From IMG/VR virus record IMGVR_UViG_3300020182_000042, positions 1 to 56,440 of that record: 56,440 nt of DNA; one strand, 5' to 3'. Below the pieces are notes generated by a model, which saw only the letters and a list, made by a program, of their open reading frames with translations, was not told the origin of the DNA and did not search any database. Positions 1 through 56,440 of the stretch are shown in pieces. The position numbers and the translations under genes are program-made. Numbering within the stretch: the stretch's first letter is position 1; the number at the start of each line of letters is the position of its first letter. Source of the stretch: a virus.

Positions 1-1589
1 GCCCGGCAGTCGGCGCAGCAGATGCGGCAGGCGGAGCAGCAGATGCGGCAGGCGGAGCAGCAGATGCGGCAGGCGGAGCAGCAGATGCGGCAGGCGGAGC
101 AGCAGATGCGGCAGGCGGAGCAGCCGGTGCAGCAGCAGACGCTGGATCTGCAATAAACATTGAAGATATACCTATGAAAGGAAATGGCAGGTTTGACGAT
201 CTGTCTGATGCGTTTACTTCATTAAGTTCAGATCAACAGGCAGTATTGTATGCTGATGAAATGGGATTAATGCCAAGCCCAGAGTTTGCACAGGGTTTAA
301 TTAATAACGATATTTTGCCAACAGCAACGGGTGGTGAAATACTTAATGTAATGAAACAAAACAGTGTAAATCCATTGGAGTATTACAAAGAATTAGAAGC
401 AGTTGGTAAAATTGACGCCAATATATATACTAAAATTAGACAAAGTCTCGACAGTCTTAAGGCGGCAGGTAAATTAGATAATGATTATATGTGGGCAGAA
501 AGCATAGATGTTGATAAACATAATGCATTGTATGAAACTGCTAAACTAAAATATATGTCTGGCATGCTACTTACAGAAACAGAACAACAAGTTTTAAATG
601 AAGGCCCGTTAGATGCTATTAAGAAAGGCGCCGCTAAAGCTGCAAGCGCAGTTGGTGGTGCAGTAGCAAAAGGTGCTGCCAAAGTTGCACAGGGCGCGAA
701 GTCTGCAGGCCGTGAACTTGGACAGCAAGTAACTGCTAAAAAATTAAACAGTTTATGGAAAAATGCAGGTGCTCCAACAGATGCTCCTAGCGTTTCTAGT
801 ATTTTAGCAAAAGCAGGTTTAGATAGCCAAGGCATATCAGCAGTTAGCACAGCCTCAAAAGTTGAGTTGCCAGCACCAGCAGCAACGCCAGCAGCAGCAA
901 CGCCAGCAGCAGCAACGCCAGCAGCAGCAACGCCAGCAGCAGCAACGCCAGCAGCAGGACAAGCAGCACCAGCAGGACAAGCAGCAACAGCAGAGCCTAA
1001 GAAGCAAGGCGCCATAAGTAAAATAGGTAAAGCAATCGGTGGTATGGCTAAAGGAGCTGTAGCAGGCGCTAAAGGAGCAGCACCAGCAGGACAAGCTGCA
1101 CCAGCAGGACAAGCAGCACCAGCAGGACAAGCAGCACCAGCAGGACAAGCAGCACCAGCAGGACAAGCAGCACCAGCAGGACAAGCTGCACCAGCAGGAC
1201 AAGCAGCAGGATTAAAAGGACGTATGCAAGGTGATCTCGACGATATGACCAAAGCACGAGCAGCCGCCGGATTAGACAATGAACCTGGACAAAAATCAGC
1301 CAGAGGAGCAGCACCAGATGCTAAAGGGGTTGCACAAGTTAAACCTAAAGCAGCACCTAAAGCAAAATCAGCAGGACCACAAAGTAGTGCAGATTTACCC
1401 AGAGGAACGTCATTTACTATTCCACAAAGTGGAGGCACTACTAAAGCATATCGTTGGGAAGGCGGAATGTGGAGTGAATTATCTCCTGGGGGCAAATGGC
1501 AAACAGGAAAAATTAAAAATGATTTAGCATTTAAGTTATACTTAGGTTCTAAAAAGAATGCAGCAGCAGATGCTAAGGCAATAGGCTGA
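1..1589 (+). CDS. Ala-rich tandem-repeat protein, 5'-partial (probable virion/head protein)
   Basis: The reading frame is open from position 3 to the stop at 1587-1589, so the gene enters from the left edge and its true start is outside the window; the ATG at 174 is only an internal Met. The visible part has five 7-residue repeats (AADAAGG type), a more ordinary acidic/helical segment (about nt 174-840), five TPAAA repeats, seven AAPAGQ repeats, then a short ordered C-terminus rich in Gly, Trp and Lys. Low-complexity Ala/Pro/Gly linkers joining small folded parts suit a structural or internal head protein, and the next gene follows by a TGATG overlap, so the two are co-transcribed. I do not recognise a family. 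The function is an inference from context only. Confidence 0.8.
   Translation, partial: PAVGAADAAGGAADAAGGAADAAGGAADAAGGAADAAGGAAGAAADAGSAINIEDIPMKGNGRFDDLSDAFTSLSSDQQAVLYADEMGLMPSPEFAQGLINNDILPTATGGEILNVMKQNSVNPLEYYKELEAVGKIDANIYTKIRQSLDSLKAAGKLDNDYMWAESIDVDKHNALYETAKLKYMSGMLLTETEQQVLNEGPLDAIKKGAAKAASAVGGAVAKGAAKVAQGAKSAGRELGQQVTAKKLNSLWKNAGAPTDAPSVSSILAKAGLDSQGISAVSTASKVELPAPAATPAAATPAAATPAAATPAAATPAAGQAAPAGQAATAEPKKQGAISKIGKAIGGMAKGAVAGAKGAAPAGQAAPAGQAAPAGQAAPAGQAAPAGQAAPAGQAAPAGQAAGLKGRMQGDLDDMTKARAAAGLDNEPGQKSARGAAPDAKGVAQVKPKAAPKAKSAGPQSSADLPRGTSFTIPQSGGTTKAYRWEGGMWSELSPGGKWQTGKIKNDLAFKLYLGSKKNAAADAKAIG
15..119 (+). repeat. 21-bp tandem repeat, 5 copies
   Basis: Five identical 21-bp units, each read in frame as seven residues (Ala-Ala-Asp-Ala-Ala-Gly-Gly). 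The DNA copies show no difference from one another, which points to recent expansion by slippage or recombination. Confidence 0.95.
885..956 (+). repeat. 15-bp tandem repeat, 5 copies
   Basis: Five copies of a 15-bp unit encoding Thr-Pro-Ala-Ala-Ala, the last copy diverging at its final codon. It forms a Pro/Ala linker inside the partial left-end gene. Confidence 0.95.
1077..1202 (+). repeat. 18-bp tandem repeat, 7 copies
   Basis: Seven copies of an 18-bp unit encoding Ala-Ala-Pro-Ala-Gly-Gln. Copies differ only in occasional synonymous changes (gca/gct). With the two other arrays this makes three independent tandem arrays in one gene. Confidence 0.95.
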
Positions 1590-2302
1590 TGAGATTATAC
1601 GAGGTATATCAAAATATTCGTAAACCCATAATGGAAGGCGGCAATGTATTTTCTGATGCTGTGCAGTTTGATCATTCAAACATAGACAGCATACTAGCAA
1701 CAGTTAATAAGTACATGCAACCTACCGGTGCTAAACTAATTCCAATTGGATCAGGCGCTACACCTACAGCAGGCAAAAAGTCTGGTGACTTAGATGTAAT
1801 TGTAGACCAAGGCACTATGAGCGAATATTTTCAAACAGATAAGCCCAAAGAAATTAAACAAAAAATACAAGGCTTGTTTGATGCAGCAGGGTTTGATACC
1901 AAAATGATAGGCATTAATGTGCATGTACGTGTACCACTAGAGCAAGGCAGTGCACAAGTAGACATTATGCTTGTGCCAGATGCAGAGAATATTTCCAAGT
2001 TTCATTTACATGATATACCAAAAGATTCTCCTTACAAAGGTAAACACAAGCAGATCGCAATGAGCAAGCTGGCTAATGCTAGCGGCATGATGTGGAGTGG
2101 ATTTCAGGGGCTATTTGCCAGAGATGATGCAGGAAAAAAAGCAGAATTAATTAGTTCAAACTTAGATGAGATTGCAAAAGCATTAATAGGACCACAAGCA
2201 ACTGCTAAAGACTTAGGCAGTGTGGAAAGCATATTGGCAGCGTTAGACCCACAACGTGCTGATCAATTAAAAGCAGAACTTGAAGCGGACCCTGCAGCAT
2301 AA
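1589..2302 (+). CDS. Pol-beta-superfamily nucleotidyltransferase with a capsid-targeting-like leader
   Basis: Product of 237 residues. Residues about 52-75 carry the pol-beta nucleotidyltransferase signature: GSG, then after a short loop GDLDVIVD with the paired catalytic Asp, and a third acidic residue in AQVDIMLV near residue 126. Enzymes of this fold transfer a nucleotide to a protein, RNA or small molecule; the substrate cannot be told here. The N-terminus MRLYEVYQNIRKPIME followed by GG looks like a prohead-targeting leader with an I-x-E cleavage site, so the enzyme may be packaged in the head. It starts by overlap with the preceding stop and ends by overlap with the next start (TAATGG), so it sits in a tight late operon. 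Confidence 0.75.
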   Translation: MRLYEVYQNIRKPIMEGGNVFSDAVQFDHSNIDSILATVNKYMQPTGAKLIPIGSGATPTAGKKSGDLDVIVDQGTMSEYFQTDKPKEIKQKIQGLFDAAGFDTKMIGINVHVRVPLEQGSAQVDIMLVPDAENISKFHLHDIPKDSPYKGKHKQIAMSKLANASGMMWSGFQGLFARDDAGKKAELISSNLDEIAKALIGPQATAKDLGSVESILAALDPQRADQLKAELEADPAA

Positions 2303-3051
2303 TGGAATTAACCTTAATAGATCAAGAGCTTTCAGAATCTAAACTATACAGACATAGTCGTAAGTTTGGTGCATTAACGGGCGAAGAAATTGCTAATTTA
2401 GTTTATTTGCAAACAATGAGCGTTTATATGCTAAAAATGCAGCAAGATACAGATCATTTAGCTAAAGGATACGCTAAACATACTACTCAGTACGGCACTT
2501 ATGCATTATTTAGAAGTCATGCAACCGACTTGTATACACTTTGCTATGCTGTATTGCATCCTGATAGCGATAGAATTGAGCTAAAAAATACAATAAGTAG
2601 TAAAAAGTTTCTGAGCAGTTGTAAATTTGCTAGTAAAGAACATATTACGTTTTTACGACAAATAGCTGACGGCAGTTTGCAAGATAGTAGATTAAACACT
2701 TACATGTTTCGATTAGAGTCGCAACTAAAAATATCTAACGGCAGGTACAAACAATGGCGTCGATATATTGTTAATTGGCCTAATGTAACCAAGAAAGCAC
2801 AAGATAAAATTAAAAGAGCAATGCTAATGGAAATGGCTAGAATGGGCAGCGGCACAGTTAAAGCATCCGAATTATTTCCTATAATACGTAAATCCGTTAG
2901 CGGCACTCCTAAAAGAAACCAGTTAGACCACCCTTCTACAGCAAGTAGTGTAGCTGGCACAAGTGCTGGTGCGTCGGTAAGAAGATACACGGCAAGTAAG
3001 TTATTGGGGATTAACAACATTGCAGATTATTGGTCAGGAAATAAAAAATGA
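2302..3051 (+). CDS. Conserved phage protein of unknown function
   Basis: Product of 249 residues, not recognised. It is basic in the second half, with a Ser/Thr/Ala-rich stretch around residues 205-225. The N-terminus contains MELTLIDQELSE, which again ends in L-x-E near residue 12 as in the neighbouring leader-bearing proteins. Translation is coupled: it starts on the last base of the previous stop codon and its end overlaps the next start. Probably a virion or head-assembly protein by context. Confidence 0.7.
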   Translation: MELTLIDQELSESKLYRHSRKFGALTGEEIANLVYLQTMSVYMLKMQQDTDHLAKGYAKHTTQYGTYALFRSHATDLYTLCYAVLHPDSDRIELKNTISSKKFLSSCKFASKEHITFLRQIADGSLQDSRLNTYMFRLESQLKISNGRYKQWRRYIVNWPNVTKKAQDKIKRAMLMEMARMGSGTVKASELFPIIRKSVSGTPKRNQLDHPSTASSVAGTSAGASVRRYTASKLLGINNIADYWSGNKK

Positions 3052-3518
3052 AAATTAATGAAATAGTAGTAGCAGAACAAATAAGAACATGGCAAGACAT
3101 GGAACAAGAGATAATCCAGGATATTACACTAAAAACTGGAGATAGACCAGCACATTTAATGAAAATTAACACGCAGAAGGCAGCACAAGATGCTTTTGCT
3201 CTTTATTCCCAGGGCAAACCACAAAAAGATGCAATCTCTTCTGCGCTAGAAGCACAGGGTGTAACTAACAAAAAAATTCCTAAACATAAGGAAGAGCCTG
3301 CTACTACTCCTATAGTTCAGCCGCCCAAGATAAAAAAAGCAAGCAACCCTGAGAAAGCCCAACGCAACAAAGCACCAGTAAAGAAGTCTACACGCGGTAC
3401 TACAGATTTTGACCAAATGATCAAAAAAGTACGTAAAAAAGGAAAAGAGTTAACTGATCCAGTAACAATACCTTTTAACCGAGGTAGGGAACTAGCTAAT
3501 AGGTTACTACAATTTTAA
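3048..3518 (+). CDS. Small basic protein with capsid-targeting-like leader
   Basis: Product of 156 residues beginning MKINEIVVAE, very close in pattern to the T4 internal-protein leader (MKTYQEFIAE). The middle is Lys/Pro-rich (about residues 75-125) and the whole protein is basic, as expected of DNA-associated internal head proteins. No enzyme motif seen. It overlaps the preceding gene by 4 bp and is the last gene before a fresh late promoter. Confidence 0.7.
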   Translation: MKINEIVVAEQIRTWQDMEQEIIQDITLKTGDRPAHLMKINTQKAAQDAFALYSQGKPQKDAISSALEAQGVTNKKIPKHKEEPATTPIVQPPKIKKASNPEKAQRNKAPVKKSTRGTTDFDQMIKKVRKKGKELTDPVTIPFNRGRELANRLLQF

Positions 3519-3524
3519 AAAAAT

Positions 3525-3532
3525 GATAAATA
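3525..3532 (+). promoter_or_regulatory. Late promoter GATAAATA
   Basis: GATAAATA, one base different from the T4 late element TATAAATA, 30 bp before the next ATG. A good Shine-Dalgarno (AGGAG) lies between. Confidence 0.7.
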
Positions 3533-3562
3533 AAAGTAATATACTTTTTTAGGAGAATTAAA

Positions 3563-3874
3563 ATGGCACAAGTAGATAGAAGAGCAGCCGGAAACGGATC
3601 AGGCTTAGGCCCAGTAACAAAAATCATCACAATCACAGATGGTGCTGATAATATTACACCAGCAGAACTTGCATCAGCAATTGCGTTTGTTGAGCAGTCT
3701 AAAGGTACTAATGGTACTGGCGATTCAGCGTTTTCAGTAGTAGGCGTTGCAGGAGCAGGAACAACAGTTGTACACCTTGCATTACAAGGTAGTGGTGATC
3801 TCACAGTTGGCGGCAACTTTAATGGCGTTGGCGATCACACCGCAGCATTAGTAGTTGATTTCGATAACTCATAA
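3563..3874 (+). CDS. Small structural protein, MAQ family copy 1
   Basis: Product of 103 residues beginning MAQVDRRAAGNGSG. Composition is rich in Gly, Ala, Thr and Val with few charges, as in beta-rich virion subunits. It stands alone as a promoter-gene-terminator cassette, followed by two similar cassettes; this arrangement allows high, independent late expression, typical of abundant virion proteins. Specific role unknown (decoration or tail-associated are possible). Confidence 0.7.
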   Translation: MAQVDRRAAGNGSGLGPVTKIITITDGADNITPAELASAIAFVEQSKGTNGTGDSAFSVVGVAGAGTTVVHLALQGSGDLTVGGNFNGVGDHTAALVVDFDNS

Positions 3875-3895
3875 TACAAATTAAGAGTAAATATT

Positions 3896-3920
3896 AAAGC
3901 ACTCTTCGGAGTGCTTTTTT
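3896..3920 (+). terminator. Rho-independent terminator
   Basis: Stem GCACTC / GAGTGC closed by a TTCG-type tetraloop and followed by six T. It closes the first MAQ cassette. Confidence 0.9.
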
Positions 3921-3941
3921 ATGATTAAAATTACTTCATTA

Positions 3942-3949
3942 GATAAATA
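3942..3949 (+). promoter_or_regulatory. Late promoter GATAAATACT
   Basis: GATAAATA followed by CTAGT, matching the extended T4 late consensus TATAAATACTATT except at the first base and near the end. An AGGAG ribosome site precedes the next start. Confidence 0.75.
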
Positions 3950-3980
3950 CTAGTAACATAAATTTTTAGGAGAATTAAAA

Positions 3981-4610
3981 ATGGCACAATCAAAAGGAAA
4001 CGGCTCTGGTGTAGCAGAATTTGCAACAGGTACATTAGTAGCTAAATCAAACCTTAAAGCAATCAAAGTAGATTTGGGATTTGACATCTCAGGCGAAGAC
4101 GATGCATCAGGCGAAGCTGTAGAAACAGCATTACAATTTGTTCAACCATTGATGTACATGGGTGTATCAGCTGATGCGACATCAGATGTTATTAACGGTC
4201 AAACTGAAGCAGCATATGACGGCGCTGGTTCAAACGGTAGTTTTGTTGGTGGAACAGGTTATGCAGCAGCAGAAGTTATCACTCTAAGCGATGGCTCTAC
4301 TGTAACAGTTGATACAGTTGACGCTGGTGTGGTTACTGAGTTTACAATTTCTTCAGTTGGTGGCGCAAATTCAAGCGAAGGTGCTACACTAACAACTGCT
4401 AGTTCAACTGTAGCAGGTAACGATGACTTTACACTAACACTAGGTGGCGACAACGTTGCAGGCGGTGGCGGTGTATTCCATTGCATCGTTGATGGTTCAC
4501 AATGTGATGTTGCAGCATTGCAAGCACAAATTCGTGCTGTAGGCACTGTAGCTGGTAACAACTTTGCTGGCGCAACAGTAGCATTAGGTTCAAGTATTAC
4601 TGTAGCTTAA
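3981..4610 (+). CDS. Structural protein, MAQ family copy 2
   Basis: Product of 209 residues beginning MAQSKGNGSG. Very low in Lys/Arg and rich in Gly, Ala, Thr and Val, with a repetitive-looking middle (residues about 70-155) of beta-strand character, probably an inserted surface domain. Its last part (ALQAQIRAVGTVAGNNFAGA) resembles the end of the next protein in spacing and composition, suggesting paralogy. Own promoter and terminator. Likely a virion surface or tail protein; exact role unknown. Confidence 0.7.
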   Translation: MAQSKGNGSGVAEFATGTLVAKSNLKAIKVDLGFDISGEDDASGEAVETALQFVQPLMYMGVSADATSDVINGQTEAAYDGAGSNGSFVGGTGYAAAEVITLSDGSTVTVDTVDAGVVTEFTISSVGGANSSEGATLTTASSTVAGNDDFTLTLGGDNVAGGGGVFHCIVDGSQCDVAALQAQIRAVGTVAGNNFAGATVALGSSITVA

Positions 4611-4650
4611 ATTTATGCAATAGCGTAAATTGAATTTACATAATTACATA

Positions 4651-4677
4651 AAAAGCACTCTTCGGGGTGCTTTTTTT
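4651..4677 (+). terminator. Rho-independent terminator
   Basis: Nearly the same hairpin as the one at 3896 (GCACTC, TTCG loop, GGGTGC with a G-T pair) followed by seven T. Confidence 0.9.
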
Positions 4678-4688
4678 GACTAGAAAAA

Positions 4689-4696
4689 GATAAATA
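4689..4696 (+). promoter_or_regulatory. Late promoter GATAAATA
   Basis: GATAAATAC 30 bp before the ATG of the third MAQ gene, with AGGAG between. Confidence 0.7.
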
Positions 4697-4726
4697 CGTA
4701 TAATATATTAATTTAGGAGAATTAAG

Positions 4727-5098
4727 ATGGCACAAACAAAAATACATGGTGGAGTACAAATTAGCCAAGGTTTAACAGGCTCATTAACTCACGTAACATT
4801 AAGTTTTAATAGCATTGACGTTTCTGGAAAGTTAGCAGTGGGCGGCGCCGTAGAAAAGGCACTCGAACTAATCGCAGGCGCTGGTTTTAACCCAGTAATC
4901 ATCGGTACACCTTTTGATTTAAATGCAACAGCAGACGCAATGCATGTAGCGTTAGAAGGCACGTTCGGTACTGATACATATGATGGTACAAACGCAGAAA
5001 CAGTAGCGGCTCACTTGGAAGATGTTCTTATAGCAGTAGCAGCAACAATCGACGGCGTTAACTTTGCAAACATTCTTGTAACAGCGTTCGTATACTAA
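4727..5098 (+). CDS. Structural protein, MAQ family copy 3
   Basis: Product of 123 residues beginning MAQTKIHGGVQISQGL. It resembles the flanks of copy 2: a GxAVExALEL helix near residues 40-50 and a C-terminal DGVNFANILVTAF segment like NNFAGATVALGS of copy 2, without the long Thr/Gly-rich insert. Own late promoter and terminator. Probable abundant virion subunit; not assigned further. Confidence 0.7.
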   Translation: MAQTKIHGGVQISQGLTGSLTHVTLSFNSIDVSGKLAVGGAVEKALELIAGAGFNPVIIGTPFDLNATADAMHVALEGTFGTDTYDGTNAETVAAHLEDVLIAVAATIDGVNFANILVTAFVY

Positions 5099-5147
5099 AA
5101 GAATCCTTACTACCTTAGGGACCGTGACAACGGAAGGCGTCACAACT

Positions 5148-5177
5148 AAAAGCACACTTTGGTGTGCTTTTTTTTTG
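5148..5177 (+). terminator. Rho-independent terminator
   Basis: AGCACAC, TTTG loop, GTGTGCT, then a run of nine or more T. A smaller hairpin (GTGAC/GTCAC, 5123-5142) lies just upstream. Confidence 0.9.
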
Positions 5178-5196
5178 ATTTAAAAGTATGTAATCA

Positions 5197-5204
5197 GATA
5201 AATA
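5197..5204 (+). promoter_or_regulatory. Late promoter GATAAATACT
   Basis: GATAAATACTGT, 9 nt before the ATG at 5214 and 24 nt before the alternative ATG at 5229. Confidence 0.7.
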
Positions 5205-5213
5205 CTGTAAACA

Positions 5214-5633
5214 ATGGGAACACACACAATGGCATTACCAAGATCAGGCGCTATGGGTAGCCAGGAAGTAGTTACTGGCAACATAGAATTTTACACACTT
5301 TATACTACATTAGACATAACACGCACAGGAGATTTTTCAGACAACTCTCAAAAAGATTTTGAAAGCGTTGTCCAAGTAATAGGGTTAAGAGCTATGCCTA
5401 TTATTATGAATAATCCTGTAGAATTAAATGGTGTAGGTGGTAATGTTTTAGAAAATTATGGTGCGCAAACTGTTACAGGTCCAGGATGGATATTTAAGTT
5501 TGCATTCGAAAGATCAGAAGTGCACACTATACAAACACTAACTGACGAATTACACGGCATTGTTTTAAATGCTGGAGTTATAGATACAAAAAATACTGTA
5601 AATACAGAATTTGATAAACAGGACTTATTGTAA
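5214..5633 (+). CDS. Virion structural protein (unassigned)
   Basis: Product of 139 residues from the ATG at 5214, or 134 from the in-frame ATG at 5229 (MALPRSGAMGSQEVV), which is a plausible alternative because the late promoter ends only 9 nt before the first ATG. It is beta-rich, with no enzyme motif. It follows the MAQ cassettes and is coupled to the next gene by a TAATGG overlap. Role unknown. Confidence 0.65.
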   Translation: MGTHTMALPRSGAMGSQEVVTGNIEFYTLYTTLDITRTGDFSDNSQKDFESVVQVIGLRAMPIIMNNPVELNGVGGNVLENYGAQTVTGPGWIFKFAFERSEVHTIQTLTDELHGIVLNAGVIDTKNTVNTEFDKQDLL

Positions 5634-5872
5634 TGGCAGACAAACAGACTAAAACAAGTACACAAAGATATGTTGAAAACAATAATATGGAAGCACATAT
5701 TATTGCTGATATGTTACGTATAGAAGGGATCACTACTGAGTTACGAGAATTTAAAGATGATACAAAACAAAGATTAAATAAATTAGAGGGTTGGATAGTA
5801 ACTATAGTAGGAGTTACTGTTACTACATTAATTGCAACTGTAGGATCATTACTCTTTAGGATAATTGGATGA
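5633..5872 (+). CDS. Small membrane protein, XhlA/holin-like
   Basis: Product of 79 residues. A charged helical N-terminal two-thirds (residues 1-52, heptad-like I/L spacing around 28-52) is followed by one hydrophobic segment at about 53-76 and a very short tail. That layout resembles XhlA-type haemolysin/holin accessory proteins. A tail-anchored virion protein is the alternative. Overlaps the neighbouring genes at both ends. Confidence 0.55.
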   Translation: MADKQTKTSTQRYVENNNMEAHIIADMLRIEGITTELREFKDDTKQRLNKLEGWIVTIVGVTVTTLIATVGSLLFRIIG

Positions 5873-6330
5873 AAATAGAACAAATAATTAGTGAAAAGAA
5901 ACCAACAGACATGAAGTGTTGGGACGGATATAAAAAACAAGGCACTAAACCAGGTACCGGCAAAAACAAAGGTAAGAGAGTCAATAACTGTGTACCCGAA
6001 GAAGTATCTATTGATGATGACAATGCATTCTTTGAAGAGTTCGGTTGGGTTGAGGATAACCTAGAAGAAGCAGAATATCAAGGACGCAAAGTCAAACTTA
6101 ACAAGCCCATGCAGGGCGATGTTAAAAAATTCAAAGTGTATGTAAAAGATCCTAAAACTGGCAATGTCAAGAAAGTAAACTTTGGGCACGGTGGTAGCAG
6201 TGTTAAAGGCAAAGCTATGCGAATACGCAAGAGCAATCCAAAAGCACGTAAGAGCTTTAGAGCAAGACATAACTGTGATAACCCAGGACCTAAAACAAAG
6301 GCTAGATATTGGTCATGTAGGAAATGGTAA
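5869..6330 (+). CDS. Basic head-associated protein with targeting-like leader
   Basis: Product of 153 residues starting MKIEQIISE, then KKP: a leader of the capsid-targeting type with an I-x-E site. Two basic segments, each with Cys (residues about 15-45, WDGYKKQGTKPGTGK; and 110-153, SFRARHNCDNPG), flank an acidic middle. The C-terminal pattern with Cys, His and many Arg/Lys is common in marine T4-like phage structural proteins. Probably DNA-binding inside the head; not experimentally known. Confidence 0.65.
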   Translation: MKIEQIISEKKPTDMKCWDGYKKQGTKPGTGKNKGKRVNNCVPEEVSIDDDNAFFEEFGWVEDNLEEAEYQGRKVKLNKPMQGDVKKFKVYVKDPKTGNVKKVNFGHGGSSVKGKAMRIRKSNPKARKSFRARHNCDNPGPKTKARYWSCRKW

Positions 6331-6331
6331 T

Positions 6332-6616
6332 ATGAGATTAGATGAGTTGGGAGACGATATCACAGAAGCCAGAATGGTATGGCGTAAAAGTGGTAATAAA
6401 ATAAAACGTGGAGTACGATGTACAAGCGGTAGGCGCAAAGGTCGTGTTGTAAGTACGGCAACTCAATGTGCTGCGCCAATAGATATGAAAAAGAGGATGA
6501 CGCTAAAGAAAACAAAAGCAAAATTTGGTAAAAGATTAGCTAGGAAAGCACGTAGAACAAAAAGAGTAAACCCAATCAGTAAAAGACTAAAAAGTTTAAA
6601 TCCGAGACGTAGATAA
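6332..6616 (+). CDS. Very basic small head protein with targeting-like leader
   Basis: Product of 94 residues from the ATG at 6332, chosen because an upstream extension would overlap the previous gene by 150 bp. It begins MRLDELGDDITE then AR, giving an I-x-E leader. The rest is dense in Lys/Arg (KKTKAKFGKRLARKARRTKR), with two Cys. Looks like a DNA-condensing internal head protein. Overlaps the next start (TAATG). Confidence 0.65.
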   Translation: MRLDELGDDITEARMVWRKSGNKIKRGVRCTSGRRKGRVVSTATQCAAPIDMKKRMTLKKTKAKFGKRLARKARRTKRVNPISKRLKSLNPRRR

Positions 6617-9600
6617 TGAAAATAAGTAGCTTTGATAAATTATTTGAATATCCTGATTATAATCAAACAGGCACTCAAGCTAAAGCAACTGCTGCAACTA
6701 AAAGTGTAACTGCTCCTGGCAAAAAACCTTCGAACGTTAAACCACCAAGTCCCACTACATCAGGTGTTCCAACTGATGATAAACAAGAGCCTGCAAAGCC
6801 AGTTATAGCAAAAGCCAAAGAGCTGGAAAAGGATTCAGAATTCCCCAGTGAAAAAGGCAACGTAGTAAAAGTTGTGTCACCTATTGGACAAGGATTAAAC
6901 AAAGCAGGTGTAGTAGTACAAGATCAAAAGACAAAAGAATTTTACACGTTAGACCCTGAAGATGATATTGCATTACCACAAGTGGGGGTAGAAGAATCAG
7001 GATCTTTAGATAATATTATTGATAAGAATAAAGAAAGATTTGCCAAGAAAATAGTACGCAAGCAAAACAAGCTCAAGCAATTAATACGTGCTGCTAGATT
7101 CGGTGACACCTACGGCGAAGGGCTATACGAAATCAATTTTAACAACAAAGAATTAATACAGAATGTTTTAGACGCCCCTATACAATGCGGCTTTGAGGCT
7201 GAAACAGTGTGGAACAATATTGAGTCCACTCCAGGCATAGATTTAAACTATGCTGGTTGGTCAGATATTGAAGGATATGTAGAAGAATACGAAGGTGAAC
7301 GTGGTGTAGACAGATTAGTAACAACTTACAAAGAATGGTTAATGGAAGAAAAAGTATTTGATATCCAAGGGGATATGATTGCTTCTGAAGCAAAGGATAG
7401 ATTAGAAGACGAAAACTATATGAATGAGTTTGTTGATTCTGAAATAAACCAAGACGATGTGGAAGATTATAAAGAGGATCTTAAAAGAAATGATCCAGAA
7501 GATTACAAAGAAAAAGCCACAGGTGAGTTTGCCTATGATGAAAGTGCTTGGGGCAGAGAATATGCTGAGACAGTCTATAGTACAGATGACATAATCGAAT
7601 GGCACGAAGAACAAATGCGTGACAATGGCGAATACTGGGACGAAGCCTGGGATGACGCCATGAATCATTTTGATATGGATTATTGGGCAAATGAGGCTTA
7701 TAGTGGTTGGGGTGATGCTTTATATGATCATGACATCTTCTTACCAGGAGTTGGCGAAGAAGAATATGGCTTAGACGAAGTAGCTAGCCAAATGGAAGAC
7801 TGGGCCAGCAACAACAGTCAGAGCAACGATGTACGTCCAGGTGGCTATCACAGTGGAAAACAAGTAGATAATGAGTACTGGCGTGTAGAAGAAGACAGCA
7901 GCATTGAAGGTGACGGCGCTGGTGCAGAAATTATTAGCCCTGTTTATGACACTCCCAGAGAAATGATTCAAGAGATGAACAGCTTGTTTGAATTTCTAAA
8001 AGAGAATAATGTAGACACAAATAGATCAACAGGGTTACATATTACCATGAGCATGTCAGGAGAACCTGCAAGCAAAATGGATCCATTAAAATTAGCAATA
8101 TTACTCAATGACAAGTATGTGTTGAGCCAATTTGGTAGAATGGGAAATTCTTATACTAAAAGCCAATTAGAAAGATTAGAACATACTGTGAGGCGAATGA
8201 ACACAGATGCGGAAAGCAACAAAGACTATGAAGCAAGTTGGGACGAAGTAAAAACTATTCTAAGTCGCAGTATCGATACAAACAAGTTTAATGCTATTAA
8301 CTATAAGGATGCTACAAATGCCGATGGTAATAATTTAGTTGAATTTCGTATCGCAGGTGGCAGTGATTATCTTAGCAAAATGCCAGAAGTTACTAAATCA
8401 GTTCTTCGTTATGCTGCTACACTACAAGCATCACACGATCCAGAACTGTACAAAAAAGATTTTGCAAAAGCATTATATAAACTGGTATCTAAAACATCTG
8501 ATCCTCTTACACCCACTCAGCGTGACGCAACAATTAATTTGCCTGAAACTCCTTTTGTACAAGGTGCCAGAGAAGTATTAAAGAAAACAGGTGACCAACT
8601 AGATGCACTTGAAGAATTGCACAAAGCATATCAACACCTGGAAGCTGGTGATATGCCGCAAGCGCAAACCTCCTTTACTAACTTCATGCGACAAATGTTG
8701 TACAGTGTGTATTATAAATTAGATAATTTTAAAACCTCTACTGGTATTGTGCGTGGTATGCGTGACGGACTCAAGACGTTTGGTTTAGATAGTAATACAT
8801 TGATGCAAAAACTGCAAAATATAAACGTACAAACCAAATTGCAATATTCTGGTGCAAATTTTGATCCAAATAAACTCAGCGGTGAGATGGCAAACACGCT
8901 GAGTAAACTGTTAATGAAAAAAGTCGCTTCACCTGAACCACATCAAGTATTAAAAGTACCTGCAACAAGTGTTGTGTATATCCGCAGAGGATCGTATGCA
9001 GGTCAACGAGATATCAAATCAGCTGTCATAGGTATTAACGATCTAAAAGTAATCGAACCTAAGGATCACAGAGAAGTTTCTCGAGCAGGAGCGGAATTAT
9101 CTTATCCTAGTGTAACTCCTGAGGAAGCAGCAGAACATCAAAAGGTTATTGATGCCTTTAATGCCAAATACGGAATAAAATATTCCCATCCAGGTACTGG
9201 TACGGATCCAAATGGTTGGAATCTTGCTAACAGCACTGATCCAGTGTGGAAAGAAATTGCAGCAAATAACGGAGTAATGGTGGTGAGAGAAAGCAAAGAC
9301 TTTAACAGTTTAAGTTTACAAGAGCAATTAAAAATTGTTAGTAAGATTAGTTTAACAGAATTAAACAAAGTGTGGTATAAAAAAAGAAGTGTAGAGCACA
9401 TTCCTGAAGCTGATCAAGTTAAAGCAACCGAGCGTAAGCCTAAACTAATAAAACCAAACACTGGCCATGAAAGTCCCCATCCTTATGATGGACGATTAGT
9501 TGGTGAGACTGAAACACTTAATCCTCCTAGCATAGAAGTAGGTGACGAAGTTAAAGTAGGCAAGTTTAAAAACAGCAAAGCCACAGTAAAAGGTTTTACT

Positions 9601-11472
9601 AAAGATCAACATGGACAACCTGTGTTAAAAACTAACAAAGGCGACAAACCATTGTACAAGCCACGTGTTAGCAAACTGGAACCTAAAAACGTAAAAGAAG
9701 GTGCTGTACCTGAAACAAATCTAGTGGATGAATACAGACAAATAATGAGCAAACCACTGTTAGGTAGCGATATCAAAGGACAGATGTATGCATATCAGAT
9801 AGTTCCTGATCCTAGCATGATTAAAGAGTTCCGTAATCAGATCGCACATGGTGGTAGAGATGTGGATTTACGTATGGTGTTTAAAGGATTTGCACAATCA
9901 CTGCTACATCCTGATAATAAAAAGAAAGTAGGATTAGATGAAAGTTTATTGCAAGAAGCACCAGCAGAATTACTTGCAGATTTTGAAGACACTCTCACTA
10001 ATTACATTATGTTAAAAACACAAGTAGCAAGAGCTTGTAAAAATCCTAAAACTGCGCCCAAGTGTGATGTACTAAGCACAGAGATGGCCAACTTTGAACA
10101 AAAGTTAAGCAAGATGAGAAATGAAATTGCTAAGTTTACTGCTAAAGCAAGAGACGTTAGTAAAGCAAAAAAAGCAGGCGGACAGGAAACCCTAACCGCA
10201 GTTAGAGAATATAAAAATAAAGTTGATTACTATCTTAATAAGTTAAGCGATAAAATTTCTGGAGGTTTTGAATATATTGTGATGACCGATTCAGGAATAG
10301 AAGAACTAGGACAAACTAGTCAAGCAGCAAAAAGAAAACAACAATCAGAAATAGCAAGCGTTGACCAAATAAAACAAGCACTATTAAAATATTTTGACGA
10401 TCCGGAATTATTTAATGTAAATCCAGATTTTAACAGGAAAGAAGTATTAGCATTCCTACAAGCGGCCGCCGAAGGGAAAATTCTTTCCATGGAAGAAATT
10501 ATGAAAATTGGTACTGATCCTGATTTACCAGAAACAATGACCTTTACTGATATTGTAGCAAAAGCAGCAGAAAATAATAAAAGTAATAAGTTTATACAAT
10601 TTTATAACAAGTTAGTGGATGACGGTATTATGTATCAAACCGTAGCAAACACTACCAGTGGTAATGTTGGTCCTGGAGAACTTGCATTATTGTTATTAGC
10701 TGCTCCTGCCACAAAAGGTGTTCGAGGAGATTTGAACGTGGGCGGTAGAGAAGTAGAAATAAAATCAGGAAGTTATGGTAAAGGCGGCACTGCTGCCGGA
10801 GGCAAATTTAACAGTGACTATATAGTTAAAGGCAATCTAGCAGGAAACAATTTGCGCAAAGGCCTAACCAGTTTCTTTAAAGAGAAATTAGGCAAAAGTT
10901 TTGACATTGAATTTAAAAAATGGATGGAAAAACAAGAAAAGCCAAACACTATTAGTTCTAAATATACTCGTTATAACTTAATACCTAAAAGAATGAACAT
11001 GCCAAGCATAAGTAACGGTTCTATTGCAGAAGTATATAATCCTTTCTTTGCACACATGGGGTTAAACCGAGATCAATATAGAACAGTAGCACGATTGCTA
11101 AGCCAGGCAACTTTTTCAGATGAAGCTAAAAACAAAGGCGGGCACCTAAATGATGTATTTTCTTCTTTAGGCAACGAATTTGATACTAAGAACTGGTACA
11201 GGAAACAAATAGAACAAGTAGGCACTGCTAGTGGTTTAGATGGCGAAAAACTTAAAAAACTAATTTTAGCACTACAGTTTGCTAGTTACCAATTAAACAA
11301 GGGACATGACCAAATACTCTACATAAACAAGACAAATCAAAAGTTAACTAATGTAACAAGTGCAAAAGACCTAATTGACAAATACGAAAAAGGCTTAGTT
11401 GTTACCGCAAAAGACATTAACTTAACAGACACACAACAAACAGCAGCTCATAGCGTAACTGCTGGATTGTAA
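6616..11472 (+). CDS. Giant multidomain head-protein candidate: amidoligase-like plus PD-(D/E)XK-like segments
   Basis: Product of 1618 residues, by far the largest here. It begins MKISSFDKLFE, a targeting-type leader with L-x-E. Residues about 190-600 show the amidoligase (COOH-NH2 ligase) pattern: GFEAE near 192, a Trp-containing strand with DSSIEGDGAGAE before EIISP near 437, GLHITMS near 472, and VEFRIAGG near 574, with a very acidic insert at 220-400. Around residues 960-1015 a small basic KOW-like stretch occurs. Near 1365-1385, GDLNVGGREVEIKSG has the Asp...Glu-x-Lys spacing of PD-(D/E)XK nucleases. The C-terminal 200 residues are helical and unassigned. Such a protein could be packaged and injected to act on host protein or DNA. 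The domain calls are from motifs alone and are moderate. Confidence 0.65.
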   Translation: MKISSFDKLFEYPDYNQTGTQAKATAATKSVTAPGKKPSNVKPPSPTTSGVPTDDKQEPAKPVIAKAKELEKDSEFPSEKGNVVKVVSPIGQGLNKAGVVVQDQKTKEFYTLDPEDDIALPQVGVEESGSLDNIIDKNKERFAKKIVRKQNKLKQLIRAARFGDTYGEGLYEINFNNKELIQNVLDAPIQCGFEAETVWNNIESTPGIDLNYAGWSDIEGYVEEYEGERGVDRLVTTYKEWLMEEKVFDIQGDMIASEAKDRLEDENYMNEFVDSEINQDDVEDYKEDLKRNDPEDYKEKATGEFAYDESAWGREYAETVYSTDDIIEWHEEQMRDNGEYWDEAWDDAMNHFDMDYWANEAYSGWGDALYDHDIFLPGVGEEEYGLDEVASQMEDWASNNSQSNDVRPGGYHSGKQVDNEYWRVEEDSSIEGDGAGAEIISPVYDTPREMIQEMNSLFEFLKENNVDTNRSTGLHITMSMSGEPASKMDPLKLAILLNDKYVLSQFGRMGNSYTKSQLERLEHTVRRMNTDAESNKDYEASWDEVKTILSRSIDTNKFNAINYKDATNADGNNLVEFRIAGGSDYLSKMPEVTKSVLRYAATLQASHDPELYKKDFAKALYKLVSKTSDPLTPTQRDATINLPETPFVQGAREVLKKTGDQLDALEELHKAYQHLEAGDMPQAQTSFTNFMRQMLYSVYYKLDNFKTSTGIVRGMRDGLKTFGLDSNTLMQKLQNINVQTKLQYSGANFDPNKLSGEMANTLSKLLMKKVASPEPHQVLKVPATSVVYIRRGSYAGQRDIKSAVIGINDLKVIEPKDHREVSRAGAELSYPSVTPEEAAEHQKVIDAFNAKYGIKYSHPGTGTDPNGWNLANSTDPVWKEIAANNGVMVVRESKDFNSLSLQEQLKIVSKISLTELNKVWYKKRSVEHIPEADQVKATERKPKLIKPNTGHESPHPYDGRLVGETETLNPPSIEVGDEVKVGKFKNSKATVKGFTKDQHGQPVLKTNKGDKPLYKPRVSKLEPKNVKEGAVPETNLVDEYRQIMSKPLLGSDIKGQMYAYQIVPDPSMIKEFRNQIAHGGRDVDLRMVFKGFAQSLLHPDNKKKVGLDESLLQEAPAELLADFEDTLTNYIMLKTQVARACKNPKTAPKCDVLSTEMANFEQKLSKMRNEIAKFTAKARDVSKAKKAGGQETLTAVREYKNKVDYYLNKLSDKISGGFEYIVMTDSGIEELGQTSQAAKRKQQSEIASVDQIKQALLKYFDDPELFNVNPDFNRKEVLAFLQAAAEGKILSMEEIMKIGTDPDLPETMTFTDIVAKAAENNKSNKFIQFYNKLVDDGIMYQTVANTTSGNVGPGELALLLLAAPATKGVRGDLNVGGREVEIKSGSYGKGGTAAGGKFNSDYIVKGNLAGNNLRKGLTSFFKEKLGKSFDIEFKKWMEKQEKPNTISSKYTRYNLIPKRMNMPSISNGSIAEVYNPFFAHMGLNRDQYRTVARLLSQATFSDEAKNKGGHLNDVFSSLGNEFDTKNWYRKQIEQVGTASGLDGEKLKKLILALQFASYQLNKGHDQILYINKTNQKLTNVTSAKDLIDKYEKGLVVTAKDINLTDTQQTAAHSVTAGL

Positions 11473-11477
11473 TTTGC

Positions 11478-12065
11478 ATGAAGATTTTTGAAGTAGTAAA
11501 CAAAAATTTTTACCACGGTAGTTATGATAAACTAGAACCAGGCACCGTTCTAACTCCTAAAGGAAAAGATTACGAAGCAGCATGGGGTGGCACTGGTTTT
11601 TATGGTGCACTGGAAAAGCACCGACCACCAGAACAGTTAGCACATAAAGAAGGTGTATTTATGGTGGCCAATCCAGATGATGTTGACAACGCCGGCGGCG
11701 CTACAGATTATATTTACGCTGTAGTACCTATGGGAGAGCCACAACGGCATGACATGAATTGGGGTACCGCTATAAGCAGTTTGTTGGATAATGGTGCTAG
11801 ACTAAATGATTCAGAAATAAAATTTGCTGCTGATCAGTACTGGTCAGGAAAACCTCATCCAGACGGCAACAGTGTGTGGGAATTCATTGCACCTAGGGCA
11901 AAAATTGTTAGTGAATTAGCAGAAGGTAACAAAGCACAAAAAGGTATCCCTGCAAACGCTACATTGTCAAAACTAGACAAAATACGTAGTACAACAAAAG
12001 ATCCAGCCAAGCGCAAGCGAGCACATTGGCTTGCTAATATGCGCCGCGGTAGTAATAAGAAATAA
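11478..12065 (+). CDS. Arr-like ADP-ribosyltransferase candidate
   Basis: Product of 195 residues. After a leader-like start (MKIFEVVNK) comes FYHGSYDKLEPGTVLTPKG (residues 12-30), which matches the YHGT...L.pGd.l..g opening of rifampin ADP-ribosyltransferase and related NAD-using folds. Later GVFMVANPDDVDNAGGATDYIYAVVP (about 55-80) resembles the strand pair with the vY.t and YIYeV.P motifs. The C-terminus is basic. T4 packages and injects the ADP-ribosyltransferase Alt to modify host RNA polymerase; this could be a functional analogue, but catalytic assignment is unproven. It follows the giant gene by 5 bp. Confidence 0.5.
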   Translation: MKIFEVVNKNFYHGSYDKLEPGTVLTPKGKDYEAAWGGTGFYGALEKHRPPEQLAHKEGVFMVANPDDVDNAGGATDYIYAVVPMGEPQRHDMNWGTAISSLLDNGARLNDSEIKFAADQYWSGKPHPDGNSVWEFIAPRAKIVSELAEGNKAQKGIPANATLSKLDKIRSTTKDPAKRKRAHWLANMRRGSNKK

Positions 12066-12076
12066 AGGAGTGATAA

Positions 12077-12352
12077 ATGTGGGAAATAGTAGAGAGAATG
12101 TTTGGCGATACACTGTGGATATACACTGCTATTGCTGGTGCCTTGTTGGGGGCAGCTTTTCTTGCGTGGTTTAAAGACACACGCATGGGCCTTTGGGCTA
12201 ACAGAAAATTTGATTCATTTTTAGATTATTTGGCAATACGTTGGGGTTGGACATGGTTACAAGAACCACCTGATGCTTGGCGTCAAAAATATCCTAAAAT
12301 CACAAACAAAATAGACGAGCTAGAAGCACGTATTAAAGAATTAGAAAAATAG
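12077..12352 (+). CDS. Small membrane protein (holin candidate)
   Basis: Product of 91 residues with a strong ribosome site (AAGGAGTG). One clear membrane helix at about 13-32 (TLWIYTAIAGALLGAAFLAW), then Trp-rich amphipathic sequence and a charged helical tail (NKIDELEARIKELEK). Placed just before the lipase gene, so a role in lysis or membrane remodelling is possible. Not assigned to a family. Confidence 0.6.
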   Translation: MWEIVERMFGDTLWIYTAIAGALLGAAFLAWFKDTRMGLWANRKFDSFLDYLAIRWGWTWLQEPPDAWRQKYPKITNKIDELEARIKELEK

Positions 12353-12362
12353 GGAGAACACA

Positions 12363-13133
12363 ATGTCTATCAGTGACATGACATTAGCACAAAGAGCAGC
12401 ACTATTTGCAAAACTAAGCAGTCTTGCATACATGAACAAGTTAAAAAAAGTAGAATATATCCCAGGTGAAAGTTTAGGGTTCAATCAAAATCCTAAATTT
12501 TACGATCATGGCGGTGCTCAGGCATACAAAATGGAAAGCAAAACAGATATTGTTATTGCTTGCAGGGGAACAGAACCAACACAATGGAACGATGTTAAAG
12601 CAGATCTCAGAGCGTTTCCTGTATTAGCAGAAACAGTGGGCCGTGTACACAAAGGCTTTAAAAAAGAAGTTGATGATCTTTGGCCAATGATTAGCGAAGA
12701 CATTAAGAAAGCCAGCAGTAAGAAAAAGTTATGGGTTACTGGGCACAGTTTAGGTGCTGCAATGGCTACAGTTGTCGCTGCCCGGTGTACATTAAAAGAA
12801 GGCTTACACGATGTAGAAGAGTTACACACCTTTGGATCTCCCAGAGTAGGTTGGCGCAAGTATTGCAAGAGTTTGCCTGTAACACATTATCGTTGGAGAA
12901 ACAATAACGACATCGTAACCACAGTGCCTCCTGTCTTTATGGGTTATAAGCATCACGGCACGAGCATGTATATTAATGCCTATGGCAAAGTAAGAGATCT
13001 TACTACTTGGCAGAGAACCAAAGACAAGTTGCGTGGCATAGTAATGGGCCTTAAGTCAGGACGTTTTGACAGCTTCATGGATCACTTAATTCATGACTAT
13101 ATTAAGCATTTAGATGACTGGGCTAAAGAATAA
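12363..13133 (+). CDS. Class 3 lipase
   Basis: Product of 256 residues with the class 3 lipase (alpha/beta hydrolase) pattern: VIACRGTEPTQWNDVKADL near residue 60-80 forms the lid/oxyanion region, GHSLGAAMA near 125-133 is the nucleophile elbow with the catalytic Ser, NNNDIVTTVPP near 179-189 supplies the catalytic Asp, and DHLIHDY near 240-246 supplies the His. No signal peptide. It would hydrolyse acyl esters of lipids. In a phage it could weaken the membrane at lysis, supply fatty acids, or be packaged; it follows a small membrane protein, which favours lysis. Family assignment is firm, role is inferred. Confidence 0.85.
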   Translation: MSISDMTLAQRAALFAKLSSLAYMNKLKKVEYIPGESLGFNQNPKFYDHGGAQAYKMESKTDIVIACRGTEPTQWNDVKADLRAFPVLAETVGRVHKGFKKEVDDLWPMISEDIKKASSKKKLWVTGHSLGAAMATVVAARCTLKEGLHDVEELHTFGSPRVGWRKYCKSLPVTHYRWRNNNDIVTTVPPVFMGYKHHGTSMYINAYGKVRDLTTWQRTKDKLRGIVMGLKSGRFDSFMDHLIHDYIKHLDDWAKE

Positions 13134-13171
13134 AATTAGTTCGATTTCTTACATAAAGTCTGTTTATTGTG

Positions 13172-13179
13172 TATATATA
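13172..13179 (+). promoter_or_regulatory. Late-like promoter TATATATA adjoining a start codon
   Basis: TATATATA followed by exactly five bases and then the ATG at 13185. One mismatch from TATAAATA. Places the predicted transcription start on the A of ATG. Confidence 0.5.
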
Positions 13180-13184
13180 GTGGT

Positions 13185-14015
13185 ATGGACTTAGATTTTA
13201 ATAATATCAAAAACAATGTAATTATGCATGCGGGTGGACGTTGTGGAACTCATAGATTATTAGATTTAATAATATTAAATAATGAGAATTTTAGTATTGT
13301 AGCGCCGTCACTGCCTGACAAGTCAGTTTTCGAAATGTATGTAAACTTGCATAGTCACCATTACGATAATATGGGAAAACTACTGGATGAATATTCTAAT
13401 CCTAATAAACGTATTTTGAAAGAAATCAACCATCAAGGCAAACAATGGATTATAAAAAATCCTGGAAGACAAAATTTTGCATATGATATATCGCAAGAGT
13501 TTACCCTTGAAGATTTTATTCACATAGGACTTTACCGAAAAAACTTAACTGATTGGTTAGTAAGTTTTATAATTTCACTATTAACTGTTAGAGTTAGTAA
13601 TCAACCTAATATGGGATTTCATTATTTAAACCAAAAAATGCTTGATGAGCAAACCGCGTTAGAAAAAAAACTTATAATGGTGTGGAAACTTCCAGCGACA
13701 AAAGATAAAGTAGTAGAATATTCTATGTTATCGCTCGCGATACCTTTATACACACTTTTAACCAATAGTTATCATTATAATATAACTATGATTTCATATG
13801 AGCAAATTTTAAATAACCCTGAAGAGCTGTTTAATAAAACAGACAATATAGCAACATCTGCAGGTACAACTATATTCTCTCCAACTCAGAGATTAATATC
13901 CCCAAAGTTAGAAGAACTTAGGAGTCTTATTATACCAGAGATAAAAGATCTTTTACCGAGACACGCTGATGCAGCAAGTGCTTTAGCACCGCCAGGAATA
14001 GAATTTACTGTATAA
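13185..14015 (+). CDS. Sulfotransferase-like P-loop protein (tentative)
   Basis: Product of 276 residues from the ATG at 13185; a TTG 18 bp upstream overlaps the promoter and is unlikely. Near the N-terminus MHAGGRCGTHRLLDLI resembles the 5'-phosphosulfate loop of sulfotransferases (gRsGTt.l..ll). LYRKNLTDWLVSFI near residue 112-125 resembles the R....d...S 3'-phosphate motif, and MISYEQILNNPEELF near 205 the later yEdl..nP segment. No ribosome site precedes it. A modifier of surface glycans or small molecules is possible; alternatives cannot be excluded. Confidence 0.45.
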   Translation: MDLDFNNIKNNVIMHAGGRCGTHRLLDLIILNNENFSIVAPSLPDKSVFEMYVNLHSHHYDNMGKLLDEYSNPNKRILKEINHQGKQWIIKNPGRQNFAYDISQEFTLEDFIHIGLYRKNLTDWLVSFIISLLTVRVSNQPNMGFHYLNQKMLDEQTALEKKLIMVWKLPATKDKVVEYSMLSLAIPLYTLLTNSYHYNITMISYEQILNNPEELFNKTDNIATSAGTTIFSPTQRLISPKLEELRSLIIPEIKDLLPRHADAASALAPPGIEFTV

Positions 14016-14019
14016 AATA

Positions 14020-14027
14020 GATAAATA
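14020..14027 (+). promoter_or_regulatory. Late promoter GATAAATACT adjoining a start codon
   Basis: GATAAATA, five bases (CTAGT), then ATG at 14033. Best example of a late promoter whose expected start site is the A of the start codon. Confidence 0.75.
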
Positions 14028-14032
14028 CTAGT

Positions 14033-14239
14033 ATGAAAATATCTGAAATCCTCAGTGAAACAACGTCAGCTGGTGCTATTGCCACAGTTGCTCAACCCTT
14101 GGGCAAAATTGTCAAGCGTCCTAATCCCAGTGTGTTTCCTAAAAAGAAAAAGAAAGCTGAAGAAGGCAAAAGCCCTCACAAAAAAGGCACTAAAAAATAT
14201 AACAAGCATATGGCTGCTATACACGCAGGTATGGGTTAA
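14033..14239 (+). CDS. Small basic protein with capsid-targeting-like leader
   Basis: Product of 68 residues starting MKISEILSE then TTSAG, the closest match here to the T4 leader plus a cleavable L-x-E. The mature part is very basic (KKKKKAEEGKSPHKKGTKKYNK). Probably an internal head protein that binds DNA. It appears to be translated from a leaderless late mRNA and its stop overlaps the next start (TAATG). Confidence 0.7.
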   Translation: MKISEILSETTSAGAIATVAQPLGKIVKRPNPSVFPKKKKKAEEGKSPHKKGTKKYNKHMAAIHAGMG

Positions 14240-14460
14240 TGAAAGCAGTTAAGTGTAAAAACGGTGTACTGAGTATTTTAAATAGAGCTGAATCTGCATT
14301 ATTCAATAAAGCTGACATGAACTCTTTCTTAGAGATAAGTAGTTTAACTGAGCAAGAATCACACGTTGCACAAGAAATGTATAAACGTAATGTACTTCGC
14401 AAAGTAAAAAGAGGCGAAAGCATTGGCTACAAAATCCATCCACAAAAAGAAAAACTTTAA
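14239..14460 (+). CDS. Small protein of unknown function
   Basis: Product of 73 residues, not recognised. A short helical, winged-helix-like stretch (SFLEISSLTEQESHVAQEMYKRNVLRK seen at about 28-55 with conserved hydrophobic spacing) ends in a basic tail, so nucleic-acid binding is possible. It overlaps both neighbours, by 1 bp upstream and 38 bp downstream. Confidence 0.6.
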   Translation: MKAVKCKNGVLSILNRAESALFNKADMNSFLEISSLTEQESHVAQEMYKRNVLRKVKRGESIGYKIHPQKEKL

Positions 14461-14842
14461 TAAAAAAGAGCTTGCAAAAAAACTAGATATCCTTGCTGAA
14501 AAGGTAAGCAGCAAGGATATTTATGTTGTAGGCAAGGAAGATATCTTTTACACTGTTATTGATTTTAAAACAAAAAATATTGTGTTTAATGATCTACCAA
14601 CACGAGCAATTGCTAATAAACTTTGCACACGTCTTAATTCTAAGAAATTACCTAAGTCATTTAGAAAAGATATATATTTACATTTAAAAGACTATCACAA
14701 ATTACTCACAGATACATATTTTTATAAGCATACTATCATTAATACCACAAATGAAATTAGCATGTTTACTGCTACTAGTAGACTAGACCTCGCAAATGCT
14801 CGAATGAAAGCGCTAGTAATTAAAATTCTAAGTATGTGCTAA
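14423..14842 (+). CDS. Lys-rich protein of unknown function
   Basis: Product of 139 residues; N-terminal 30 residues dense in Lys, then mixed helical sequence. Not recognised. The 38-bp overlap with the preceding gene is long for this window, so the start could lie a little downstream, but no better ATG with a ribosome site is seen. Last gene before a new late promoter. Confidence 0.6.
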   Translation: MATKSIHKKKNFNKKELAKKLDILAEKVSSKDIYVVGKEDIFYTVIDFKTKNIVFNDLPTRAIANKLCTRLNSKKLPKSFRKDIYLHLKDYHKLLTDTYFYKHTIINTTNEISMFTATSRLDLANARMKALVIKILSMC

Positions 14843-14854
14843 ACAGCTAATTAT

Positions 14855-14862
14855 GATAAATA
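14855..14862 (+). promoter_or_regulatory. Late promoter GATAAATA
   Basis: GATAAATA 33 bp before the ATG at 14896; AGGAAG lies 6 nt before that ATG. A nearer ATG at 14870 is in another frame and lacks a ribosome site. Confidence 0.7.
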
Positions 14863-14895
14863 AGTGTATATGAAATTTAGCATTAGGAAGAAACT

Positions 14896-16185
14896 ATGTT
14901 TTTAAAAGAATTTAATAACCAGCCTACAACAAAGATAAACAAACTTAGCACTTTATTATCAAAACAATTTGATATTAGTTTACAAGTTTTTCCATCAAAG
15001 GTAAAGTTAGAAAAACTGCACGAAGCAGCAAATCAAGCATTAATTAAGATACGTGGAAGTTATACAAAATTCCATTTAGAACCTGACTATGCAAAGTTTT
15101 TAGGTTTGCGTGATCTTACTGATACCATGTTATCAGAAGGTATGTATGCAGAATCACCAGCATACGAATCAATGTGCAATGAAGTTAAAGATCGTGTACG
15201 TACTTTAATGGATTCGGGTTGTACTAACGAAGAAGCTGTTTCACAATGCATGAACGAGTATCGTAAAGATGATCGTTTTTGCTACGAAGATGCTGTTATA
15301 CTGCCTGTTGTTGAAATGGCATGCGAAGAATACATGAATAGCTGTTCAGAAAGCAAAGAAGAAATTGAAGGCGCATTAATGGCAGAAGAAACAGATACTG
15401 ATCTTAACAGTTCATTATTTGCTGCGCTTGCTAATGAAGTCGGTGTTGCTACAACTGAACAAGGTTGTTTACGGGCAATTGAAGAAAAGTTAGGGTTGTT
15501 TTCACAAGTCAGCGGTAAGAGCCGTGACAGTGTTGTAGGTTTTCTTAATGGTCTAGATGAAGATGCATTACCAGGTGGTATCCAGATGTTTGGCCGTAAA
15601 GTTGCAGAACAGAACAAGTTTACAGGCGCACGTAAAGATGCTATTGCACACGGCAAAAAAGAATTTGAAGTAGACGGTAAGAAATATGCTGTAACTGGCG
15701 ATACCGAAGACGAAAAGAAACAAGCAAAAGAAAGCATGTTTGATGATTTAATTAACGATATCCTTAATGAAGAAGTTGATGTTGAGCAAGCCGAAGTTGT
15801 TATGGCTGTTCGTGCACTAGCAGATGATATCCAAGATCAAATTGAGCGATTAGGCAGAATGATGAACGAAGACGTTCCTGCTATTGCAGATCAAATGAGA
15901 GCAGAAATGGGCGCATCACAAGCACAACAGTGGGCTGACGCTACTACTGGTACATTAAATGGTTATATGGAAGCAGCAAAAGGCGCTAAGGCAGCAATGG
16001 ATTCTCAAGTAGCTGGTTTAAGCGGCGAAGAGCAAGTTGGTGGTTTAGGCGATACTGGAATGGAAGATCCGGCACTTGGCGGCGATATGGGTATGGATGC
16101 TGAGATGCCTGCTGAAGAGCCAATAGATGACGTACCAGCAGCAGCTGGCCCAGAAGAAGAACCATTAGGCAGAGCTGAAATATAA
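14896..16185 (+). CDS. Head structural/core protein
   Basis: Product of 429 residues beginning MFLKEFNN. It is acidic and helical throughout, with Met/Gly/Pro-rich acidic C-terminus (about 375-429). The segment MFDDLINDILNEEVDVEQAEVVMAVRALADDIQDQIERLGRM near 275-315 is a block I associate with a structural protein conserved in T4-like cyanophages. It could be a scaffold-like or internal protein of the prohead. Coupled by TAATG overlap to the next leader-bearing gene. Confidence 0.65.
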   Translation: MFLKEFNNQPTTKINKLSTLLSKQFDISLQVFPSKVKLEKLHEAANQALIKIRGSYTKFHLEPDYAKFLGLRDLTDTMLSEGMYAESPAYESMCNEVKDRVRTLMDSGCTNEEAVSQCMNEYRKDDRFCYEDAVILPVVEMACEEYMNSCSESKEEIEGALMAEETDTDLNSSLFAALANEVGVATTEQGCLRAIEEKLGLFSQVSGKSRDSVVGFLNGLDEDALPGGIQMFGRKVAEQNKFTGARKDAIAHGKKEFEVDGKKYAVTGDTEDEKKQAKESMFDDLINDILNEEVDVEQAEVVMAVRALADDIQDQIERLGRMMNEDVPAIADQMRAEMGASQAQQWADATTGTLNGYMEAAKGAKAAMDSQVAGLSGEEQVGGLGDTGMEDPALGGDMGMDAEMPAEEPIDDVPAAAGPEEEPLGRAEI

Positions 16186-16523
16186 TGTTAATCAGGGATA
16201 TTCTGTTAACAGAGTCCTATATAGATGACTTAGTAGATGCTGTTAAAGGTCTACTAGTTGCATTTATGAGCGGCGGTGCAAAACAAATCCCCACAACTAA
16301 ATTTAAAAGAATGCTCGCAAAGCAAGGATATGTAGTTTCAACAGACGAAGTAATAGCAGCAGTTGATCAATCAGGTTTTGCAAGCAGCGTAGACAGCGTA
16401 AACATAGTTCCTAAATCAGAATTAGGCGCAGACACAAGCACAGAAGCAGAGCCCACAGTAGATGTGGCAGACATGGCAGGAGATCAAGCCTTGTCAGATA
16501 TTAATGCGGAGTTACCACAATAA
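16185..16523 (+). CDS. Small head protein with targeting-like leader
   Basis: Product of 112 residues beginning MLIRDILLTE then SY, a leader with L-x-E. The middle shows a short basic helix-turn-like region (TKFKRMLAKQGYVVSTDEVIAAV), the tail is acidic. Sits between two structural genes with overlapping starts and stops. Function not known. Confidence 0.65.
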   Translation: MLIRDILLTESYIDDLVDAVKGLLVAFMSGGAKQIPTTKFKRMLAKQGYVVSTDEVIAAVDQSGFASSVDSVNIVPKSELGADTSTEAEPTVDVADMAGDQALSDINAELPQ

Positions 16524-16843
16524 TGGCCAGTGTATTTGTTAATGCTAATCAAGCAAGAAAAGATTCTCGTAACGCCAGTGTTATACACGGCGAAGTACGC
16601 AGTCTAGAAACAACTGTTCTTGTTGCAATCGAACTAGGTGATTTGAACGTAGTGATTGACAATAGCACTACAATGACAACTAGTACTGATTATTATAATG
16701 CATATTATAGCATTACTACTAATGCTACGTTACTAGATCAAATTAATTATGTAAAAAAATATTTTACTGATCTAGGCTATAATGTCCAAATAACAGAAAA
16801 TCCAGTTACAGAAAATACTATTGTCTGGAATATTGCTTGGTAG
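16523..16843 (+). CDS. Virion structural protein
   Basis: Product of 106 residues rich in Asn/Thr/Tyr. The pattern of an N-terminal helix with NxxxARKDSRN, then IELGDLNVVIDNSTTMT, YYNAYYSIT and a final TIVWNIAW strand matches a small protein I associate with the structural module of T4-like marine phages. No enzyme motif. Ends the late operon; an early-type promoter follows at once. Confidence 0.6.
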   Translation: MASVFVNANQARKDSRNASVIHGEVRSLETTVLVAIELGDLNVVIDNSTTMTTSTDYYNAYYSITTNATLLDQINYVKKYFTDLGYNVQITENPVTENTIVWNIAW

Positions 16844-16855
16844 GTAATAAAATAG

Positions 16856-16884
16856 TTGACAAAGTAAACATAACCGTTTATAAT
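16856..16884 (+). promoter_or_regulatory. Sigma-70-type early promoter, start codon 6 nt downstream
   Basis: TTGACA, 17-bp spacer, TATAAT, then six bases and ATG at 16891. The start codon falls where transcription would begin, so the mRNA would be leaderless. Confidence 0.8.
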
Positions 16885-16890
16885 TAGTTC

Positions 16891-17565
16891 ATGCTAGTAA
16901 ACAAATATAACTACCCAAAACTAAAAAGAATCCAACAAGACGGAAGTCGAAAATACACAGATGGCAACAGTATTCCTGTTCCCAGTGTTACTACTGTGTT
17001 GGATAAAACCGCAGATAAAACCCATCTCATAGCCTGGCGCAAACGTGTCGGAGAAGCTGAAGCGAATCGTGTAAGCCAAGAAAGCGCAGGGCTAGGTACA
17101 AAAGTGCACAATGCATTAGAGAAATTTGTACTCAAAGAAGATTGGCAAATCACTGGGAATAACCTGGTTAGCATTATGGCTAAACGAATGGTTAATGATA
17201 TGATTGAGCAAGGACTCAGTCAAGTAGATGAGCTTTGGGGTGTGGAAGTAGGCTTAATTGCTCAAGGATTATACGCAGGCACATCAGATGCTGTGGGTAT
17301 GTTTAACGGCAGGGAAAGCATAGTGGACTTTAAAACTGCTAAAAAGATCAAGCCACGCAAATGGGTTGAGGATTACTTCCTACAAGGCTGTGCTTATGCA
17401 CTAGCACACAATGAAATGTTCGGCAGTAACATACGTCAAGTTGCAATACTAATGGTAGACAGAGAAGGCAGCTATGCAGATTACGTTATAGCAGACGATG
17501 AGTTTGATCACTATGCAAACTTATGGGGAAATCGAGTAACTCAGTTTTATGAAACTAATTCATGA
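16891..17565 (+). CDS. PD-(D/E)XK exonuclease, RecB/MgmE-like
   Basis: Product of 224 residues. PSVTTVLD near residue 25 opens the fold; GTSDAVGMFNGRESIVDFKTAKKIKP near 130-155 has the catalytic Asp...Asp-x-Lys pair; DYFLQGCAYALAHNE near 161-175 is the conserved Q...Y motif IV of RecB/Cas4/MGME1-type nucleases. It would degrade or process DNA ends during phage replication or recombination. It has its own strong early promoter and apparently no untranslated leader. Confidence 0.85.
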   Translation: MLVNKYNYPKLKRIQQDGSRKYTDGNSIPVPSVTTVLDKTADKTHLIAWRKRVGEAEANRVSQESAGLGTKVHNALEKFVLKEDWQITGNNLVSIMAKRMVNDMIEQGLSQVDELWGVEVGLIAQGLYAGTSDAVGMFNGRESIVDFKTAKKIKPRKWVEDYFLQGCAYALAHNEMFGSNIRQVAILMVDREGSYADYVIADDEFDHYANLWGNRVTQFYETNS

Positions 17566-17573
17566 ACTATATA

Positions 17574-17581
17574 GGTAAATA
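17574..17581 (+). promoter_or_regulatory. Late-like promoter GGTAAATA adjoining a start codon
   Basis: GGTAAATA, five bases, then ATG at 17587, the same geometry as at 14020. Two differences from TATAAATA, so moderate. Confidence 0.5.
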
Positions 17582-17586
17582 TACGT

Positions 17587-18795
17587 ATGAGCATTAATAC
17601 AAATATGTCAGGCAAGTGGTTTGACATGAAATACCCTTTAGCGTCAATATCGTGGGATGCAAAAGAATACCAAGCAGCAATGGAAGTGTTATCAGGCAAC
17701 ATGTATACCATGGGGCCTTATACTGAAAAGTTTGAAAAAAACTATGCCGAATGGGCAAATGTAAAATATGCGGTATTCTGTAACAGTGGAAGTTCTGCAA
17801 ATCTTTTAGCATTAGCAGCATGCCTCTATGATCCACGTAACAATATTAGTCCAGGAGACGAAGTATTAGTTCCGGCAATGAGCTGGTCAACTTCGTATGC
17901 TCCAATTATGCAATTAGGGTTAATTCCTAAGTTAGTAGACGTTGATCTATTAGATTTTAACATTTGTCCAGAAGCACTAGTTCAAGCAATAACTCCTAAA
18001 TCTAAAATTGTTCTTGCAGTCAATCTAATAGGTGTTAGTTGCCAGTTTGATAAACTACAGTCAATTTGTGACGAACATGGATTAGTTTTATTAGAAGATA
18101 ATTGTGAAGGCATGGGCGCTACTTATAACGATAAAAAAACTGGTAGTTTTGGTCTTATAAGTGCTCATTCTACCTTCTTTAGTCATCATATGGCTACAAT
18201 GGAAGGCGGTATTTGTTGTACTAATGATGAACTTCTAAGCGAAATATTACGTTCTATTCGATCTCATGGCTGGGTGCGTAATGTAAAAAATCAAGAACTA
18301 TTTTACAAGTATTTCCCTCGTCCTATGAATAATACTCTAGATGAAACCTTTCACTTTGTTCTTCCTGGTTTTAATCTAAGACCAACAGAAATTTCTGCTG
18401 CAATAGGAATAGAGCAAGTTAAAAAACTAGATAAATTTATTGAAACAAGAAAAGCTAATGCCCAATATTTTCAAAAATGTCTAAAAGAAAGTGGCCTGCC
18501 ATTAAAATTACAACACGAACGTGGAGTATCATCTTGGTTTGGGTTTGGATTAGTTGCAACATCTAAAGAACAACGGAACATAATTACAGAACGACTGTTT
18601 AGTACGGGTGTTGATATACGTCCTATTGTTTCAGGAAACATGGCTCGACAGCCTATGTTTAGTCAATATAATGTTGATCCAACAACTTTTAAAAACGCTG
18701 AAGTAATCCATGAATGTGGATTTATGATAGGAAATCATCAGATCGATATAAGTGATATGATCGACTATTTTTTCTCGAGCCTTATGTCTTTATAA
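17587..18795 (+). CDS. DegT/DnrJ/EryC1/StrS-family sugar enzyme, His-type (3-dehydratase-like)
   Basis: Product of 402 residues of the PLP-dependent DegT family: NSGSSANLLALAA (about 60-73) binds the cofactor phosphate, NLIGVSCQFDKL and LLEDNCEGMGA (about 145-180) carry the PLP-ring Asp. In ordinary sugar aminotransferases the next motif holds the PLP Lys; here the segment is FFSHHMATMEGG near residue 198, with His in that position, as in ColD and RfbH-type sugar 3-dehydratases. The RfbH iron-sulfur Cys cluster is not evident, so a ColD-like 3-dehydratase is favoured. Role: altering deoxysugars of the host surface or virion glycans. Probably leaderless late mRNA. Confidence 0.8.
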   Translation: MSINTNMSGKWFDMKYPLASISWDAKEYQAAMEVLSGNMYTMGPYTEKFEKNYAEWANVKYAVFCNSGSSANLLALAACLYDPRNNISPGDEVLVPAMSWSTSYAPIMQLGLIPKLVDVDLLDFNICPEALVQAITPKSKIVLAVNLIGVSCQFDKLQSICDEHGLVLLEDNCEGMGATYNDKKTGSFGLISAHSTFFSHHMATMEGGICCTNDELLSEILRSIRSHGWVRNVKNQELFYKYFPRPMNNTLDETFHFVLPGFNLRPTEISAAIGIEQVKKLDKFIETRKANAQYFQKCLKESGLPLKLQHERGVSSWFGFGLVATSKEQRNIITERLFSTGVDIRPIVSGNMARQPMFSQYNVDPTTFKNAEVIHECGFMIGNHQIDISDMIDYFFSSLMSL

Positions 18796-18810
18796 TATAT
18801 CAGTCAAAGT

Positions 18811-18818
18811 GATAAATA
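18811..18818 (+). promoter_or_regulatory. Late promoter GATAAATACT
   Basis: GATAAATACTGTTA followed by AGGAGAG at 18832-18838, serving the long tail protein gene. Confidence 0.75.
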
Positions 18819-18840
18819 CTGTTAAGAACTCAGGAGAGAC

Positions 18841-21800
18841 TTGACAGTGACCGAAATTAATAACGAAAACAATATTATTATTGCGCGACAGCAGCAACGT
18901 AGGGGACTTAAACAGGATATTCCACAACCATTAAGACCTGGAGAAATTGGGTTCGCGGTTGATAGTCAACAGCTTTTTATTGGTACAGATGATAGATATC
19001 CGTTTTTAACTCCCTACCAAAATTCTTGTGTTTTTGAAACCACAGTTAATGCCAGAGAGCATACTATCAGTATTGCAAATAATCAAATTATTGCATTTAC
19101 TGTGCCATTTATTAAGTATAGCCAAGGACAATTTAATGGAATTACTACAGTAAAACAATGGCAGCCTACTTTTTCTAGAAGCATAATTAGTTCCTCACTA
19201 AATCCTGAATGTAAACATACTAGCTCAGATTTTAATGTTTTTTCAGATTCTGTAACATCAACAGTTTTAGCTAATGCAGCAGTTACGGCTACTGGTGTAA
19301 CCACTATAGAACTTAATGGACTAAATGAGTTAGATCCTACAGGTAATATCAGAGTAGGTGATGTTTTAAATATTACTGATCCTTTATCTGATTCTGCTAA
19401 TATTGTTTCTGTTAACTTTAATGCTGTTACTAATAGATATGAGCTAGTAGTTGATAAGAATGTTGATCTCACATTAGCATCAAATGTAACCATTACAAAA
19501 AGTTCTATTTACAATAACTTTACAAACCAACTGTTCAAAACGTCTGATGTTATTGTTAAGAGAAACGGAATACAACTCTCAGGAGACGAAGATAACACCA
19601 ATCAAGGTGTTCCAGGCCCGCAGTACGAATATACATTTAGTACACCTGATAAAAGCAGTACCGCTGTACAGCAATTAGTCTTGCGTACTAGTCCTAAATC
19701 TAGCGATGAAATAACAGTTGCCTATTATAGCAACACACAAGTTATACAAGCAATAGAAGGTAACCAAGTTACCGGTAATATCTCACCTTATATTAATAAA
19801 ACAAGTTTCTACACAGAATATGATATACCGGAATACAGAAAAATTCCGTTAGAAAATATTCGAGTTAGCACAAGTACTGGTGTAGGATTTATTGCATTTC
19901 AAGATATACATATTGCAAGTATTGCTGATGGATCAAATCTTTCATCCACTACTGGATTAACATTAGGAAATTTATTAATTGCTCGTAACGATGAACAATT
20001 TGATACGTCTAATTGTGCTATAAACTCAAGTAATAGCCAACGATATGATATTGAAGTAGAACCTATTGTAGCAAACAGGTTTTCTCCTATACTAGATACA
20101 TCGGGTGCGTATAGATTTAATAGAGTAAAGTTTGTTAGTTCCGGAAATGAATTTAGATATTTACATGACAACTATTTTAATGTAGTGTCTGTAGATGCAA
20201 TTTTAGGTAAGATGACCGTTGAGTTGCCTTCTAAAAACTTCTCTATGCTAAGAGAATGTAACGTGGAACTAGCAAGTAGTGCTAGGTACTTAAGCAACGG
20301 GTATACAGGAAGCGGAACGGACACAGTAGCAACAATTAAAACAGATTCAGAGGGTATTGAGAAAGACGATTGGCTGAGAATCGTTGATACACTAGCTACA
20401 AATCAACTTCACGACACAGTGTTTTCGGTTTTAGCAGTTAGACCAGGTCAAATAGATGTGCGTGTAACCTCTTCTGGTGTTTATTCAGGAAATGTTGTTC
20501 CAACGTTTAGCCAGAATCACTCAGGCTTATTTTTTACATCACATGGTAGTACCGTATCAGGTATAGATAGCGTAATACAAGTTTACTCAAACAAAAACGA
20601 ACTTACTTCTGAAGTAAGTAACGTTAATGTAACCTCTGTGTCAGCACCATACTCTACAGGATTGAACACTGTTGATAATACAAGGATTACTTCTAATACG
20701 TTTTTCCTAACCAATCAAACAATAGGTGCCTCAGATGGACTTGCAACTGATGGTGAGTATTATGCTGACTTAGCCGATTCGTATACTAACATTGATATTG
20801 TACCTGTATTAGCAATTGATTTACGTGCAAATACTACTCTCGCTGAAGTAACAACAACAGTAAACAGAGAACTTGTATCAACTAAACAATTTCAAGATCC
20901 AGAGCAAATCTTTCCTCAACTGGATTATGCACCACAAACAAATGGCGATTTAAACAGGCTTTACTTAACACAAGATCCAGGATATAGTAGTGTAGGCGTA
21001 GGCGGCTTAGAATTTAGCTTGTATGAGGACAGAGACCGCGATACACTAAGCGTACTGGGTTTTACTGCTGGCACATACGATAGAAATACTAATACAGTAA
21101 AAGCTAAATTTGAAAAATGGTTTAACGAATTGATGTTGGATAGAGATGTTAATCTTTTTAGTTCTGTGTTACTTTGCGGCGATTCTTACAAGGAGTTTCC
21201 TTACACTGAGCTAAATGAAAACAGTCCGTTTTATAATAAAGTTATTTCCAGTACTTTTGGAAATTATAATTTAGTAATTGATGATACTTACAGTGATTTG
21301 TTATTCTGTGACCAGCAAGAAGCATCAAACTTTGCGTTTTTAGCAAATAAAATGTACAGTCGCAGTCTGTTTGATAAATCGAACGATTTCAGAAATGGAG
21401 TAAGGGGCTTACTTAATACACGTAGAAATATAGAAATTACTACTAGAGAGCAAGCCGGTATAGGTTCGCAAATACTAAGTTTCCCAGCTCAAACTCAAGC
21501 GGTTCTACTGAGAACATTGACATATGATAAAGAAGTATTTAGATTACCAATAGCTGTTTACAATTCTCATTCTATTGAATATACAATAAACAGTTTTGGT
21601 TCCACTGCAATTGATACATACAGCAGAGTAGGTTCAATGTTAGTTGTTTCAAACGCTGCAATTAATGATAGTGCAATTAACGACAGGTTCTCAAGTGTTT
21701 GGGTTAAAGTTGATGGAGCGCCTATTGTGGAGCCAAGATTTTATGTTGAGATAGTTGGGTCAGATGTTGTATTCAAGCTCGAACAACAATATAGAGATAT

Positions 21801-21897
21801 CTTAAATCAATTGCCTGGGGACACCCTAGCACACAGCTTTGATGCTGATTTGTTAATGAAGTTTAATATAAAGCGTTGGTCAAGTTACGAAGAATAA
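18841..21897 (+). CDS. Large tail/baseplate structural protein
   Basis: Product of about 1018 residues with a non-ATG start: TTG at 18841 (4 nt after AGGAG) or GTG at 18847 (10 nt after). The N-terminal RRGLKQDIPQPLRPGEIGFAVDSQQLFIG (about 21-48) is the short motif found at the start of many phage tail-fibre and tropism proteins. The rest is beta-rich, Ser/Thr/Asn-rich and lacks enzyme motifs, with a helical DRDTLSVLGF...FEKWFNELMLDRDVNLF segment near 725-770. Likely a baseplate or fibre component. TAATG-coupled to the next gene. Confidence 0.7.
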   Translation: MTVTEINNENNIIIARQQQRRGLKQDIPQPLRPGEIGFAVDSQQLFIGTDDRYPFLTPYQNSCVFETTVNAREHTISIANNQIIAFTVPFIKYSQGQFNGITTVKQWQPTFSRSIISSSLNPECKHTSSDFNVFSDSVTSTVLANAAVTATGVTTIELNGLNELDPTGNIRVGDVLNITDPLSDSANIVSVNFNAVTNRYELVVDKNVDLTLASNVTITKSSIYNNFTNQLFKTSDVIVKRNGIQLSGDEDNTNQGVPGPQYEYTFSTPDKSSTAVQQLVLRTSPKSSDEITVAYYSNTQVIQAIEGNQVTGNISPYINKTSFYTEYDIPEYRKIPLENIRVSTSTGVGFIAFQDIHIASIADGSNLSSTTGLTLGNLLIARNDEQFDTSNCAINSSNSQRYDIEVEPIVANRFSPILDTSGAYRFNRVKFVSSGNEFRYLHDNYFNVVSVDAILGKMTVELPSKNFSMLRECNVELASSARYLSNGYTGSGTDTVATIKTDSEGIEKDDWLRIVDTLATNQLHDTVFSVLAVRPGQIDVRVTSSGVYSGNVVPTFSQNHSGLFFTSHGSTVSGIDSVIQVYSNKNELTSEVSNVNVTSVSAPYSTGLNTVDNTRITSNTFFLTNQTIGASDGLATDGEYYADLADSYTNIDIVPVLAIDLRANTTLAEVTTTVNRELVSTKQFQDPEQIFPQLDYAPQTNGDLNRLYLTQDPGYSSVGVGGLEFSLYEDRDRDTLSVLGFTAGTYDRNTNTVKAKFEKWFNELMLDRDVNLFSSVLLCGDSYKEFPYTELNENSPFYNKVISSTFGNYNLVIDDTYSDLLFCDQQEASNFAFLANKMYSRSLFDKSNDFRNGVRGLLNTRRNIEITTREQAGIGSQILSFPAQTQAVLLRTLTYDKEVFRLPIAVYNSHSIEYTINSFGSTAIDTYSRVGSMLVVSNAAINDSAINDRFSSVWVKVDGAPIVEPRFYVEIVGSDVVFKLEQQYRDILNQLPGDTLAHSFDADLLMKFNIKRWSSYEE

Positions 21898-22334
21898 TGC
21901 TGACCAAACAAGTTAAACCACAACACAGATTAGAAGCATGGAGAAGTTTAAGAAAAAAGTTTACTAGTGAATCTTCTCTAGAACAAGTAGTATCCGCATT
22001 TAATTTCCCCCCTAATAAAATTAGATACATTGACTACTACTCACCTAATAACTGGCCAAATGTTTTTAATATTGTGAATGACGGTATGTTTTGTCAAAGT
22101 GGGAACAGTATTATTTTAGCTGCTACTCTAGTAGACCTAAAAATCATAAACAACGTTAAGGTACAGTTTGATGTGATAAGTAGTCAGTTAGATTCAATAG
22201 AAGGATTAGTATTAAAAGTAGACAAGCAATATTGTAACTTTATTCCTGGACAGGTATCAACAGAAGAAGAAGTACAAAACTACGGTACTATATGTGATTC
22301 ATACATTATAACTGTAGATAAACTCTTTGCTTGA
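21897..22334 (+). CDS. Unassigned late protein
   Basis: Product of 145 residues from the ATG at 21897 that overlaps the previous stop; an extension to 21876 is unnecessary. Not recognised. Mixed alpha/beta with Trp and Tyr in the first third (KIRYIDYYSPNNWPNVFNIV). Probably a tail-associated partner of the large protein it is coupled to. Confidence 0.6.
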   Translation: MLTKQVKPQHRLEAWRSLRKKFTSESSLEQVVSAFNFPPNKIRYIDYYSPNNWPNVFNIVNDGMFCQSGNSIILAATLVDLKIINNVKVQFDVISSQLDSIEGLVLKVDKQYCNFIPGQVSTEEEVQNYGTICDSYIITVDKLFA

Positions 22335-22359
22335 CAAGATAAGTAATACAAGCTATAAT
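22331..22359 (+). promoter_or_regulatory. Sigma-70-type early promoter for the nrd operon
   Basis: TTGACA, 17-bp spacer, TATAAT. The start codon is 26 bp downstream, so this transcript has a leader. The -35 overlaps the preceding stop codon. Confidence 0.8.
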
Positions 22360-22385
22360 AAAAAACTTAAACACAGTAGGTACAC

Positions 22386-24674
22386 ATGTCAAAACCCATT
22401 CTTATTACAAAGAGGAACGGCGATAAAGAGCCGCTGCAATTAGAGAAATTACACAAAGTAGTTTTTCATGCTTGCGAAAATATTACCGGCGTAAGCCCAT
22501 CAGAAGTAGAAATAAAAAGCCATTTACAATTCTATAATGGAATTAAAAGTACTGATATTCAGGAAACACTGATTAAAAGTGCTGCTGACTTAATCACAGA
22601 AGAAACTCCTAACTATCAATACGTTGCTGGTCGTTTAGTAAACTACCATTTGAGGAAGCAGGTATATGGTGTATTTGAGCCTCCTTGTCTGTGCGATATA
22701 ATCCAAAAGAATGTTGACTTAGGATTTTATGATACTGCATTTACAGAAAAATATACTAAAGCAGACATAGATGAACTAAACGATTATATTGATCACGATC
22801 GCGACAATAATCTCACATATGCTGCTATGGAACAGTTTCGTGGTAAGTATCTAGTACAGAATAGAGCAGCCAATATTATTTACGAAACACCACAGGTTGC
22901 ATACATCATGATTGCTGCTACACTGTTTAGTGATTATCCTGCTGATACTAGAATGCAGTATGTAAAAGATTACTATGATGCAATTAGCAACTTTGATATC
23001 AGCCTGCCTACTCCTGTGATGGCAGGTGTGCGTACACCACAAAGACAATTCTCATCCTGTGTACTAATTGAAACGGATGATTCACTGGATAGTATAAATG
23101 CAACAGCAAGCGCAATTGTTAAATATGTTAGTCAAAAAGCTGGAATCGGTATTGGCGCTGGTAGCATCCGTGCTCTTGGTAGTGCTATTCGTAGCGGCGA
23201 TGCTACTCATACTGGCGTTATACCCTTTTATAAACTTTTTCAAAGTGCTGTTAAATCTTGCAGCCAAGGCGGTGTTCGAGGCGGAGCTGCGACACTATAC
23301 TACCCTATATGGCACCTCGAAGTCGAAGACATGCTCGTCCTCAAAAACAACAAGGGCACAGAAGACAATCGTGTAAGGCACATGGATTATGGTGTGCAGT
23401 TCAACAAGCTGATGTATGAGCGCCTACTCACTGGAGGTGATATCACACTGTTCTCACCCCATGATGTTCCTGGATTGTATGAAGCGTTTTACGCAGACCA
23501 AATCCGTTTTAAGGAACTATATGAAGCAGCAGAGCGTAATACTAAGATTCGTAAGAAGACAGTAAAAGCAGTTGACTTGTTTAGTGCATTTGTACAAGAG
23601 CGTAAAGATACTGGGCGCATTTACTTGATGAACGTAGACCATGCAAACACCCACAGCAGTTTCGATGAGACGGTTGCTCCTATTAGAATGAGTAATTTGT
23701 GTACAGAAATTGACTTGCCCACAAAGCCACTGAACGATACAAATGATCCTGAAGGAGAAATTGCACTGTGTACGTTAAGTGCTATTAATTGGGGTACAAT
23801 TAGAACGCCAGCAGGATTTGAACGAGTATGTAACTTAGCAGTACGTGGGTTAGACGCACTATTAGACTACCAAAAGTATCCTGTGTTAGCCGCAGAACTT
23901 GCTACACAAAAACGCCGTCCGCTGGGTATTGGCATTATTAACTTTGCATTCTGGTTAGCAAAGAATGATACTACGTATCAAAATCCTAACTTAGAGTTGG
24001 TGCATGAGTGGGCAGAAGCATGGAGTTATTACTTAATCAAAGCCAGTGCAGATCTTGCAGTGGAAAAAGGTGCATGTCCTGGAACACCAGAAACCAAGTA
24101 TGGACAAGGCATCGTACCCATTGATACTTATAAGTCAGATGTAGACGAATTGGTTAAGCCAAAGTATCTCATGGACTGGAAAGGGTTGCGTAAGCAACTA
24201 AAAGAAACAGGTATCCGTAACAGCACATTAATGGCATTGATGCCAGCAGAAACAAGTGCCCAGATTTCAAACAGCACAAACGGTATTGAACCGCCTAGAA
24301 GTTTTGTAAGTATTAAACAAAGCAAAGATGGTGTACTAAGACAAGTGGTGCCACAATATCACAGACTGAAAAACAAGTATGACTTATTGTGGGATCAGAA
24401 GTCACCCGAAGGTTACTTAAAAATTTGTGCAGTATTACAAAAGTTTATTGATCAGGGTATTAGTGTTAATACCAGTTACAACCCAGAGTTCTTTGAAGAC
24501 GAAAAGGTACCAATGAGCGTTTTATTGCAACACCTGATTATGTTTTATAAGTACGGCGGCAAACAATTATACTATAACAACACCTATGATGGTCAAGGTG
24601 AAATGGAGTTCAAAGACGAACCTCTAGCACCAGGTGAGTTAGATGACGAAGACTGTGAATCGTGCAAAATTTAA
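22386..24674 (+). CDS. nrdA: Ribonucleoside-diphosphate reductase class Ia, alpha subunit
   Basis: Product of 762 residues, the same length as E. coli NrdA. It reduces ribonucleoside diphosphates to deoxy forms in the cytoplasm, with NrdB. An N-terminal ATP-cone (ITKRNGDKEPLQLEKLHKVV) indicates dATP/ATP control. NLCTEIDLPTKP holds the active-site Cys that becomes the thiyl radical, and the C-terminal CESCKI is the mobile redox pair reduced by glutaredoxin, which is encoded two genes on. Complete and intact. First gene of an early operon nrdA-nrdB-glutaredoxin; supplies dNTPs for phage replication. Confidence 0.97.
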   Translation: MSKPILITKRNGDKEPLQLEKLHKVVFHACENITGVSPSEVEIKSHLQFYNGIKSTDIQETLIKSAADLITEETPNYQYVAGRLVNYHLRKQVYGVFEPPCLCDIIQKNVDLGFYDTAFTEKYTKADIDELNDYIDHDRDNNLTYAAMEQFRGKYLVQNRAANIIYETPQVAYIMIAATLFSDYPADTRMQYVKDYYDAISNFDISLPTPVMAGVRTPQRQFSSCVLIETDDSLDSINATASAIVKYVSQKAGIGIGAGSIRALGSAIRSGDATHTGVIPFYKLFQSAVKSCSQGGVRGGAATLYYPIWHLEVEDMLVLKNNKGTEDNRVRHMDYGVQFNKLMYERLLTGGDITLFSPHDVPGLYEAFYADQIRFKELYEAAERNTKIRKKTVKAVDLFSAFVQERKDTGRIYLMNVDHANTHSSFDETVAPIRMSNLCTEIDLPTKPLNDTNDPEGEIALCTLSAINWGTIRTPAGFERVCNLAVRGLDALLDYQKYPVLAAELATQKRRPLGIGIINFAFWLAKNDTTYQNPNLELVHEWAEAWSYYLIKASADLAVEKGACPGTPETKYGQGIVPIDTYKSDVDELVKPKYLMDWKGLRKQLKETGIRNSTLMALMPAETSAQISNSTNGIEPPRSFVSIKQSKDGVLRQVVPQYHRLKNKYDLLWDQKSPEGYLKICAVLQKFIDQGISVNTSYNPEFFEDEKVPMSVLLQHLIMFYKYGGKQLYYNNTYDGQGEMEFKDEPLAPGELDDEDCESCKI

Positions 24675-24683
24675 GGAAAATAT

Positions 24684-25766
24684 ATGTCAGTGTTTAACAC
24701 AGATAAGAAAAAACATTACACAGAAACTAAAATGTTTTTTGATGGTAGTGTAAATGTACAACGTTACGACACACTCAAATATAGACAGTTTGATAAAATT
24801 ACAGATAAGCAACTGGGGTTTTTCTGGCGTCCTGAAGAAGTAGATATTGGTAGAGATAGTAAAGACTTTCGTGATCTTACTGATCATGAAAAACACATTT
24901 TTACTAGTAATTTAAAGAGACAAATATTGCTAGATAGTGTACAAGGCCGCAGCCCTAATCTAGCTTTTCTGCCTATAGTAAGTATTCCTGAACTGGAAAC
25001 CTGGATAGAAACATGGGCATTCTCAGAAACAATTCACAGCAGAAGCTATACGCATATTATTCGTAATGTTTACTCAGATCCCAGTGTTGTATTTGATAAA
25101 CTCTTAGACGTTAAAGAGATAGTTGAGTGCAGCAAAAGTATTACTTCCTACTATGATAAACTAATTGCAATGAATAATTTGCACAGTTCTTACGGTTCAT
25201 ATAAACACAAAAAGGCTTTATACTTAGCAATTATGGCTGTAAACATACTGGAAGGTGTTCGCTTCTATGTTAGTTTTGCATGTAGTTGGGCATTTGCAGA
25301 ACTTAAAAAGATGGAAGGCAATGCAAAGATTATCAAGTTTATTGCTAGAGATGAAAACGTACATATGGCTAGCACCCAACAAATGCTAAAACTGCTGCCC
25401 TCAGACGACGAAGACTTTGCCAAAATTGCTGAGGAATGTGAACAAGAAAGTATAGATATGTTTATAGATGCAATTGAACAGGAAAAAGCCTGGGCTGAAT
25501 ACTTGTTTAAAGATGGGTCAATGATTGGTCTTAATGCAGAATTACTCAAGCAATACATTGAGTGGATCGCAGCAAGACGTATGCGAGCAGTTGGGTTAAC
25601 AGCACCTTACAGCACAACCGCAAGTAATCCTCTACCATGGACTGAGAAATGGATTCGTGGCGGTGAAGTTCAAGTAGCACCACAGGAGACAGAAATTAGT
25701 TCCTATGTTATTGGAGGAACAAAACAAGACGTAACAGACGACACATTTAAAGGAATGAGCTTATAA
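24684..25766 (+). CDS. nrdB: Ribonucleoside-diphosphate reductase class Ia, beta subunit
   Basis: Product of 360 residues. It houses the diiron-tyrosyl radical cofactor that starts catalysis in NrdA. The key residues fall at the same numbers as in E. coli NrdB: Asp84 (LLDSVQGRS), Glu115 and His118 (FSETIHSR), and radical Tyr122 (SYTHI). Later Glu and His ligands lie in the [12 protein letters not shown] and ARDENVHM segments. Starts 9 bp after nrdA with AAGGAAA, and ends by TAATG overlap with the glutaredoxin gene. Confidence 0.97.
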
Positions 25767-26020
25767 TGTTAACAGTATACACAAAAAATAACTGCGGCTA
25801 TTGCATGATGGCTAAAAGTTTGCTTAAAAATAAAAATATTGAGTTTGAAGAAATCAACGTGGATTCAAACGAAGATGCTAGAGACTTTCTAGTAAGCGGT
25901 GGTCATAGAACTATGCCACAAATTTATGAAAACAATCAACTATATGTTCACGGCGGGTACGAAGGACTTAAAAAGAAACTAGAAGAAAAAATAGACACAA
26001 CACAATTAGGAAGTTTATAA
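25766..26020 (+). CDS. Glutaredoxin
   Basis: Product of 84 residues with the glutaredoxin fold: active site CGYC at residues 10-13, cis-Pro motif TMPQI near 50-54, and GGYE near 64-67 for glutathione binding. Reduces the C-terminal Cys pair of the phage NrdA. Starts on the last base of nrdB's stop, so it is translationally coupled to it. T4 nrdC is the functional counterpart. Confidence 0.93.
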   Translation: MLTVYTKNNCGYCMMAKSLLKNKNIEFEEINVDSNEDARDFLVSGGHRTMPQIYENNQLYVHGGYEGLKKKLEEKIDTTQLGSL

Positions 26021-26320
26021 ATGCTGAACATTCAAGAATTAGAAAACTCTGTTGTGGTAGTAATCTTAAACTCTGGTAGAGAAATTTTATGTAAGTTATG
26101 GAATACATCGCCAGATAAAGATTTCCTCATAGTAGAGAATCCAAGATACATTACGTTTAATGCTAATACTGGCGAAGCAAATATGATTGTCATGACGGTT
26201 ACTAGCAACCAATCAACTGTTTATTTAAGCACTAGTGGTATATTAACTGTAATGGCAGCAAATGACGATGTTGCAGAAGAATACGAAAACATTATTAGGG
26301 CGGAATCTAATGCAGAATAA
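26021..26320 (+). CDS. Sm-like small protein
   Basis: Product of 99 residues. VVVVILNSGREILCKLWNTSPDKDFLIVENPRYI (residues about 11-45) has the two-strand Sm/LSm pattern (hxxhLxxGxxhxGxhhxxD...), followed by STVYLSTSGILTVMAANDDVAEEYENII. A second copy of the same layout is at 44541. Probable RNA- or protein-binding adaptor; function unknown. It begins directly after the glutaredoxin stop, and its own stop abuts the tRNA gene. Confidence 0.6.
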   Translation: MLNIQELENSVVVVILNSGREILCKLWNTSPDKDFLIVENPRYITFNANTGEANMIVMTVTSNQSTVYLSTSGILTVMAANDDVAEEYENIIRAESNAE

Positions 26321-26396
26321 GCGGGTATAGCTCATTTGGTAGAGCGCAACCTTGCCAAGGTTGAGGTGGCCGGTTCGAGCCCGGCTACCCGCTCCA
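26321..26396 (+). tRNA. tRNA-Gly (anticodon GCC)
   Basis: Full cloverleaf: acceptor GCGGGTA / TACCCGC, D-arm AGCTC...GAGC, anticodon stem CAACC/GGTTG with loop TTGCCAA, T-arm GCCGG-TTCGAGC-CCGGC, discriminator T, and encoded CCA. It begins on the base after the stop codon of the preceding gene, so it must be cut from the operon transcript. Confidence 0.95.
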
Positions 26397-26402
26397 ATTT
26401 TT

Positions 26403-26410
26403 AATAAATA
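26403..26410 (+). promoter_or_regulatory. Late-like promoter AATAAATA adjoining a start codon
   Basis: AATAAATA, six bases, then ATG at 26417. Drives a lone late gene placed within an early region. Confidence 0.55.
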
Positions 26411-26416
26411 ACTTAT

Positions 26417-26689
26417 ATGGCACAAGTAGCAAGAACACAAGTAGATAGAGTTGCAAGCGGGATAATTTTAGGTCCAGGCTCACCAACTGTAACTGTAAAT
26501 GATAAATCATGTAGTATTATCAATGACATTGTATCTACTCATGGTGATCCTCCTCATGTAAGTCCAACTATTGTTACTGGTGCTCCAACTGTATTTGCAA
26601 CAGATAAACCTGTAAGTGTAACAGGTATCAGTACTGCAAAATGCGGTCATACTGTTAATACAGGATCATCTAACGTTTTTGCCTTTTAA
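26417..26689 (+). CDS. PAAR-domain tail-spike tip protein
   Basis: Product of 90 residues. GHxxxPP-type motifs are present: THGDPPHVSPTIVTGAPTVF and KPVSVTGISTAKCGHTV, as in PAAR proteins that fold as a small metal-binding cone and cap the phage or type VI spike. One PAAR repeat set fills almost the whole protein, so there is no effector fusion. T4 gp5.4 is the counterpart. N-terminus (MAQVARTQVDRVASG) resembles the MAQ structural proteins at 3563. Likely leaderless. Confidence 0.85.
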   Translation: MAQVARTQVDRVASGIILGPGSPTVTVNDKSCSIINDIVSTHGDPPHVSPTIVTGAPTVFATDKPVSVTGISTAKCGHTVNTGSSNVFAF

Positions 26690-26697
26690 AATCAACA

Positions 26698-26735
26698 ACT
26701 TACAACTTGACAACCACTAAAATACACTGTATAAT
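26698..26735 (+). promoter_or_regulatory. Early promoter with ACTTACAAC upstream element
   Basis: ACTTACAAC abuts a TTGACA -35 (26707-26712), 17-bp spacer, TATAAT (26730-26735). Same element as at 30749, 32760 and 55427. Confidence 0.85.
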
Positions 26736-26755
26736 AGTATTTCAATGCCGGAGAT

Positions 26756-27175
26756 ATGGATGCTATGATGTTGGTAGAATTTAAGAATAATCGTATCAAA
26801 CCTAGAACTGTGGAAAAATATGCTTGTGCAGTTCTGAATCACTTTTTTAAACGACCGTTCAAGAGGGATGTAGAAGTCATTGTAAAATTTGTTAAGCAGC
26901 ACCCGGAAGGACAAAGCGGATTTGCATGGGAAGAAGAACCTGACGTATATGTTGTTGAAGTAGCCCGCGGCGCCACTTGGCCTGAAGAAGGATATGTAGA
27001 ATATCAGTGGTATCACCAGATGGAAACACTGGCACATGAATTGGTGCATGTTAAACAGTTTATTAGGAAAGAGTTTAATGCAGGCGAGTGGTCAATGCCC
27101 TACTTAGAACAACCTAGTGAAATTGAAGCAGCAAAAATGCAAAAACCCTTATACGAACAATACTATGGAGTATAG
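26756..27175 (+). CDS. Putative zinc metallopeptidase (HExxH)
   Basis: Product of about 139 residues. ETLAHELVHVKQF (near 92-104) has the HExxH zinc site, and PSEIEAAKMQKPL near 121-133 supplies a third acidic ligand, as in small SprT-like or gluzincin-like phage proteins. The start is uncertain: GGAG lies only 2 nt before the ATG at 26756, and the Met codons at 26765/26768 have better spacing. No signal peptide, so it acts in the cytoplasm. Substrate unknown. Confidence 0.65.
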   Translation: MDAMMLVEFKNNRIKPRTVEKYACAVLNHFFKRPFKRDVEVIVKFVKQHPEGQSGFAWEEEPDVYVVEVARGATWPEEGYVEYQWYHQMETLAHELVHVKQFIRKEFNAGEWSMPYLEQPSEIEAAKMQKPLYEQYYGV

Positions 27176-27177
27176 AA

Positions 27178-27414
27178 ATGAGTTACGGATGGCCTAGAAT
27201 TCATAAAGCTGAAGAAGACTTAGAGCGGCAAGCAACTGAGTATGTTAATAATCATATTTGCGAATTTTTTGATGTAGCAGAAATCTCTGAACTCACCCCA
27301 ACACAAATTGAAGAAGTGGAAAAATTCTGCGGAGACCTTAATGAATACAGTTCATTACAGGTTGGGTACAGCAATGTAATTAGTGAATGGGAATCAGAAA
27401 GAGGATATGAATAA
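27178..27414 (+). CDS. Small acidic protein of unknown function
   Basis: Product of 78 residues, strongly acidic, helical. Not recognised. Sits in a tight run of early genes, 2 bp after the metallopeptidase and overlapping the next start by one base. Confidence 0.6.
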   Translation: MSYGWPRIHKAEEDLERQATEYVNNHICEFFDVAEISELTPTQIEEVEKFCGDLNEYSSLQVGYSNVISEWESERGYE

Positions 27415-27608
27415 TGGCAGGAAAAGGTAGCACTCCAAGACCGATTACTGATCGTAAACAGTTTGCGAACAATTGGGATAATATTTTTAGTAAGAAAAGC
27501 ACTGATTGTGATAAACCGCAATGGGTACATTTTTGTAATAGCGGCCATCGTTATTTAGATGACGTTTGGCTTAGTTGTGATATATGCGGAGCTAAAAAAG
27601 CCTCATAG
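27414..27608 (+). CDS. Small phage protein with Cys/His motif
   Basis: Product of 64 residues beginning MAGKGSTPRPITDRKQFANNW, a start widely seen in a small conserved phage family (GKGSxPRP...NWdxIF). Cys pairs near the C-terminus (HFCNSGH ... CDICGAKK) could bind zinc. Function unknown. Confidence 0.65.
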   Translation: MAGKGSTPRPITDRKQFANNWDNIFSKKSTDCDKPQWVHFCNSGHRYLDDVWLSCDICGAKKAS

Positions 27609-27643
27609 GAATAAAGCAACAGTTAATAAACTACTTGAAGTCT

Positions 27644-27651
27644 GATAAATA
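27644..27651 (+). promoter_or_regulatory. Late promoter GATAAATA
   Basis: GATAAATAATGG, 32 bp before the ATG of a 55-codon gene; AAGGAT precedes that ATG. Confidence 0.65.
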
Positions 27652-27683
27652 ATGGCAATAGTATTATTTAAAGGATTTATAAA

Positions 27684-27851
27684 ATGTCAAGTAAAACACC
27701 ATATGAAATAAGATTGGACTTGGTGCGTGAAGCAAAAGAGATTCTTCAAGCAAGGGCTAAAAATCCTGAAGATATGCCTTCCACTGACGAAGTCATTGCA
27801 GAAGCAGAACGCCTTAACGAGTTTGTTAGTAAAAGACCAAGCGATAGATAA
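27684..27851 (+). CDS. Small conserved-type phage protein
   Basis: Product of 55 residues, MSSKTPYEIRLDLVREAKEI..., charged and helical, ending KRPSDR. Own late promoter and an AAGGA ribosome site. The N-terminal SKTPYEIRLDLVREA pattern is familiar from small proteins of T4-like marine phages. Function unknown. Confidence 0.65.
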   Translation: MSSKTPYEIRLDLVREAKEILQARAKNPEDMPSTDEVIAEAERLNEFVSKRPSDR

Positions 27852-27882
27852 TAATAACAAGTTAATAATAATAAAAATTTTT

Positions 27883-27918
27883 AGGCACTACGATGTAAAT
27901 CTTGTGCCTATTATTTTG
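27883..27918 (+). terminator. Possible terminator hairpin
   Basis: AGGCAC ... GTGCCT, 6-bp stem with a 15-nt loop, followed by ATTATTTT. Weak: long loop and interrupted T run. The rest of 27852-28116 has no supported gene; it holds an AT-rich leader before the next ATG with a possible TATAGT -10 near 28075. Confidence 0.4.
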
Positions 27919-28116
27919 ACTAAAACTCCTACTAGTACAGCAAAATTTAATTTTTTGTCAAGAATTTATTTTCCTTTGGAAAATTTCCTATCTTCATTGT
28001 GGGGGGAGATCGTTCTCTAAAATCTTCTGTTAAAAATGCCAGTTCAATGTTGGTTTCTAATTATAAAATTATAAGTATAGTAAACACCAAGAACACTACA
28101 CACAAGGTAACATCAT

Positions 28117-29106
28117 ATGACAAGCAGGAAAGAGCGCAGAGCAGCAGCTAAGTTAAATAGAAAAGTAGCTGGTAAAGGATCATTGCCTAATGAAAACAGC
28201 TTACCTAATAAATCACAATCTCAACCGCAAGAAACATTAAGTGGATTGTCCACTACAGCAAGCACACATGATAGTAATGTCATGCATAAGCTGCTTGATT
28301 CTAAAATAGAAATTCCAGTAGGAATGTTAAGAAGTAAGCATATTTTTATAGCTACGCCTTGTTATGGAGGACAAATCGGCGAACCTTATTTTAGAAGCAT
28401 GATGAGACTTATTATTTTATGTGATAAGTACGAAATTCCTTACACTGTTAGTACATTAGCGAATGAAAGTCTAGTTACACGTGGTCGCAATACATTAGTT
28501 AGTTTCTTTATGGAAAATCCAGATCATACGCATTTGTTTTTTGTTGATGCTGATATTGAGTTTAATGCAGAAGATATGTTACGTATGGTTGCATATGACA
28601 AGCCTGTAACAGTAGGTGCTTATCCTAAAAAAGCAGTTAACTGGGATAGTATTATTAGAGCTGCAAGAGAGAACGAACAAGAAACAGCAGCAACTATTGA
28701 AGGTCACAGTTCTAACTACGTTGTTAATTTTGAGTTCCAACAGGACGAAGAAGGTAATAAAACTAACGCAGTAAGAATTGTAGATAATTTAGTACAACTA
28801 AAAGATGCTGGAACTGGATTTATGTGTATACGTAGAGACACAATCCAAAAAATGTTTGATACGCATCCAGAGTTAAAGTATGTGAACGATATCAATGTGG
28901 ACAACAAATTTGAACCATTCATGTACGCACTGTTTGATACCATGATCGACCCCGATAGCAGACGTTATCTATCGGAGGACTACACGTTTTGTAGGTTGTG
29001 GCAGCAAATGGGTGGTGACGTTTGGCTTGACCCACGCACTGCTCTTAATCACGTAGGACATTATGTTTTCCGTGGAAATATTCGTAAACTATTTACAGGT
29101 GGATAA
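28117..29106 (+). CDS. Glycosyltransferase, GT-A type
   Basis: Product of 329 residues. After a basic, low-complexity N-terminus (1-70), HIFIATPCYGGQIGEPYFRSM begins a GT-A nucleotide-binding fold; RGRNTLVSFFM and HLFFVDADIEF near 140-150 give the D-x-D metal/nucleotide site. A late SEDYTFCRLWQQMGGDVWLDP segment is typical of acceptor-side sequence. Transfers a sugar to DNA, virion protein or host glycan; acceptor unknown. Followed immediately by a second glycosyltransferase. Confidence 0.8.
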   Translation: MTSRKERRAAAKLNRKVAGKGSLPNENSLPNKSQSQPQETLSGLSTTASTHDSNVMHKLLDSKIEIPVGMLRSKHIFIATPCYGGQIGEPYFRSMMRLIILCDKYEIPYTVSTLANESLVTRGRNTLVSFFMENPDHTHLFFVDADIEFNAEDMLRMVAYDKPVTVGAYPKKAVNWDSIIRAARENEQETAATIEGHSSNYVVNFEFQQDEEGNKTNAVRIVDNLVQLKDAGTGFMCIRRDTIQKMFDTHPELKYVNDINVDNKFEPFMYALFDTMIDPDSRRYLSEDYTFCRLWQQMGGDVWLDPRTALNHVGHYVFRGNIRKLFTGG

Positions 29107-29107
29107 T

Positions 29108-30007
29108 ATGAGTGAAAAAGAAACTCCAATGGTTATTAGCATACTATTACCAACCAGGGGACGTAGGGAAATGCTTAAACGTAGTATAGATACATTAATA
29201 AGCAAAGCAGCAAAACCTGAAAGATTAGAAATTTTATTAGGTATAGACGAAGATGATGATGGTGTGCAGGAATATTTAAAAGAAGAAGTTGCGCCTATGC
29301 TAGTAAAACACCAAGTAGAATGCAGAGCAAACTTGTTTAAGCCATTAGGTTATGAAAATCTACATCAGTATGTTAATCATTTAGCAAGTACTGCGTCAGG
29401 AGAATGGTTATTCTTTTGGAACGACGACGGGTTAATGGTTAGTGATGATTGGGATCTCATTATTGATAGATACAGAGGACAATTTAAATTGCTTGCTCCT
29501 ACTGACAATCATAACGGGCATCCCTACGCAATCTTTCCTATCTTACCTAGAGACTGGTTTATACTTATAGAACATCTTAGTATGAACGCTCAGAACGATG
29601 CGTGGTTAAGCCACATAGCATATATGTTAGATATTTTTGAAAGAATTGAATTAGAGTTTTTCCATGATCGAGCTGACATGACAGGAAACAACGATGACGA
29701 AACATTCCGTGCACGTAAATACATGGAAGGCAATCCAGAAGATCCCAGAGATTTTGGTCACCCGCAAATGCAGGAAGCTCGAGTCAGAACAGCACATAAA
29801 ATTGCTTGGTTCTTAGACAAGATAGGACAAAAGTCTGAATGGTGGGAGGCAGTTAAAGCAGGTACACAAGATCCATTTGAAAAAATGAAACAAAATACTA
29901 GTGCAACTGTACAAGGCGCCGGCCAGTTCTCTGCTAATGATCCCACTGGACAAGAAAAACAAACAAGAAAAACAAAGATTGACAGTTCTGCTAAATTAGT
30001 GTTATAA
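29108..30007 (+). CDS. Glycosyltransferase, family 2-like
   Basis: Product of 299 residues from ATG 29108, 1 bp after the previous stop (an extension to 29063 would overlap). ISILLPTRGRREMLKRSIDTL (9-30) is a family 2 opening, GIDEDDDGV the nucleotide-binding acidic stretch, and FFWNDDGLMVSDDWD near 97-112 the DxD region. The C-terminal 60 residues are polar linker. Probably acts with its upstream neighbour in one glycosylation step or pathway. Confidence 0.75.
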   Translation: MSEKETPMVISILLPTRGRREMLKRSIDTLISKAAKPERLEILLGIDEDDDGVQEYLKEEVAPMLVKHQVECRANLFKPLGYENLHQYVNHLASTASGEWLFFWNDDGLMVSDDWDLIIDRYRGQFKLLAPTDNHNGHPYAIFPILPRDWFILIEHLSMNAQNDAWLSHIAYMLDIFERIELEFFHDRADMTGNNDDETFRARKYMEGNPEDPRDFGHPQMQEARVRTAHKIAWFLDKIGQKSEWWEAVKAGTQDPFEKMKQNTSATVQGAGQFSANDPTGQEKQTRKTKIDSSAKLVL

Positions 30008-30008
30008 T
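29979..30008 (+). promoter_or_regulatory. Early promoter, start codon 6 nt downstream
   Basis: TTGACA (29979-29984), 18-bp spacer, TATAAT (30003-30008), six bases, ATG at 30015. The promoter lies inside the end of the preceding gene. Confidence 0.75.
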
Positions 30009-30014
30009 ACTTGC

Positions 30015-30554
30015 ATGACTACACATGTAATGATTGATATTGAAACACTGGATACTGCTCCTACATCTGTTATACTCAGTGTAGGGGCAGTTAAATTTGA
30101 TCCTTTCACTGACACAGAGCCACATGCTAAAACACTGTGGCGTCCTCACATAGACGAACAACTTGATAAAGGCCGCACCACTAGCGAAAGCACTTTGGAG
30201 TTTTGGGCTAAACAAGACGAACACATTAGGGAAAGCACTTTCACAGATGAGGGTAGAATTACGCCAGACGAGTTCTTTAAATCACTAAATAAGTATTGTG
30301 TAGGCGTAGACAAAATATGGTGTCAAGGCCCACAGTTTGATTTAGTGATTATAGAAGACATGTACCGTCAGTTTGAACATCATACAGGATGGGCATACTG
30401 GCAAATTATGGATAGCAGGACGTTGATCAATTTAATGCCCAGAGATCCACGTAAAGACATGCAACTTAATTTACATAGTGCAGATGACGATGCGTACTGG
30501 CAAGCTGTCAGTGTACAGAAATCCTGTGCTCATTTTAACATGGTAAGGAGATAG
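30015..30554 (+). CDS. DnaQ-fold 3'-5' exonuclease, Rv2179c-like
   Basis: Product of 179 residues. MIDIETLDT holds the Asp-x-Glu of motif I, ILSVGAVKFDP follows, GPQFDLVIIEDMYRQF is motif II, and HSADDDAYWQAVSV is the His-x4-Asp motif III. This matches the Rv2179c-like exoribonuclease/exonuclease branch. It acts on single-stranded RNA or DNA with two metal ions. Leaderless early transcript by position. Confidence 0.85.
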   Translation: MTTHVMIDIETLDTAPTSVILSVGAVKFDPFTDTEPHAKTLWRPHIDEQLDKGRTTSESTLEFWAKQDEHIRESTFTDEGRITPDEFFKSLNKYCVGVDKIWCQGPQFDLVIIEDMYRQFEHHTGWAYWQIMDSRTLINLMPRDPRKDMQLNLHSADDDAYWQAVSVQKSCAHFNMVRR

Positions 30555-30558
30555 TGTT

Positions 30559-30747
30559 ATGGAACTTTGGTTTATTTTAGCATACTTTGTAGGGACTGTG
30601 TTCGGTGCATGGATGGGGTATAAGTTTGGTGTCCGAACAGGTGCTGACATTACTATAATTTCATTGTGCGAATCTGGCTTCCTAAAGCATAAAATAGCTG
30701 GAAAAGAGGTAGAAATTATCAAATTTGATGAAGAATTTTCTCAATAA
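30559..30747 (+). CDS. Small single-pass membrane protein
   Basis: Product of 62 residues. One membrane helix at about 3-22 with GxxxG spacing, then a charged cytoplasmic tail. AAGGAGAT ribosome site. No family recognised. Confidence 0.6.
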   Translation: MELWFILAYFVGTVFGAWMGYKFGVRTGADITIISLCESGFLKHKIAGKEVEIIKFDEEFSQ

Positions 30748-30748
30748 A

Positions 30749-30860
30749 ATCAAGCACTTACAACTCCAAAAAAACCCTAATAAAATCAAGTACTTACAGC
30801 TTGACATATCTGCCCTTTTTGCTATAATAAACGAGTACATTAAATAAAGAGAGCAGAAAA
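30749..30860 (+). promoter_or_regulatory. Duplicated early promoter module, copy A
   Basis: 112-bp block repeated at 32760-32871 with about five differences and no gaps. It has two ACTTACARC elements 36 bp apart (30756, 30792), TTGACA (30801), 16-bp spacer, TATAAT (30823) and an identical leader ending in an AGAG ribosome site. Confidence 0.9.
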
Positions 30861-30861
30861 T

Positions 30862-31179
30862 ATGGCATACGCCCCCAGTAAAACTTATTTTGGTCAAGAC
30901 GGCACTATCCTTGGTTGCTTCACTGAGAAGGACCACAGTAATTTGTTTGAGTTTAGTGTTAATGATGACAACTGCGACTGGGCTCCTGCTAATTTTGTTG
31001 AGAATTACCCTCACAAGGTTTGGGTAACCACCCCACGTGAAGGCATTGACTCAGGCTATCGTTATGCTAGAGTCAAGAAGACAGTTGCCTACATCCTCAT
31101 AGATGAAGCTGCTGATGGCAGTCCAATCCTAGAGCGTTGGTTCATTAAAGATTTTAATCAATATATGGGGGAAGCGTAA
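30862..31179 (+). CDS. Early protein of unknown function
   Basis: Product of 105 residues, first gene behind promoter module A. Aromatic-rich and acidic, no motif recognised. Its GC content and codon choice (more C-ending codons) look higher than in the late genes, as in the next genes up to about 33.5 kb, which hints at a separate origin for this block. Overlaps the next start (TAATG). Confidence 0.65.
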   Translation: MAYAPSKTYFGQDGTILGCFTEKDHSNLFEFSVNDDNCDWAPANFVENYPHKVWVTTPREGIDSGYRYARVKKTVAYILIDEAADGSPILERWFIKDFNQYMGEA

Positions 31180-31343
31180 TGACACCGTGGTATGCAAGAG
31201 ATGATATCGCCGAGTACCTGATTGACGTAAGTGCGTCAATTCAGGACGGTCAGATCGATGATGCTATCTGTGCTTGTATCAGGGTTGGTATGAGTGATGA
31301 AGAAATTGATGAGTTTTTGGACTCGAACGGAGTTGTACAATGA
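31179..31343 (+). CDS. Very small early protein
   Basis: Product of 54 residues (MTPWYARDDIAEYLIDVSA...), acidic and helical, ending LDSNGVVQ. Start and stop overlap both neighbours (TAATG upstream, ATGA downstream), which supports it as a real gene. Function unknown. Confidence 0.65.
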   Translation: MTPWYARDDIAEYLIDVSASIQDGQIDDAICACIRVGMSDEEIDEFLDSNGVVQ

Positions 31344-31576
31344 GAGATTTAACTGGTAAGATTTGCGAAATCGATTATGTCGGTTCCAGTGTGAGAGTTC
31401 TTGGTAAGATTACTCAGTCGCGGTATACTTCTGCTACTGGTGTGACGCACCACTTTGAATTTATGACTCCGTTTCGGTTTCGAACCGATACCCCTGATCA
31501 TGCAATCATCCGTGAAGTTGGCGAAAGTTCTCTTACGGATGATAACATGATCGTAAAAGTATGGGAGACAGTGTAA
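31340..31576 (+). CDS. Small early protein
   Basis: Product of 78 residues, beta-rich (GKICEIDYVGSSVRVLGKIT). Not recognised. ATGA overlap upstream and TAATG overlap downstream. Confidence 0.6.
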   Translation: MRDLTGKICEIDYVGSSVRVLGKITQSRYTSATGVTHHFEFMTPFRFRTDTPDHAIIREVGESSLTDDNMIVKVWETV

Positions 31577-31818
31577 TGGAAAAGGTAAATTTGTCTGGTT
31601 TGGACGCGACAGAAATCTGTGAAATCCTTCACGAGAAGTGTAAGTTTCACGATTGGTTTTTCCAGATGTCGGATGACAGTCGTGCGTATCATGCTGGTCT
31701 TGCATCCGCAGACGAAATCAATTACATCCGTGGTGTTCTTGACGCTATGGGGTTTGAGATGACTGCTAAAACAATCATCGAAGGTTGGAAATCAACAAGA
31801 GGAGTAAACGCATCATGA
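31576..31818 (+). CDS. Small early protein
   Basis: Product of 80 residues from ATG 31576, which overlaps the previous stop; an ATG 15 bp upstream is less likely. Helical, with Cys, His and Asp in the middle. Not recognised. Confidence 0.6.
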   Translation: MEKVNLSGLDATEICEILHEKCKFHDWFFQMSDDSRAYHAGLASADEINYIRGVLDAMGFEMTAKTIIEGWKSTRGVNAS

Positions 31819-32009
31819 TTAACTATGGATACCTAAATGGTATGTTCGTAAATTTTAAGACTGTAAACGGCAGAGCATCCGGTCATGTCGTTGAGGTTTT
31901 TGACGAGGGCAAAGGTGGATTTGCGGTACGTCTTCTGCCTAAGAAAGATGAGCGGTTCCCTAATCATAAAACAGAATACGTTGTATTCGCAAAGGAGGTG
32001 TCCTATTAA
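31815..32009 (+). CDS. Small early protein
   Basis: Product of 64 residues (MINYGYLNGMFVNFKTVNG...), beta-strand character with basic loops. ATGA overlap with the preceding gene. An AAGGAGG site inside its last codons serves the next gene. Confidence 0.6.
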   Translation: MINYGYLNGMFVNFKTVNGRASGHVVEVFDEGKGGFAVRLLPKKDERFPNHKTEYVVFAKEVSY

Positions 32010-32175
32010 AATCTTGTTAGTTATTTTTGCAGTGTCAGTGTTGAGCGGTTGTGCTGGAATGGGTAAACCTTGTGAAGATAAGTGGGTAGCGGCGTACCAC
32101 AGTAAAGGTATTCAGTATGTAAAAGAAAACTCTGCTTGTATGTCTGTCACATATAAAGAACCGGGGGTGTTATGA
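32005..32175 (+). CDS. Small lipoprotein, apparent AUU start
   Basis: Reading from ATT at 32005 gives a 56-residue protein (M)KILLVIFAVSVLSGCAGMGK..., a complete lipoprotein signal with Lys, a hydrophobic core and the lipobox L-S-G-C. GGAGG (31994-31998) is 6 nt before the ATT, and the ATT overlaps the previous stop (ATTAA), the same coupling used elsewhere. No ATG fits: the nearest in-frame ones are 120 bp upstream inside another gene or after the signal. Mature part about 40 residues with three further Cys. Could be an outer-membrane or superinfection-exclusion lipoprotein; a spanin subunit is possible but no partner is evident. Confidence 0.7.
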   Translation: MKILLVIFAVSVLSGCAGMGKPCEDKWVAAYHSKGIQYVKENSACMSVTYKEPGVL

Positions 32176-32336
32176 AGAACATGGACAGGCTATTCGATCT
32201 AGTCGAGGATGGTAACTTAGATCCTATGATGGCACTGATAATGTGTGCCAAATGGATGGGTGATCATGACATTGGTGAGATGCTGGATGCCAATGAACTG
32301 AGCGAGCGTTTTGATCTAGAGTTGGAAGCTGATTAA
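32172..32336 (+). CDS. Very small acidic early protein
   Basis: Product of 54 residues (MKNMDRLFDLVEDGNLDP...), helical and Met/Asp-rich. ATGA overlap with the lipoprotein stop. Not recognised. Confidence 0.6.
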   Translation: MKNMDRLFDLVEDGNLDPMMALIMCAKWMGDHDIGEMLDANELSERFDLELEAD

Positions 32337-32337
32337 C

Positions 32338-32526
32338 ATGTTTGGTATTAAGCCATCAACAGTGTCGTATTTTTTGATGCATGCGAATATTGTAGGGTTT
32401 ATGATTGGGGTGTTATCGTATATCTACATTCACCCCACGCAGGAAATAATCTTTGTGATTATACTCAATGTGGTTTGTGCCATTCTTGCTTACATGAATG
32501 CACAAAATGAAAAGGAATGGGAATGA
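32338..32526 (+). CDS. Small two-helix membrane protein
   Basis: Product of 62 residues with hydrophobic helices at about 9-28 and 33-54 and a charged tail. No family recognised; follows the lipoprotein in the same operon. Confidence 0.6.
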   Translation: MFGIKPSTVSYFLMHANIVGFMIGVLSYIYIHPTQEIIFVIILNVVCAILAYMNAQNEKEWE

Positions 32527-32759
32527 GTAACGTAATCGATTTTGTTGAATTCAGACAGCGTAAATTAGCTCTCAGAGATGAGTTATCTGACTTCGCTGAG
32601 CAAACAGGGTACACTGGCAATCTCAGTGATGACGAGCTGGATACCATGCTGAGAATCGCTTACAAGTACTGGGATATTGATCCAATCCACTGGGAACAGC
32701 AAGATTTAGAAGAATTTGTGCAAATAACTTCAAAAAGTAGCACTGATACCTCTTTATAA
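32523..32759 (+). CDS. Small early protein
   Basis: Product of 78 residues from the ATG at 32523 (ATGA overlap). Starts MSNVIDFVEFRQRKLALRDEL, a short helical pattern often seen at the start of small regulatory proteins; rest acidic. Not recognised. Last gene before promoter module B. Confidence 0.6.
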   Translation: MSNVIDFVEFRQRKLALRDELSDFAEQTGYTGNLSDDELDTMLRIAYKYWDIDPIHWEQQDLEEFVQITSKSSTDTSL

Positions 32760-32871
32760 ATCAAGCACTTACAACTACAAAAAACCCCCTTTAAAATCAA
32801 GTACTTACAGCTTGACATATCTGCCCTTTTTGCTATAATAAACGAGTACATTAAATAAAGAGAGCAGAAAA
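32760..32871 (+). promoter_or_regulatory. Duplicated early promoter module, copy B
   Basis: Second copy of the 112-bp module: ACTTACARC elements at 32767 and 32803, TTGACA at 32812, TATAAT at 32834, then the same leader. Identical to copy A over the last 75 bp or so. Confidence 0.9.
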
Positions 32872-33134
32872 TGATCGAATTTATATCACTCCATGAAGGT
32901 CTTCTAGAGTTGTATCGCAGTGGTGACAAAGATTACGAGTTTGTCGCTGCTGGACGTGACGCTCAAACTCTTGCAGACATTGTTATCCGCAACGGTGGAA
33001 TGGCAACGCAGGTAATGTGTTCCAGTACATTCATTGAAGCTAGTGCTGGTTGTCTAGAAAGTGTATTTGAAGCAGGCTTCCGTTCCGCAGAAGAAATTAA
33101 TCAGCTTTGGTCTAAAATTTGCAAGTTAGTTTAA
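32871..33134 (+). CDS. Early protein of unknown function
   Basis: Product of 87 residues, first behind promoter module B. Acidic, mixed alpha/beta, two Cys. Not recognised. Not similar by eye to the first gene behind module A, so the promoter was duplicated without its gene. Confidence 0.6.
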   Translation: MIEFISLHEGLLELYRSGDKDYEFVAAGRDAQTLADIVIRNGGMATQVMCSSTFIEASAGCLESVFEAGFRSAEEINQLWSKICKLV

Positions 33135-33146
33135 GGAGGTAGCGTA

Positions 33147-33524
33147 ATGTCTTACTTAATCCACCAGTTTCATCTCAGTAACGCAGCAATGGACCACTTG
33201 AATTCAGTTGGTTGGGATGGCGACTTCGGTGACTTCCCTGAGATTGCAATCCAGCGCGATGTCAAGTTCAGGGAAGGATCTAAGCACTATGAATCTTGGA
33301 TGGAAGATCACTTCCAATCAGTTGCTCGTGTGACGGGTGTTGATACCCTTGAAGACGTGTTTCATACTGGTAACGGTTACGGCCCTGAAGGTTCTTGTAT
33401 TCAGAAATTCACAAGAATGCATTCAGTCTCTGTCGGTGACATCATCGTCAACGAGAAATGTGGTACTGCTTGGATGTGTGAAAGTGAAGGTTGGTCTAAC
33501 ATTGATTTTGGGAGAGAGTTCTAA
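33147..33524 (+). CDS. Conserved-type small phage protein
   Basis: Product of 125 residues with an AAGGAGGTA ribosome site. The C-terminal part, MHSVSVGDIIVNEKCGTAWMCESEGWSNI, matches a motif common in phage and plasmid hypothetical proteins (hSvSvGDhh...G..ahhCe..GW). No catalytic residues evident. Function unknown. Confidence 0.6.
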   Translation: MSYLIHQFHLSNAAMDHLNSVGWDGDFGDFPEIAIQRDVKFREGSKHYESWMEDHFQSVARVTGVDTLEDVFHTGNGYGPEGSCIQKFTRMHSVSVGDIIVNEKCGTAWMCESEGWSNIDFGREF

Positions 33525-33865
33525 TGGCTCCTAAGAAAGGAGAAGAGCGTTATCAGTTTCCTAACCCAGACTCTGAGATAGGTGAGCTAATTAAGCGCCG
33601 TCGATTGCAGATGTTAGTTCACAGTTGTCTGTACTATTGTTTAGATGAAAACATCTGGACTGATCACAAATTTGATGCTGCTGCCAAAGAGCTCGCCAGT
33701 TTGCTAAAAGAACATCCAGATGCATACAGCGATCGTTTCGATGAGTACTTTGTGGATTGGGATGGTAGCACTGGATTTAACTTGCCACACAGAGATAGTT
33801 GGGTATTAAGTGCAGCACAGAATTTATTAAACCCGCACCAGGAGGCAAAAATAGATGAAAGGTAA
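33524..33865 (+). CDS. Protein with LigA Ia-like helical segment (tentative)
   Basis: Product of 113 residues. LIKRRRLQMLVHSCLYYCLDENIWTDHKFDAAAKELASLLKEHPD resembles the YY..d.p.isD.eyD.l...L..le..hPe pattern of the NMN-binding Ia domain of NAD-dependent DNA ligases, but no adenylation domain is present. Small proteins with this segment occur in phages. Function unproven. Confidence 0.5.
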   Translation: MAPKKGEERYQFPNPDSEIGELIKRRRLQMLVHSCLYYCLDENIWTDHKFDAAAKELASLLKEHPDAYSDRFDEYFVDWDGSTGFNLPHRDSWVLSAAQNLLNPHQEAKIDER

Positions 33866-34424
33866 ACATTTGGGCGGCCATTTCGGATTTACACATATTG
33901 ATCAAGGTGCAATAGACTACGCTATCGATAAGTTCGACGTTAAATCAATGCTTGATGTAGGTTGTGGACCTGGTGGTATGGTAATGGCTGCTATTCGTAG
34001 TGGTATTAAAGCTCACGGTATTGATGGTGATGATAAAGCGCAAGAGCAATGGCAAATCGCAGAAAATTTTACAATGTGGGATTTTCAAGAAGGACCTGCT
34101 CCAGTCGAAAATACGTATGACCTTTGTTGGTCAGTAGAATTTGTAGAGCACGTCTACGAGCAATACATTCCAAATTACGTGCAAGCATTTCAGAAGTGCA
34201 AAATGTTATTCATGACACACGCAACTCCTGGTCAAGGTGGTCACCACCACGTCAACGAACAACATGAACCATATTGGCTTGATCAAATGCAAAAGTATGG
34301 TTTCCGTTTTGATCGAGAATCAACAAACGAGTTACGTGAAAGAACCACAATGAACCTCGGTAAGAGTGTTATTTGGGCACCATACGTTAAACTCACAGGA
34401 TTGGTATTCCATAACGAGAATTAA
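33855..34424 (+). CDS. Class I SAM-dependent methyltransferase
   Basis: Product of 189 residues. MLDVGCGPGGMV (near 33-44) is motif I, GIDGDDKAQEQW the acidic post-I loop, WSVEFVEHV the motif II region. Gene order gives no substrate; sugar or small-molecule methylation is as likely as DNA. His-rich loop GGHHHVNEQHE near 128-138 is noteworthy. Overlaps the previous gene by 11 bp, with AGGAGG upstream. Confidence 0.8.
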   Translation: MKGKHLGGHFGFTHIDQGAIDYAIDKFDVKSMLDVGCGPGGMVMAAIRSGIKAHGIDGDDKAQEQWQIAENFTMWDFQEGPAPVENTYDLCWSVEFVEHVYEQYIPNYVQAFQKCKMLFMTHATPGQGGHHHVNEQHEPYWLDQMQKYGFRFDRESTNELRERTTMNLGKSVIWAPYVKLTGLVFHNEN

Positions 34425-34436
34425 GGAAAATTGTAA

Positions 34437-34667
34437 ATGACTAAGAAAGAAAATATAGTTTATGCAAGGTTAGACACGGGATACAAAGATTTTGTTTTCC
34501 CTATTGCACTGCTGGAAAAAATTATTGCTGAAGGATTCCTTGTCCGAAGTGAATATCAGGATGGTGAGGACGTATTAACTGAAGTCCATCCAATTAAGAA
34601 GTTTAGTGTTATTAATCAGGATGAGGTTGATGCTGCTAAAGTTCAAATGGTTTTGTCAGGGGATTAA
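34437..34667 (+). CDS. Small early protein of unknown function
   Basis: Product of 76 residues, mixed charge, no motif. AAGGAAA ribosome site. Not recognised. Confidence 0.55.
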   Translation: MTKKENIVYARLDTGYKDFVFPIALLEKIIAEGFLVRSEYQDGEDVLTEVHPIKKFSVINQDEVDAAKVQMVLSGD

Positions 34668-34668
34668 A

Positions 34669-34971
34669 ATGATAGATGTATTGCAAGAAATTACTGTATG
34701 GGATGACCCTATTCCTAATCATATCTATCATGTGAATGGATCAGGCAAGTTGGTTGCATTTGATAACGGCACTGGTTTAAAGACATTTAACCGTCCTTTG
34801 CAATTTGATAAAGCTCGTCGCAAGTTTAAGAAGTTGGAACAGTTTGACGAGAAGTTACCTGCAGATGCTATTACTGTGCAAGGCAGCAATGGCAAAGTGT
34901 ATACTATTGTAGACGGGAAGTGTAGCTGTCCTGGATTCACATTCCGTGGATCTTGTAAACACGTTAAATAA
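34669..34971 (+). CDS. Small SWIM-type zinc-finger protein
   Basis: Product of 100 residues from ATG 34669. The C-terminus KCSCPGFTFRGSCKHVK has the C-x-C-x(n)-C-x-H spacing of the SWIM zinc finger, used for protein or nucleic-acid binding. The N-terminal 80 residues are beta-rich. Start chosen just after the previous stop; an in-frame ATG at 34606 would overlap heavily. Confidence 0.65.
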   Translation: MIDVLQEITVWDDPIPNHIYHVNGSGKLVAFDNGTGLKTFNRPLQFDKARRKFKKLEQFDEKLPADAITVQGSNGKVYTIVDGKCSCPGFTFRGSCKHVK

Positions 34972-34974
34972 ATA
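34967..34974 (+). promoter_or_regulatory. Late-like promoter AATAAATA adjoining a start codon
   Basis: AATAAATA, five bases, ATG at 34980. The element overlaps the stop of the preceding gene. Confidence 0.55.
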
Positions 34975-34979
34975 GTTGC

Positions 34980-35834
34980 ATGGACTACAAGTTTTGGGTC
35001 AATGACTTTGACCGAGTAAAAGATCACAGAAAAAAATTTCAAAATGTTGCAGAAATATTTAAATATCCTGTGAGTTTTTGGTATAGTAGACCTTCTAAGA
35101 ATTTACGCTATAGCATTGAACGATTGTTAGCGAGAGCACATCCTGGTTTACCTGTGATTGTAATTTATAACTTACCAGATAGAGATATCGGGCAATATAG
35201 CGCCGGCGGCGCAAAAACCATGGAAGACTATATTCTTTTTGTAAATGAAATAAGTTTAGGTATAGGTAGTAGGGAACCTATTGTTATATTTGAACCAGAT
35301 GCATTGCCACATTGTAACGAAATGAGCGAGGGAGAAAAAAAAGAACGTATGGTAGCGATGGCTACTGCTATTGGTGTTATATCAGATACGTGTAATGCAA
35401 AAATTTATTTAGACATAGGTAATAGTTTATGGCTAGATCCCGAGGCAGCAGGAAATTTAATTAACAGCGTAATGGACTTAAATCCAATAGATACTAATGT
35501 AAGAGGATTTAGTGTTAATGTAAGTAACTACAGGACAACAGAAGAAAGTATGGAATGGGCACTAGAAGTAGGGAGATGCACCAAGTTTAACCATTTTGTT
35601 ATAGATACAAGTAGAAATGGTCGCGGACCGTTTGGCCAAGACTGGTGTAATCCTCCAGGAAGGGGTTTAGGTACTCCTCCAACTACTAACACTGGACATG
35701 ATCTTTGTGACGCTTTTCTTTGGATTAAAATACCAGGCGAGTCAGATGGTCAGTGTAATGGTGGCCCTAGAGCTGGAAAATTTTGGCCTGAGTATGCAAA
35801 TACTCTTGTTGAAAATACCTATTGGATCAACTAA
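34980..35834 (+). CDS. Glycoside hydrolase family 6 (cellulase-type)
   Basis: Product of 284 residues, a whole GH6 catalytic domain without signal peptide or binding module. Family landmarks in order: VIYNLPDRD (61-69, Asp69 equals the GH6 catalytic acid), VIFEPDALP (102-110, Asp107 equals the pKa-modulating Asp), VNVSNYR (179-185), VIDTSRNGRGP (207-217), WCNPPGRGLG (222-231) and FLWIKIPGESDG (246-257, Asp256 the third active-site Asp). GH6 enzymes cleave beta-1,4-glucan with inversion. Likely leaderless late mRNA; the end overlaps by 8 bp the end of the convergent minus-strand block. Could be a virion depolymerase or a lysis aid against host cellulose or related polysaccharide. Confidence 0.9.
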   Translation: MDYKFWVNDFDRVKDHRKKFQNVAEIFKYPVSFWYSRPSKNLRYSIERLLARAHPGLPVIVIYNLPDRDIGQYSAGGAKTMEDYILFVNEISLGIGSREPIVIFEPDALPHCNEMSEGEKKERMVAMATAIGVISDTCNAKIYLDIGNSLWLDPEAAGNLINSVMDLNPIDTNVRGFSVNVSNYRTTEESMEWALEVGRCTKFNHFVIDTSRNGRGPFGQDWCNPPGRGLGTPPTTNTGHDLCDAFLWIKIPGESDGQCNGGPRAGKFWPEYANTLVENTYWIN

Positions 35835-36204
35835 CGCCTGATGGGTCTGAACTATCAGCAGCATCATCTGATACCATTGTTTCTTGCTCAGGGGCATTAA
35901 CTTCTGAATCTAAATAGTCACGAGCAGCACCAATGTAGTCTGCTGCCTTTACAATTTTAGCTTGCCACCAGTGTGGGAAATCACCGTTATCGATATCGCC
36001 TAACATCTTGTAAAGTTCCACACACTGTGATCCCATAATGAACAACTGCTTACGCATCATGTCTGCTTCGTTATCAATATGACCTACTGCAACTTTATCT
36101 ACAGATCCTTCGCCTTCGTTAACATCTACCTCTGACAGTAATGTCGTAGAACGTGGTTGTTCTACAATGCCTGCTAATTGTTGTAAGCGTTCTATTTCGT
36201 TCAT
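35827..36204 (-). CDS. Head-associated protein with LAGI leader
   Basis: Product of 125 residues, MNEIERLQQLAGIVEQP..., with the L-x-x-L-A-G-I leader and I-x-E found again at an internal start of the next gene. Acidic, with a middle helical segment (KQLFIMGSQCVELYKMLGDI) and Trp pair. Last gene of the minus-strand late block. Function unknown; small head or core protein by leader and context. Confidence 0.65.
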   Translation of the reverse strand: MNEIERLQQLAGIVEQPRSTTLLSEVDVNEGEGSVDKVAVGHIDNEADMMRKQLFIMGSQCVELYKMLGDIDNGDFPHWWQAKIVKAADYIGAARDYLDSEVNAPEQETMVSDDAADSSDPSGVS

Positions 36205-36205
36205 G

Positions 36206-37552
36206 TTATAATCCTGCTAGTGCTCTTAATTCAGCCATTGCAGCAGCATAAGCATTATCAGTAGTTTCCTCAATAGCTTCTTCTACTTCTTCTTCTGAAT
36301 CATCTTCGTCTTCGTCAGCTTTCTTGCCATTCTTTTTGTCTAAGTAATCTTTTAAACCTTTAGGCATTTCGCCTTCTTCAACAGCTTCTGTTTTGCCCAT
36401 TCCGCCACAGTGTTCGCAATCTGGACCACAGCCACAACCTTCAGCAGTTATTTCATTACCGCAACAAGAGCAGGTGCCGCCTTCGCCTTCTTGTACACCA
36501 TAGTCGTCTCTGATGTTAGAAAGATCTAACCCTTCTTCTTCTACTTCATCTTCATCTTCTACTGGCGGAACATACTCTGTTTTTCTGCCTTTAACACGAT
36601 CATCTACTGGATCAGCTCTCTCGCCTTTGTTATATGCGGCTACTGTTGCAGTAACAGCATTGCTTAATGCTGCTGGCTCTGCTCTAGACTTTTTAATGAA
36701 ACCTACTAAATCTTCTTGGGACGAGATCTCGCCAGTAGCAAGTCTATCGCCTAATTGTGCCATTGCATTGGAAACAGCATCGTCCTGTTGCCCCATAGCC
36801 ATGTCCATCATAAGACGTCCTATTCCTGCTAATTTCTTTGCTGTATCGTCCAAGTCATGCTGTGGTTTAAATTCAACAGGAGCACCTTCTTGTACTTCAG
36901 GCTCCAGTCCAGCTAGTTGACGTAATGTTTGCATATCCATTGTAGATTCCTCTAAACTATCTTCTTTATTGTATTTATCTTCTTGTGCAGGTTTTGGGTG
37001 ATGTGGAAGCAAGTATTCTGCAACAACATCAAAAAAGTCTTTACCTTGTATTTTAAAGTCTGCAGGTACTCCGGCAGCCCTTTCAAACGCATCTCTATCA
37101 TCTGCTAGCACAGCGTTTCGTACATCTGTAGCTGAACTGAGACGTGGAGTTGGTTTCTGAGTAATAGATTCAAAATCGTAATATCCATGTTTGCCTTCCT
37201 CACCATTATACTTTTCCAGTGTTTTGGTTAACCAATCTTCGTCTGTGTATACTGTGAGATTTACTTTGCCGTGTTGTGCAAACACTTTAGTAGCAAGGGT
37301 AAACAAGTTTGTTTCTGGCACTATGTGGCTACCTACTTCTGGCCATAGTGCCTCCATGGCTGCAATTTTGATATCGTATGGCAGCGGATCTTTCTTACCC
37401 TGAGTACTTTGGTTAGTGCCTACGTACCAGTGGTCGTTTTCTGATGCCATTTCCCACGCAGCCTTGTGGCCACGATGAGGAGGATTGAAGCGACCGAACA
37501 TAACACCAACGGTATCTCCTGCTGCTTCTGTTAGATAATCTTTGAATTTCAT
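36206..37552 (-). CDS. HxGH nucleotidylyltransferase fused to acidic structural domain; internal start likely
   Basis: Product of 448 residues. It begins MKFKDYLTE then AAG, a targeting-type leader with L-x-E. Residues about 15-190 form a nucleotidylyltransferase: VMFGRFNPPHRGHKAAWE (HxGH-type HRGH), then ...SSATDVRNAV near 158 resembling the ISSTxIR motif of NMN/phosphopantetheine adenylyltransferases. Residues 205-448 are acidic, with a Cys-rich knot (CSCCGN...CGCGPDCEHCGG) and two LRxLAGL motifs. Met205 (36940) has its own GAGGAA ribosome site and upstream GATAAATA, so the second half is probably also made alone as a head protein. Confidence 0.75.
   Translation of the reverse strand: MKFKDYLTEAAGDTVGVMFGRFNPPHRGHKAAWEMASENDHWYVGTNQSTQGKKDPLPYDIKIAAMEALWPEVGSHIVPETNLFTLATKVFAQHGKVNLTVYTDEDWLTKTLEKYNGEEGKHGYYDFESITQKPTPRLSSATDVRNAVLADDRDAFERAAGVPADFKIQGKDFFDVVAEYLLPHHPKPAQEDKYNKEDSLEESTMDMQTLRQLAGLEPEVQEGAPVEFKPQHDLDDTAKKLAGIGRLMMDMAMGQQDDAVSNAMAQLGDRLATGEISSQEDLVGFIKKSRAEPAALSNAVTATVAAYNKGERADPVDDRVKGRKTEYVPPVEDEDEVEEEGLDLSNIRDDYGVQEGEGGTCSCCGNEITAEGCGCGPDCEHCGGMGKTEAVEEGEMPKGLKDYLDKKNGKKADEDEDDSEEEVEEAIEETTDNAYAAAMAELRALAGL
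36972..36979 (-). promoter_or_regulatory. Internal late promoter GATAAATAC, minus strand
   Basis: GATAAATAC inside the preceding feature, 31 nt before an in-frame ATG at 36940 that is served by AGAGGAA. Both signals are aligned for an internal protein. Confidence 0.55.
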
Positions 37553-37555
37553 ATA

Positions 37556-39787
37556 TTAGGTTCCGTCTATGTTAATCCAAGCACCTGCTTGATAACCCTG
37601 TAATTTACTGTCAGTGGTGTTATAAATCATATCACCATTTGCGGCTGTTAGTGAATTACGTGCTGTAGTGTCGATGTTAGGTAATCTAAAGGTGCCTCTA
37701 TATTGGCCTATTTGATTATATCCAGCTCCAGTGTTAATAGTTTTGACGCCATCTTTCCAGCTTGCTTCTGATAAATCTAGGAATGGCTGAGCATCAGGGT
37801 GCGATATAGTATCTCCACCCATAATATGAGATGTGCTTAGTACCGCATTCACGGACCCATATATTACTTTACCAGTTTGTTCTAAATTAAAACGTGCAGA
37901 AGCTCCATTAAATGTTAAACTACTTGGTATACGAATTTCACTATTTCTGGCAGAGATAGTGCCACTAACGGTTACATCAGAAGTAAACCTAATTAACGAA
38001 TTGTCCCACGAATTCACATCTCGCAATGAAATATTGCTGGCATTTTGATCAACCACAATTACCGATGAGATTGCTGCTAATTTCAGGGTGCCACTTGTTT
38101 CATCAACAGCGTAAATATCAATATCCGCCACTGAATTATCCCAAATGCCGATTTGCTTAGAACCAATAGGTTTAAAATCACAGTTATTTAATCGGAAAAA
38201 GCTATTAGTTATCCAAATGTCATCTTCGAAAATCGTTGGCCCAAACCCTTGACTATTATTAGCAGTTCTAATATGACAATCCGTTGCATCAAGCCTCCCA
38301 GCAAATTTTAGATCTTTTGTTGCGGGTTGAAACAGAGGTATCCCCCACAATTTAAGGTCAACGTCTATGACAGCATAACATTCTGCTATTGCAGGTGTTG
38401 GGTTTAACGCATTCTGATTGAGCAACAATATTTGATGATTTACATTCCATAGATCAAAACTATCGTAATTAGTGGTTGGATTGGGAATGTGGGTAACACT
38501 TTCTTCTAAGGCGATAACGTAAATCGCCTTACGTTGAGTGTTTCCATAACTAGGATCTATAGTACCAACTTCATCTATAGGATTTTCCATAATAAATTTA
38601 AACGCTTGATCTAAATAAGCAAATTCTTGGTCATAAGCCAAACCTGTATTCGACTGGCGATAATCTTGGATAGCTGATAATTTATTAACTGGATTACCGA
38701 CATATATGTAGTACTCATTAATCAGTGTATCATCTTGTACAGTTAAAGGAACTTTCCCAGCGTCAACAAAGATATTACCTGCAGTGCTACTAAAAACTTT
38801 AAGCGTAGCGTTTCCTGAATCAAAAAAGAATGATCCAGCTTGTGGTGGCAAAGATCCGCCAGCATCGTCATATGCAGTACCATATTGCATTCTAACATCA
38901 CCTACAGTTCCTGTAACACTTCCGCCGGGAACAATTGCAATACCATCGCTTTCGACCCTTGCCTGCGTATAATATAAATTTGTGTCTTCAGTAATACTGA
39001 GTGTAGATAATCCAACAACTGTAGCGCCTGTGGTTACTAAGTTACCCCTTACATATACATTATTCCAACCCTTAGTCTCATTACCTAAATTATATGTCGA
39101 GTCTGCAATAGGTACAATGTTTCCTGCCCAGTTTCCTTCGCCCAATGCTAACACACCCGAACTAGAAATAGCAGTTGTATTAAAAGTAATTGTATCAGTA
39201 GCTGCATTTGTAGCAATAGACATATTAGTACCAGCAACAAATGTTAATGTATCTGTTCCTGAATCAGCAACAACATTATTTTGTGTTGCTACTGCAATAC
39301 TGCTAAAACTATTTGTAGTATCTGATGAATCAAATGTAATTGATTTATCTATGTCATTGGTAGTAATAGTCATACCAGTTCCAGCTACAAAAGTAATCTC
39401 GTCACCGTCAGTATCTGGTGTTAAAGAAGTTTGTCCAGACACACTGAAATTATTAAATATATTTTGTGTGCCTACCCCAGATATGGTATTTCCGCCTGAT
39501 ATTGTTAGTTCACCAGATACTGCATTCCAGGATAATGTTTGATTATCTGATTCGTCAGATGCTTTAGCTACTTCTATCCAAATTGCTGCCCCTGTTGTAA
39601 CATCGTTTGCAAAATATACTTTAGCTGTAGCAACATCAAACCATAAAGAACCTATTTCATATCCAGAAATAGCATCTGCAGATGCTGTTGGTCCAGTTGT
39701 TGCACTGTAATTATTTTTCCGTATCCCGTTACTATTTAAAATTGTTCTAATACTTAAATTAGTAGCGCCGTCGTTAAATGTTGGCAT
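37556..39787 (-). CDS. Tail fibre protein
   Basis: Product of 743 residues. The N-terminus MPTFNDGATNLSIRTILN and repeated Thr/Ser/Asn-rich blocks (TFVAGTxMxIxTNxxTDTITF occurs at least three times around 130-200) indicate a trimeric beta fibre. The end, NIDTTARNSLTAANGDMIYNTTDSKLQGYQAGAWINIDGT, is a C-terminal head motif seen in many tail-fibre and short-fibre proteins. AGAGGAT ribosome site. Recognises the host surface. The repeat block suggests internal duplication. Confidence 0.85.
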   Translation of the reverse strand: MPTFNDGATNLSIRTILNSNGIRKNNYSATTGPTASADAISGYEIGSLWFDVATAKVYFANDVTTGAAIWIEVAKASDESDNQTLSWNAVSGELTISGGNTISGVGTQNIFNNFSVSGQTSLTPDTDGDEITFVAGTGMTITTNDIDKSITFDSSDTTNSFSSIAVATQNNVVADSGTDTLTFVAGTNMSIATNAATDTITFNTTAISSSGVLALGEGNWAGNIVPIADSTYNLGNETKGWNNVYVRGNLVTTGATVVGLSTLSITEDTNLYYTQARVESDGIAIVPGGSVTGTVGDVRMQYGTAYDDAGGSLPPQAGSFFFDSGNATLKVFSSTAGNIFVDAGKVPLTVQDDTLINEYYIYVGNPVNKLSAIQDYRQSNTGLAYDQEFAYLDQAFKFIMENPIDEVGTIDPSYGNTQRKAIYVIALEESVTHIPNPTTNYDSFDLWNVNHQILLLNQNALNPTPAIAECYAVIDVDLKLWGIPLFQPATKDLKFAGRLDATDCHIRTANNSQGFGPTIFEDDIWITNSFFRLNNCDFKPIGSKQIGIWDNSVADIDIYAVDETSGTLKLAAISSVIVVDQNASNISLRDVNSWDNSLIRFTSDVTVSGTISARNSEIRIPSSLTFNGASARFNLEQTGKVIYGSVNAVLSTSHIMGGDTISHPDAQPFLDLSEASWKDGVKTINTGAGYNQIGQYRGTFRLPNIDTTARNSLTAANGDMIYNTTDSKLQGYQAGAWINIDGT

Positions 39788-39801
39788 ATTTTATCCTCTG
39801 T

Positions 39802-40950
39802 TTATGGTGTCCACTTGTGCCTAGGAACAAATTTTACATTGCCTAGCTCTTTGCTACCATCTGCGTAACGAACATGACCTTCACCGTTGGTGTCCCAAAT
39901 CTCACCACGCTCGCCTTCTAATTGATCTATGATGCTGTTCTTAGCACCTTGTATATCTTTAACCAGTGTAAAGATTTCATCTATAACATTTCCGTTAGCC
40001 TGATCTAACTCTGCTATTTTTTCTTGTTTTGGTTCGCTGACTTTGCTAGTCTTTAACCAGTTATAAAAATGCTGACTACCTAGCTGATCTAGTTGTTTTG
40101 CTTTGGCTGTTTGGTTAACGTAACGATATAAGATTTCTTTAAGATCGCCTAAACCTTTCATACCTGCTAGGAAGCTGTCTATTCTGCCGCCGTGTGAACT
40201 AGCATACTGCTCTGCTTTGTCCAGTTTAGCAGTGTCAACCTTAACAGGTTTAGTGTTATATACTGGACCCAACACAATAACTTCAGGATTACTGTTGAAC
40301 ATTGTAAAATCACTTATTGGTTGCTGGGCTGCATCTGGTGCACCAAACTCTGGAAAACTGGCATGTCCTACTAACATTATATCCGCTTGGCTGATCTTTT
40401 TACCAAGCTCCGAATCTGCTCTTACATGATAGCATGTGTCACTTTTGGGATTTGGACAAAAGTTGTACACACCGTTCTCATCCAGTTTAGGACGTTCAAA
40501 GAACAATCCATCTGCATACACAAACCCCACAAAGTCACTGGGTGTTGCTTTATCTAATGCTGGATACCAACTAGCAAACTGTTTTGCAAATGCATCACGT
40601 TTGGCTTTCTCTTCTGGAGTGCCAGGCTTGCCGCTCTGATTTGCTATAAAATCTTCTAATTCTTCAGGGCTAGTAGTTTTGGCCCCTCTTAACCAGCCAT
40701 TATGACCAGTTAACACAAGAGGGCCACCTTTTTGCTCTCTACCCCAGTATACTTGTGGAGCACCGTCCCACTTCATACGTATACTTTCTGCTCCTTGTTG
40801 CGTGGCTAATTCACGCAAATGTGCTAATGCTTCTTGCACACCTTTGGTACCATAAAAGAATACCAAGTCCTCTAAATGATTAAAGGCCCTACCTAATTTT
40901 TTTAGTTCGAATAAGCGTCTGGTTTCACTTATAAATTCGTTAGCTCTCAT
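39802..40950 (-). CDS. Head-associated protein with KxDG motif (covalent nucleotidyltransferase-like)
   Basis: Product of 382 residues starting MRANEFISE then TRR, a targeting-type leader. IRMKWDGAPQVYWGRE near 58-73 contains K-W-D-G, the spacing of the lysine-adenylation motif of ATP-dependent ligases, and DFVGFVYADGLFFERP near 145-160 could be the motif III-like strand. I associate this with a marine-phage family (DUF6267-like). Adenylation activity is not demonstrated. Directly follows the preceding minus gene without a gap. Possible packaged nucleic-acid ligase or a degenerate relative. Confidence 0.6.
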   Translation of the reverse strand: MRANEFISETRRLFELKKLGRAFNHLEDLVFFYGTKGVQEALAHLRELATQQGAESIRMKWDGAPQVYWGREQKGGPLVLTGHNGWLRGAKTTSPEELEDFIANQSGKPGTPEEKAKRDAFAKQFASWYPALDKATPSDFVGFVYADGLFFERPKLDENGVYNFCPNPKSDTCYHVRADSELGKKISQADIMLVGHASFPEFGAPDAAQQPISDFTMFNSNPEVIVLGPVYNTKPVKVDTAKLDKAEQYASSHGGRIDSFLAGMKGLGDLKEILYRYVNQTAKAKQLDQLGSQHFYNWLKTSKVSEPKQEKIAELDQANGNVIDEIFTLVKDIQGAKNSIIDQLEGERGEIWDTNGEGHVRYADGSKELGNVKFVPRHKWTP

Positions 40951-41973
40951 TTACTTACCACGTAGATATTTGTTACTTAACTTCATAATCATAGCGGAAT
41001 TTTCGTCCGCATAAAAGTCTAAGTTGTCTAAATGTTTAGCAGCATATTCATCACCGTTGGCTGCGGCTACTGCCATTGCCTTACCTAACGGGGTATTATC
41101 AGCGCTCATCATTTCACCAGCACCCATAAGCGCAGCAAGAACACCTAGCGTTGCAATACCTTGCTTAACAGCACCTTCTGCGAGACTATCAATGTGTTTG
41201 ATAGCTGATTTCATCGCAGCCTTTTCACCTGCATGGGTTCCGCAATCTTTGCCATCAACTGAGCAGTGCCAGCTTGGCTTCATGCTGTCACCACTTTTAG
41301 TTAAAGTTACTTTATGCTTACCACGAAGTGTATATGTTGTAGATGGATTACGAGGGGTTATACCCAGTCTTTTATTATCTGCATCTGTTGCTTCACCGAT
41401 AGTGTCAATAACTAAACGTTCTCCGTTTCCCTGAATAGTCTTACCAATAGCATTTAATACTTTTTCAAGTTCTTCCCTACTTCTTTTTTCACCGCCTAAC
41501 CAAACATCCAACGCTCTGTCTACCATAGTTTGCAAGTTGTTTTCACCTCTAACAACCAAAGGCGCTTCGTCCATGCTTATCTTTGGACCACGTTTTTTCA
41601 TTTCTTTCTTTTTGTCTGCATGTGTTTTAGGCTTGTTGAATTTTTCCATATTCTTAGCAACAGGATTACCACGACCGTATGGCTTAGGTTTTTGTGGAAT
41701 ACCTGCTTCATCGAGTTCGACTGACTCTGAAGCAGGCTTACCTGTGATGCTCACTTCCCATTTTTTTCCAGTGCTAGCACTTTTCTCAGAAGCCCATCTT
41801 TTTAACTGATTGTAGTGTTGCTGCTCTGCACGATCATCGGCATTACGTCCTTTACCCTTGAACACCTTCCAGGGGTTACCGTTAATATAAATTTGGAAAT
41901 TATTAGGTGGCTCGTTACGTAATTCGTGTCTGAGCTCGTCCTTTTTAAAATCACTTACTTCGTTAATATTCAT
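40951..41973 (-). CDS. Head structural protein with leader-like start
   Basis: Product of 340 residues from ATG 41973 (MNINEVSDF...), preferred to the TTG at 41994 because AGGA lies 10 nt upstream of the ATG. Contains GKGRNADDRAEQQHYNQLKRWA...GKKWEVSITGKPASE (about 30-75), a block I associate with T4-like marine phage head proteins, and a Lys-rich region (110-135). C-terminal Ala-rich helix near 275-300 could be membrane- or core-associated. First gene of the minus late block. Confidence 0.65.
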   Translation of the reverse strand: MNINEVSDFKKDELRHELRNEPPNNFQIYINGNPWKVFKGKGRNADDRAEQQHYNQLKRWASEKSASTGKKWEVSITGKPASESVELDEAGIPQKPKPYGRGNPVAKNMEKFNKPKTHADKKKEMKKRGPKISMDEAPLVVRGENNLQTMVDRALDVWLGGEKRSREELEKVLNAIGKTIQGNGERLVIDTIGEATDADNKRLGITPRNPSTTYTLRGKHKVTLTKSGDSMKPSWHCSVDGKDCGTHAGEKAAMKSAIKHIDSLAEGAVKQGIATLGVLAALMGAGEMMSADNTPLGKAMAVAAANGDEYAAKHLDNLDFYADENSAMIMKLSNKYLRGK

Positions 41974-42003
41974 ATGATACTGGTCCTGCAACACGTTTAC
42001 ATG

Positions 42004-42011
42004 TATTTATC
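42004..42011 (-). promoter_or_regulatory. Late promoter GATAAATAC, minus strand
   Basis: GATAAATACATGT on the minus strand, 30 bp before the first minus-strand start. It is divergent from and only 7 bp away from the -35 of the plus-strand early promoter. Confidence 0.7.
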
Positions 42012-42018
42012 GATATTG

Positions 42019-42047
42019 TTGACATTATTTAATAATTAGTGTATACT
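42019..42047 (+). promoter_or_regulatory. Early promoter
   Basis: TTGACA, 17-bp spacer, TATACT. Back-to-back with the minus-strand late promoter. Confidence 0.7.
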
Positions 42048-42073
42048 GTTTAACTTACTCTTATAGAGATATT

Positions 42074-43129
42074 ATGTTTATGTTTGACCAAAGTGTACAA
42101 AGAATAGGATTCTGTTGCAAATATATGGATCCTGACCAAACGCAAAAGCCCAAAGTATTAAAAGAAGTACAATCAAAGTTTACAGAAATGCAAACCACAG
42201 TTGCATGGCTAAACAGGCAAGAAAAATCTATAGCAGAACAAAAAATGCTCGATTGTGTAGACCACAATATGGCCAGTATGTTAAATCTAGTAGAGTATGT
42301 AGCAACATTACCCCAAAACAGAAGGATGGTGAGACTTGGAAGCAATCAGATACCTTGTGCTACGCAAGAAGATTGGCGCTACTTATGGCAAGATTCAAAC
42401 AACCGTGACTGGATGGCTGAGGGCTTTGCCAAAGTGGGCCAGGCTGCCCGCGATCTTGATGTTAGGATTAGTTTTCATCCCGGGCAGTTTACCGTTCTTG
42501 CTAGCGATCGTCCTGACGTTGTTGACAGGAGTATAGACGAATTTGAATATCACACTGACATGGCTCGCTGGATGGGTTATGGTAAACAGTTCCAAGATTT
42601 TAAATGCAATGTGCACATCTCAGGTAAGTTAGGCTATCAGGGTATTATTGATGTATTACCAAAGTTAAGTCCTGAAGCAAGAAACATTATTACTATTGAG
42701 AATGATGAAATGTGTCATGGACTGGATGCTTCGTTAATGTTAGCAAACCATGTTGCACTAGTGTTAGACATCCATCACCACTGGATCAGAGACGAAGAAT
42801 ACATACAACCTGATGATGATAGAGTTAAGCGAGTGATTGACAGTTGGCGTGGTGTACGTCCTGCTATGCATTACAGTTATAGCAGAGATGAACGGCTACC
42901 AGTAGGGTTTGCTCACGACACTATGCCTGATATGAAACAGTTACTTGCGGCGGGATGCAAGAAGCAAAAGCTCCGAGCCCACAGCGATTATTTCCCCAAT
43001 CGTGCAGTAAACGAATGGGCCCTTTCCTTTTCCAAAGACTTTGACATACAGTGTGAAGCTAAAGCTAAAAACTTAGCAAGCCAACAACTGTACGAACAGT
43101 CAATACCATTAATTAGTGATGCAGCTTAA
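42074..43129 (+). CDS. UV-damage endonuclease, UvdE/UvsE family
   Basis: Product of 351 residues. It nicks DNA 5' of pyrimidine dimers and other lesions. Family motifs: RIGFCCKYM at the start, RISFHPGQFTVL near 133-145, NVHISGKLG near 182-190, ITIENDEM near 213-220, LDIHHHW near 233-239, with the metal-binding His and Glu of the TIM-barrel. Full length for the family. T4 uses the unrelated DenV for dimer repair; here UvdE would serve a phage exposed to sunlight. Own early promoter. Confidence 0.92.
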   Translation: MFMFDQSVQRIGFCCKYMDPDQTQKPKVLKEVQSKFTEMQTTVAWLNRQEKSIAEQKMLDCVDHNMASMLNLVEYVATLPQNRRMVRLGSNQIPCATQEDWRYLWQDSNNRDWMAEGFAKVGQAARDLDVRISFHPGQFTVLASDRPDVVDRSIDEFEYHTDMARWMGYGKQFQDFKCNVHISGKLGYQGIIDVLPKLSPEARNIITIENDEMCHGLDASLMLANHVALVLDIHHHWIRDEEYIQPDDDRVKRVIDSWRGVRPAMHYSYSRDERLPVGFAHDTMPDMKQLLAAGCKKQKLRAHSDYFPNRAVNEWALSFSKDFDIQCEAKAKNLASQQLYEQSIPLISDAA

Positions 43130-43164
43130 TTTATTTTGTAAATAATGTAAAATCGGGAATACAA

Positions 43165-43803
43165 ATGGATCCACTATTAGAAATTATATCAGGAATAGAA
43201 CCTAAGTCAAATCTTAACAGAATACATGATGTAGAAAAAAACATTGACGCAGTTAAAGCAGAGTTTGTGGGCAAACCGCTTGTATGCCACGAGCTTGTAA
43301 AGCATATAATTTATATACGCAGAGAAATAGACTTAGAAGAAAATACTAAAAAGTTTTACGAAATCTTAGACAAATACATGGACGAGATTTTAGAACACTA
43401 TGATCTACGATGGTTAGTTAGTATTCTTGATACACTTGTAGACATAGGTGATCCTGCTAGAAGTGCAGCAGCAATGAACATTGTCCAGTGTGTAAATTAT
43501 TTAAATGTGATGGCAAGTCTATTACAATTGGTTGGCGATGGTGTGCCTCATAGTATCAGAGCAACCCAAATGAGAAAAGTACCATCACACGACGGCATGA
43601 TTAGTCTTGATGTATACCAAGGCGACACTATGTACAATATGCAGCGTAGACTAAACAAGGTAGTAGTCAAAGACGAACTGGTATATGATCTATGGGAAGA
43701 AGTAAAGTTCAGACTTGTTGATGACGCTACTGCGCCTACCAACTGGCTTGCAAGCCTCCATTTTGAGGAATCAAAAAAAATATTCTATCATGACGATTAT
43801 TAA
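43165..43803 (+). CDS. Protein of unknown function
   Basis: Product of 212 residues, all-helical and acidic with regular Leu/Ile spacing (EIISGIEPKSNLNRIHDVEKNIDAVK). Not recognised; no catalytic motif. Ends with a 14-bp overlap with the next gene. Confidence 0.6.
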   Translation: MDPLLEIISGIEPKSNLNRIHDVEKNIDAVKAEFVGKPLVCHELVKHIIYIRREIDLEENTKKFYEILDKYMDEILEHYDLRWLVSILDTLVDIGDPARSAAAMNIVQCVNYLNVMASLLQLVGDGVPHSIRATQMRKVPSHDGMISLDVYQGDTMYNMQRRLNKVVVKDELVYDLWEEVKFRLVDDATAPTNWLASLHFEESKKIFYHDDY

Positions 43804-44317
43804 AAGACATAACATTTTGGACTTTGCTGTAGATAAGCCTATTTGTGTTGAACTAGGTGTAGCAGAAGGCGTGTTTAGCGAAATGATTCTAGAGAACCAT
43901 GATGTAGAGCATTTATACAGTATTGATATGTGGGCAGGAGATAGGGGGCACGATTTAAACCAGTACAACAGAGCAGTAAAACGATTATTGCCCTATCGAG
44001 AAAATAACAGTGTAATTCAATCCACGTTTGCAGATGCAGTTAAAACTTTTCCTGATGAGTTTTTTGATTTTATTTATATAGATGGATATGCTCACACAGG
44101 ACAAGATAACGGTCAAACTCTTAAGGAATGGTGGCCCAAATTAAAACCAGGCGGAATATTTAGTGGTGACGATTATGATATTAAAGAATGGCCACTAACA
44201 GTAAAAGTTGTTGATCAGTTTTGTGCCCAGGAAAACAAAAAATTAAATGTGTTCGATTTCCAAAATGAGGATAACGACCATTGGTGCAGATTTCCCAGTT
44301 GGTATATTTCCAAATGA
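43790..44317 (+). CDS. Class I SAM-dependent methyltransferase
   Basis: Product of 175 residues from ATG 43790; a longer frame back to 43715 would overlap the previous gene by 89 bp. CVELGVAEGVFSEMI (about 18-32) is motif I, LYSIDMWAG the acidic second strand, FDFIYIDGYAHTG motif III region, LKPGGIFSGDDYD the post-motif typical of the Methyltransf_24 group. Small-molecule or glycan methylation likely. Confidence 0.75.
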   Translation: MTIIKRHNILDFAVDKPICVELGVAEGVFSEMILENHDVEHLYSIDMWAGDRGHDLNQYNRAVKRLLPYRENNSVIQSTFADAVKTFPDEFFDFIYIDGYAHTGQDNGQTLKEWWPKLKPGGIFSGDDYDIKEWPLTVKVVDQFCAQENKKLNVFDFQNEDNDHWCRFPSWYISK

Positions 44318-44336
44318 ACATAAGGATAGAAAAAAA

Positions 44337-44429
44337 GGACCGCCCGTTTGCACAGTGCCTACTGTACTAGATAGCGTTTACTAAGATTGACGCGAATTCA
44401 TTTTTTGATACACCCGAACATCGCGGTCC
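44337..44429 (+). ncRNA. Candidate structured RNA
   Basis: In the gap between a methyltransferase gene and an early promoter, GGACCGC (44337) pairs perfectly with GCGGTCC (44423), enclosing two hairpins: ACAGT/ACTGT with a 4-nt loop (44352-44365) and GCGT/ACGC (44374-44393), plus a weak GAT/ATC closure. A terminator hairpin follows at 44455. No ORF crosses it. The 7-bp closing stem and multi-branch layout recall a tRNA-like shape, but no T-loop or anticodon arm can be placed. Strand is not certain. Confidence 0.4.
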
Positions 44430-44454
44430 AACAAATATTTACTAAAAAAGTTTT

Positions 44455-44479
44455 AAACCATTGAAAAACATGGTTTTTT
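44455..44479 (+). terminator. Rho-independent terminator
   Basis: AAACCAT / ATGGTTT, 7-bp stem, 8-nt loop, then T run of six in total. Ends the 42-44 kb transcript, after the candidate RNA. Confidence 0.75.
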
Positions 44480-44493
44480 CCGCCCAAAACAGG

Positions 44494-44521
44494 TTGACAT
44501 ACAGTAAAAACACTGTATAAT
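44494..44521 (+). promoter_or_regulatory. Early promoter
   Basis: TTGACA, 16-bp spacer, TATAAT, 19 bp before the next ATG. Confidence 0.8.
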
Positions 44522-44540
44522 ATATAAAAGTGAGCATATT

Positions 44541-44828
44541 ATGTTATTGAATAAACCAATTAAAGAAGGCAGCATTGTCACACTGAAAATGCAATCTGGT
44601 GAGGAAATTATTGCTAGATTTGAATCAGGTGACGAATCACATATTACTGTAAGCAAGCCAAGTGTATTAGCACAAGGCCCGCAGGGTATGGGAATGATAC
44701 CCTGGATAATGAGTGCACAATCTCAAAAAATTACACTAAATAAAAGTAATATTGTTGCTCAAATATCCACTGACGAAGATATAGCAAAATCATATACACA
44801 GGCCACAAGTAGCATACAAATCGTTTAA
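44541..44828 (+). CDS. Sm-like small protein, paralogue of the one at 26021
   Basis: Product of 95 residues. GSIVTLKMQSGEEIIARFESGDESHITVSKPSVL has the Sm-type strand-GxE-strand-D pattern, followed by QKITLNKSNIVAQISTDEDIAKSYTQATSSI; the 26021 protein shows the same order (LNSGREILCKLW..., then STVYLSTSGILTVMAANDDVAEEY). Likely RNA-binding or adaptor ring protein. Early promoter of its own. Confidence 0.6.
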   Translation: MLLNKPIKEGSIVTLKMQSGEEIIARFESGDESHITVSKPSVLAQGPQGMGMIPWIMSAQSQKITLNKSNIVAQISTDEDIAKSYTQATSSIQIV

Positions 44829-44841
44829 ACAGGAGTGATCC

Positions 44842-45510
44842 ATGAAAACAATTTATATAATCTTAGAAGCTCTTGCTGTAATTCTAGTTGTATTAGGTCC
44901 AGTTACTGTAGTTCTAGCTGGTGCAGGGATTTTTAAACAAACTACCCCACGCACTAGTACAGAGTTGGAAATTCCAGTCCCTTCGTTTGCACCAGCCACA
45001 ATAGCTGTTAGTGAACCTGAATCAGAAGCTTTTCCAGTGACTGGCCAGCCTAATGTAGATCCTGACCAGTTACACTGTCTTGCTGTAAACATATACCATG
45101 AAGCAAAAGGCGAAAGTTATTTAGGAAAACTTGCAGTAGCCCACGTTACAATGAATAGAAAACTCAGTCATCGTTTCCCTAACAATGTTTGTGAAGTAGT
45201 CTACCAAGCAAAGATGCGTGTTAACTGGAAGGGCAATGAAGTTCCTGCTCGTGGCATGTGCCAGTTTAGTTGGTTTTGTGATGGTAAGAGTGATGATCTT
45301 TACTTAACAAATAGCAAAGGTGTACCAGTTAAACCTAATGTTGCAGCCTGGAACGACAGTAATAATATTGCATTTGATGTTTTATTAGGACACACCAAGG
45401 ATCCTACCTTTGGTGCTACACACTACCACAACCCCAGTATTAGCGATCCTTTTTGGGCAGACCATTTTGAGATTGCTGCTGTTGTAGATAACCACACTTT
45501 TTACAAATAA
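44842..45510 (+). CDS. SleB-type cell-wall hydrolase with N-terminal membrane anchor (endolysin)
   Basis: Product of 222 residues. Residues 5-31 form one hydrophobic segment (signal-anchor), then a Pro/Thr/Ser linker to about 72, then the hydrolase_2 (SleB/CwlJ) domain: LHCLAVNIYHEAKGESYLGKLAVAHVTMNRK with the catalytic Glu in YHEA, VCEVVYQAK, RGMCQFSWFCDGK and GATHYHNPS. It cuts peptidoglycan glycan strands. The anchor suggests SAR-type export by the host Sec system with delayed release, so a holin may not be needed. Confidence 0.88.
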   Translation: MKTIYIILEALAVILVVLGPVTVVLAGAGIFKQTTPRTSTELEIPVPSFAPATIAVSEPESEAFPVTGQPNVDPDQLHCLAVNIYHEAKGESYLGKLAVAHVTMNRKLSHRFPNNVCEVVYQAKMRVNWKGNEVPARGMCQFSWFCDGKSDDLYLTNSKGVPVKPNVAAWNDSNNIAFDVLLGHTKDPTFGATHYHNPSISDPFWADHFEIAAVVDNHTFYK

Positions 45511-45520
45511 GTCGTCTCAA

Positions 45521-45528
45521 GATAAATA
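45521..45528 (+). promoter_or_regulatory. Late promoter GATAAATACT
   Basis: GATAAATACTGTTATAAT, 31 bp before a small ORF with an AGGAG ribosome site. Confidence 0.75.
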
Positions 45529-45559
45529 CTGTTATAATTTATTGTAGCAGGAGACACAC

Positions 45560-45697
45560 ATGGCTAAAGCACTCGGTGGTGTGGAAAGACCAGACCCAAT
45601 TAAGAAAGGAACTTCGATTGGTAGAGGTAAATTGAAAACCAGTTCTATGAACAAGAAAAAGAAATCCAATTATAAAAAATATAGAGGGCAAGGTTAA
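45560..45697 (+). CDS. Very small basic phage protein
   Basis: Product of 45 residues (MAKALGGVERPDPIKKGTSIGRGKLK..., ending KKYRGQG). Nearly all Lys/Arg/Gly in the second half. Small basic proteins with the LGG...KKTSIG pattern recur in T4-like marine phages. Late promoter and AGGAG site support it. Possibly DNA- or ribosome-binding; unknown. Confidence 0.7.
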   Translation: MAKALGGVERPDPIKKGTSIGRGKLKTSSMNKKKKSNYKKYRGQG

Positions 45698-46126
45698 ATG
45701 GACGCTAAAGAAGCTAACAAAAAAGTTGCATCAAAATTTGAATACGTTACTGATAAGAAAAAGTATGGGTTCGTTGAAACTTGGTCTGTCATGGACACGA
45801 CTCAAGAAATATGGCGGGGTGATTGTGAGGATTACTCGTTGACCGTTCTTTGGTTTATGTCAGGCGAAAAGAAAAGTACTTTTATTAAGAATATTCTTTT
45901 CAATCGAGATTTTCGTATGCACTTCGTAAAGTATACGAAAACTGGCGAAGGTCACGCCGTACTGTCTTACAAAGGTGAGTACTGTGACAACATCCAGAGA
46001 AAATGGTTTAAGAAAGACAGTGCTGCATATAAAAAATACGATTGGAAATTTCCCGTATTTGGCCCAGTCGTTTGTTTGAATCTAGTATTGGGTAAGATTA
46101 TTAAGAGAGTTGTCAAACCCGATTGA
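45698..46126 (+). CDS. Transglutaminase-like cysteine protease (BTLCP-like)
   Basis: Product of 142 residues. WRGDCEDYSLTVLWFM (near 38-54) has the GDCEDY motif with the nucleophile Cys and its Asp, and GEGHAVLSY near 86-94 provides the His, as in bacterial transglutaminase-like cysteine proteinases. No signal peptide. Substrate unknown. Starts directly after the stop of the small basic gene. Confidence 0.75.
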   Translation: MDAKEANKKVASKFEYVTDKKKYGFVETWSVMDTTQEIWRGDCEDYSLTVLWFMSGEKKSTFIKNILFNRDFRMHFVKYTKTGEGHAVLSYKGEYCDNIQRKWFKKDSAAYKKYDWKFPVFGPVVCLNLVLGKIIKRVVKPD

Positions 46127-46151
46127 TATATTGATTGCAATAGGAGGCAGT

Positions 46152-46280
46152 ATGGATCAGGTATTTTCCGCAATCGGATTTTTTATGATGGTAGGTGGTT
46201 GCTATGTTGGCGTGATTTATTTACAAGCAATTTATAATCTTGGCAAATCTGATCCAAATGAAAGCACAGATAAGGAATAA
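46152..46280 (+). CDS. Very small membrane protein
   Basis: Product of 42 residues (MDQVFSAIGFFMMVGGCYVG...), one membrane helix at about 5-27 and a short polar tail. TAGGAGG ribosome site at ideal spacing. Unknown function. Confidence 0.65.
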   Translation: MDQVFSAIGFFMMVGGCYVGVIYLQAIYNLGKSDPNESTDKE

Positions 46281-46286
46281 AAATAA

Positions 46287-46754
46287 ATGTACGAATACAG
46301 AACAAATTTAATTAAAGTGGTCGATGGTGACACAGTGGATGTGGACATTGACTTAGGATTTGGTGTTTGGTTGAAGAACGAAAGAGTTCGCATCATGGGC
46401 ATTGATACGCCCGAAAGTAGAACCCGTGACAAGGTAGAAAAGAAGTTTGGTAAAGCCGCAAGCAAGCGTCTGAAGGAACTGCTTGGACCAAAACCAGTGT
46501 TGAGAACTCAGATTGCTCGTGACGGTGAAGACATGAAAGGTAAGTTCGGTCGCATCCTTGGTGACTTTGATGTCTACTGTCCTACGACAGATGCCTGGAG
46601 AGCAGTCACTGCTGTGATGGCAGACGAAGGCCATTGTGTTCCTTACTATGGTGGGTCTAAAGACGACACTCAAGCTGCACACATGGAAAATCGCCGCAAG
46701 TTGATTGAAGCAGGTGTTGTGAAAATGACACTGGAAGAAGCAGGGTTGGTATAA
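46287..46754 (+). CDS. Thermonuclease (SNase-like nuclease)
   Basis: Product of 155 residues. LIKVVDGDTVDVDIDLGF opens the fold with the metal Asp, RVRIMGIDTPESR holds the catalytic Arg, Asp and Glu, and GKFGRILGDFDVY the second Arg. No signal peptide, so it probably acts inside the cell, for instance on host DNA or RNA. GC-richer codon use than the late genes around it. Overlaps by one base the apparent AUU start of the next gene. Confidence 0.88.
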   Translation: MYEYRTNLIKVVDGDTVDVDIDLGFGVWLKNERVRIMGIDTPESRTRDKVEKKFGKAASKRLKELLGPKPVLRTQIARDGEDMKGKFGRILGDFDVYCPTTDAWRAVTAVMADEGHCVPYYGGSKDDTQAAHMENRRKLIEAGVVKMTLEEAGLV

Positions 46755-46906
46755 TTAGCGCACTTGTTAAGTTCTTATTGCAGTCGTTGGAGACTGGTTT
46801 GGATTTCGTAATAACCCTCGCAGAAAATAATCCTGGAAGCACTACATTTGTAGTGCTAGGGATATTAGCATTGGCTGCGAAATATCTAATAGCGTTCATA
46901 GAATAA
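46754..46906 (+). CDS. Small membrane protein, apparent AUU start
   Basis: From ATT at 46754 the frame reads (M)SALVKFLLQSLETGLDFVITLAEN..., 50 residues with a hydrophobic helix at about 29-47 and an amphipathic start, clearly protein-like. AGGG lies 8 nt before the ATT, and the ATT overlaps the previous stop (TAATT), exactly mimicking the TAATG coupling used here. No ATG, GTG or TTG start would retain the N-terminal helix with a ribosome site. The 3' end is part of a 30-bp near-repeat. Confidence 0.55.
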   Translation: MSALVKFLLQSLETGLDFVITLAENNPGSTTFVVLGILALAAKYLIAFIE

Positions 46907-47055
46907 AAACAATTAAACGGAGTTGTGATATGGACAAAGACATGTTTGATGAATTAATGAAAAGTGTTCAGGAAATGGATCGCATCGTTAAAGGTCTCAG
47001 TGTTGATGAAGCTGGGGATGATGACGGCGAAATATCTAATAGCTGCATAGAATAA
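46877..47055 (+). repeat. Near-repeat of the 3' ends of two adjacent small genes
   Basis: GCGAAATATCTAATAGC plus CATAGAATAA occurs at 46877-46906 (30 bp) and 47027-47055 (29 bp) with a one-base deletion between. The two copies are read in different frames and both end a gene. Confidence 0.85.
46930..47055 (+). CDS. Very small acidic protein
   Basis: Product of 41 residues (MDKDMFDELMKSVQEMDRIVKG...). The pattern resembles the N-terminal helix of small antitoxin/regulator proteins (lfxELxxSvxEmxrIxkG), here without the DNA-binding domain. Its last ten codons come from the shared 29-bp repeat. ACGGAG ribosome site. May be a truncated regulator. Confidence 0.5.
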   Translation: MDKDMFDELMKSVQEMDRIVKGLSVDEAGDDDGEISNSCIE

Positions 47056-47057
47056 AC

Positions 47058-47086
47058 TTGACATAACTCCAAAATTGTTATATAAT
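47058..47086 (+). promoter_or_regulatory. Early promoter
   Basis: TTGACA, 17-bp spacer, TATAAT; 28-bp leader with CAGGAG before the ATG at 47115. Confidence 0.85.
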
Positions 47087-47114
47087 TGTTATTCAATACA
47101 GGAGCATTTTTACT

Positions 47115-47609
47115 ATGTACGTATCTACAAAAACATACGGTCCAACTGAAGGCTTTGCAGTTTGTTACAGACAATGGCGAGCTGATCGTAAATCAGGTAA
47201 AAGTAAAGAACAATTATACAGCAGAGATGAAATTCCAGGGTGTAACGCATTACATGGTTATGCACTAGGCTTTCATATGGAATTTAGCGCAGAGACTCTG
47301 GATGCCCGCAATTGGGTATGCGACTTTGGCAGTTTACGCAGCTTCAAAGAGTTCCTCAAAGAAAACTTTGATCATACAATGCTAGTAGCACAGGATGATC
47401 CAGAGTTTGAAACATTTAAAATGTTACACGACAAAGCACTTGCTAAAATGGTGGTTGTAGAAGCATCAGGATGCGAAGCGTTAGCAAAGTTCCTGTGTGA
47501 TTATCTGAACGATATCTGGTTACCAGACAACTATCCTAACGGTGGGATACAGTGTACTAAGTTTGAGGTGCGTGAAACACCCAGCAATAGTGCTATGTAT
47601 ATGCCCTAA
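47115..47609 (+). CDS. 6-pyruvoyltetrahydropterin synthase/QueD-family enzyme
   Basis: Product of 164 residues. CNALHGYALGFHMEF (near 40-54) corresponds to the zinc-binding strand, WVCDFGSLRSFKEFL to the DFG..k segment, FDHTMLV to the catalytic DH motif, and CTKFEVRETPSNSAMY to the final strand with the pterin-binding Glu. Normal QueD has His-x-His; here the second His is Tyr (HGY), a subtype I associate with phage and marine bacterial members. Could feed 7-deazaguanine for DNA or tRNA modification; no other que gene is in the window. Confidence 0.8.
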   Translation: MYVSTKTYGPTEGFAVCYRQWRADRKSGKSKEQLYSRDEIPGCNALHGYALGFHMEFSAETLDARNWVCDFGSLRSFKEFLKENFDHTMLVAQDDPEFETFKMLHDKALAKMVVVEASGCEALAKFLCDYLNDIWLPDNYPNGGIQCTKFEVRETPSNSAMYMP

Positions 47610-47653
47610 TCTACAAATCACTTAAAAACACACTTAAAAACAACAGGTATTGC

Positions 47654-47661
47654 TATAAATA
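47654..47661 (+). promoter_or_regulatory. Late promoter TATAAATA adjoining a start codon
   Basis: A perfect T4 late element, TATAAATA, then exactly five bases and ATG at 47667. Strongest single case for a leaderless late message. Confidence 0.8.
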
Positions 47662-47666
47662 ATGGT

Positions 47667-49187
47667 ATGATATTTGGTATTGTTACCTTACTCACCGCTT
47701 TAACAATAGCTGGTGTGGCTGCTTGGTTCAGCATTGAAGGCCTTATGGCTATATTCAGTGCGAGCGCAATTCCTATCGCTATTATGGCAGGCAGTTTGGA
47801 AGTTGGTAAACTGTTAACTGCTAGTTGGTTATATCGTTATTGGGACGAAACAAAACTGCTAATGAAAGGATATCTAGTAATAGCAGTGTTAGCATTAATG
47901 CTTATAACCAGCATGGGTATCTTTGGATACCTTTCTAAAGCACATCTGGATCAAGCAGGCACTGCTGGTGATGCAGTCGCTAAGGTAGAAAGGTTTAATC
48001 AGTTAATAGCTAGAGAACGAGGTAAAATTGCAACATCACAAGAACGTATTGCTAGTTTAAGTGCTGGAGGCGATACGAATTCCAACAGTATAACTCAGCA
48101 GGAAGCAATAAGAGAAGGTGCTTGGGAACGTGTACAAGGTGATATTGATTACAACCAGGATGCAATCAAAGACCTTAGAAAACAATTAACCACAGACCTT
48201 GCTGCAATAGACACCCAGTTACAAACTAATTTACAACTTGGCAAGGATAGACTGGATGCACTAAATGCAATTGTGTCTGGTTACACCAGTCAGGGCACAG
48301 TTACTACAGAAACTAAAGCAGGCGGTGTTTTTTCCAGAGCAGAGTCAGAGTCAGTGGACAATGTTGCTAAAGGTGCAGAAGTAAGAGCGCAACAGAAACC
48401 AGAACGAGACGAGATAGCAATCAAGCAGGATGAGTTTACAGAAACTGCCACCGAAGAAAAAGCAACTTTGCGTGAAATTGCTAATGAAGAAATTGCAAAA
48501 CTACAAGCAAACATTGATAAGTATCGTGCACAAGCACAAACTACTATTGATGCAGCAAACGCAGAAATCAATCGCATCAGAACAGATAGCGGCACAGATG
48601 CTGACGAGGCAGACATAAAGATAGATGAGCTTAATGTTAAAATAGATGAAGCGTTCTCAGAAATAGAACGTATTAATATAGATTTATACGAAGCTGAAAG
48701 TATAGTAAGAGAACTAGAACAAGAAGTTGGGCCTATTAAATATGTAGCAGAATTAGTATATGGTGAAGGTAGTGAAGATTATCTTGACAAATCTGTAAGA
48801 TTGTTTATACTAATACTTGTGTTTGTGTTTGATCCGCTTGCAGTTGTGCTAGTAATTGCTGCAAACCAAACGCTTTTGCGATATGGTATCAACCTGGAGT
48901 CCACTGGGCCCGCACTTCCTGGAGATAACAATGAACAACCGAGTAAGAGTAAATCAAATACGCAGGGTACAAAGTCAAAACTCGACCTGGATGCTGATAA
49001 AAAGGAAAGAAAACGACTCGCTAAAGAAGACAAGCATCAAAAAGCCAAAATCAAGGAAGTAGAAAAGATTGTAGAAGTAGAAAAAATTGTAGAAGTAGAA
49101 AGACCTCAGGAAGACATAGACCTCAGACCACCGCAGAGTTTATTAGATCTTGAGAAACGATTACAGGAGAAATTAAATGGCAAGTAA
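47667..49187 (+). CDS. Membrane protein with long coiled coil
   Basis: Product of 506 residues. Hydrophobic segments at about 1-25, 28-50 and 68-92, then 270 residues of heptad-type coiled coil (about 105-365), another membrane segment near 375-398, and a Lys/Glu-rich tail with the repeat VEKIVEVEKIVEVE (near 468-482). No enzyme motif. The shape suggests a protein that spans or bridges membranes, or a tape-measure-like or membrane-anchoring role. TATAAATA sits directly before the start codon. Overlaps the next gene by 11 bp. Confidence 0.7.
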   Translation: MIFGIVTLLTALTIAGVAAWFSIEGLMAIFSASAIPIAIMAGSLEVGKLLTASWLYRYWDETKLLMKGYLVIAVLALMLITSMGIFGYLSKAHLDQAGTAGDAVAKVERFNQLIARERGKIATSQERIASLSAGGDTNSNSITQQEAIREGAWERVQGDIDYNQDAIKDLRKQLTTDLAAIDTQLQTNLQLGKDRLDALNAIVSGYTSQGTVTTETKAGGVFSRAESESVDNVAKGAEVRAQQKPERDEIAIKQDEFTETATEEKATLREIANEEIAKLQANIDKYRAQAQTTIDAANAEINRIRTDSGTDADEADIKIDELNVKIDEAFSEIERINIDLYEAESIVRELEQEVGPIKYVAELVYGEGSEDYLDKSVRLFILILVFVFDPLAVVLVIAANQTLLRYGINLESTGPALPGDNNEQPSKSKSNTQGTKSKLDLDADKKERKRLAKEDKHQKAKIKEVEKIVEVEKIVEVERPQEDIDLRPPQSLLDLEKRLQEKLNGK

Positions 49188-49410
49188 AGAACAGATACAA
49201 CAGGCATTAGGTAGCCTGCATGAAAGATATGGTAACACCCTAATGATGTTAAGCGATGCTGTGGACAAAATAGATGATCAAGCAAGCAGAATTTCAGAAC
49301 TAGAATCTCAACTGAGTGTTGAACCAGAGTTTGATATAGATTTATCTGTACCAGCAGAAATCTCAGCCCTTGAAGAGAAGATCAAGAACAGACAGGATGA
49401 ATCAAACTAA
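49177..49410 (+). CDS. Small coiled-coil protein, paralogue A
   Basis: Product of 77 residues. IQQALGSLHERYGNTLMMLSDAVDKID matches in spacing the start of the next protein (IQKAFDDLNAKYLQALKDLDHALDII). Helical and acidic. Overlaps both neighbours; probably a partner of the coiled-coil membrane protein. Confidence 0.6.
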   Translation: MASKEQIQQALGSLHERYGNTLMMLSDAVDKIDDQASRISELESQLSVEPEFDIDLSVPAEISALEEKIKNRQDESN

Positions 49411-49711
49411 CATCCAAAAAGCATTCGATGACCTGAATGCAAAATATCTACAGGCACTTAAAGACTTAGACCATGCACTGGACATTATACAACAGCATCA
49501 ACCCGTTGACCCTAACGCCGATGATGAATTGAAAAATGCTGCTAAAGTAATGGCTCAAAGTGAAATGAATAAAGAAGATCTATCTGAGCAAGAGATCTAC
49601 GAAAAGTTAGCACTAGACCAATCAGCTGCTAAAAAAATAGGATTTTGGGCAATGCCTCTACCAAAAGATACAACACTTTCAACAAAGAAATATACTGGTA
49701 AACCTAAATGA
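49397..49711 (+). CDS. Small helical protein, paralogue B
   Basis: Product of 104 residues from ATG 49397, overlapping paralogue A by 14 bp. N-terminal helix similar to paralogue A, followed by an acidic linker and a basic C-terminus (PKDTTLSTKKYTGKPK). ATGA overlap with clpX. Unknown function. Confidence 0.6.
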   Translation: MNQTNIQKAFDDLNAKYLQALKDLDHALDIIQQHQPVDPNADDELKNAAKVMAQSEMNKEDLSEQEIYEKLALDQSAAKKIGFWAMPLPKDTTLSTKKYTGKPK

Positions 49712-50931
49712 GCAATGATAATCTACTAAGTTGTAGTTTTTGTGGCAAAAATCGCAATGCTGTTGAAAAACTTATTGCTGGACCAGGTGTTTATATATGT
49801 AATGAATGTATAACCCTAAGCTATAACATATTGGACAGCGAAATAAAAAAAGTTAATACGGACATAGAATACAATATTTCTAGTCCAGTCCAAATAAAAA
49901 AAATCATGGATAAATTTATCGTAGGACAGCACACAGTAAAAGAAATTATTAGCACTGCTGCATATAACCATTTTAAACGTATCAAAAATATTGACAACTG
50001 TTTTGTAGAAAAAAGTAATATATTGCTTATTGGACCTACTGGTACTGGTAAAACATTGTTTGCAAAAACATTGTCATCAGTACTACGTGTACCATTTATT
50101 AATATTGACGCTACTAGTTTAACTGAAAGTGGATACGTTGGGGAAGACATAGAAAGTATATTTGAAAGGCTAATTATAAATGCTGATTACGATATACAAC
50201 AGGCTCAGAACGGCATAGTGTTTATAGACGAAATAGACAAAAAAGCAAAATTTTCCCAATCTACTGCTAACTCCAAAGATGTAAGTGGCGAAGGAGTACA
50301 GCAAAGTCTGTTGAGAGTAATAGAAGGCGCTATACTTAGAGTAAAAACATCAAACAAAAAGTCGTTTGATAGTGTAGTAGAGTTTGATACTAAAAACATA
50401 CTGTTTATTGTTAGCGGTGCTTTTGTTGGGCTAGATAAAATTACAGATTCTGAAAAACAACCTATTGGATTTAGAACTGCCGAAATTAAACACAAATCTA
50501 CCGTGCCATCGACCAAGGACCTAATTGATTACGGATTAATTCCAGAGTTACTGGGACGATTACCTGTAATAGCAAAATTAGACAGTTTAACTAAAAAGGA
50601 TATGATAAAAATTATTAACCGTGTAGAAAATAATTTATTAGACCAATATAAAGCACTGTTAAGTTTAGATGGTTTAGACCTTGAAGTAGGACAGCAGTTT
50701 TTAGAACAGTGCGCCGATTTTGCAATTAGTCAAGACATGGGTGCACGTGGATTGCGTCAAATATTAGAGGGTTGCTTTACTAGCATTATGTTTAGAGCAC
50801 CTGATCTCGAAAAACTTGGTGTGCGTAAGATATTTTTTAATAAATATCCTGTGTTATCGTATAAACCTACACTTGTATTTGATGATCATGAAGAAATCGA
50901 TAAGTATTATAAACTATATAGGGAATTTTAA
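49708..50931 (+). CDS. clpX: ATP-dependent unfoldase ClpX
   Basis: Product of 407 residues, close to bacterial length. N-terminal zinc domain with Cys9, Cys12, Cys31 and Cys34; Walker A GPTGTGKT (109-116); pore loop GYVG (142-145); Walker B VFIDEID (171-177); IGF (253-255), the loop by which ClpX docks on ClpP; GLIPELLGRLP (276-286) with the arginine finger; sensor-2 MGARGLRQILE near 352-362. All needed parts are present, so it could form hexamers and recruit host ClpP. No clpP is seen. Overlaps the preceding gene by ATGA and is followed by a TTG-start gene. Confidence 0.95.
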   Translation: MSNDNLLSCSFCGKNRNAVEKLIAGPGVYICNECITLSYNILDSEIKKVNTDIEYNISSPVQIKKIMDKFIVGQHTVKEIISTAAYNHFKRIKNIDNCFVEKSNILLIGPTGTGKTLFAKTLSSVLRVPFINIDATSLTESGYVGEDIESIFERLIINADYDIQQAQNGIVFIDEIDKKAKFSQSTANSKDVSGEGVQQSLLRVIEGAILRVKTSNKKSFDSVVEFDTKNILFIVSGAFVGLDKITDSEKQPIGFRTAEIKHKSTVPSTKDLIDYGLIPELLGRLPVIAKLDSLTKKDMIKIINRVENNLLDQYKALLSLDGLDLEVGQQFLEQCADFAISQDMGARGLRQILEGCFTSIMFRAPDLEKLGVRKIFFNKYPVLSYKPTLVFDDHEEIDKYYKLYREF

Positions 50932-51411
50932 TTGGAAATAGATGTTGAAAACGGCATAGACATTGATAAAATAATGTTAGAGATAAAATGTTTACCAGAA
51001 TACGAAACACAACTATCTTTGCAAAGTAATGTATCTGGTGATGGTAGTGAAGGTAGATTATCAAGGGTAGATCAGGAAAAAGAATTTACTACCTTTGTAT
51101 ACGATTTACCATATACAAATTATGTGTTGTCTACATTAAAAATGTATAGATGCCGCTTGTTGAACATGATGCCAAAAACATGTTACACATACCATAACGA
51201 TCCAACTATGAGAATTCATATTCCATTAATAACAAATAAAAACTGTTTTTTTGTTGTAGATGATATAGTAAGTAGATATCCTGCGGACGGGTCTTATTAC
51301 CTAATAGATACTACAAAAAAGCACACGTTTGTTAATGCTTCACAGGATGAAAGACTTCACATTGTGGGCTGTGTAGGGGATGTTAAAGATAACTGGGTAC
51401 CGTACAGATAA
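50932..51411 (+). CDS. Asp/Asn hydroxylase-like iron/2-oxoglutarate oxygenase (TTG start)
   Basis: Product of 159 residues read from TTG at 50932, 8 nt after AGGGA and directly after the clpX stop; the next Met is 42 bp on. CYTYHNDPTMRIHIPLITN (near 80-98) has the His-x-Asp pair and Arg of the double-stranded beta-helix, and YLIDTTKKHTFVNASQDERLHIVG (near 122-145) the second His and the Arg for the co-substrate. Resembles Asp/Asn beta-hydroxylase-type proteins. Substrate unknown. Flanked by clpX and a degenerate copy of clpX's 3' end, so it may be an inserted gene. Confidence 0.7.
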   Translation: MEIDVENGIDIDKIMLEIKCLPEYETQLSLQSNVSGDGSEGRLSRVDQEKEFTTFVYDLPYTNYVLSTLKMYRCRLLNMMPKTCYTYHNDPTMRIHIPLITNKNCFFVVDDIVSRYPADGSYYLIDTTKKHTFVNASQDERLHIVGCVGDVKDNWVPYR

Positions 51412-51437
51412 TATCTACTATTTTAAAATATCCCTCC

Positions 51438-51485
51438 ATCTCCAGAAACTTGTCATGCGTAAGATATTGTTCAATAAATATCTTG
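51438..51485 (+). repeat. Degenerate copy of the clpX 3' region
   Basis: 48 bp match 50804-50851 inside clpX with 8 differences and no gap. Read in the clpX frame it gives HLQKLVMRKILFNKY against DLEKLGVRKIFFNKY. From the ATG at 51455 the frame continues for 21 codons (MRKILFNKYLDKLIRG...) to 51520, overlapping the next gene. Confidence 0.75.
51473..51480 (+). promoter_or_regulatory. Late-like promoter AATAAATA
   Basis: AATAAATA inside the degenerate clpX repeat, 26 bp before the bS21 ATG; AGAGG ribosome site between. The same AATAAATA occurs in clpX itself, so it may have become a promoter by chance. Confidence 0.4.
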
Positions 51486-51506
51486 ATAAACTAATTAGAG
51501 GTATAA

Positions 51507-51881
51507 ATGAACAGAAATAATAATCAGACTCGTACACCTACAACATCTAATACTGGTGGTACAACTGTGTATGTAAAAAATGATGACATTAACGGGGCAT
51601 TGAGAAGACTTAAACGAATCTTGGAAGCTGATAATAGGCAGAAAGATTTAAGCAAGCATGAATTCTTTGAAAAAAAATCAGTTGCTAAAAAGAGAAGCAG
51701 AGATCAAGCAAAGAAGCGCACCCAGAAAGAAGCAAGATCAGATATAGCTAAGTTAAGTCAAAAACAGTCGGGTGTTTCTTGGATGAAAAGCAAACGAAAA
51801 AGAAGAAAGTTAATTGATAAACAAACATTACTTAAACTTGAAGTTATAAAGCTTAGTAAGAATAAAAATAAGAAACGGTGA
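51507..51881 (+). CDS. Ribosomal protein bS21 homologue
   Basis: Product of 124 residues, longer than bacterial bS21 (about 70). VYVKNDDINGALRRLKRILEADNRQKDLSKHEFFEKKSVAKKRSRDQ (near 22-68) aligns with the bS21 core: V.v..ne.i..aLRRlkr..e..g...e.r...fyekPs..rkr. A 20-residue Thr/Asn N-terminal extension and a 55-residue basic C-terminal extension flank it. bS21 sits by the anti-Shine-Dalgarno on the small subunit and acts in initiation. Homologues are known in pelagiphages and some giant phages. Confidence 0.85.
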   Translation: MNRNNNQTRTPTTSNTGGTTVYVKNDDINGALRRLKRILEADNRQKDLSKHEFFEKKSVAKKRSRDQAKKRTQKEARSDIAKLSQKQSGVSWMKSKRKRRKLIDKQTLLKLEVIKLSKNKNKKR

Positions 51882-51888
51882 GCAACGC

Positions 51889-52683
51889 ATGAAGATTGTA
51901 TTAGTTACAGGCGGTTTTGATCCGTTGCATAGCGGACATATTGCTTATTTCAACGAAGCTAAAAAGTTAGGCGACAAATTAATTGTTGGTCTCAACAGTG
52001 ATGAATGGCTGGAACGTAAAAAGGGAAAAAGTTTTATGCCATGGAACGAAAGATTAAACATCGTTAGCAATCTTAAAATGGTAGATGAAGTTTACACATT
52101 CATGGATGACGATGACAGTGCGAAAAACTTTATAATGCAAGTTAGAGCACACTATCCTGATGCAAAACTAGTATTCGCTAACGGTGGTGACAGAACATCA
52201 GACAATATTCCTGAAATGGATGTAGCTGACAGTGAAACAAGTTTTGTATTTGGTGTTGGCGGAGAAGATAAAAAGAATTCATCAAGTTGGATATTAAAAG
52301 AGTGGAAGCACGATGTGCAACCACGTATTTGGGGGCAGTTTATCGACTTGTTCCAGGATAATGCAGTAAGAGTTAAGGAACTAGTTATCCAACCAGGACA
52401 AGGTATTAGCTACCAAAGACATTTTAAACGGTCAGAAATTTGGTTTGTTAGTAAAGGCACAGTTAAAGTGAAGCATAGTTTAGGTGATCCTGATAACTAT
52501 CAAACACTGATTTTAGAAACAGATGATTTGATACATATAAGACATGGCCAATGGCACCAAGCTTATAACCCATTTGATCAACCAGTTCATATTATAGAAA
52601 TACAGTATGGAAAGGAAACATCTGAGGATGATATTGAACGATTAGAATATTACGGAGAACAAAATGAGACAGCAACTTCTTGA
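51889..52683 (+). CDS. Nucleotidylyltransferase-cupin fusion
   Basis: Product of 264 residues. Residues 1-140 are a RfaE/TagD-type nucleotidylyltransferase: VTGGFDPLHSGHIAYFNEAKKLG with HSGH (the HxGH motif), VGLNSDEWL, and MPWNERLNIVSNLKMVDEV; FANGGDRTSDNIPE near 100-113. Residues about 155-245 are a cupin: GQGISYQRHFKRSEIWFVSKGTVKV and HIRHGQWHQAYNPFDQPVHIIEIQYG, as in the mannose-6-phosphate isomerase/GDP-mannose pyrophosphorylase cupin. Such a fusion suggests an activated-sugar pathway for surface or virion glycans. Confidence 0.85.
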   Translation: MKIVLVTGGFDPLHSGHIAYFNEAKKLGDKLIVGLNSDEWLERKKGKSFMPWNERLNIVSNLKMVDEVYTFMDDDDSAKNFIMQVRAHYPDAKLVFANGGDRTSDNIPEMDVADSETSFVFGVGGEDKKNSSSWILKEWKHDVQPRIWGQFIDLFQDNAVRVKELVIQPGQGISYQRHFKRSEIWFVSKGTVKVKHSLGDPDNYQTLILETDDLIHIRHGQWHQAYNPFDQPVHIIEIQYGKETSEDDIERLEYYGEQNETATS

Positions 52684-52864
52684 TGCATTTAAAAAGCAGT
52701 GCGAAGGAAATATTGAAAAACACAAAGTAAACATTGAAGTTTATCTAACTCATCCTGTAGGTATTGGAGAACATCCTGATATCATGGAAGCAATTGAACA
52801 AGAGATGAATAAACTTGCAGAGTGGGACGAACTGTTAGGAACTTGCAACAAGTATTTTAATTAG
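52664..52864 (+). CDS. Small conserved-type marine phage protein
   Basis: Product of 66 residues (MRQQLLDAFKKQCEGNIEKHKVNIEVYL...). The pattern with HPVGIGEHPDIMEAIEQEMNKLAEWDELL is one I associate with small proteins of T4-like cyanophages. Helical. GGAG at 6-nt spacing; overlaps the previous gene by 20 bp. Unknown function. Confidence 0.7.
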   Translation: MRQQLLDAFKKQCEGNIEKHKVNIEVYLTHPVGIGEHPDIMEAIEQEMNKLAEWDELLGTCNKYFN

Positions 52865-52872
52865 CATAAATA
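52865..52872 (+). promoter_or_regulatory. Late-like promoter CATAAATA
   Basis: CATAAATATA, 26 bp before the iscU start. One base different from TATAAATA. Suggests late or middle expression of iscU-iscA. Confidence 0.5.
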
Positions 52873-52898
52873 TACATATATAATTATAGGATTATAAA

Positions 52899-53297
52899 AT
52901 GGCATATTCAGATCAAGTATTAGACCACTACACTAACCCTCGCAATGTTGGTAAGTGGGACGACGAAGAGCCAGGCGTAGGTACTGGAATGGTCGGTGCC
53001 CCAGCGTGTGGTGATGTTATGCGATTACAAATAAAGGTAGATGACAATGGAATTATCCAAGATGCTAGGTTTAAAACATACGGATGCGGAAGTGCTATCG
53101 CTTCTTCCAGCCTCCTTACCGAATGGGTTAAAGGTCGCAGTCTTGATGAAGCTGGGAGTATTACAAACTCCGACATCGCAGAAGAGCTTGCCCTCCCCCC
53201 AGTCAAAATCCACTGTAGTGTACTTGCGGAGGACGCAATTAAATCCGCAATAAATGATTACAAAAAACGATACCACAACGAACTCGGCGGCGTATGA
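52899..53297 (+). CDS. iscU: Iron-sulfur cluster scaffold protein IscU
   Basis: Product of 132 residues, full length. It assembles [2Fe-2S] clusters from sulfur of a cysteine desulfurase. All ligands are present: GAPACGDVMRLQIKV (first Cys and the Asp), KTYGCGSAIASSS (second Cys) and the third Cys in VKIHCSVLAEDAI; LPPVK, the HscA chaperone recognition site, is intact, so it should work with host IscS and HscAB. Codons are richer in C/G than neighbouring genes, suggesting recent capture from a host. Translation of iscA overlaps its stop (ATGA). Confidence 0.95.
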   Translation: MAYSDQVLDHYTNPRNVGKWDDEEPGVGTGMVGAPACGDVMRLQIKVDDNGIIQDARFKTYGCGSAIASSSLLTEWVKGRSLDEAGSITNSDIAEELALPPVKIHCSVLAEDAIKSAINDYKKRYHNELGGV

Positions 53298-53614
53298 TAA
53301 CAGTTACAGAGGACGCTGCTAACTGGATATCTGGGCAATTACAGGCTCGAGGCAAAGGTGAAGGAATTCGTCTTGCTACAAAAACAAGTGGTTGCTCTGG
53401 TTATATGTACATTGTGGAATTTGTTGATATTCCAGACGATACTGATTCCGTATTTAATGAACATGGCATAAAAGTATTCGTTGATCCTAAAAGTCTGTTA
53501 TACCTTGATGGCACAAATCTAGAATTTAAGACTGAAGGATTGAACAGTGGATTAAGTTTCACTAATCCAAACTCTACTGGTGAATGTGGGTGCGGTGAAA
53601 GTTTTGCAGTGTGA
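53294..53614 (+). CDS. A-type iron-sulfur carrier IscA/ErpA-like
   Basis: Product of 106 residues. The HesB/IscA signature is complete: RLATKTSGCSGYMYIVEF (first Cys) and GECGCGESFAV (Cys pair) at the end, with GLNSGLSFTNPNS before it. It accepts clusters from a scaffold and passes them to apo-proteins. ATGA overlap with iscU makes a translationally coupled pair. IscA, SufA and ErpA cannot be told apart with certainty here. Confidence 0.93.
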   Translation: MITVTEDAANWISGQLQARGKGEGIRLATKTSGCSGYMYIVEFVDIPDDTDSVFNEHGIKVFVDPKSLLYLDGTNLEFKTEGLNSGLSFTNPNSTGECGCGESFAV

Positions 53615-53654
53615 CCCAAAAGACACCTATCAAACAATAATAATAAACAATACA

Positions 53655-53662
53655 AATAAATA
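53655..53662 (+). promoter_or_regulatory. Late-like promoter AATAAATA
   Basis: AATAAATA after iscA, 16 bp before a GTG at 53679. Confidence 0.4.
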
Positions 53663-53678
53663 AGGGTTACTTATACTA

Positions 53679-53918
53679 GTGAACAAATGTTTACTGGACC
53701 TGGAAACATACACAATGGTCAATCAGTATCGCTACGTGCAGGTTAAAAAGTTCCCAAACGCTCAGACATCGCTATATGTTGTATCTTACGATGACTCAGG
53801 TGAGATTGTTAATATGGAAAAGAAGGAAAAATTCCTAACTAACGATCTTGAAATTGGAGCAAAATTAGCTGCATCAAAGTGTCCAATGATCATGATTGAG
53901 GAGTTTTTAACTCAATAA
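53679..53918 (+). CDS. Small protein of unknown function (GTG start or later ATG)
   Basis: Product of 79 residues from GTG 53679, or 67 from the in-frame ATG at 53715 (MVNQYRYVQVKKF). Neither has a clear ribosome site. Beta-strand start, acidic helix end. Not recognised. Confidence 0.5.
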   Translation: MNKCLLDLETYTMVNQYRYVQVKKFPNAQTSLYVVSYDDSGEIVNMEKKEKFLTNDLEIGAKLAASKCPMIMIEEFLTQ

Positions 53919-53931
53919 TCATGATTTTTTC

Positions 53932-53960
53932 GTGTGTACAGACACACAGGATAATTATCC
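53932..53960 (+). promoter_or_regulatory. Adjacent inverted repeats
   Basis: GTGTGT-ACAG-ACACAC hairpin followed directly by the perfect palindrome GGATAATTATCC, in a 117-bp gap without a gene. No T run follows, so it could be an operator or RNA-processing site rather than a terminator. Confidence 0.4.
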
Positions 53961-54021
53961 TTCCAATATCAACAAGAGATATTAAATTACCAAAAAAGTT
54001 ATAGGATTAATAGTATCCACA

Positions 54022-54029
54022 GATAAATA
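54022..54029 (+). promoter_or_regulatory. Late promoter GATAAATA adjoining a GTG start
   Basis: GATAAATA, six bases, GTG at 54036. Same geometry as the ATG cases. Confidence 0.6.
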
Positions 54030-54035
54030 ATTACT

Positions 54036-55427
54036 GTGATATTTTTTTATGACCCACTAAAAACTACTGCTAATGGAAACCTGCAACCCCCTTTTTGCTA
54101 TTTAGGGGAGCCTGTTGATCTTATTGGGGACCATACAAACTACGAGCAGATCGGAGACTACCATCTACCCTATTCAGTATTTTTTCATCGAGCACAATTA
54201 GAAGAGCACAAACATCAAGTTATTAATATAATTTGGCCTTCTTTTATTATCCCATCGGATTTTCAGTGGGAACTAGCAAAATATAGTGTATCGTCTGATA
54301 TCCACTTTGTTGCACAGAACTACAATATAAAATTCTACTTTAATGCTTATGATACTGGGATTACAGCTACTCAGCTGTTAGAGCAAATTATAAAAATAAT
54401 TCAATACTTCGGAGTAAATCCAGAGGATATAATTATTGTGACTGGAAACACATACGAAAGATTTATATTGGAACAAATGCTTATAGGAAAAGGAATATTA
54501 GGTGTTACTTATGAAACTGGAGATAGGGAAATAGTAAATGCTATAAATGAGTATCAAGCATACTTGCGTAGTTATAAAAACCGTTTTAATTTTTTTTGCA
54601 GAAAGAATATCCCGTGGAGATCTTTAATTTTCTTTGATTTAATTAGAAGAGAGATTTTGCCAAAAGATAAGGCTCTCCTAAATGAATCAGTTTATTCTTG
54701 GGGGAAATTTGATACTTACACAGGTGAGGAATACGATACTAGAGAAGTAATTGAACGTGTAAGGGAGTTGTTACAAATATCAAGTAATAAAGAATATTTT
54801 GATGTGATGGATAGCTGGATTGTAAATAATGCAAAAGAAATATGCGATAATAGTCCGTATACGCTGAAAGGAGAAATGTATGAAAAGAAAGATGCTACGT
54901 TAGGCGAGGGTACCCCGCCAGAAATGGTTGCCGCACTAGCTAAACTTCCTGCTATGATTCAGGATACACGAAATTCTTTTGCAAATGCAGTTAATTCCAG
55001 CTCAGTAAGTTTAACTATAGAAACACTGTATGATCATACCCCATCCGGCTATGTGACCCAAGACGTATTTCATTTAACAGAAAAAACTATTCGTGCGATG
55101 TGTTTTAAACAACCATTTTTTATATATGCTATGCCTACGTTTTTAGCAAAGATGAGAGTAATGGGTTTTCAAACTTTTGGAGATTTTTGGGACGAAAGTT
55201 ATGACAACGAATATGATCCACTTCAGCGTATGTTAAAAATAAATGATCAAGTTGAAAGACTTAACAAAATGCCAATTGACGAGTTTCATGATTTAATAGC
55301 ACAAACTTCAGATGTAACTAATCACAATTATAAAAAGATGTGGGATTTAAATAGACACTATATTGCTGATGCACATCAAAAAATTAAGTCGAAAGGATTG
55401 ATTTGGAATAATATTTTAATAAAATAA
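54036..55427 (+). CDS. Glycosyltransferase-like protein of unknown specificity (GTG start)
   Basis: Product of 463 residues from GTG 54036; no in-frame ATG lies near. The last third, VSLTIETLYD...HLTEKTIRAMCFKQPFFIYAMPTFLAKMRVMGFQTFGDFWDESYD (about 325-395), follows the fsEKt.k.i...kPFi......l..Lr..GF.tF...wDEsYD pattern shared by a group of phage and algal-virus glycosyltransferase-like proteins. The N-terminal 180 residues look Rossmann-like. Likely a GT-B-type enzyme or relative; unproven. Confidence 0.5.
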   Translation: MIFFYDPLKTTANGNLQPPFCYLGEPVDLIGDHTNYEQIGDYHLPYSVFFHRAQLEEHKHQVINIIWPSFIIPSDFQWELAKYSVSSDIHFVAQNYNIKFYFNAYDTGITATQLLEQIIKIIQYFGVNPEDIIIVTGNTYERFILEQMLIGKGILGVTYETGDREIVNAINEYQAYLRSYKNRFNFFCRKNIPWRSLIFFDLIRREILPKDKALLNESVYSWGKFDTYTGEEYDTREVIERVRELLQISSNKEYFDVMDSWIVNNAKEICDNSPYTLKGEMYEKKDATLGEGTPPEMVAALAKLPAMIQDTRNSFANAVNSSSVSLTIETLYDHTPSGYVTQDVFHLTEKTIRAMCFKQPFFIYAMPTFLAKMRVMGFQTFGDFWDESYDNEYDPLQRMLKINDQVERLNKMPIDEFHDLIAQTSDVTNHNYKKMWDLNRHYIADAHQKIKSKGLIWNNILIK

Positions 55428-55501
55428 CTTACAGCTTAATTTTAACCTCATGTAAAATCAATAACTTACAGCTTGACAACCCCTGACATATCCTGTATAA
55501 T
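55427..55501 (+). promoter_or_regulatory. Early promoter with paired ACTTACAGC elements
   Basis: ACTTACAGC at 55427 and 55464 (37 bp apart), the second abutting TTGACA (55473); 17-bp spacer; TATAAT (55496). The first copy overlaps the preceding stop codon. Confidence 0.85.
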
Positions 55502-55536
55502 AATACTTTATCAGCAGAAATTATGGGAGTAATAGT

Positions 55537-56031
55537 ATGCCTAATTGGTGCAATAATTCAATCACAATCCAGGGTCAGACTGAGACCATTAAAACTTTTT
55601 GGAACGATGCTTCTGCTACTGGAAGCGGTTTGCTAAATGCAATGGTGCCGCAGCCTCAGTTTGCAAATAGTTTTTATGAGTGGAATGTGAATAACTGGGG
55701 TACGAAGTGGGACGTAGGCCTAGAGGGGTTAGAGTTTACAGACAATGATGATGGTACGGCAAGCATCACAGGATGGTTTGACAGCGCATGGAGTCCCCCA
55801 ATCGAAGCATACGAAACATTTTGCAATAGCATGGATGGTGTGTTCCTAGAAGCATACTACCAAGAGTCAGGTATGTGTTTTATAGGATATTGGAATTCAG
55901 AAGGAGCAGACGATCATTATGAATATGACAATGCAACTTCTGAAAATGTGCGTGATATAATTCCAGGTTATCTAGTAGATCACTACGAATTAGATCAGCA
56001 GTTGGCTGAATGGGAAGAAATGGCAAATTAA
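55537..56031 (+). CDS. YubB/Api92-like ferredoxin-fold protein (DUF1281-type)
   Basis: Product of 164 residues. MPNWCNNSITIQG is the hallmark N-terminus of the YubB/Api92-like family found on phages and plasmids, with a GWFDSAWSPPIEAYETFC segment near 83-100 and a Tyr/Trp-rich strand after it. Ferredoxin-like fold without iron-sulfur ligands. Role in these elements is unknown. Early expression from the paired-element promoter. Confidence 0.8.
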   Translation: MPNWCNNSITIQGQTETIKTFWNDASATGSGLLNAMVPQPQFANSFYEWNVNNWGTKWDVGLEGLEFTDNDDGTASITGWFDSAWSPPIEAYETFCNSMDGVFLEAYYQESGMCFIGYWNSEGADDHYEYDNATSENVRDIIPGYLVDHYELDQQLAEWEEMAN

Positions 56032-56038
56032 TCGGCAG

Positions 56039-56066
56039 TTGACAACGCTAATAAATATGCTAAAAT
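56039..56066 (+). promoter_or_regulatory. Early promoter
   Basis: TTGACA, 16-bp spacer, TAAAAT; then a 27-bp leader with TGGAGAT before the next ATG. Confidence 0.65.
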
Positions 56067-56093
56067 TTAAACATCATTACATGGAGATTTATT

Positions 56094-56336
56094 ATGGGTT
56101 GGATTATCATGACTGCGTTAACTTCAATAGGCATGTTTGTCACTTGCATTTGGGCAGCAGTGCAGATGGCTAGTGCTACAGATATCATTGAAGCTACTGC
56201 ATTCTCTGGCTGTTGGTTTGCCACAATGTATGTTTTTTCTGAGACCATGAGTGATGTTGTTGGTTTTTTCCAGAAGCGTAAACGTCAACGTGATCTTGCA
56301 GTGGACAAAGCATTTGAAATGATCTCTGGAGAATAA
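56094..56336 (+). CDS. Small two-helix membrane protein
   Basis: Product of 80 residues. Hydrophobic helices at about 3-24 and 32-55, then a basic tail (FFQKRKRQRDLAVDKAF). Unknown function; early gene. Confidence 0.65.
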   Translation: MGWIIMTALTSIGMFVTCIWAAVQMASATDIIEATAFSGCWFATMYVFSETMSDVVGFFQKRKRQRDLAVDKAFEMISGE

Positions 56337-56337
56337 T

Positions 56338-56440
56338 ATGACAATGCATCTAGAGCGTACCCTATCTTCAATAAACTCAAGCAAAAAAAGGAAGAAACTA
56401 ACCGTGGGCAAAATGAAAGATCTTCAGCTAGACTGGCAAG
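56338..56440 (+). CDS. Start of a small basic protein, 3'-partial
   Basis: ATG at 56338 one base after the previous stop; 34 codons remain open to the right edge (MTMHLERTLSSINSSKKRKK...). Basic, helical. Not identifiable from this fragment. Confidence 0.6.
   Translation, partial: MTMHLERTLSSINSSKKRKKLTVGKMKDLQLDWQ

Follow-up and report, generated by a model that had tools for sequence, protein, structure and literature searches.

Candidate prohead-targeting leaders, resembling the T4 capsid targeting sequence, on enzymes and other proteins of an uncultured marine phage

Short leaders are found at the extreme N-terminus of nine otherwise unrelated proteins of different families encoded by the window, that is, the whole 56,440-nucleotide stretch of the virus record IMGVR_UViG_3300020182_000042. 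They are probably propeptides that direct proteins to the prohead, varying on the T4 capsid targeting sequence (CTS), and would serve to bring enzymes into the capsid. For this virus we infer targeting, cleavage and packaging; injection and the roles of the enzymes, for example in rebuilding NAD or in repairing RNA cut by host defences, are speculative.

Leader-bearing proteins of the window

All nine N-termini quoted in a preliminary description of this DNA were found in the sequence at the starts given (9/9). Its figure of about a dozen held in part: nine leaders are good and a tenth candidate, at 2302, was added, while those at 11478 and 41973 are doubtful and 36204 (-) is of another kind. 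The tenth had been missed there, was found late and by eye, and enters no count. Open reading frames were called by our own script, and gene totals and some starts depart from the annotation. The genes concerned are as follows.

1589..2302, + strand: pol-beta-type nucleotidyltransferase-like protein (GSG...GDLD...VDIM); leader MRLYEVYQNIRKPIME at 1589-1636, proposed cut before GGNVF
2302..3051, + strand: basic protein, net +17; candidate leader MELTLIDQELSE at 2302-2337, then S
3048..3518, + strand: basic protein, net +12; leader MKINEIVVAE at 3048-3077
5869..6330, + strand: basic protein, C-terminal phrog_7595 domain; leader MKIEQIISE at 5869-5895
6332..6616, + strand: highly basic 94-aa protein, net charge +27; leader MRLDELGDDITE at 6332-6367
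6616..11472, + strand: 1618-aa protein, matched weakly by Amidoligase_2 at 420-579; leader MKISSFDKLFE at 6616-6648
11478..12065, + strand: 195-aa protein, leader-like start MKIFEVVNKN; doubtful member
14033..14239, + strand: small basic protein; leader MKISEILSE at 14033-14059, then TTSAG
16185..16523, + strand: 112-aa acidic protein, net -10; leader MLIRDILLTE at 16185-16214
36206..37552, - strand: HxGH nucleotidylyltransferase (NMNAT/cytidylyltransferase-like), net -46; leader MKFKDYLTE at 37526-37552
39802..40950, - strand: KWDG-containing DUF6267 protein, perhaps polynucleotide-ligase-like; leader MRANEFISE at 40924-40950, or alternatively up to LFE at residue 15 (40906-40950)
40951..41973, - strand: DUF7230-containing protein, start MNINEVSDFKK; doubtful member

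Eight of the nine listed leaders end in L/I-x-E and one, at 3048, in V-x-E. Start choice is weakest at 6332, which is internal to a longer frame having TTG upstream; no ribosome-binding site is recognisable at 14033, and later starts were favoured by the first gene caller at 37552 (-) and 40950 (-). Of the three remaining starts, MKIFEVVNK at 11478 is without a cut-type E, MNINEV... at 41973 is weak as a leader, and the start at 36204 (-), MNEIERLQQLAGIVE, follows another pattern.

Comparable starts are present in relatives. Those of the 2302 protein begin MEFQLINQELSE-A (G011), MEFLLLDQDLCE-S (L217) and MNFIKELQE-S (G018). In G011, the gene at the place equivalent to 3048 starts MKIRDIILE, with no BLAST similarity at 1e-4; the 6332 orthologue starts MKLEDINESQEMLFE from a TTG, with ARMVWR after the proposed cut in both; the 6616 orthologue starts MRLNEFSKEQVSE, with Y next in both; and the 16185 orthologue reads MLIRDIILAE-G from an upstream ATG skipped by the gene caller. 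A partial homologue of the 41973 protein in G011 starts MKFKEILE-G, a homologue of the 5869 protein in C48C1 starts MKKFKQYIDE, and the 14033 orthologue in G019 reads MKINDIIQE-TTSAG.

Identity of the enzymes

The leader had been said to sit also on enzymes, and it does. The 1589 protein, which we take from its sequence motif to be a pol-beta-type nucleotidyltransferase, gave no Pfam match supporting the class. The HxGH motif of the 37552 (-) protein is present as PPHRGH, and the protein matches the phrog_395 (2e-13) and phrog_3041 (2e-15) profiles, with Pfam CTP_transf_like at 20.3 bits, slightly below the cut-off of 21. In the DUF6267 protein, K60-W-D-G is invariant in 18/18 sequences, and KxDG is ligase motif I of the covalent polynucleotide ligase superfamily. 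All 50 VIA matches listed for its model are nucleic-acid ligases or ligase-holding complexes (Z 4.0-5.6), and a Foldseek search of PDB gave no match at E <= 0.001. The model has pLDDT <50 at residues 1-22 and is folded thereafter; alignment is poorest over the leader, which by itself also lowers pLDDT.

The "giant amidoligase/nuclease" proposed for 6616 has a single Pfam match behind it, Amidoligase_2 at 20.9 bits, below the cut-off of 22, and no nuclease match was found. A viral_contigs search returned no relatives of this protein, and it matches an Agrobacterium phage in part (two records); its orthologue in G011 was located later. Finally, the 11478 protein was considered as an Alt-like ADP-ribosyltransferase from a motif resemblance; it has no homologue beyond the same virus's other contig and no PDB match, and for this reason is not claimed as such.

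Likeness to the T4 targeting sequence

According to a review (PMC9026906), targeting by the T4 CTS depends on residues 4 and 7 and processing on residues 8 and 10, the gp21 cut falls after L/I-x-E, the enzyme Alt is packaged and ejected, its short propeptide being removed by gp21, and the CTS is already proposed as the route by which T4-like phages take in various proteins. Many T-even ip genes were found through the CTS signal, as stated in another paper (PMC12373910). Like the T4 CTS, the window leaders are short and N-terminal, with a basic residue 2, a hydrophobic pair three apart and a hydrophobic-x-E end, and are borne by otherwise unrelated proteins. They differ in being often one residue shorter ahead of the first hydrophobic, in a cut site that can lie as far along as residue 16 and in having several enzyme classes as predicted cargo; cleavage of the leaders here is likewise a prediction.

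The T4 likeness of the preliminary description holds insofar as hydrophobic-x-E is kept in orthologues, gp23 ends match and relatives' leader enzymes are found in purified virions, but it is not exact, since on alignment at the E the T4 hydrophobic spacing fits only 4/9 leaders. A start-aligned profile trained on T4-type leaders, which was tried first, scored 0/82 window proteins, so that the T4 placement of hydrophobics at 4 and 7 from the start is not reproduced, and the leaders are therefore filed as a variant and not as the T4 CTS itself. T4-type and window leaders are joined by alignment on the cut-site E only, not on the start.

The window enzymes would share with T4 Alt, an injected ADP-ribosyltransferase, the situation of a head-carried enzyme with a short propeptide, and differ in belonging to other families; the searches run on the window proteins brought up no homologue of Alt. 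The ejection proteins of the giant phages phiKZ and SPN3US, likened here at the level of published description, are similarly many, packaged and processed after glutamate by gp21-like proteases. Of the 15 open-licence papers listed for "capsid targeting sequence", none has a title on marine phages; a prior description may exist.

The ends of the propeptides of gp23, the major capsid protein, match those of the leaders: FLTE in T4, FLSE in Melnitz, YLSE in G019, FLSE in P-SSM2 and FLAE in S-SCSM1. The G019 propeptide end, YLSE-TATAG, resembles the 14033 leader end with its TTSAG. The gp23 of S-CREM2 was omitted from this alignment because own-script starts differ from the annotation. A gp21-type protease (Peptidase_S77) lies with gp23 on the same related contig, G019, and gp21 is present in 8/8 phages taken as T4-like (KVP40 was searched for gp21 only) and in 3/3 cyanophages with proteomes, as against 0/5 controls. 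None was found in the 56-kb window, possibly a fragment, nor in ten contigs of relatives and 9/10 larger ones, all of which may be fragments.

In the proposed mechanism, the amphipathic N-terminus, often with a basic residue 2 and hydrophobics three apart at 3 and 6, would dock the protein into the scaffold core during head building. A gp21-type protease would then cut after hydrophobic-x-E, freeing the mature protein within the head, where DNA packaging would trap it. At infection, the cargo would exit with the DNA and could act ahead of any phage gene expression. It would be mixed, with basic DNA-binding-like proteins alongside NMNAT-like, ligase-like KxDG and pol-beta-type enzymes.

The same leaders could be a prohead-core docking signal only, borne by assembly factors that associate with the scaffold and, like T4 gp22 and gp67, are cleaved and for the most part expelled, with few reaching the host. 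The scaffold protein does start alike (T4 MLKEQLIAE, G019 MLDALKTLFE), and some leader proteins are acidic and not DNA-binding (36206 (-), net -46; 16185, net -10). We nonetheless consider it unlikely: leader-bearing enzymes occur in mature CsCl-purified virions, and conserved catalytic motifs are not expected in assembly factors.

Leaders and the virion proteomes of cyanophages

NMNAT-like enzymes are listed in the virion proteomes of all three cyanophages considered, S-SCSM1, S-CREM2 and S-SZBM1; the proteome of one of them adds a SAM hydrolase and a kinase-like protein. These NMNAT virion proteins are of one family with the window's nucleotidylyltransferase (identity 27-32 percent, 157-172 columns compared) and begin with a leader in all three phages. 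Virions of S-CBWM1, described as a non-T4 phage, are likewise reported to contain an NMNAT, and a fourth cyanophage virion proteome, S-CREM1, gives 14 proteins (PMC9964418), which are outside the counts. Leader terms are absent from the text of the S-CREM2 and S-SCSM1 proteome papers.

A leader profile trained on T4, Melnitz, C48C1 and P-SSM2, and without these three phages, picks nine of their proteins, 6/9 of which are virion-detected vs 123/728 others (p = 0.0014); three of the six are the nucleotidylyltransferases, one per phage, and the rest are a SAM lyase, a kinase-like and a small protein. In S-CREM2 alone, where 6/52 N-termini of virion proteins had been inspected visually ahead of scoring, the leader is found in 4/28 virion proteins that bear no structural label vs 1/177 undetected (p = 0.0013). 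S-SCSM1 alone is not significant (1/47 virion proteins vs 1/242 others, p = 0.30); the 47 are those that its sequence record assigns to the virion, where the paper counts 45. The S-SZBM1 virion cytidylyltransferase was matched by its 362 aa length and motif, not by locus tag.

Leader-like stretches were also seen by eye in S-CREM2 ORF15 and ORF136, in S-SCSM1 gp089 and, as FASFMAE at residue 25, in an S-CREM2 virion protein labelled "Cas9"; all four were left out of the counts. The last is not counted as a Cas9 because Pfam support is absent at E <= 0.01.

Could these enzymes be tail- or baseplate-associated, or purification contaminants, their detection being unrelated to the leader? The authors of two of the proteomes allow for carry-over in CsCl preparations and leave cargo versus contamination undecided, and the NMNAT gene of S-SCSM1 has neighbours that encode virion proteins yet show no leader by the profile. 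Against this, leader scores pick the separated S-CREM2 virion ORFs 6, 13, 14 and 154 out of 229, only one undetected protein scoring equally, and we hold this explanation to be very improbable.

Chance expectation and control phages

For the chance level, residues 2-20 were shuffled in each of the called proteins. The regexes were devised with the leaders already in view, and with that limit a loose one takes 10/82 window proteins against a shuffle mean of 2.70 (1/500 shuffles), namely 8/9 listed leaders (1589 is missed) and two unlisted proteins. A tighter one aligned on the cut-site E takes 4/82 (0.19 expected; 0/500 shuffles), and the N-terminal half, M[KR]-hydrophobic-x-[ED]-hydrophobic, 5/81 (0.14; 0/500). 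The E-aligned profile at score 4 takes 2/82 (3/500). In the 16.4 kb of this virus that lie rightward of the window, 0/33 proteins were picked.

In five controls without the gp21 family (T7, lambda, P-SSP7, HTVC010P and CRP-3), the tighter regex takes 1/297 proteins and the profile 0/297; the loose regex still takes 10/297, including 4/56 in P-SSP7 and 3/46 in T7. Little profile excess was observed in the gp21-bearing HTVC008M (0/189), P-HM1 (2/222; 25/500 shuffles) and immuto (2/220; 43/500). Counts in T4, Melnitz, C48C1 and P-SSM2 are not independent because their leaders trained the profiles; the window, the G-contigs, S-CREM2, S-SZBM1 and S-SCSM1 are independent of training.

Conservation across orthologues and sister contigs

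In orthologues the domain is conserved and the preceding segment varies in sequence and length. Counted anywhere before the domain and not only at the leader end, hydrophobic-x-E is present in 24/25 distinct leaders of the HxGH nucleotidylyltransferase and in 25/26 of DUF6267, counts that 0/2000 shuffles reach in either case. The DUF6267 pattern was found in 34/43 loci scanned; 40/44 NTase loci were read, some near-identical, with L109-L111 missed by the regex and the fragment L006 unread. Taken alone, pol-beta leaders are not significant for hydrophobic-x-E (131/2000 shuffles). They carry [LI]xE right before GG, with E16 invariant in 7/7, and leaderless pol-beta orthologues begin at the proposed mature end, MGG[NKR]VF (6 loci). 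The cut site of the L138 orthologue lies 46 residues in, and both enzymes of L144 are without a leader.

Eight sister contigs were scored with a pattern taken from NTase leaders. It matches 6/157 proteins in G011, 5/329 in G012 (its own NTase among the five) and 2/23 in G005, with 0/500 shuffles each; 3/203 in G019 (4/500), 3/208 in G018 (6/500), 2/160 in G015 (17/500), 1/76 in G002 (67/500) and 0/31 in G003, where pattern and profile found no leaders besides its NTase. A possible second sorting motif, LxxLAG[IL], has matches in the window and sisters and also in a tail-fibre repeat.

That the shared N-terminus is unrelated to heads, being a translation-start or stability feature or a remnant of common descent of paralogous genes, is the least probable reading: short K/I/E motifs are common (loose-regex background 3-5 percent), the gp21-less T7 and P-SSP7 are somewhat above background (54/500 and 34/500 shuffles) and some leaders have a near-identical MKI start, but composition-keeping shuffles fail to give the window counts, the attached domains are unrelated, conservation sits at hydrophobic-x-E while leader length varies, and the tighter patterns are nearly absent in gp21-less phages.

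Implications for marine phages

Because the tags are T4-like and tagged enzymes are reported in related phages' particles, the candidate prohead-targeting leaders suggest that marine phages of this kind carry ready-made enzymes into the host. There is perhaps an even chance that ocean T4-superfamily phages mark their cargo with a code in two parts, a docking helix having two hydrophobics three apart and a separable hydrophobic-x-E cut site, with changing head enzymes that form a repair and counter-defence kit arriving together with the DNA; the set would include NAD-making, ligase-like, pol-beta, SAM lyase and kinase-like enzymes, and perhaps a nucleotidase and an ATP-grasp enzyme. If this code is true, the leader would predict head cargo by sequence alone. 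A sequence-readable leader gives a mechanism for the virion enzymes of cyanophages together with a direct test, and it offers a listing of head cargo, and therefore of likely first-minute effectors, in uncultured phages.

Leaders in the window and in related contigs

The preliminary description reported short N-terminal leaders ending in hydrophobic-x-E and likened them to the T4 capsid targeting sequence, which is cut by the gp21 protease. This observation was right, since all nine N-termini it quoted were found in place and the pattern counts lie above those of shuffled sequences. The proteins concerned are as follows.

1589: pol-beta-type protein
3048: strongly basic protein
5869-6330: strongly basic protein
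6332: strongly basic protein
6616: giant protein
14033: strongly basic protein
16185: acidic protein
36206-37552, minus strand: HxGH nucleotidylyltransferase (NTase), acidic
39802-40950, minus strand: DUF6267 KxDG protein

A tenth candidate, at 2302, was a late find. A loose leader regex matched 10/82 window proteins against 2.7 expected when residues 2-20 of every called protein were shuffled, and a regex aligned at the glutamate of the proposed cut matched 4/82 against 0.19. In five phages without the gp21 family, the E-aligned regex gave 1/297 and a profile 0/297, the loose regex still giving 10/297. No window leader scored with a start-anchored profile of T4-type leaders; the window leaders are outside T4's exact register. 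When aligned on the glutamate, four of the nine (5869, 14033, and 37552 and 40950 on the minus strand) are spaced like T4 MKTYQEFIAE, while the five remaining differ from it in the distance between hydrophobic pair and cut.

A pattern derived from the NTase leaders was also scanned across eight sister contigs, among which no excess was seen in G002 and G003. In T4 and Kyanoviridae genomes this pattern had almost no matches, the leaders there being one residue longer.

Proteins matching the NTase-leader pattern in sister contigs, with shuffle means
G011: 6/157; 0.27
G012: 5/329, one being its own NTase; 0.47
G005: 2/23; 0.03
G019: 3/203; 0.34
G018: 3/208; 0.39
G015: 2/160; 0.29
G002: 1/76; 0.14
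G003: 0/31; 0.08

The window, a 56,440-base IMG/VR virus record, is probably a fragment. A 61-kb contig is the same virus (99.9 percent identity across the 21 kb compared). Families of phage DNA polymerase and clamp loader are encoded on sister contig G002; another sister, G019 (175.7 kb), has a T4-type head block made up of a maturation protease, the major head protein and a probable scaffold protein. At the left end of the window, ORF 174-1589 contains AAPAGQ repeats, and the genes downstream are those that follow an 872-aa ORF in L215. That ORF begins MTSRTVLTE and stops at the corresponding junction; judged from this comparison, the left end of the window seems cut or altered. A 115-base direct repeat (30747-30861 and 32758-32872, 95.7 percent identity) was spotted via the same-virus contig. 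Strong Pfam matches identify a UV-endonuclease UvdE (42074-43129) and a glycosyl hydrolase family 6 protein (34980-35834), which flank leader-bearing minus-strand genes.

The leader as a separable unit

For the HxGH NTase, 44 viral loci were found and 40 read for leaders. The majority begin like MRLRQLFE-A, and in a five-sequence alignment only M1, L7 and E9 are invariant in the leader. Across 34 loci, the DUF6267 leaders (for example MRYQELIE, MRYQDFRIVE, MRFLEFNQTLTE and MRFSEIIAETYTRRYVAE) precede the same (A)K-x-LGR-x-FNHL domain. Among distinct leaders, hydrophobic-x-E occurs in 24/25 for the NTase and 25/26 for DUF6267, which exceeds all 2000 shuffles; for pol-beta leaders it occurs in 6/7, not significant by shuffling. 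Seven aligned pol-beta orthologues keep an invariant E preceding GG, and leaderless orthologues at six loci start with M immediately ahead of GG. In G011, the closest large relative, a basic protein reads MKLEDINESQEMLFE then ARMVWR, where the window has MRLDELGDDITE then ARMVWR. E-Y of the giant protein is kept between the two, and the 16185 protein begins MLIRDILLTE-S in the window and MLIRDIILAE-G in G011. In the AlphaFold model of the DUF6267 protein, the first 22 residues have a pLDDT under 50 and most of the remainder is folded, although the leader is also the poorest-aligned part. The pattern of variable leader, kept hydrophobic-x-E and kept domain, as read from alignments and a predicted structure, is that of a cleavable propeptide.

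Locus L144 holds the only leaderless NTase among the loci read, and its DUF6267 protein likewise has no leader. Both (3928-6558) are encoded two genes away from a protein whose start resembles GIY-YIG. A joint loss of the leader is possible.

Proposed link to head proteolysis

According to the text of a review (PMC9026906), the gp21 cut follows L/I-x-E, residues 4 and 7 of IPIII account for most of its targeting and residues 8 and 10 for most of its processing, and the Alt enzyme is packaged and ejected. The review adds that replacing E by D in the IPIII leader inhibits cleavage and leaves targeting intact. In five T4-type phages or contigs, the region of the major capsid protein gp23 aligned to the T4 cut ends FLTE, FLSE, YLSE, FLSE and FLAE. 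The putative cut context of G019 gp23 is YLSE-TATAG, that of the 14033 leader ILSE-TTSAG and that of its G019 orthologue IIQE-TTSAG. T4 gp24 (MAKINELLRE) and the scaffold gp22 (MLKEQLIAE) have similar starts.

A leaderless virion protein of cyanophage S-SCSM1 (gp279; L188 6627-6836) has a leader-like C-terminus, RTFKEFLEYIE; T4 Alt is described as processed C-terminally as well (PMC9026906). A short motif, LxxLAG[IL], is C-terminal in the window NTase (36206-37552, minus; AELRALAGL) and in the probable scaffold of G019 (L156 2357-3451; DIRRLAGLS), and several small neighbours, such as 35827-36204, minus, have it close to their start (IERLQQLAGIVE). A second docking signal for the prohead core is one role that this motif could have.

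Virion proteomics of cyanophages

In complete Kyanoviridae genomes, T4-type leaders are found on unrelated proteins; in Melnitz-2 they begin a RimK ATP-grasp protein (MTQKFSQFITE), a cytidylyltransferase-like protein (MKKFSEIIE) and a P-loop or zeta-like one (MKTFAELQE). The E-aligned profile was applied, at a cut-off score of 4, to three cyanophages whose virion mass spectrometry is published and which had no part in its training. In S-CREM2, for which 6/52 virion N-termini had been viewed ahead of scoring, at least this score was reached by 4/28 detected proteins without a structural label against 1/177 undetected (p = 0.0013) and by 0/24 detected structural proteins, as listed in PMC10665884. 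The four are a SAM hydrolase (Pfam S-AdoMet_lyase match), a kinase-like protein (kinase match under Pfam's cut-offs), a cytidylyltransferase and ORF13. In S-SZBM1, 2/219 ORFs scored at least 4; a 362-aa cytidylyltransferase (MRFRQFIIE) is on the virion list of PMC9146016, and the other, of 105 aa, is absent from it. For S-SCSM1, with virion marks taken from the record (paper PMC9602691), scoring proteins were 1/47 virion against 1/242 other, not significant alone (p = 0.30); the sole scoring virion protein is an NMNAT (MKSFLQFLKE). Pooled, 6/9 leader-scoring proteins were detected against 123/728 others (p = 0.0014). In the text available, the S-SCSM1 and S-CREM2 authors leave undecided whether the enzymes are cargo or carry-over, and leader terms were not found there (PMC9602691, PMC10665884).

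The top leader score in both S-SCSM1 and S-SZBM1 belongs to a small conserved protein (44215-44535, MKTFKQFMSE; 122311-122628, MKSFKSFLSE-SVNISGDFNGNLY), which is missing from both virion lists.

Candidate cargo

The HxGH protein belongs to phrog_395/3041 and shares 27-32 percent identity with three virion enzymes of cyanophages. In the DUF6267 protein KWDG is invariant, and each of the 50 VIA rows listed among its structure matches is a nucleic-acid ligase or a complex that includes one (Z 4.0-5.6); for this predicted fold, kinship to such ligases is only suggestive. The 1589 protein has the GSG...GDLD...VDIM pattern of pol-beta nucleotidyltransferases, its putative class. The phrog_7595 basic domain directly follows the leader in 5869-6330; in Melnitz-2 (L020 14914-16866) it is fused C-terminally to a leader-bearing cytidylyltransferase, and elsewhere it has other N-terminal partners.

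The further proposal, that leader proteins are packaged in the head, is well supported by inference. Four window proteins (3048, 5869, 6332 and 14033) are strongly basic, like the internal proteins of T4. The leaders represent a variant form of T4 capsid targeting, set apart by a shifted register, a movable putative cut site and enzyme cargo. That such cargo serves NAD or RNA repair as infection begins is a guess.
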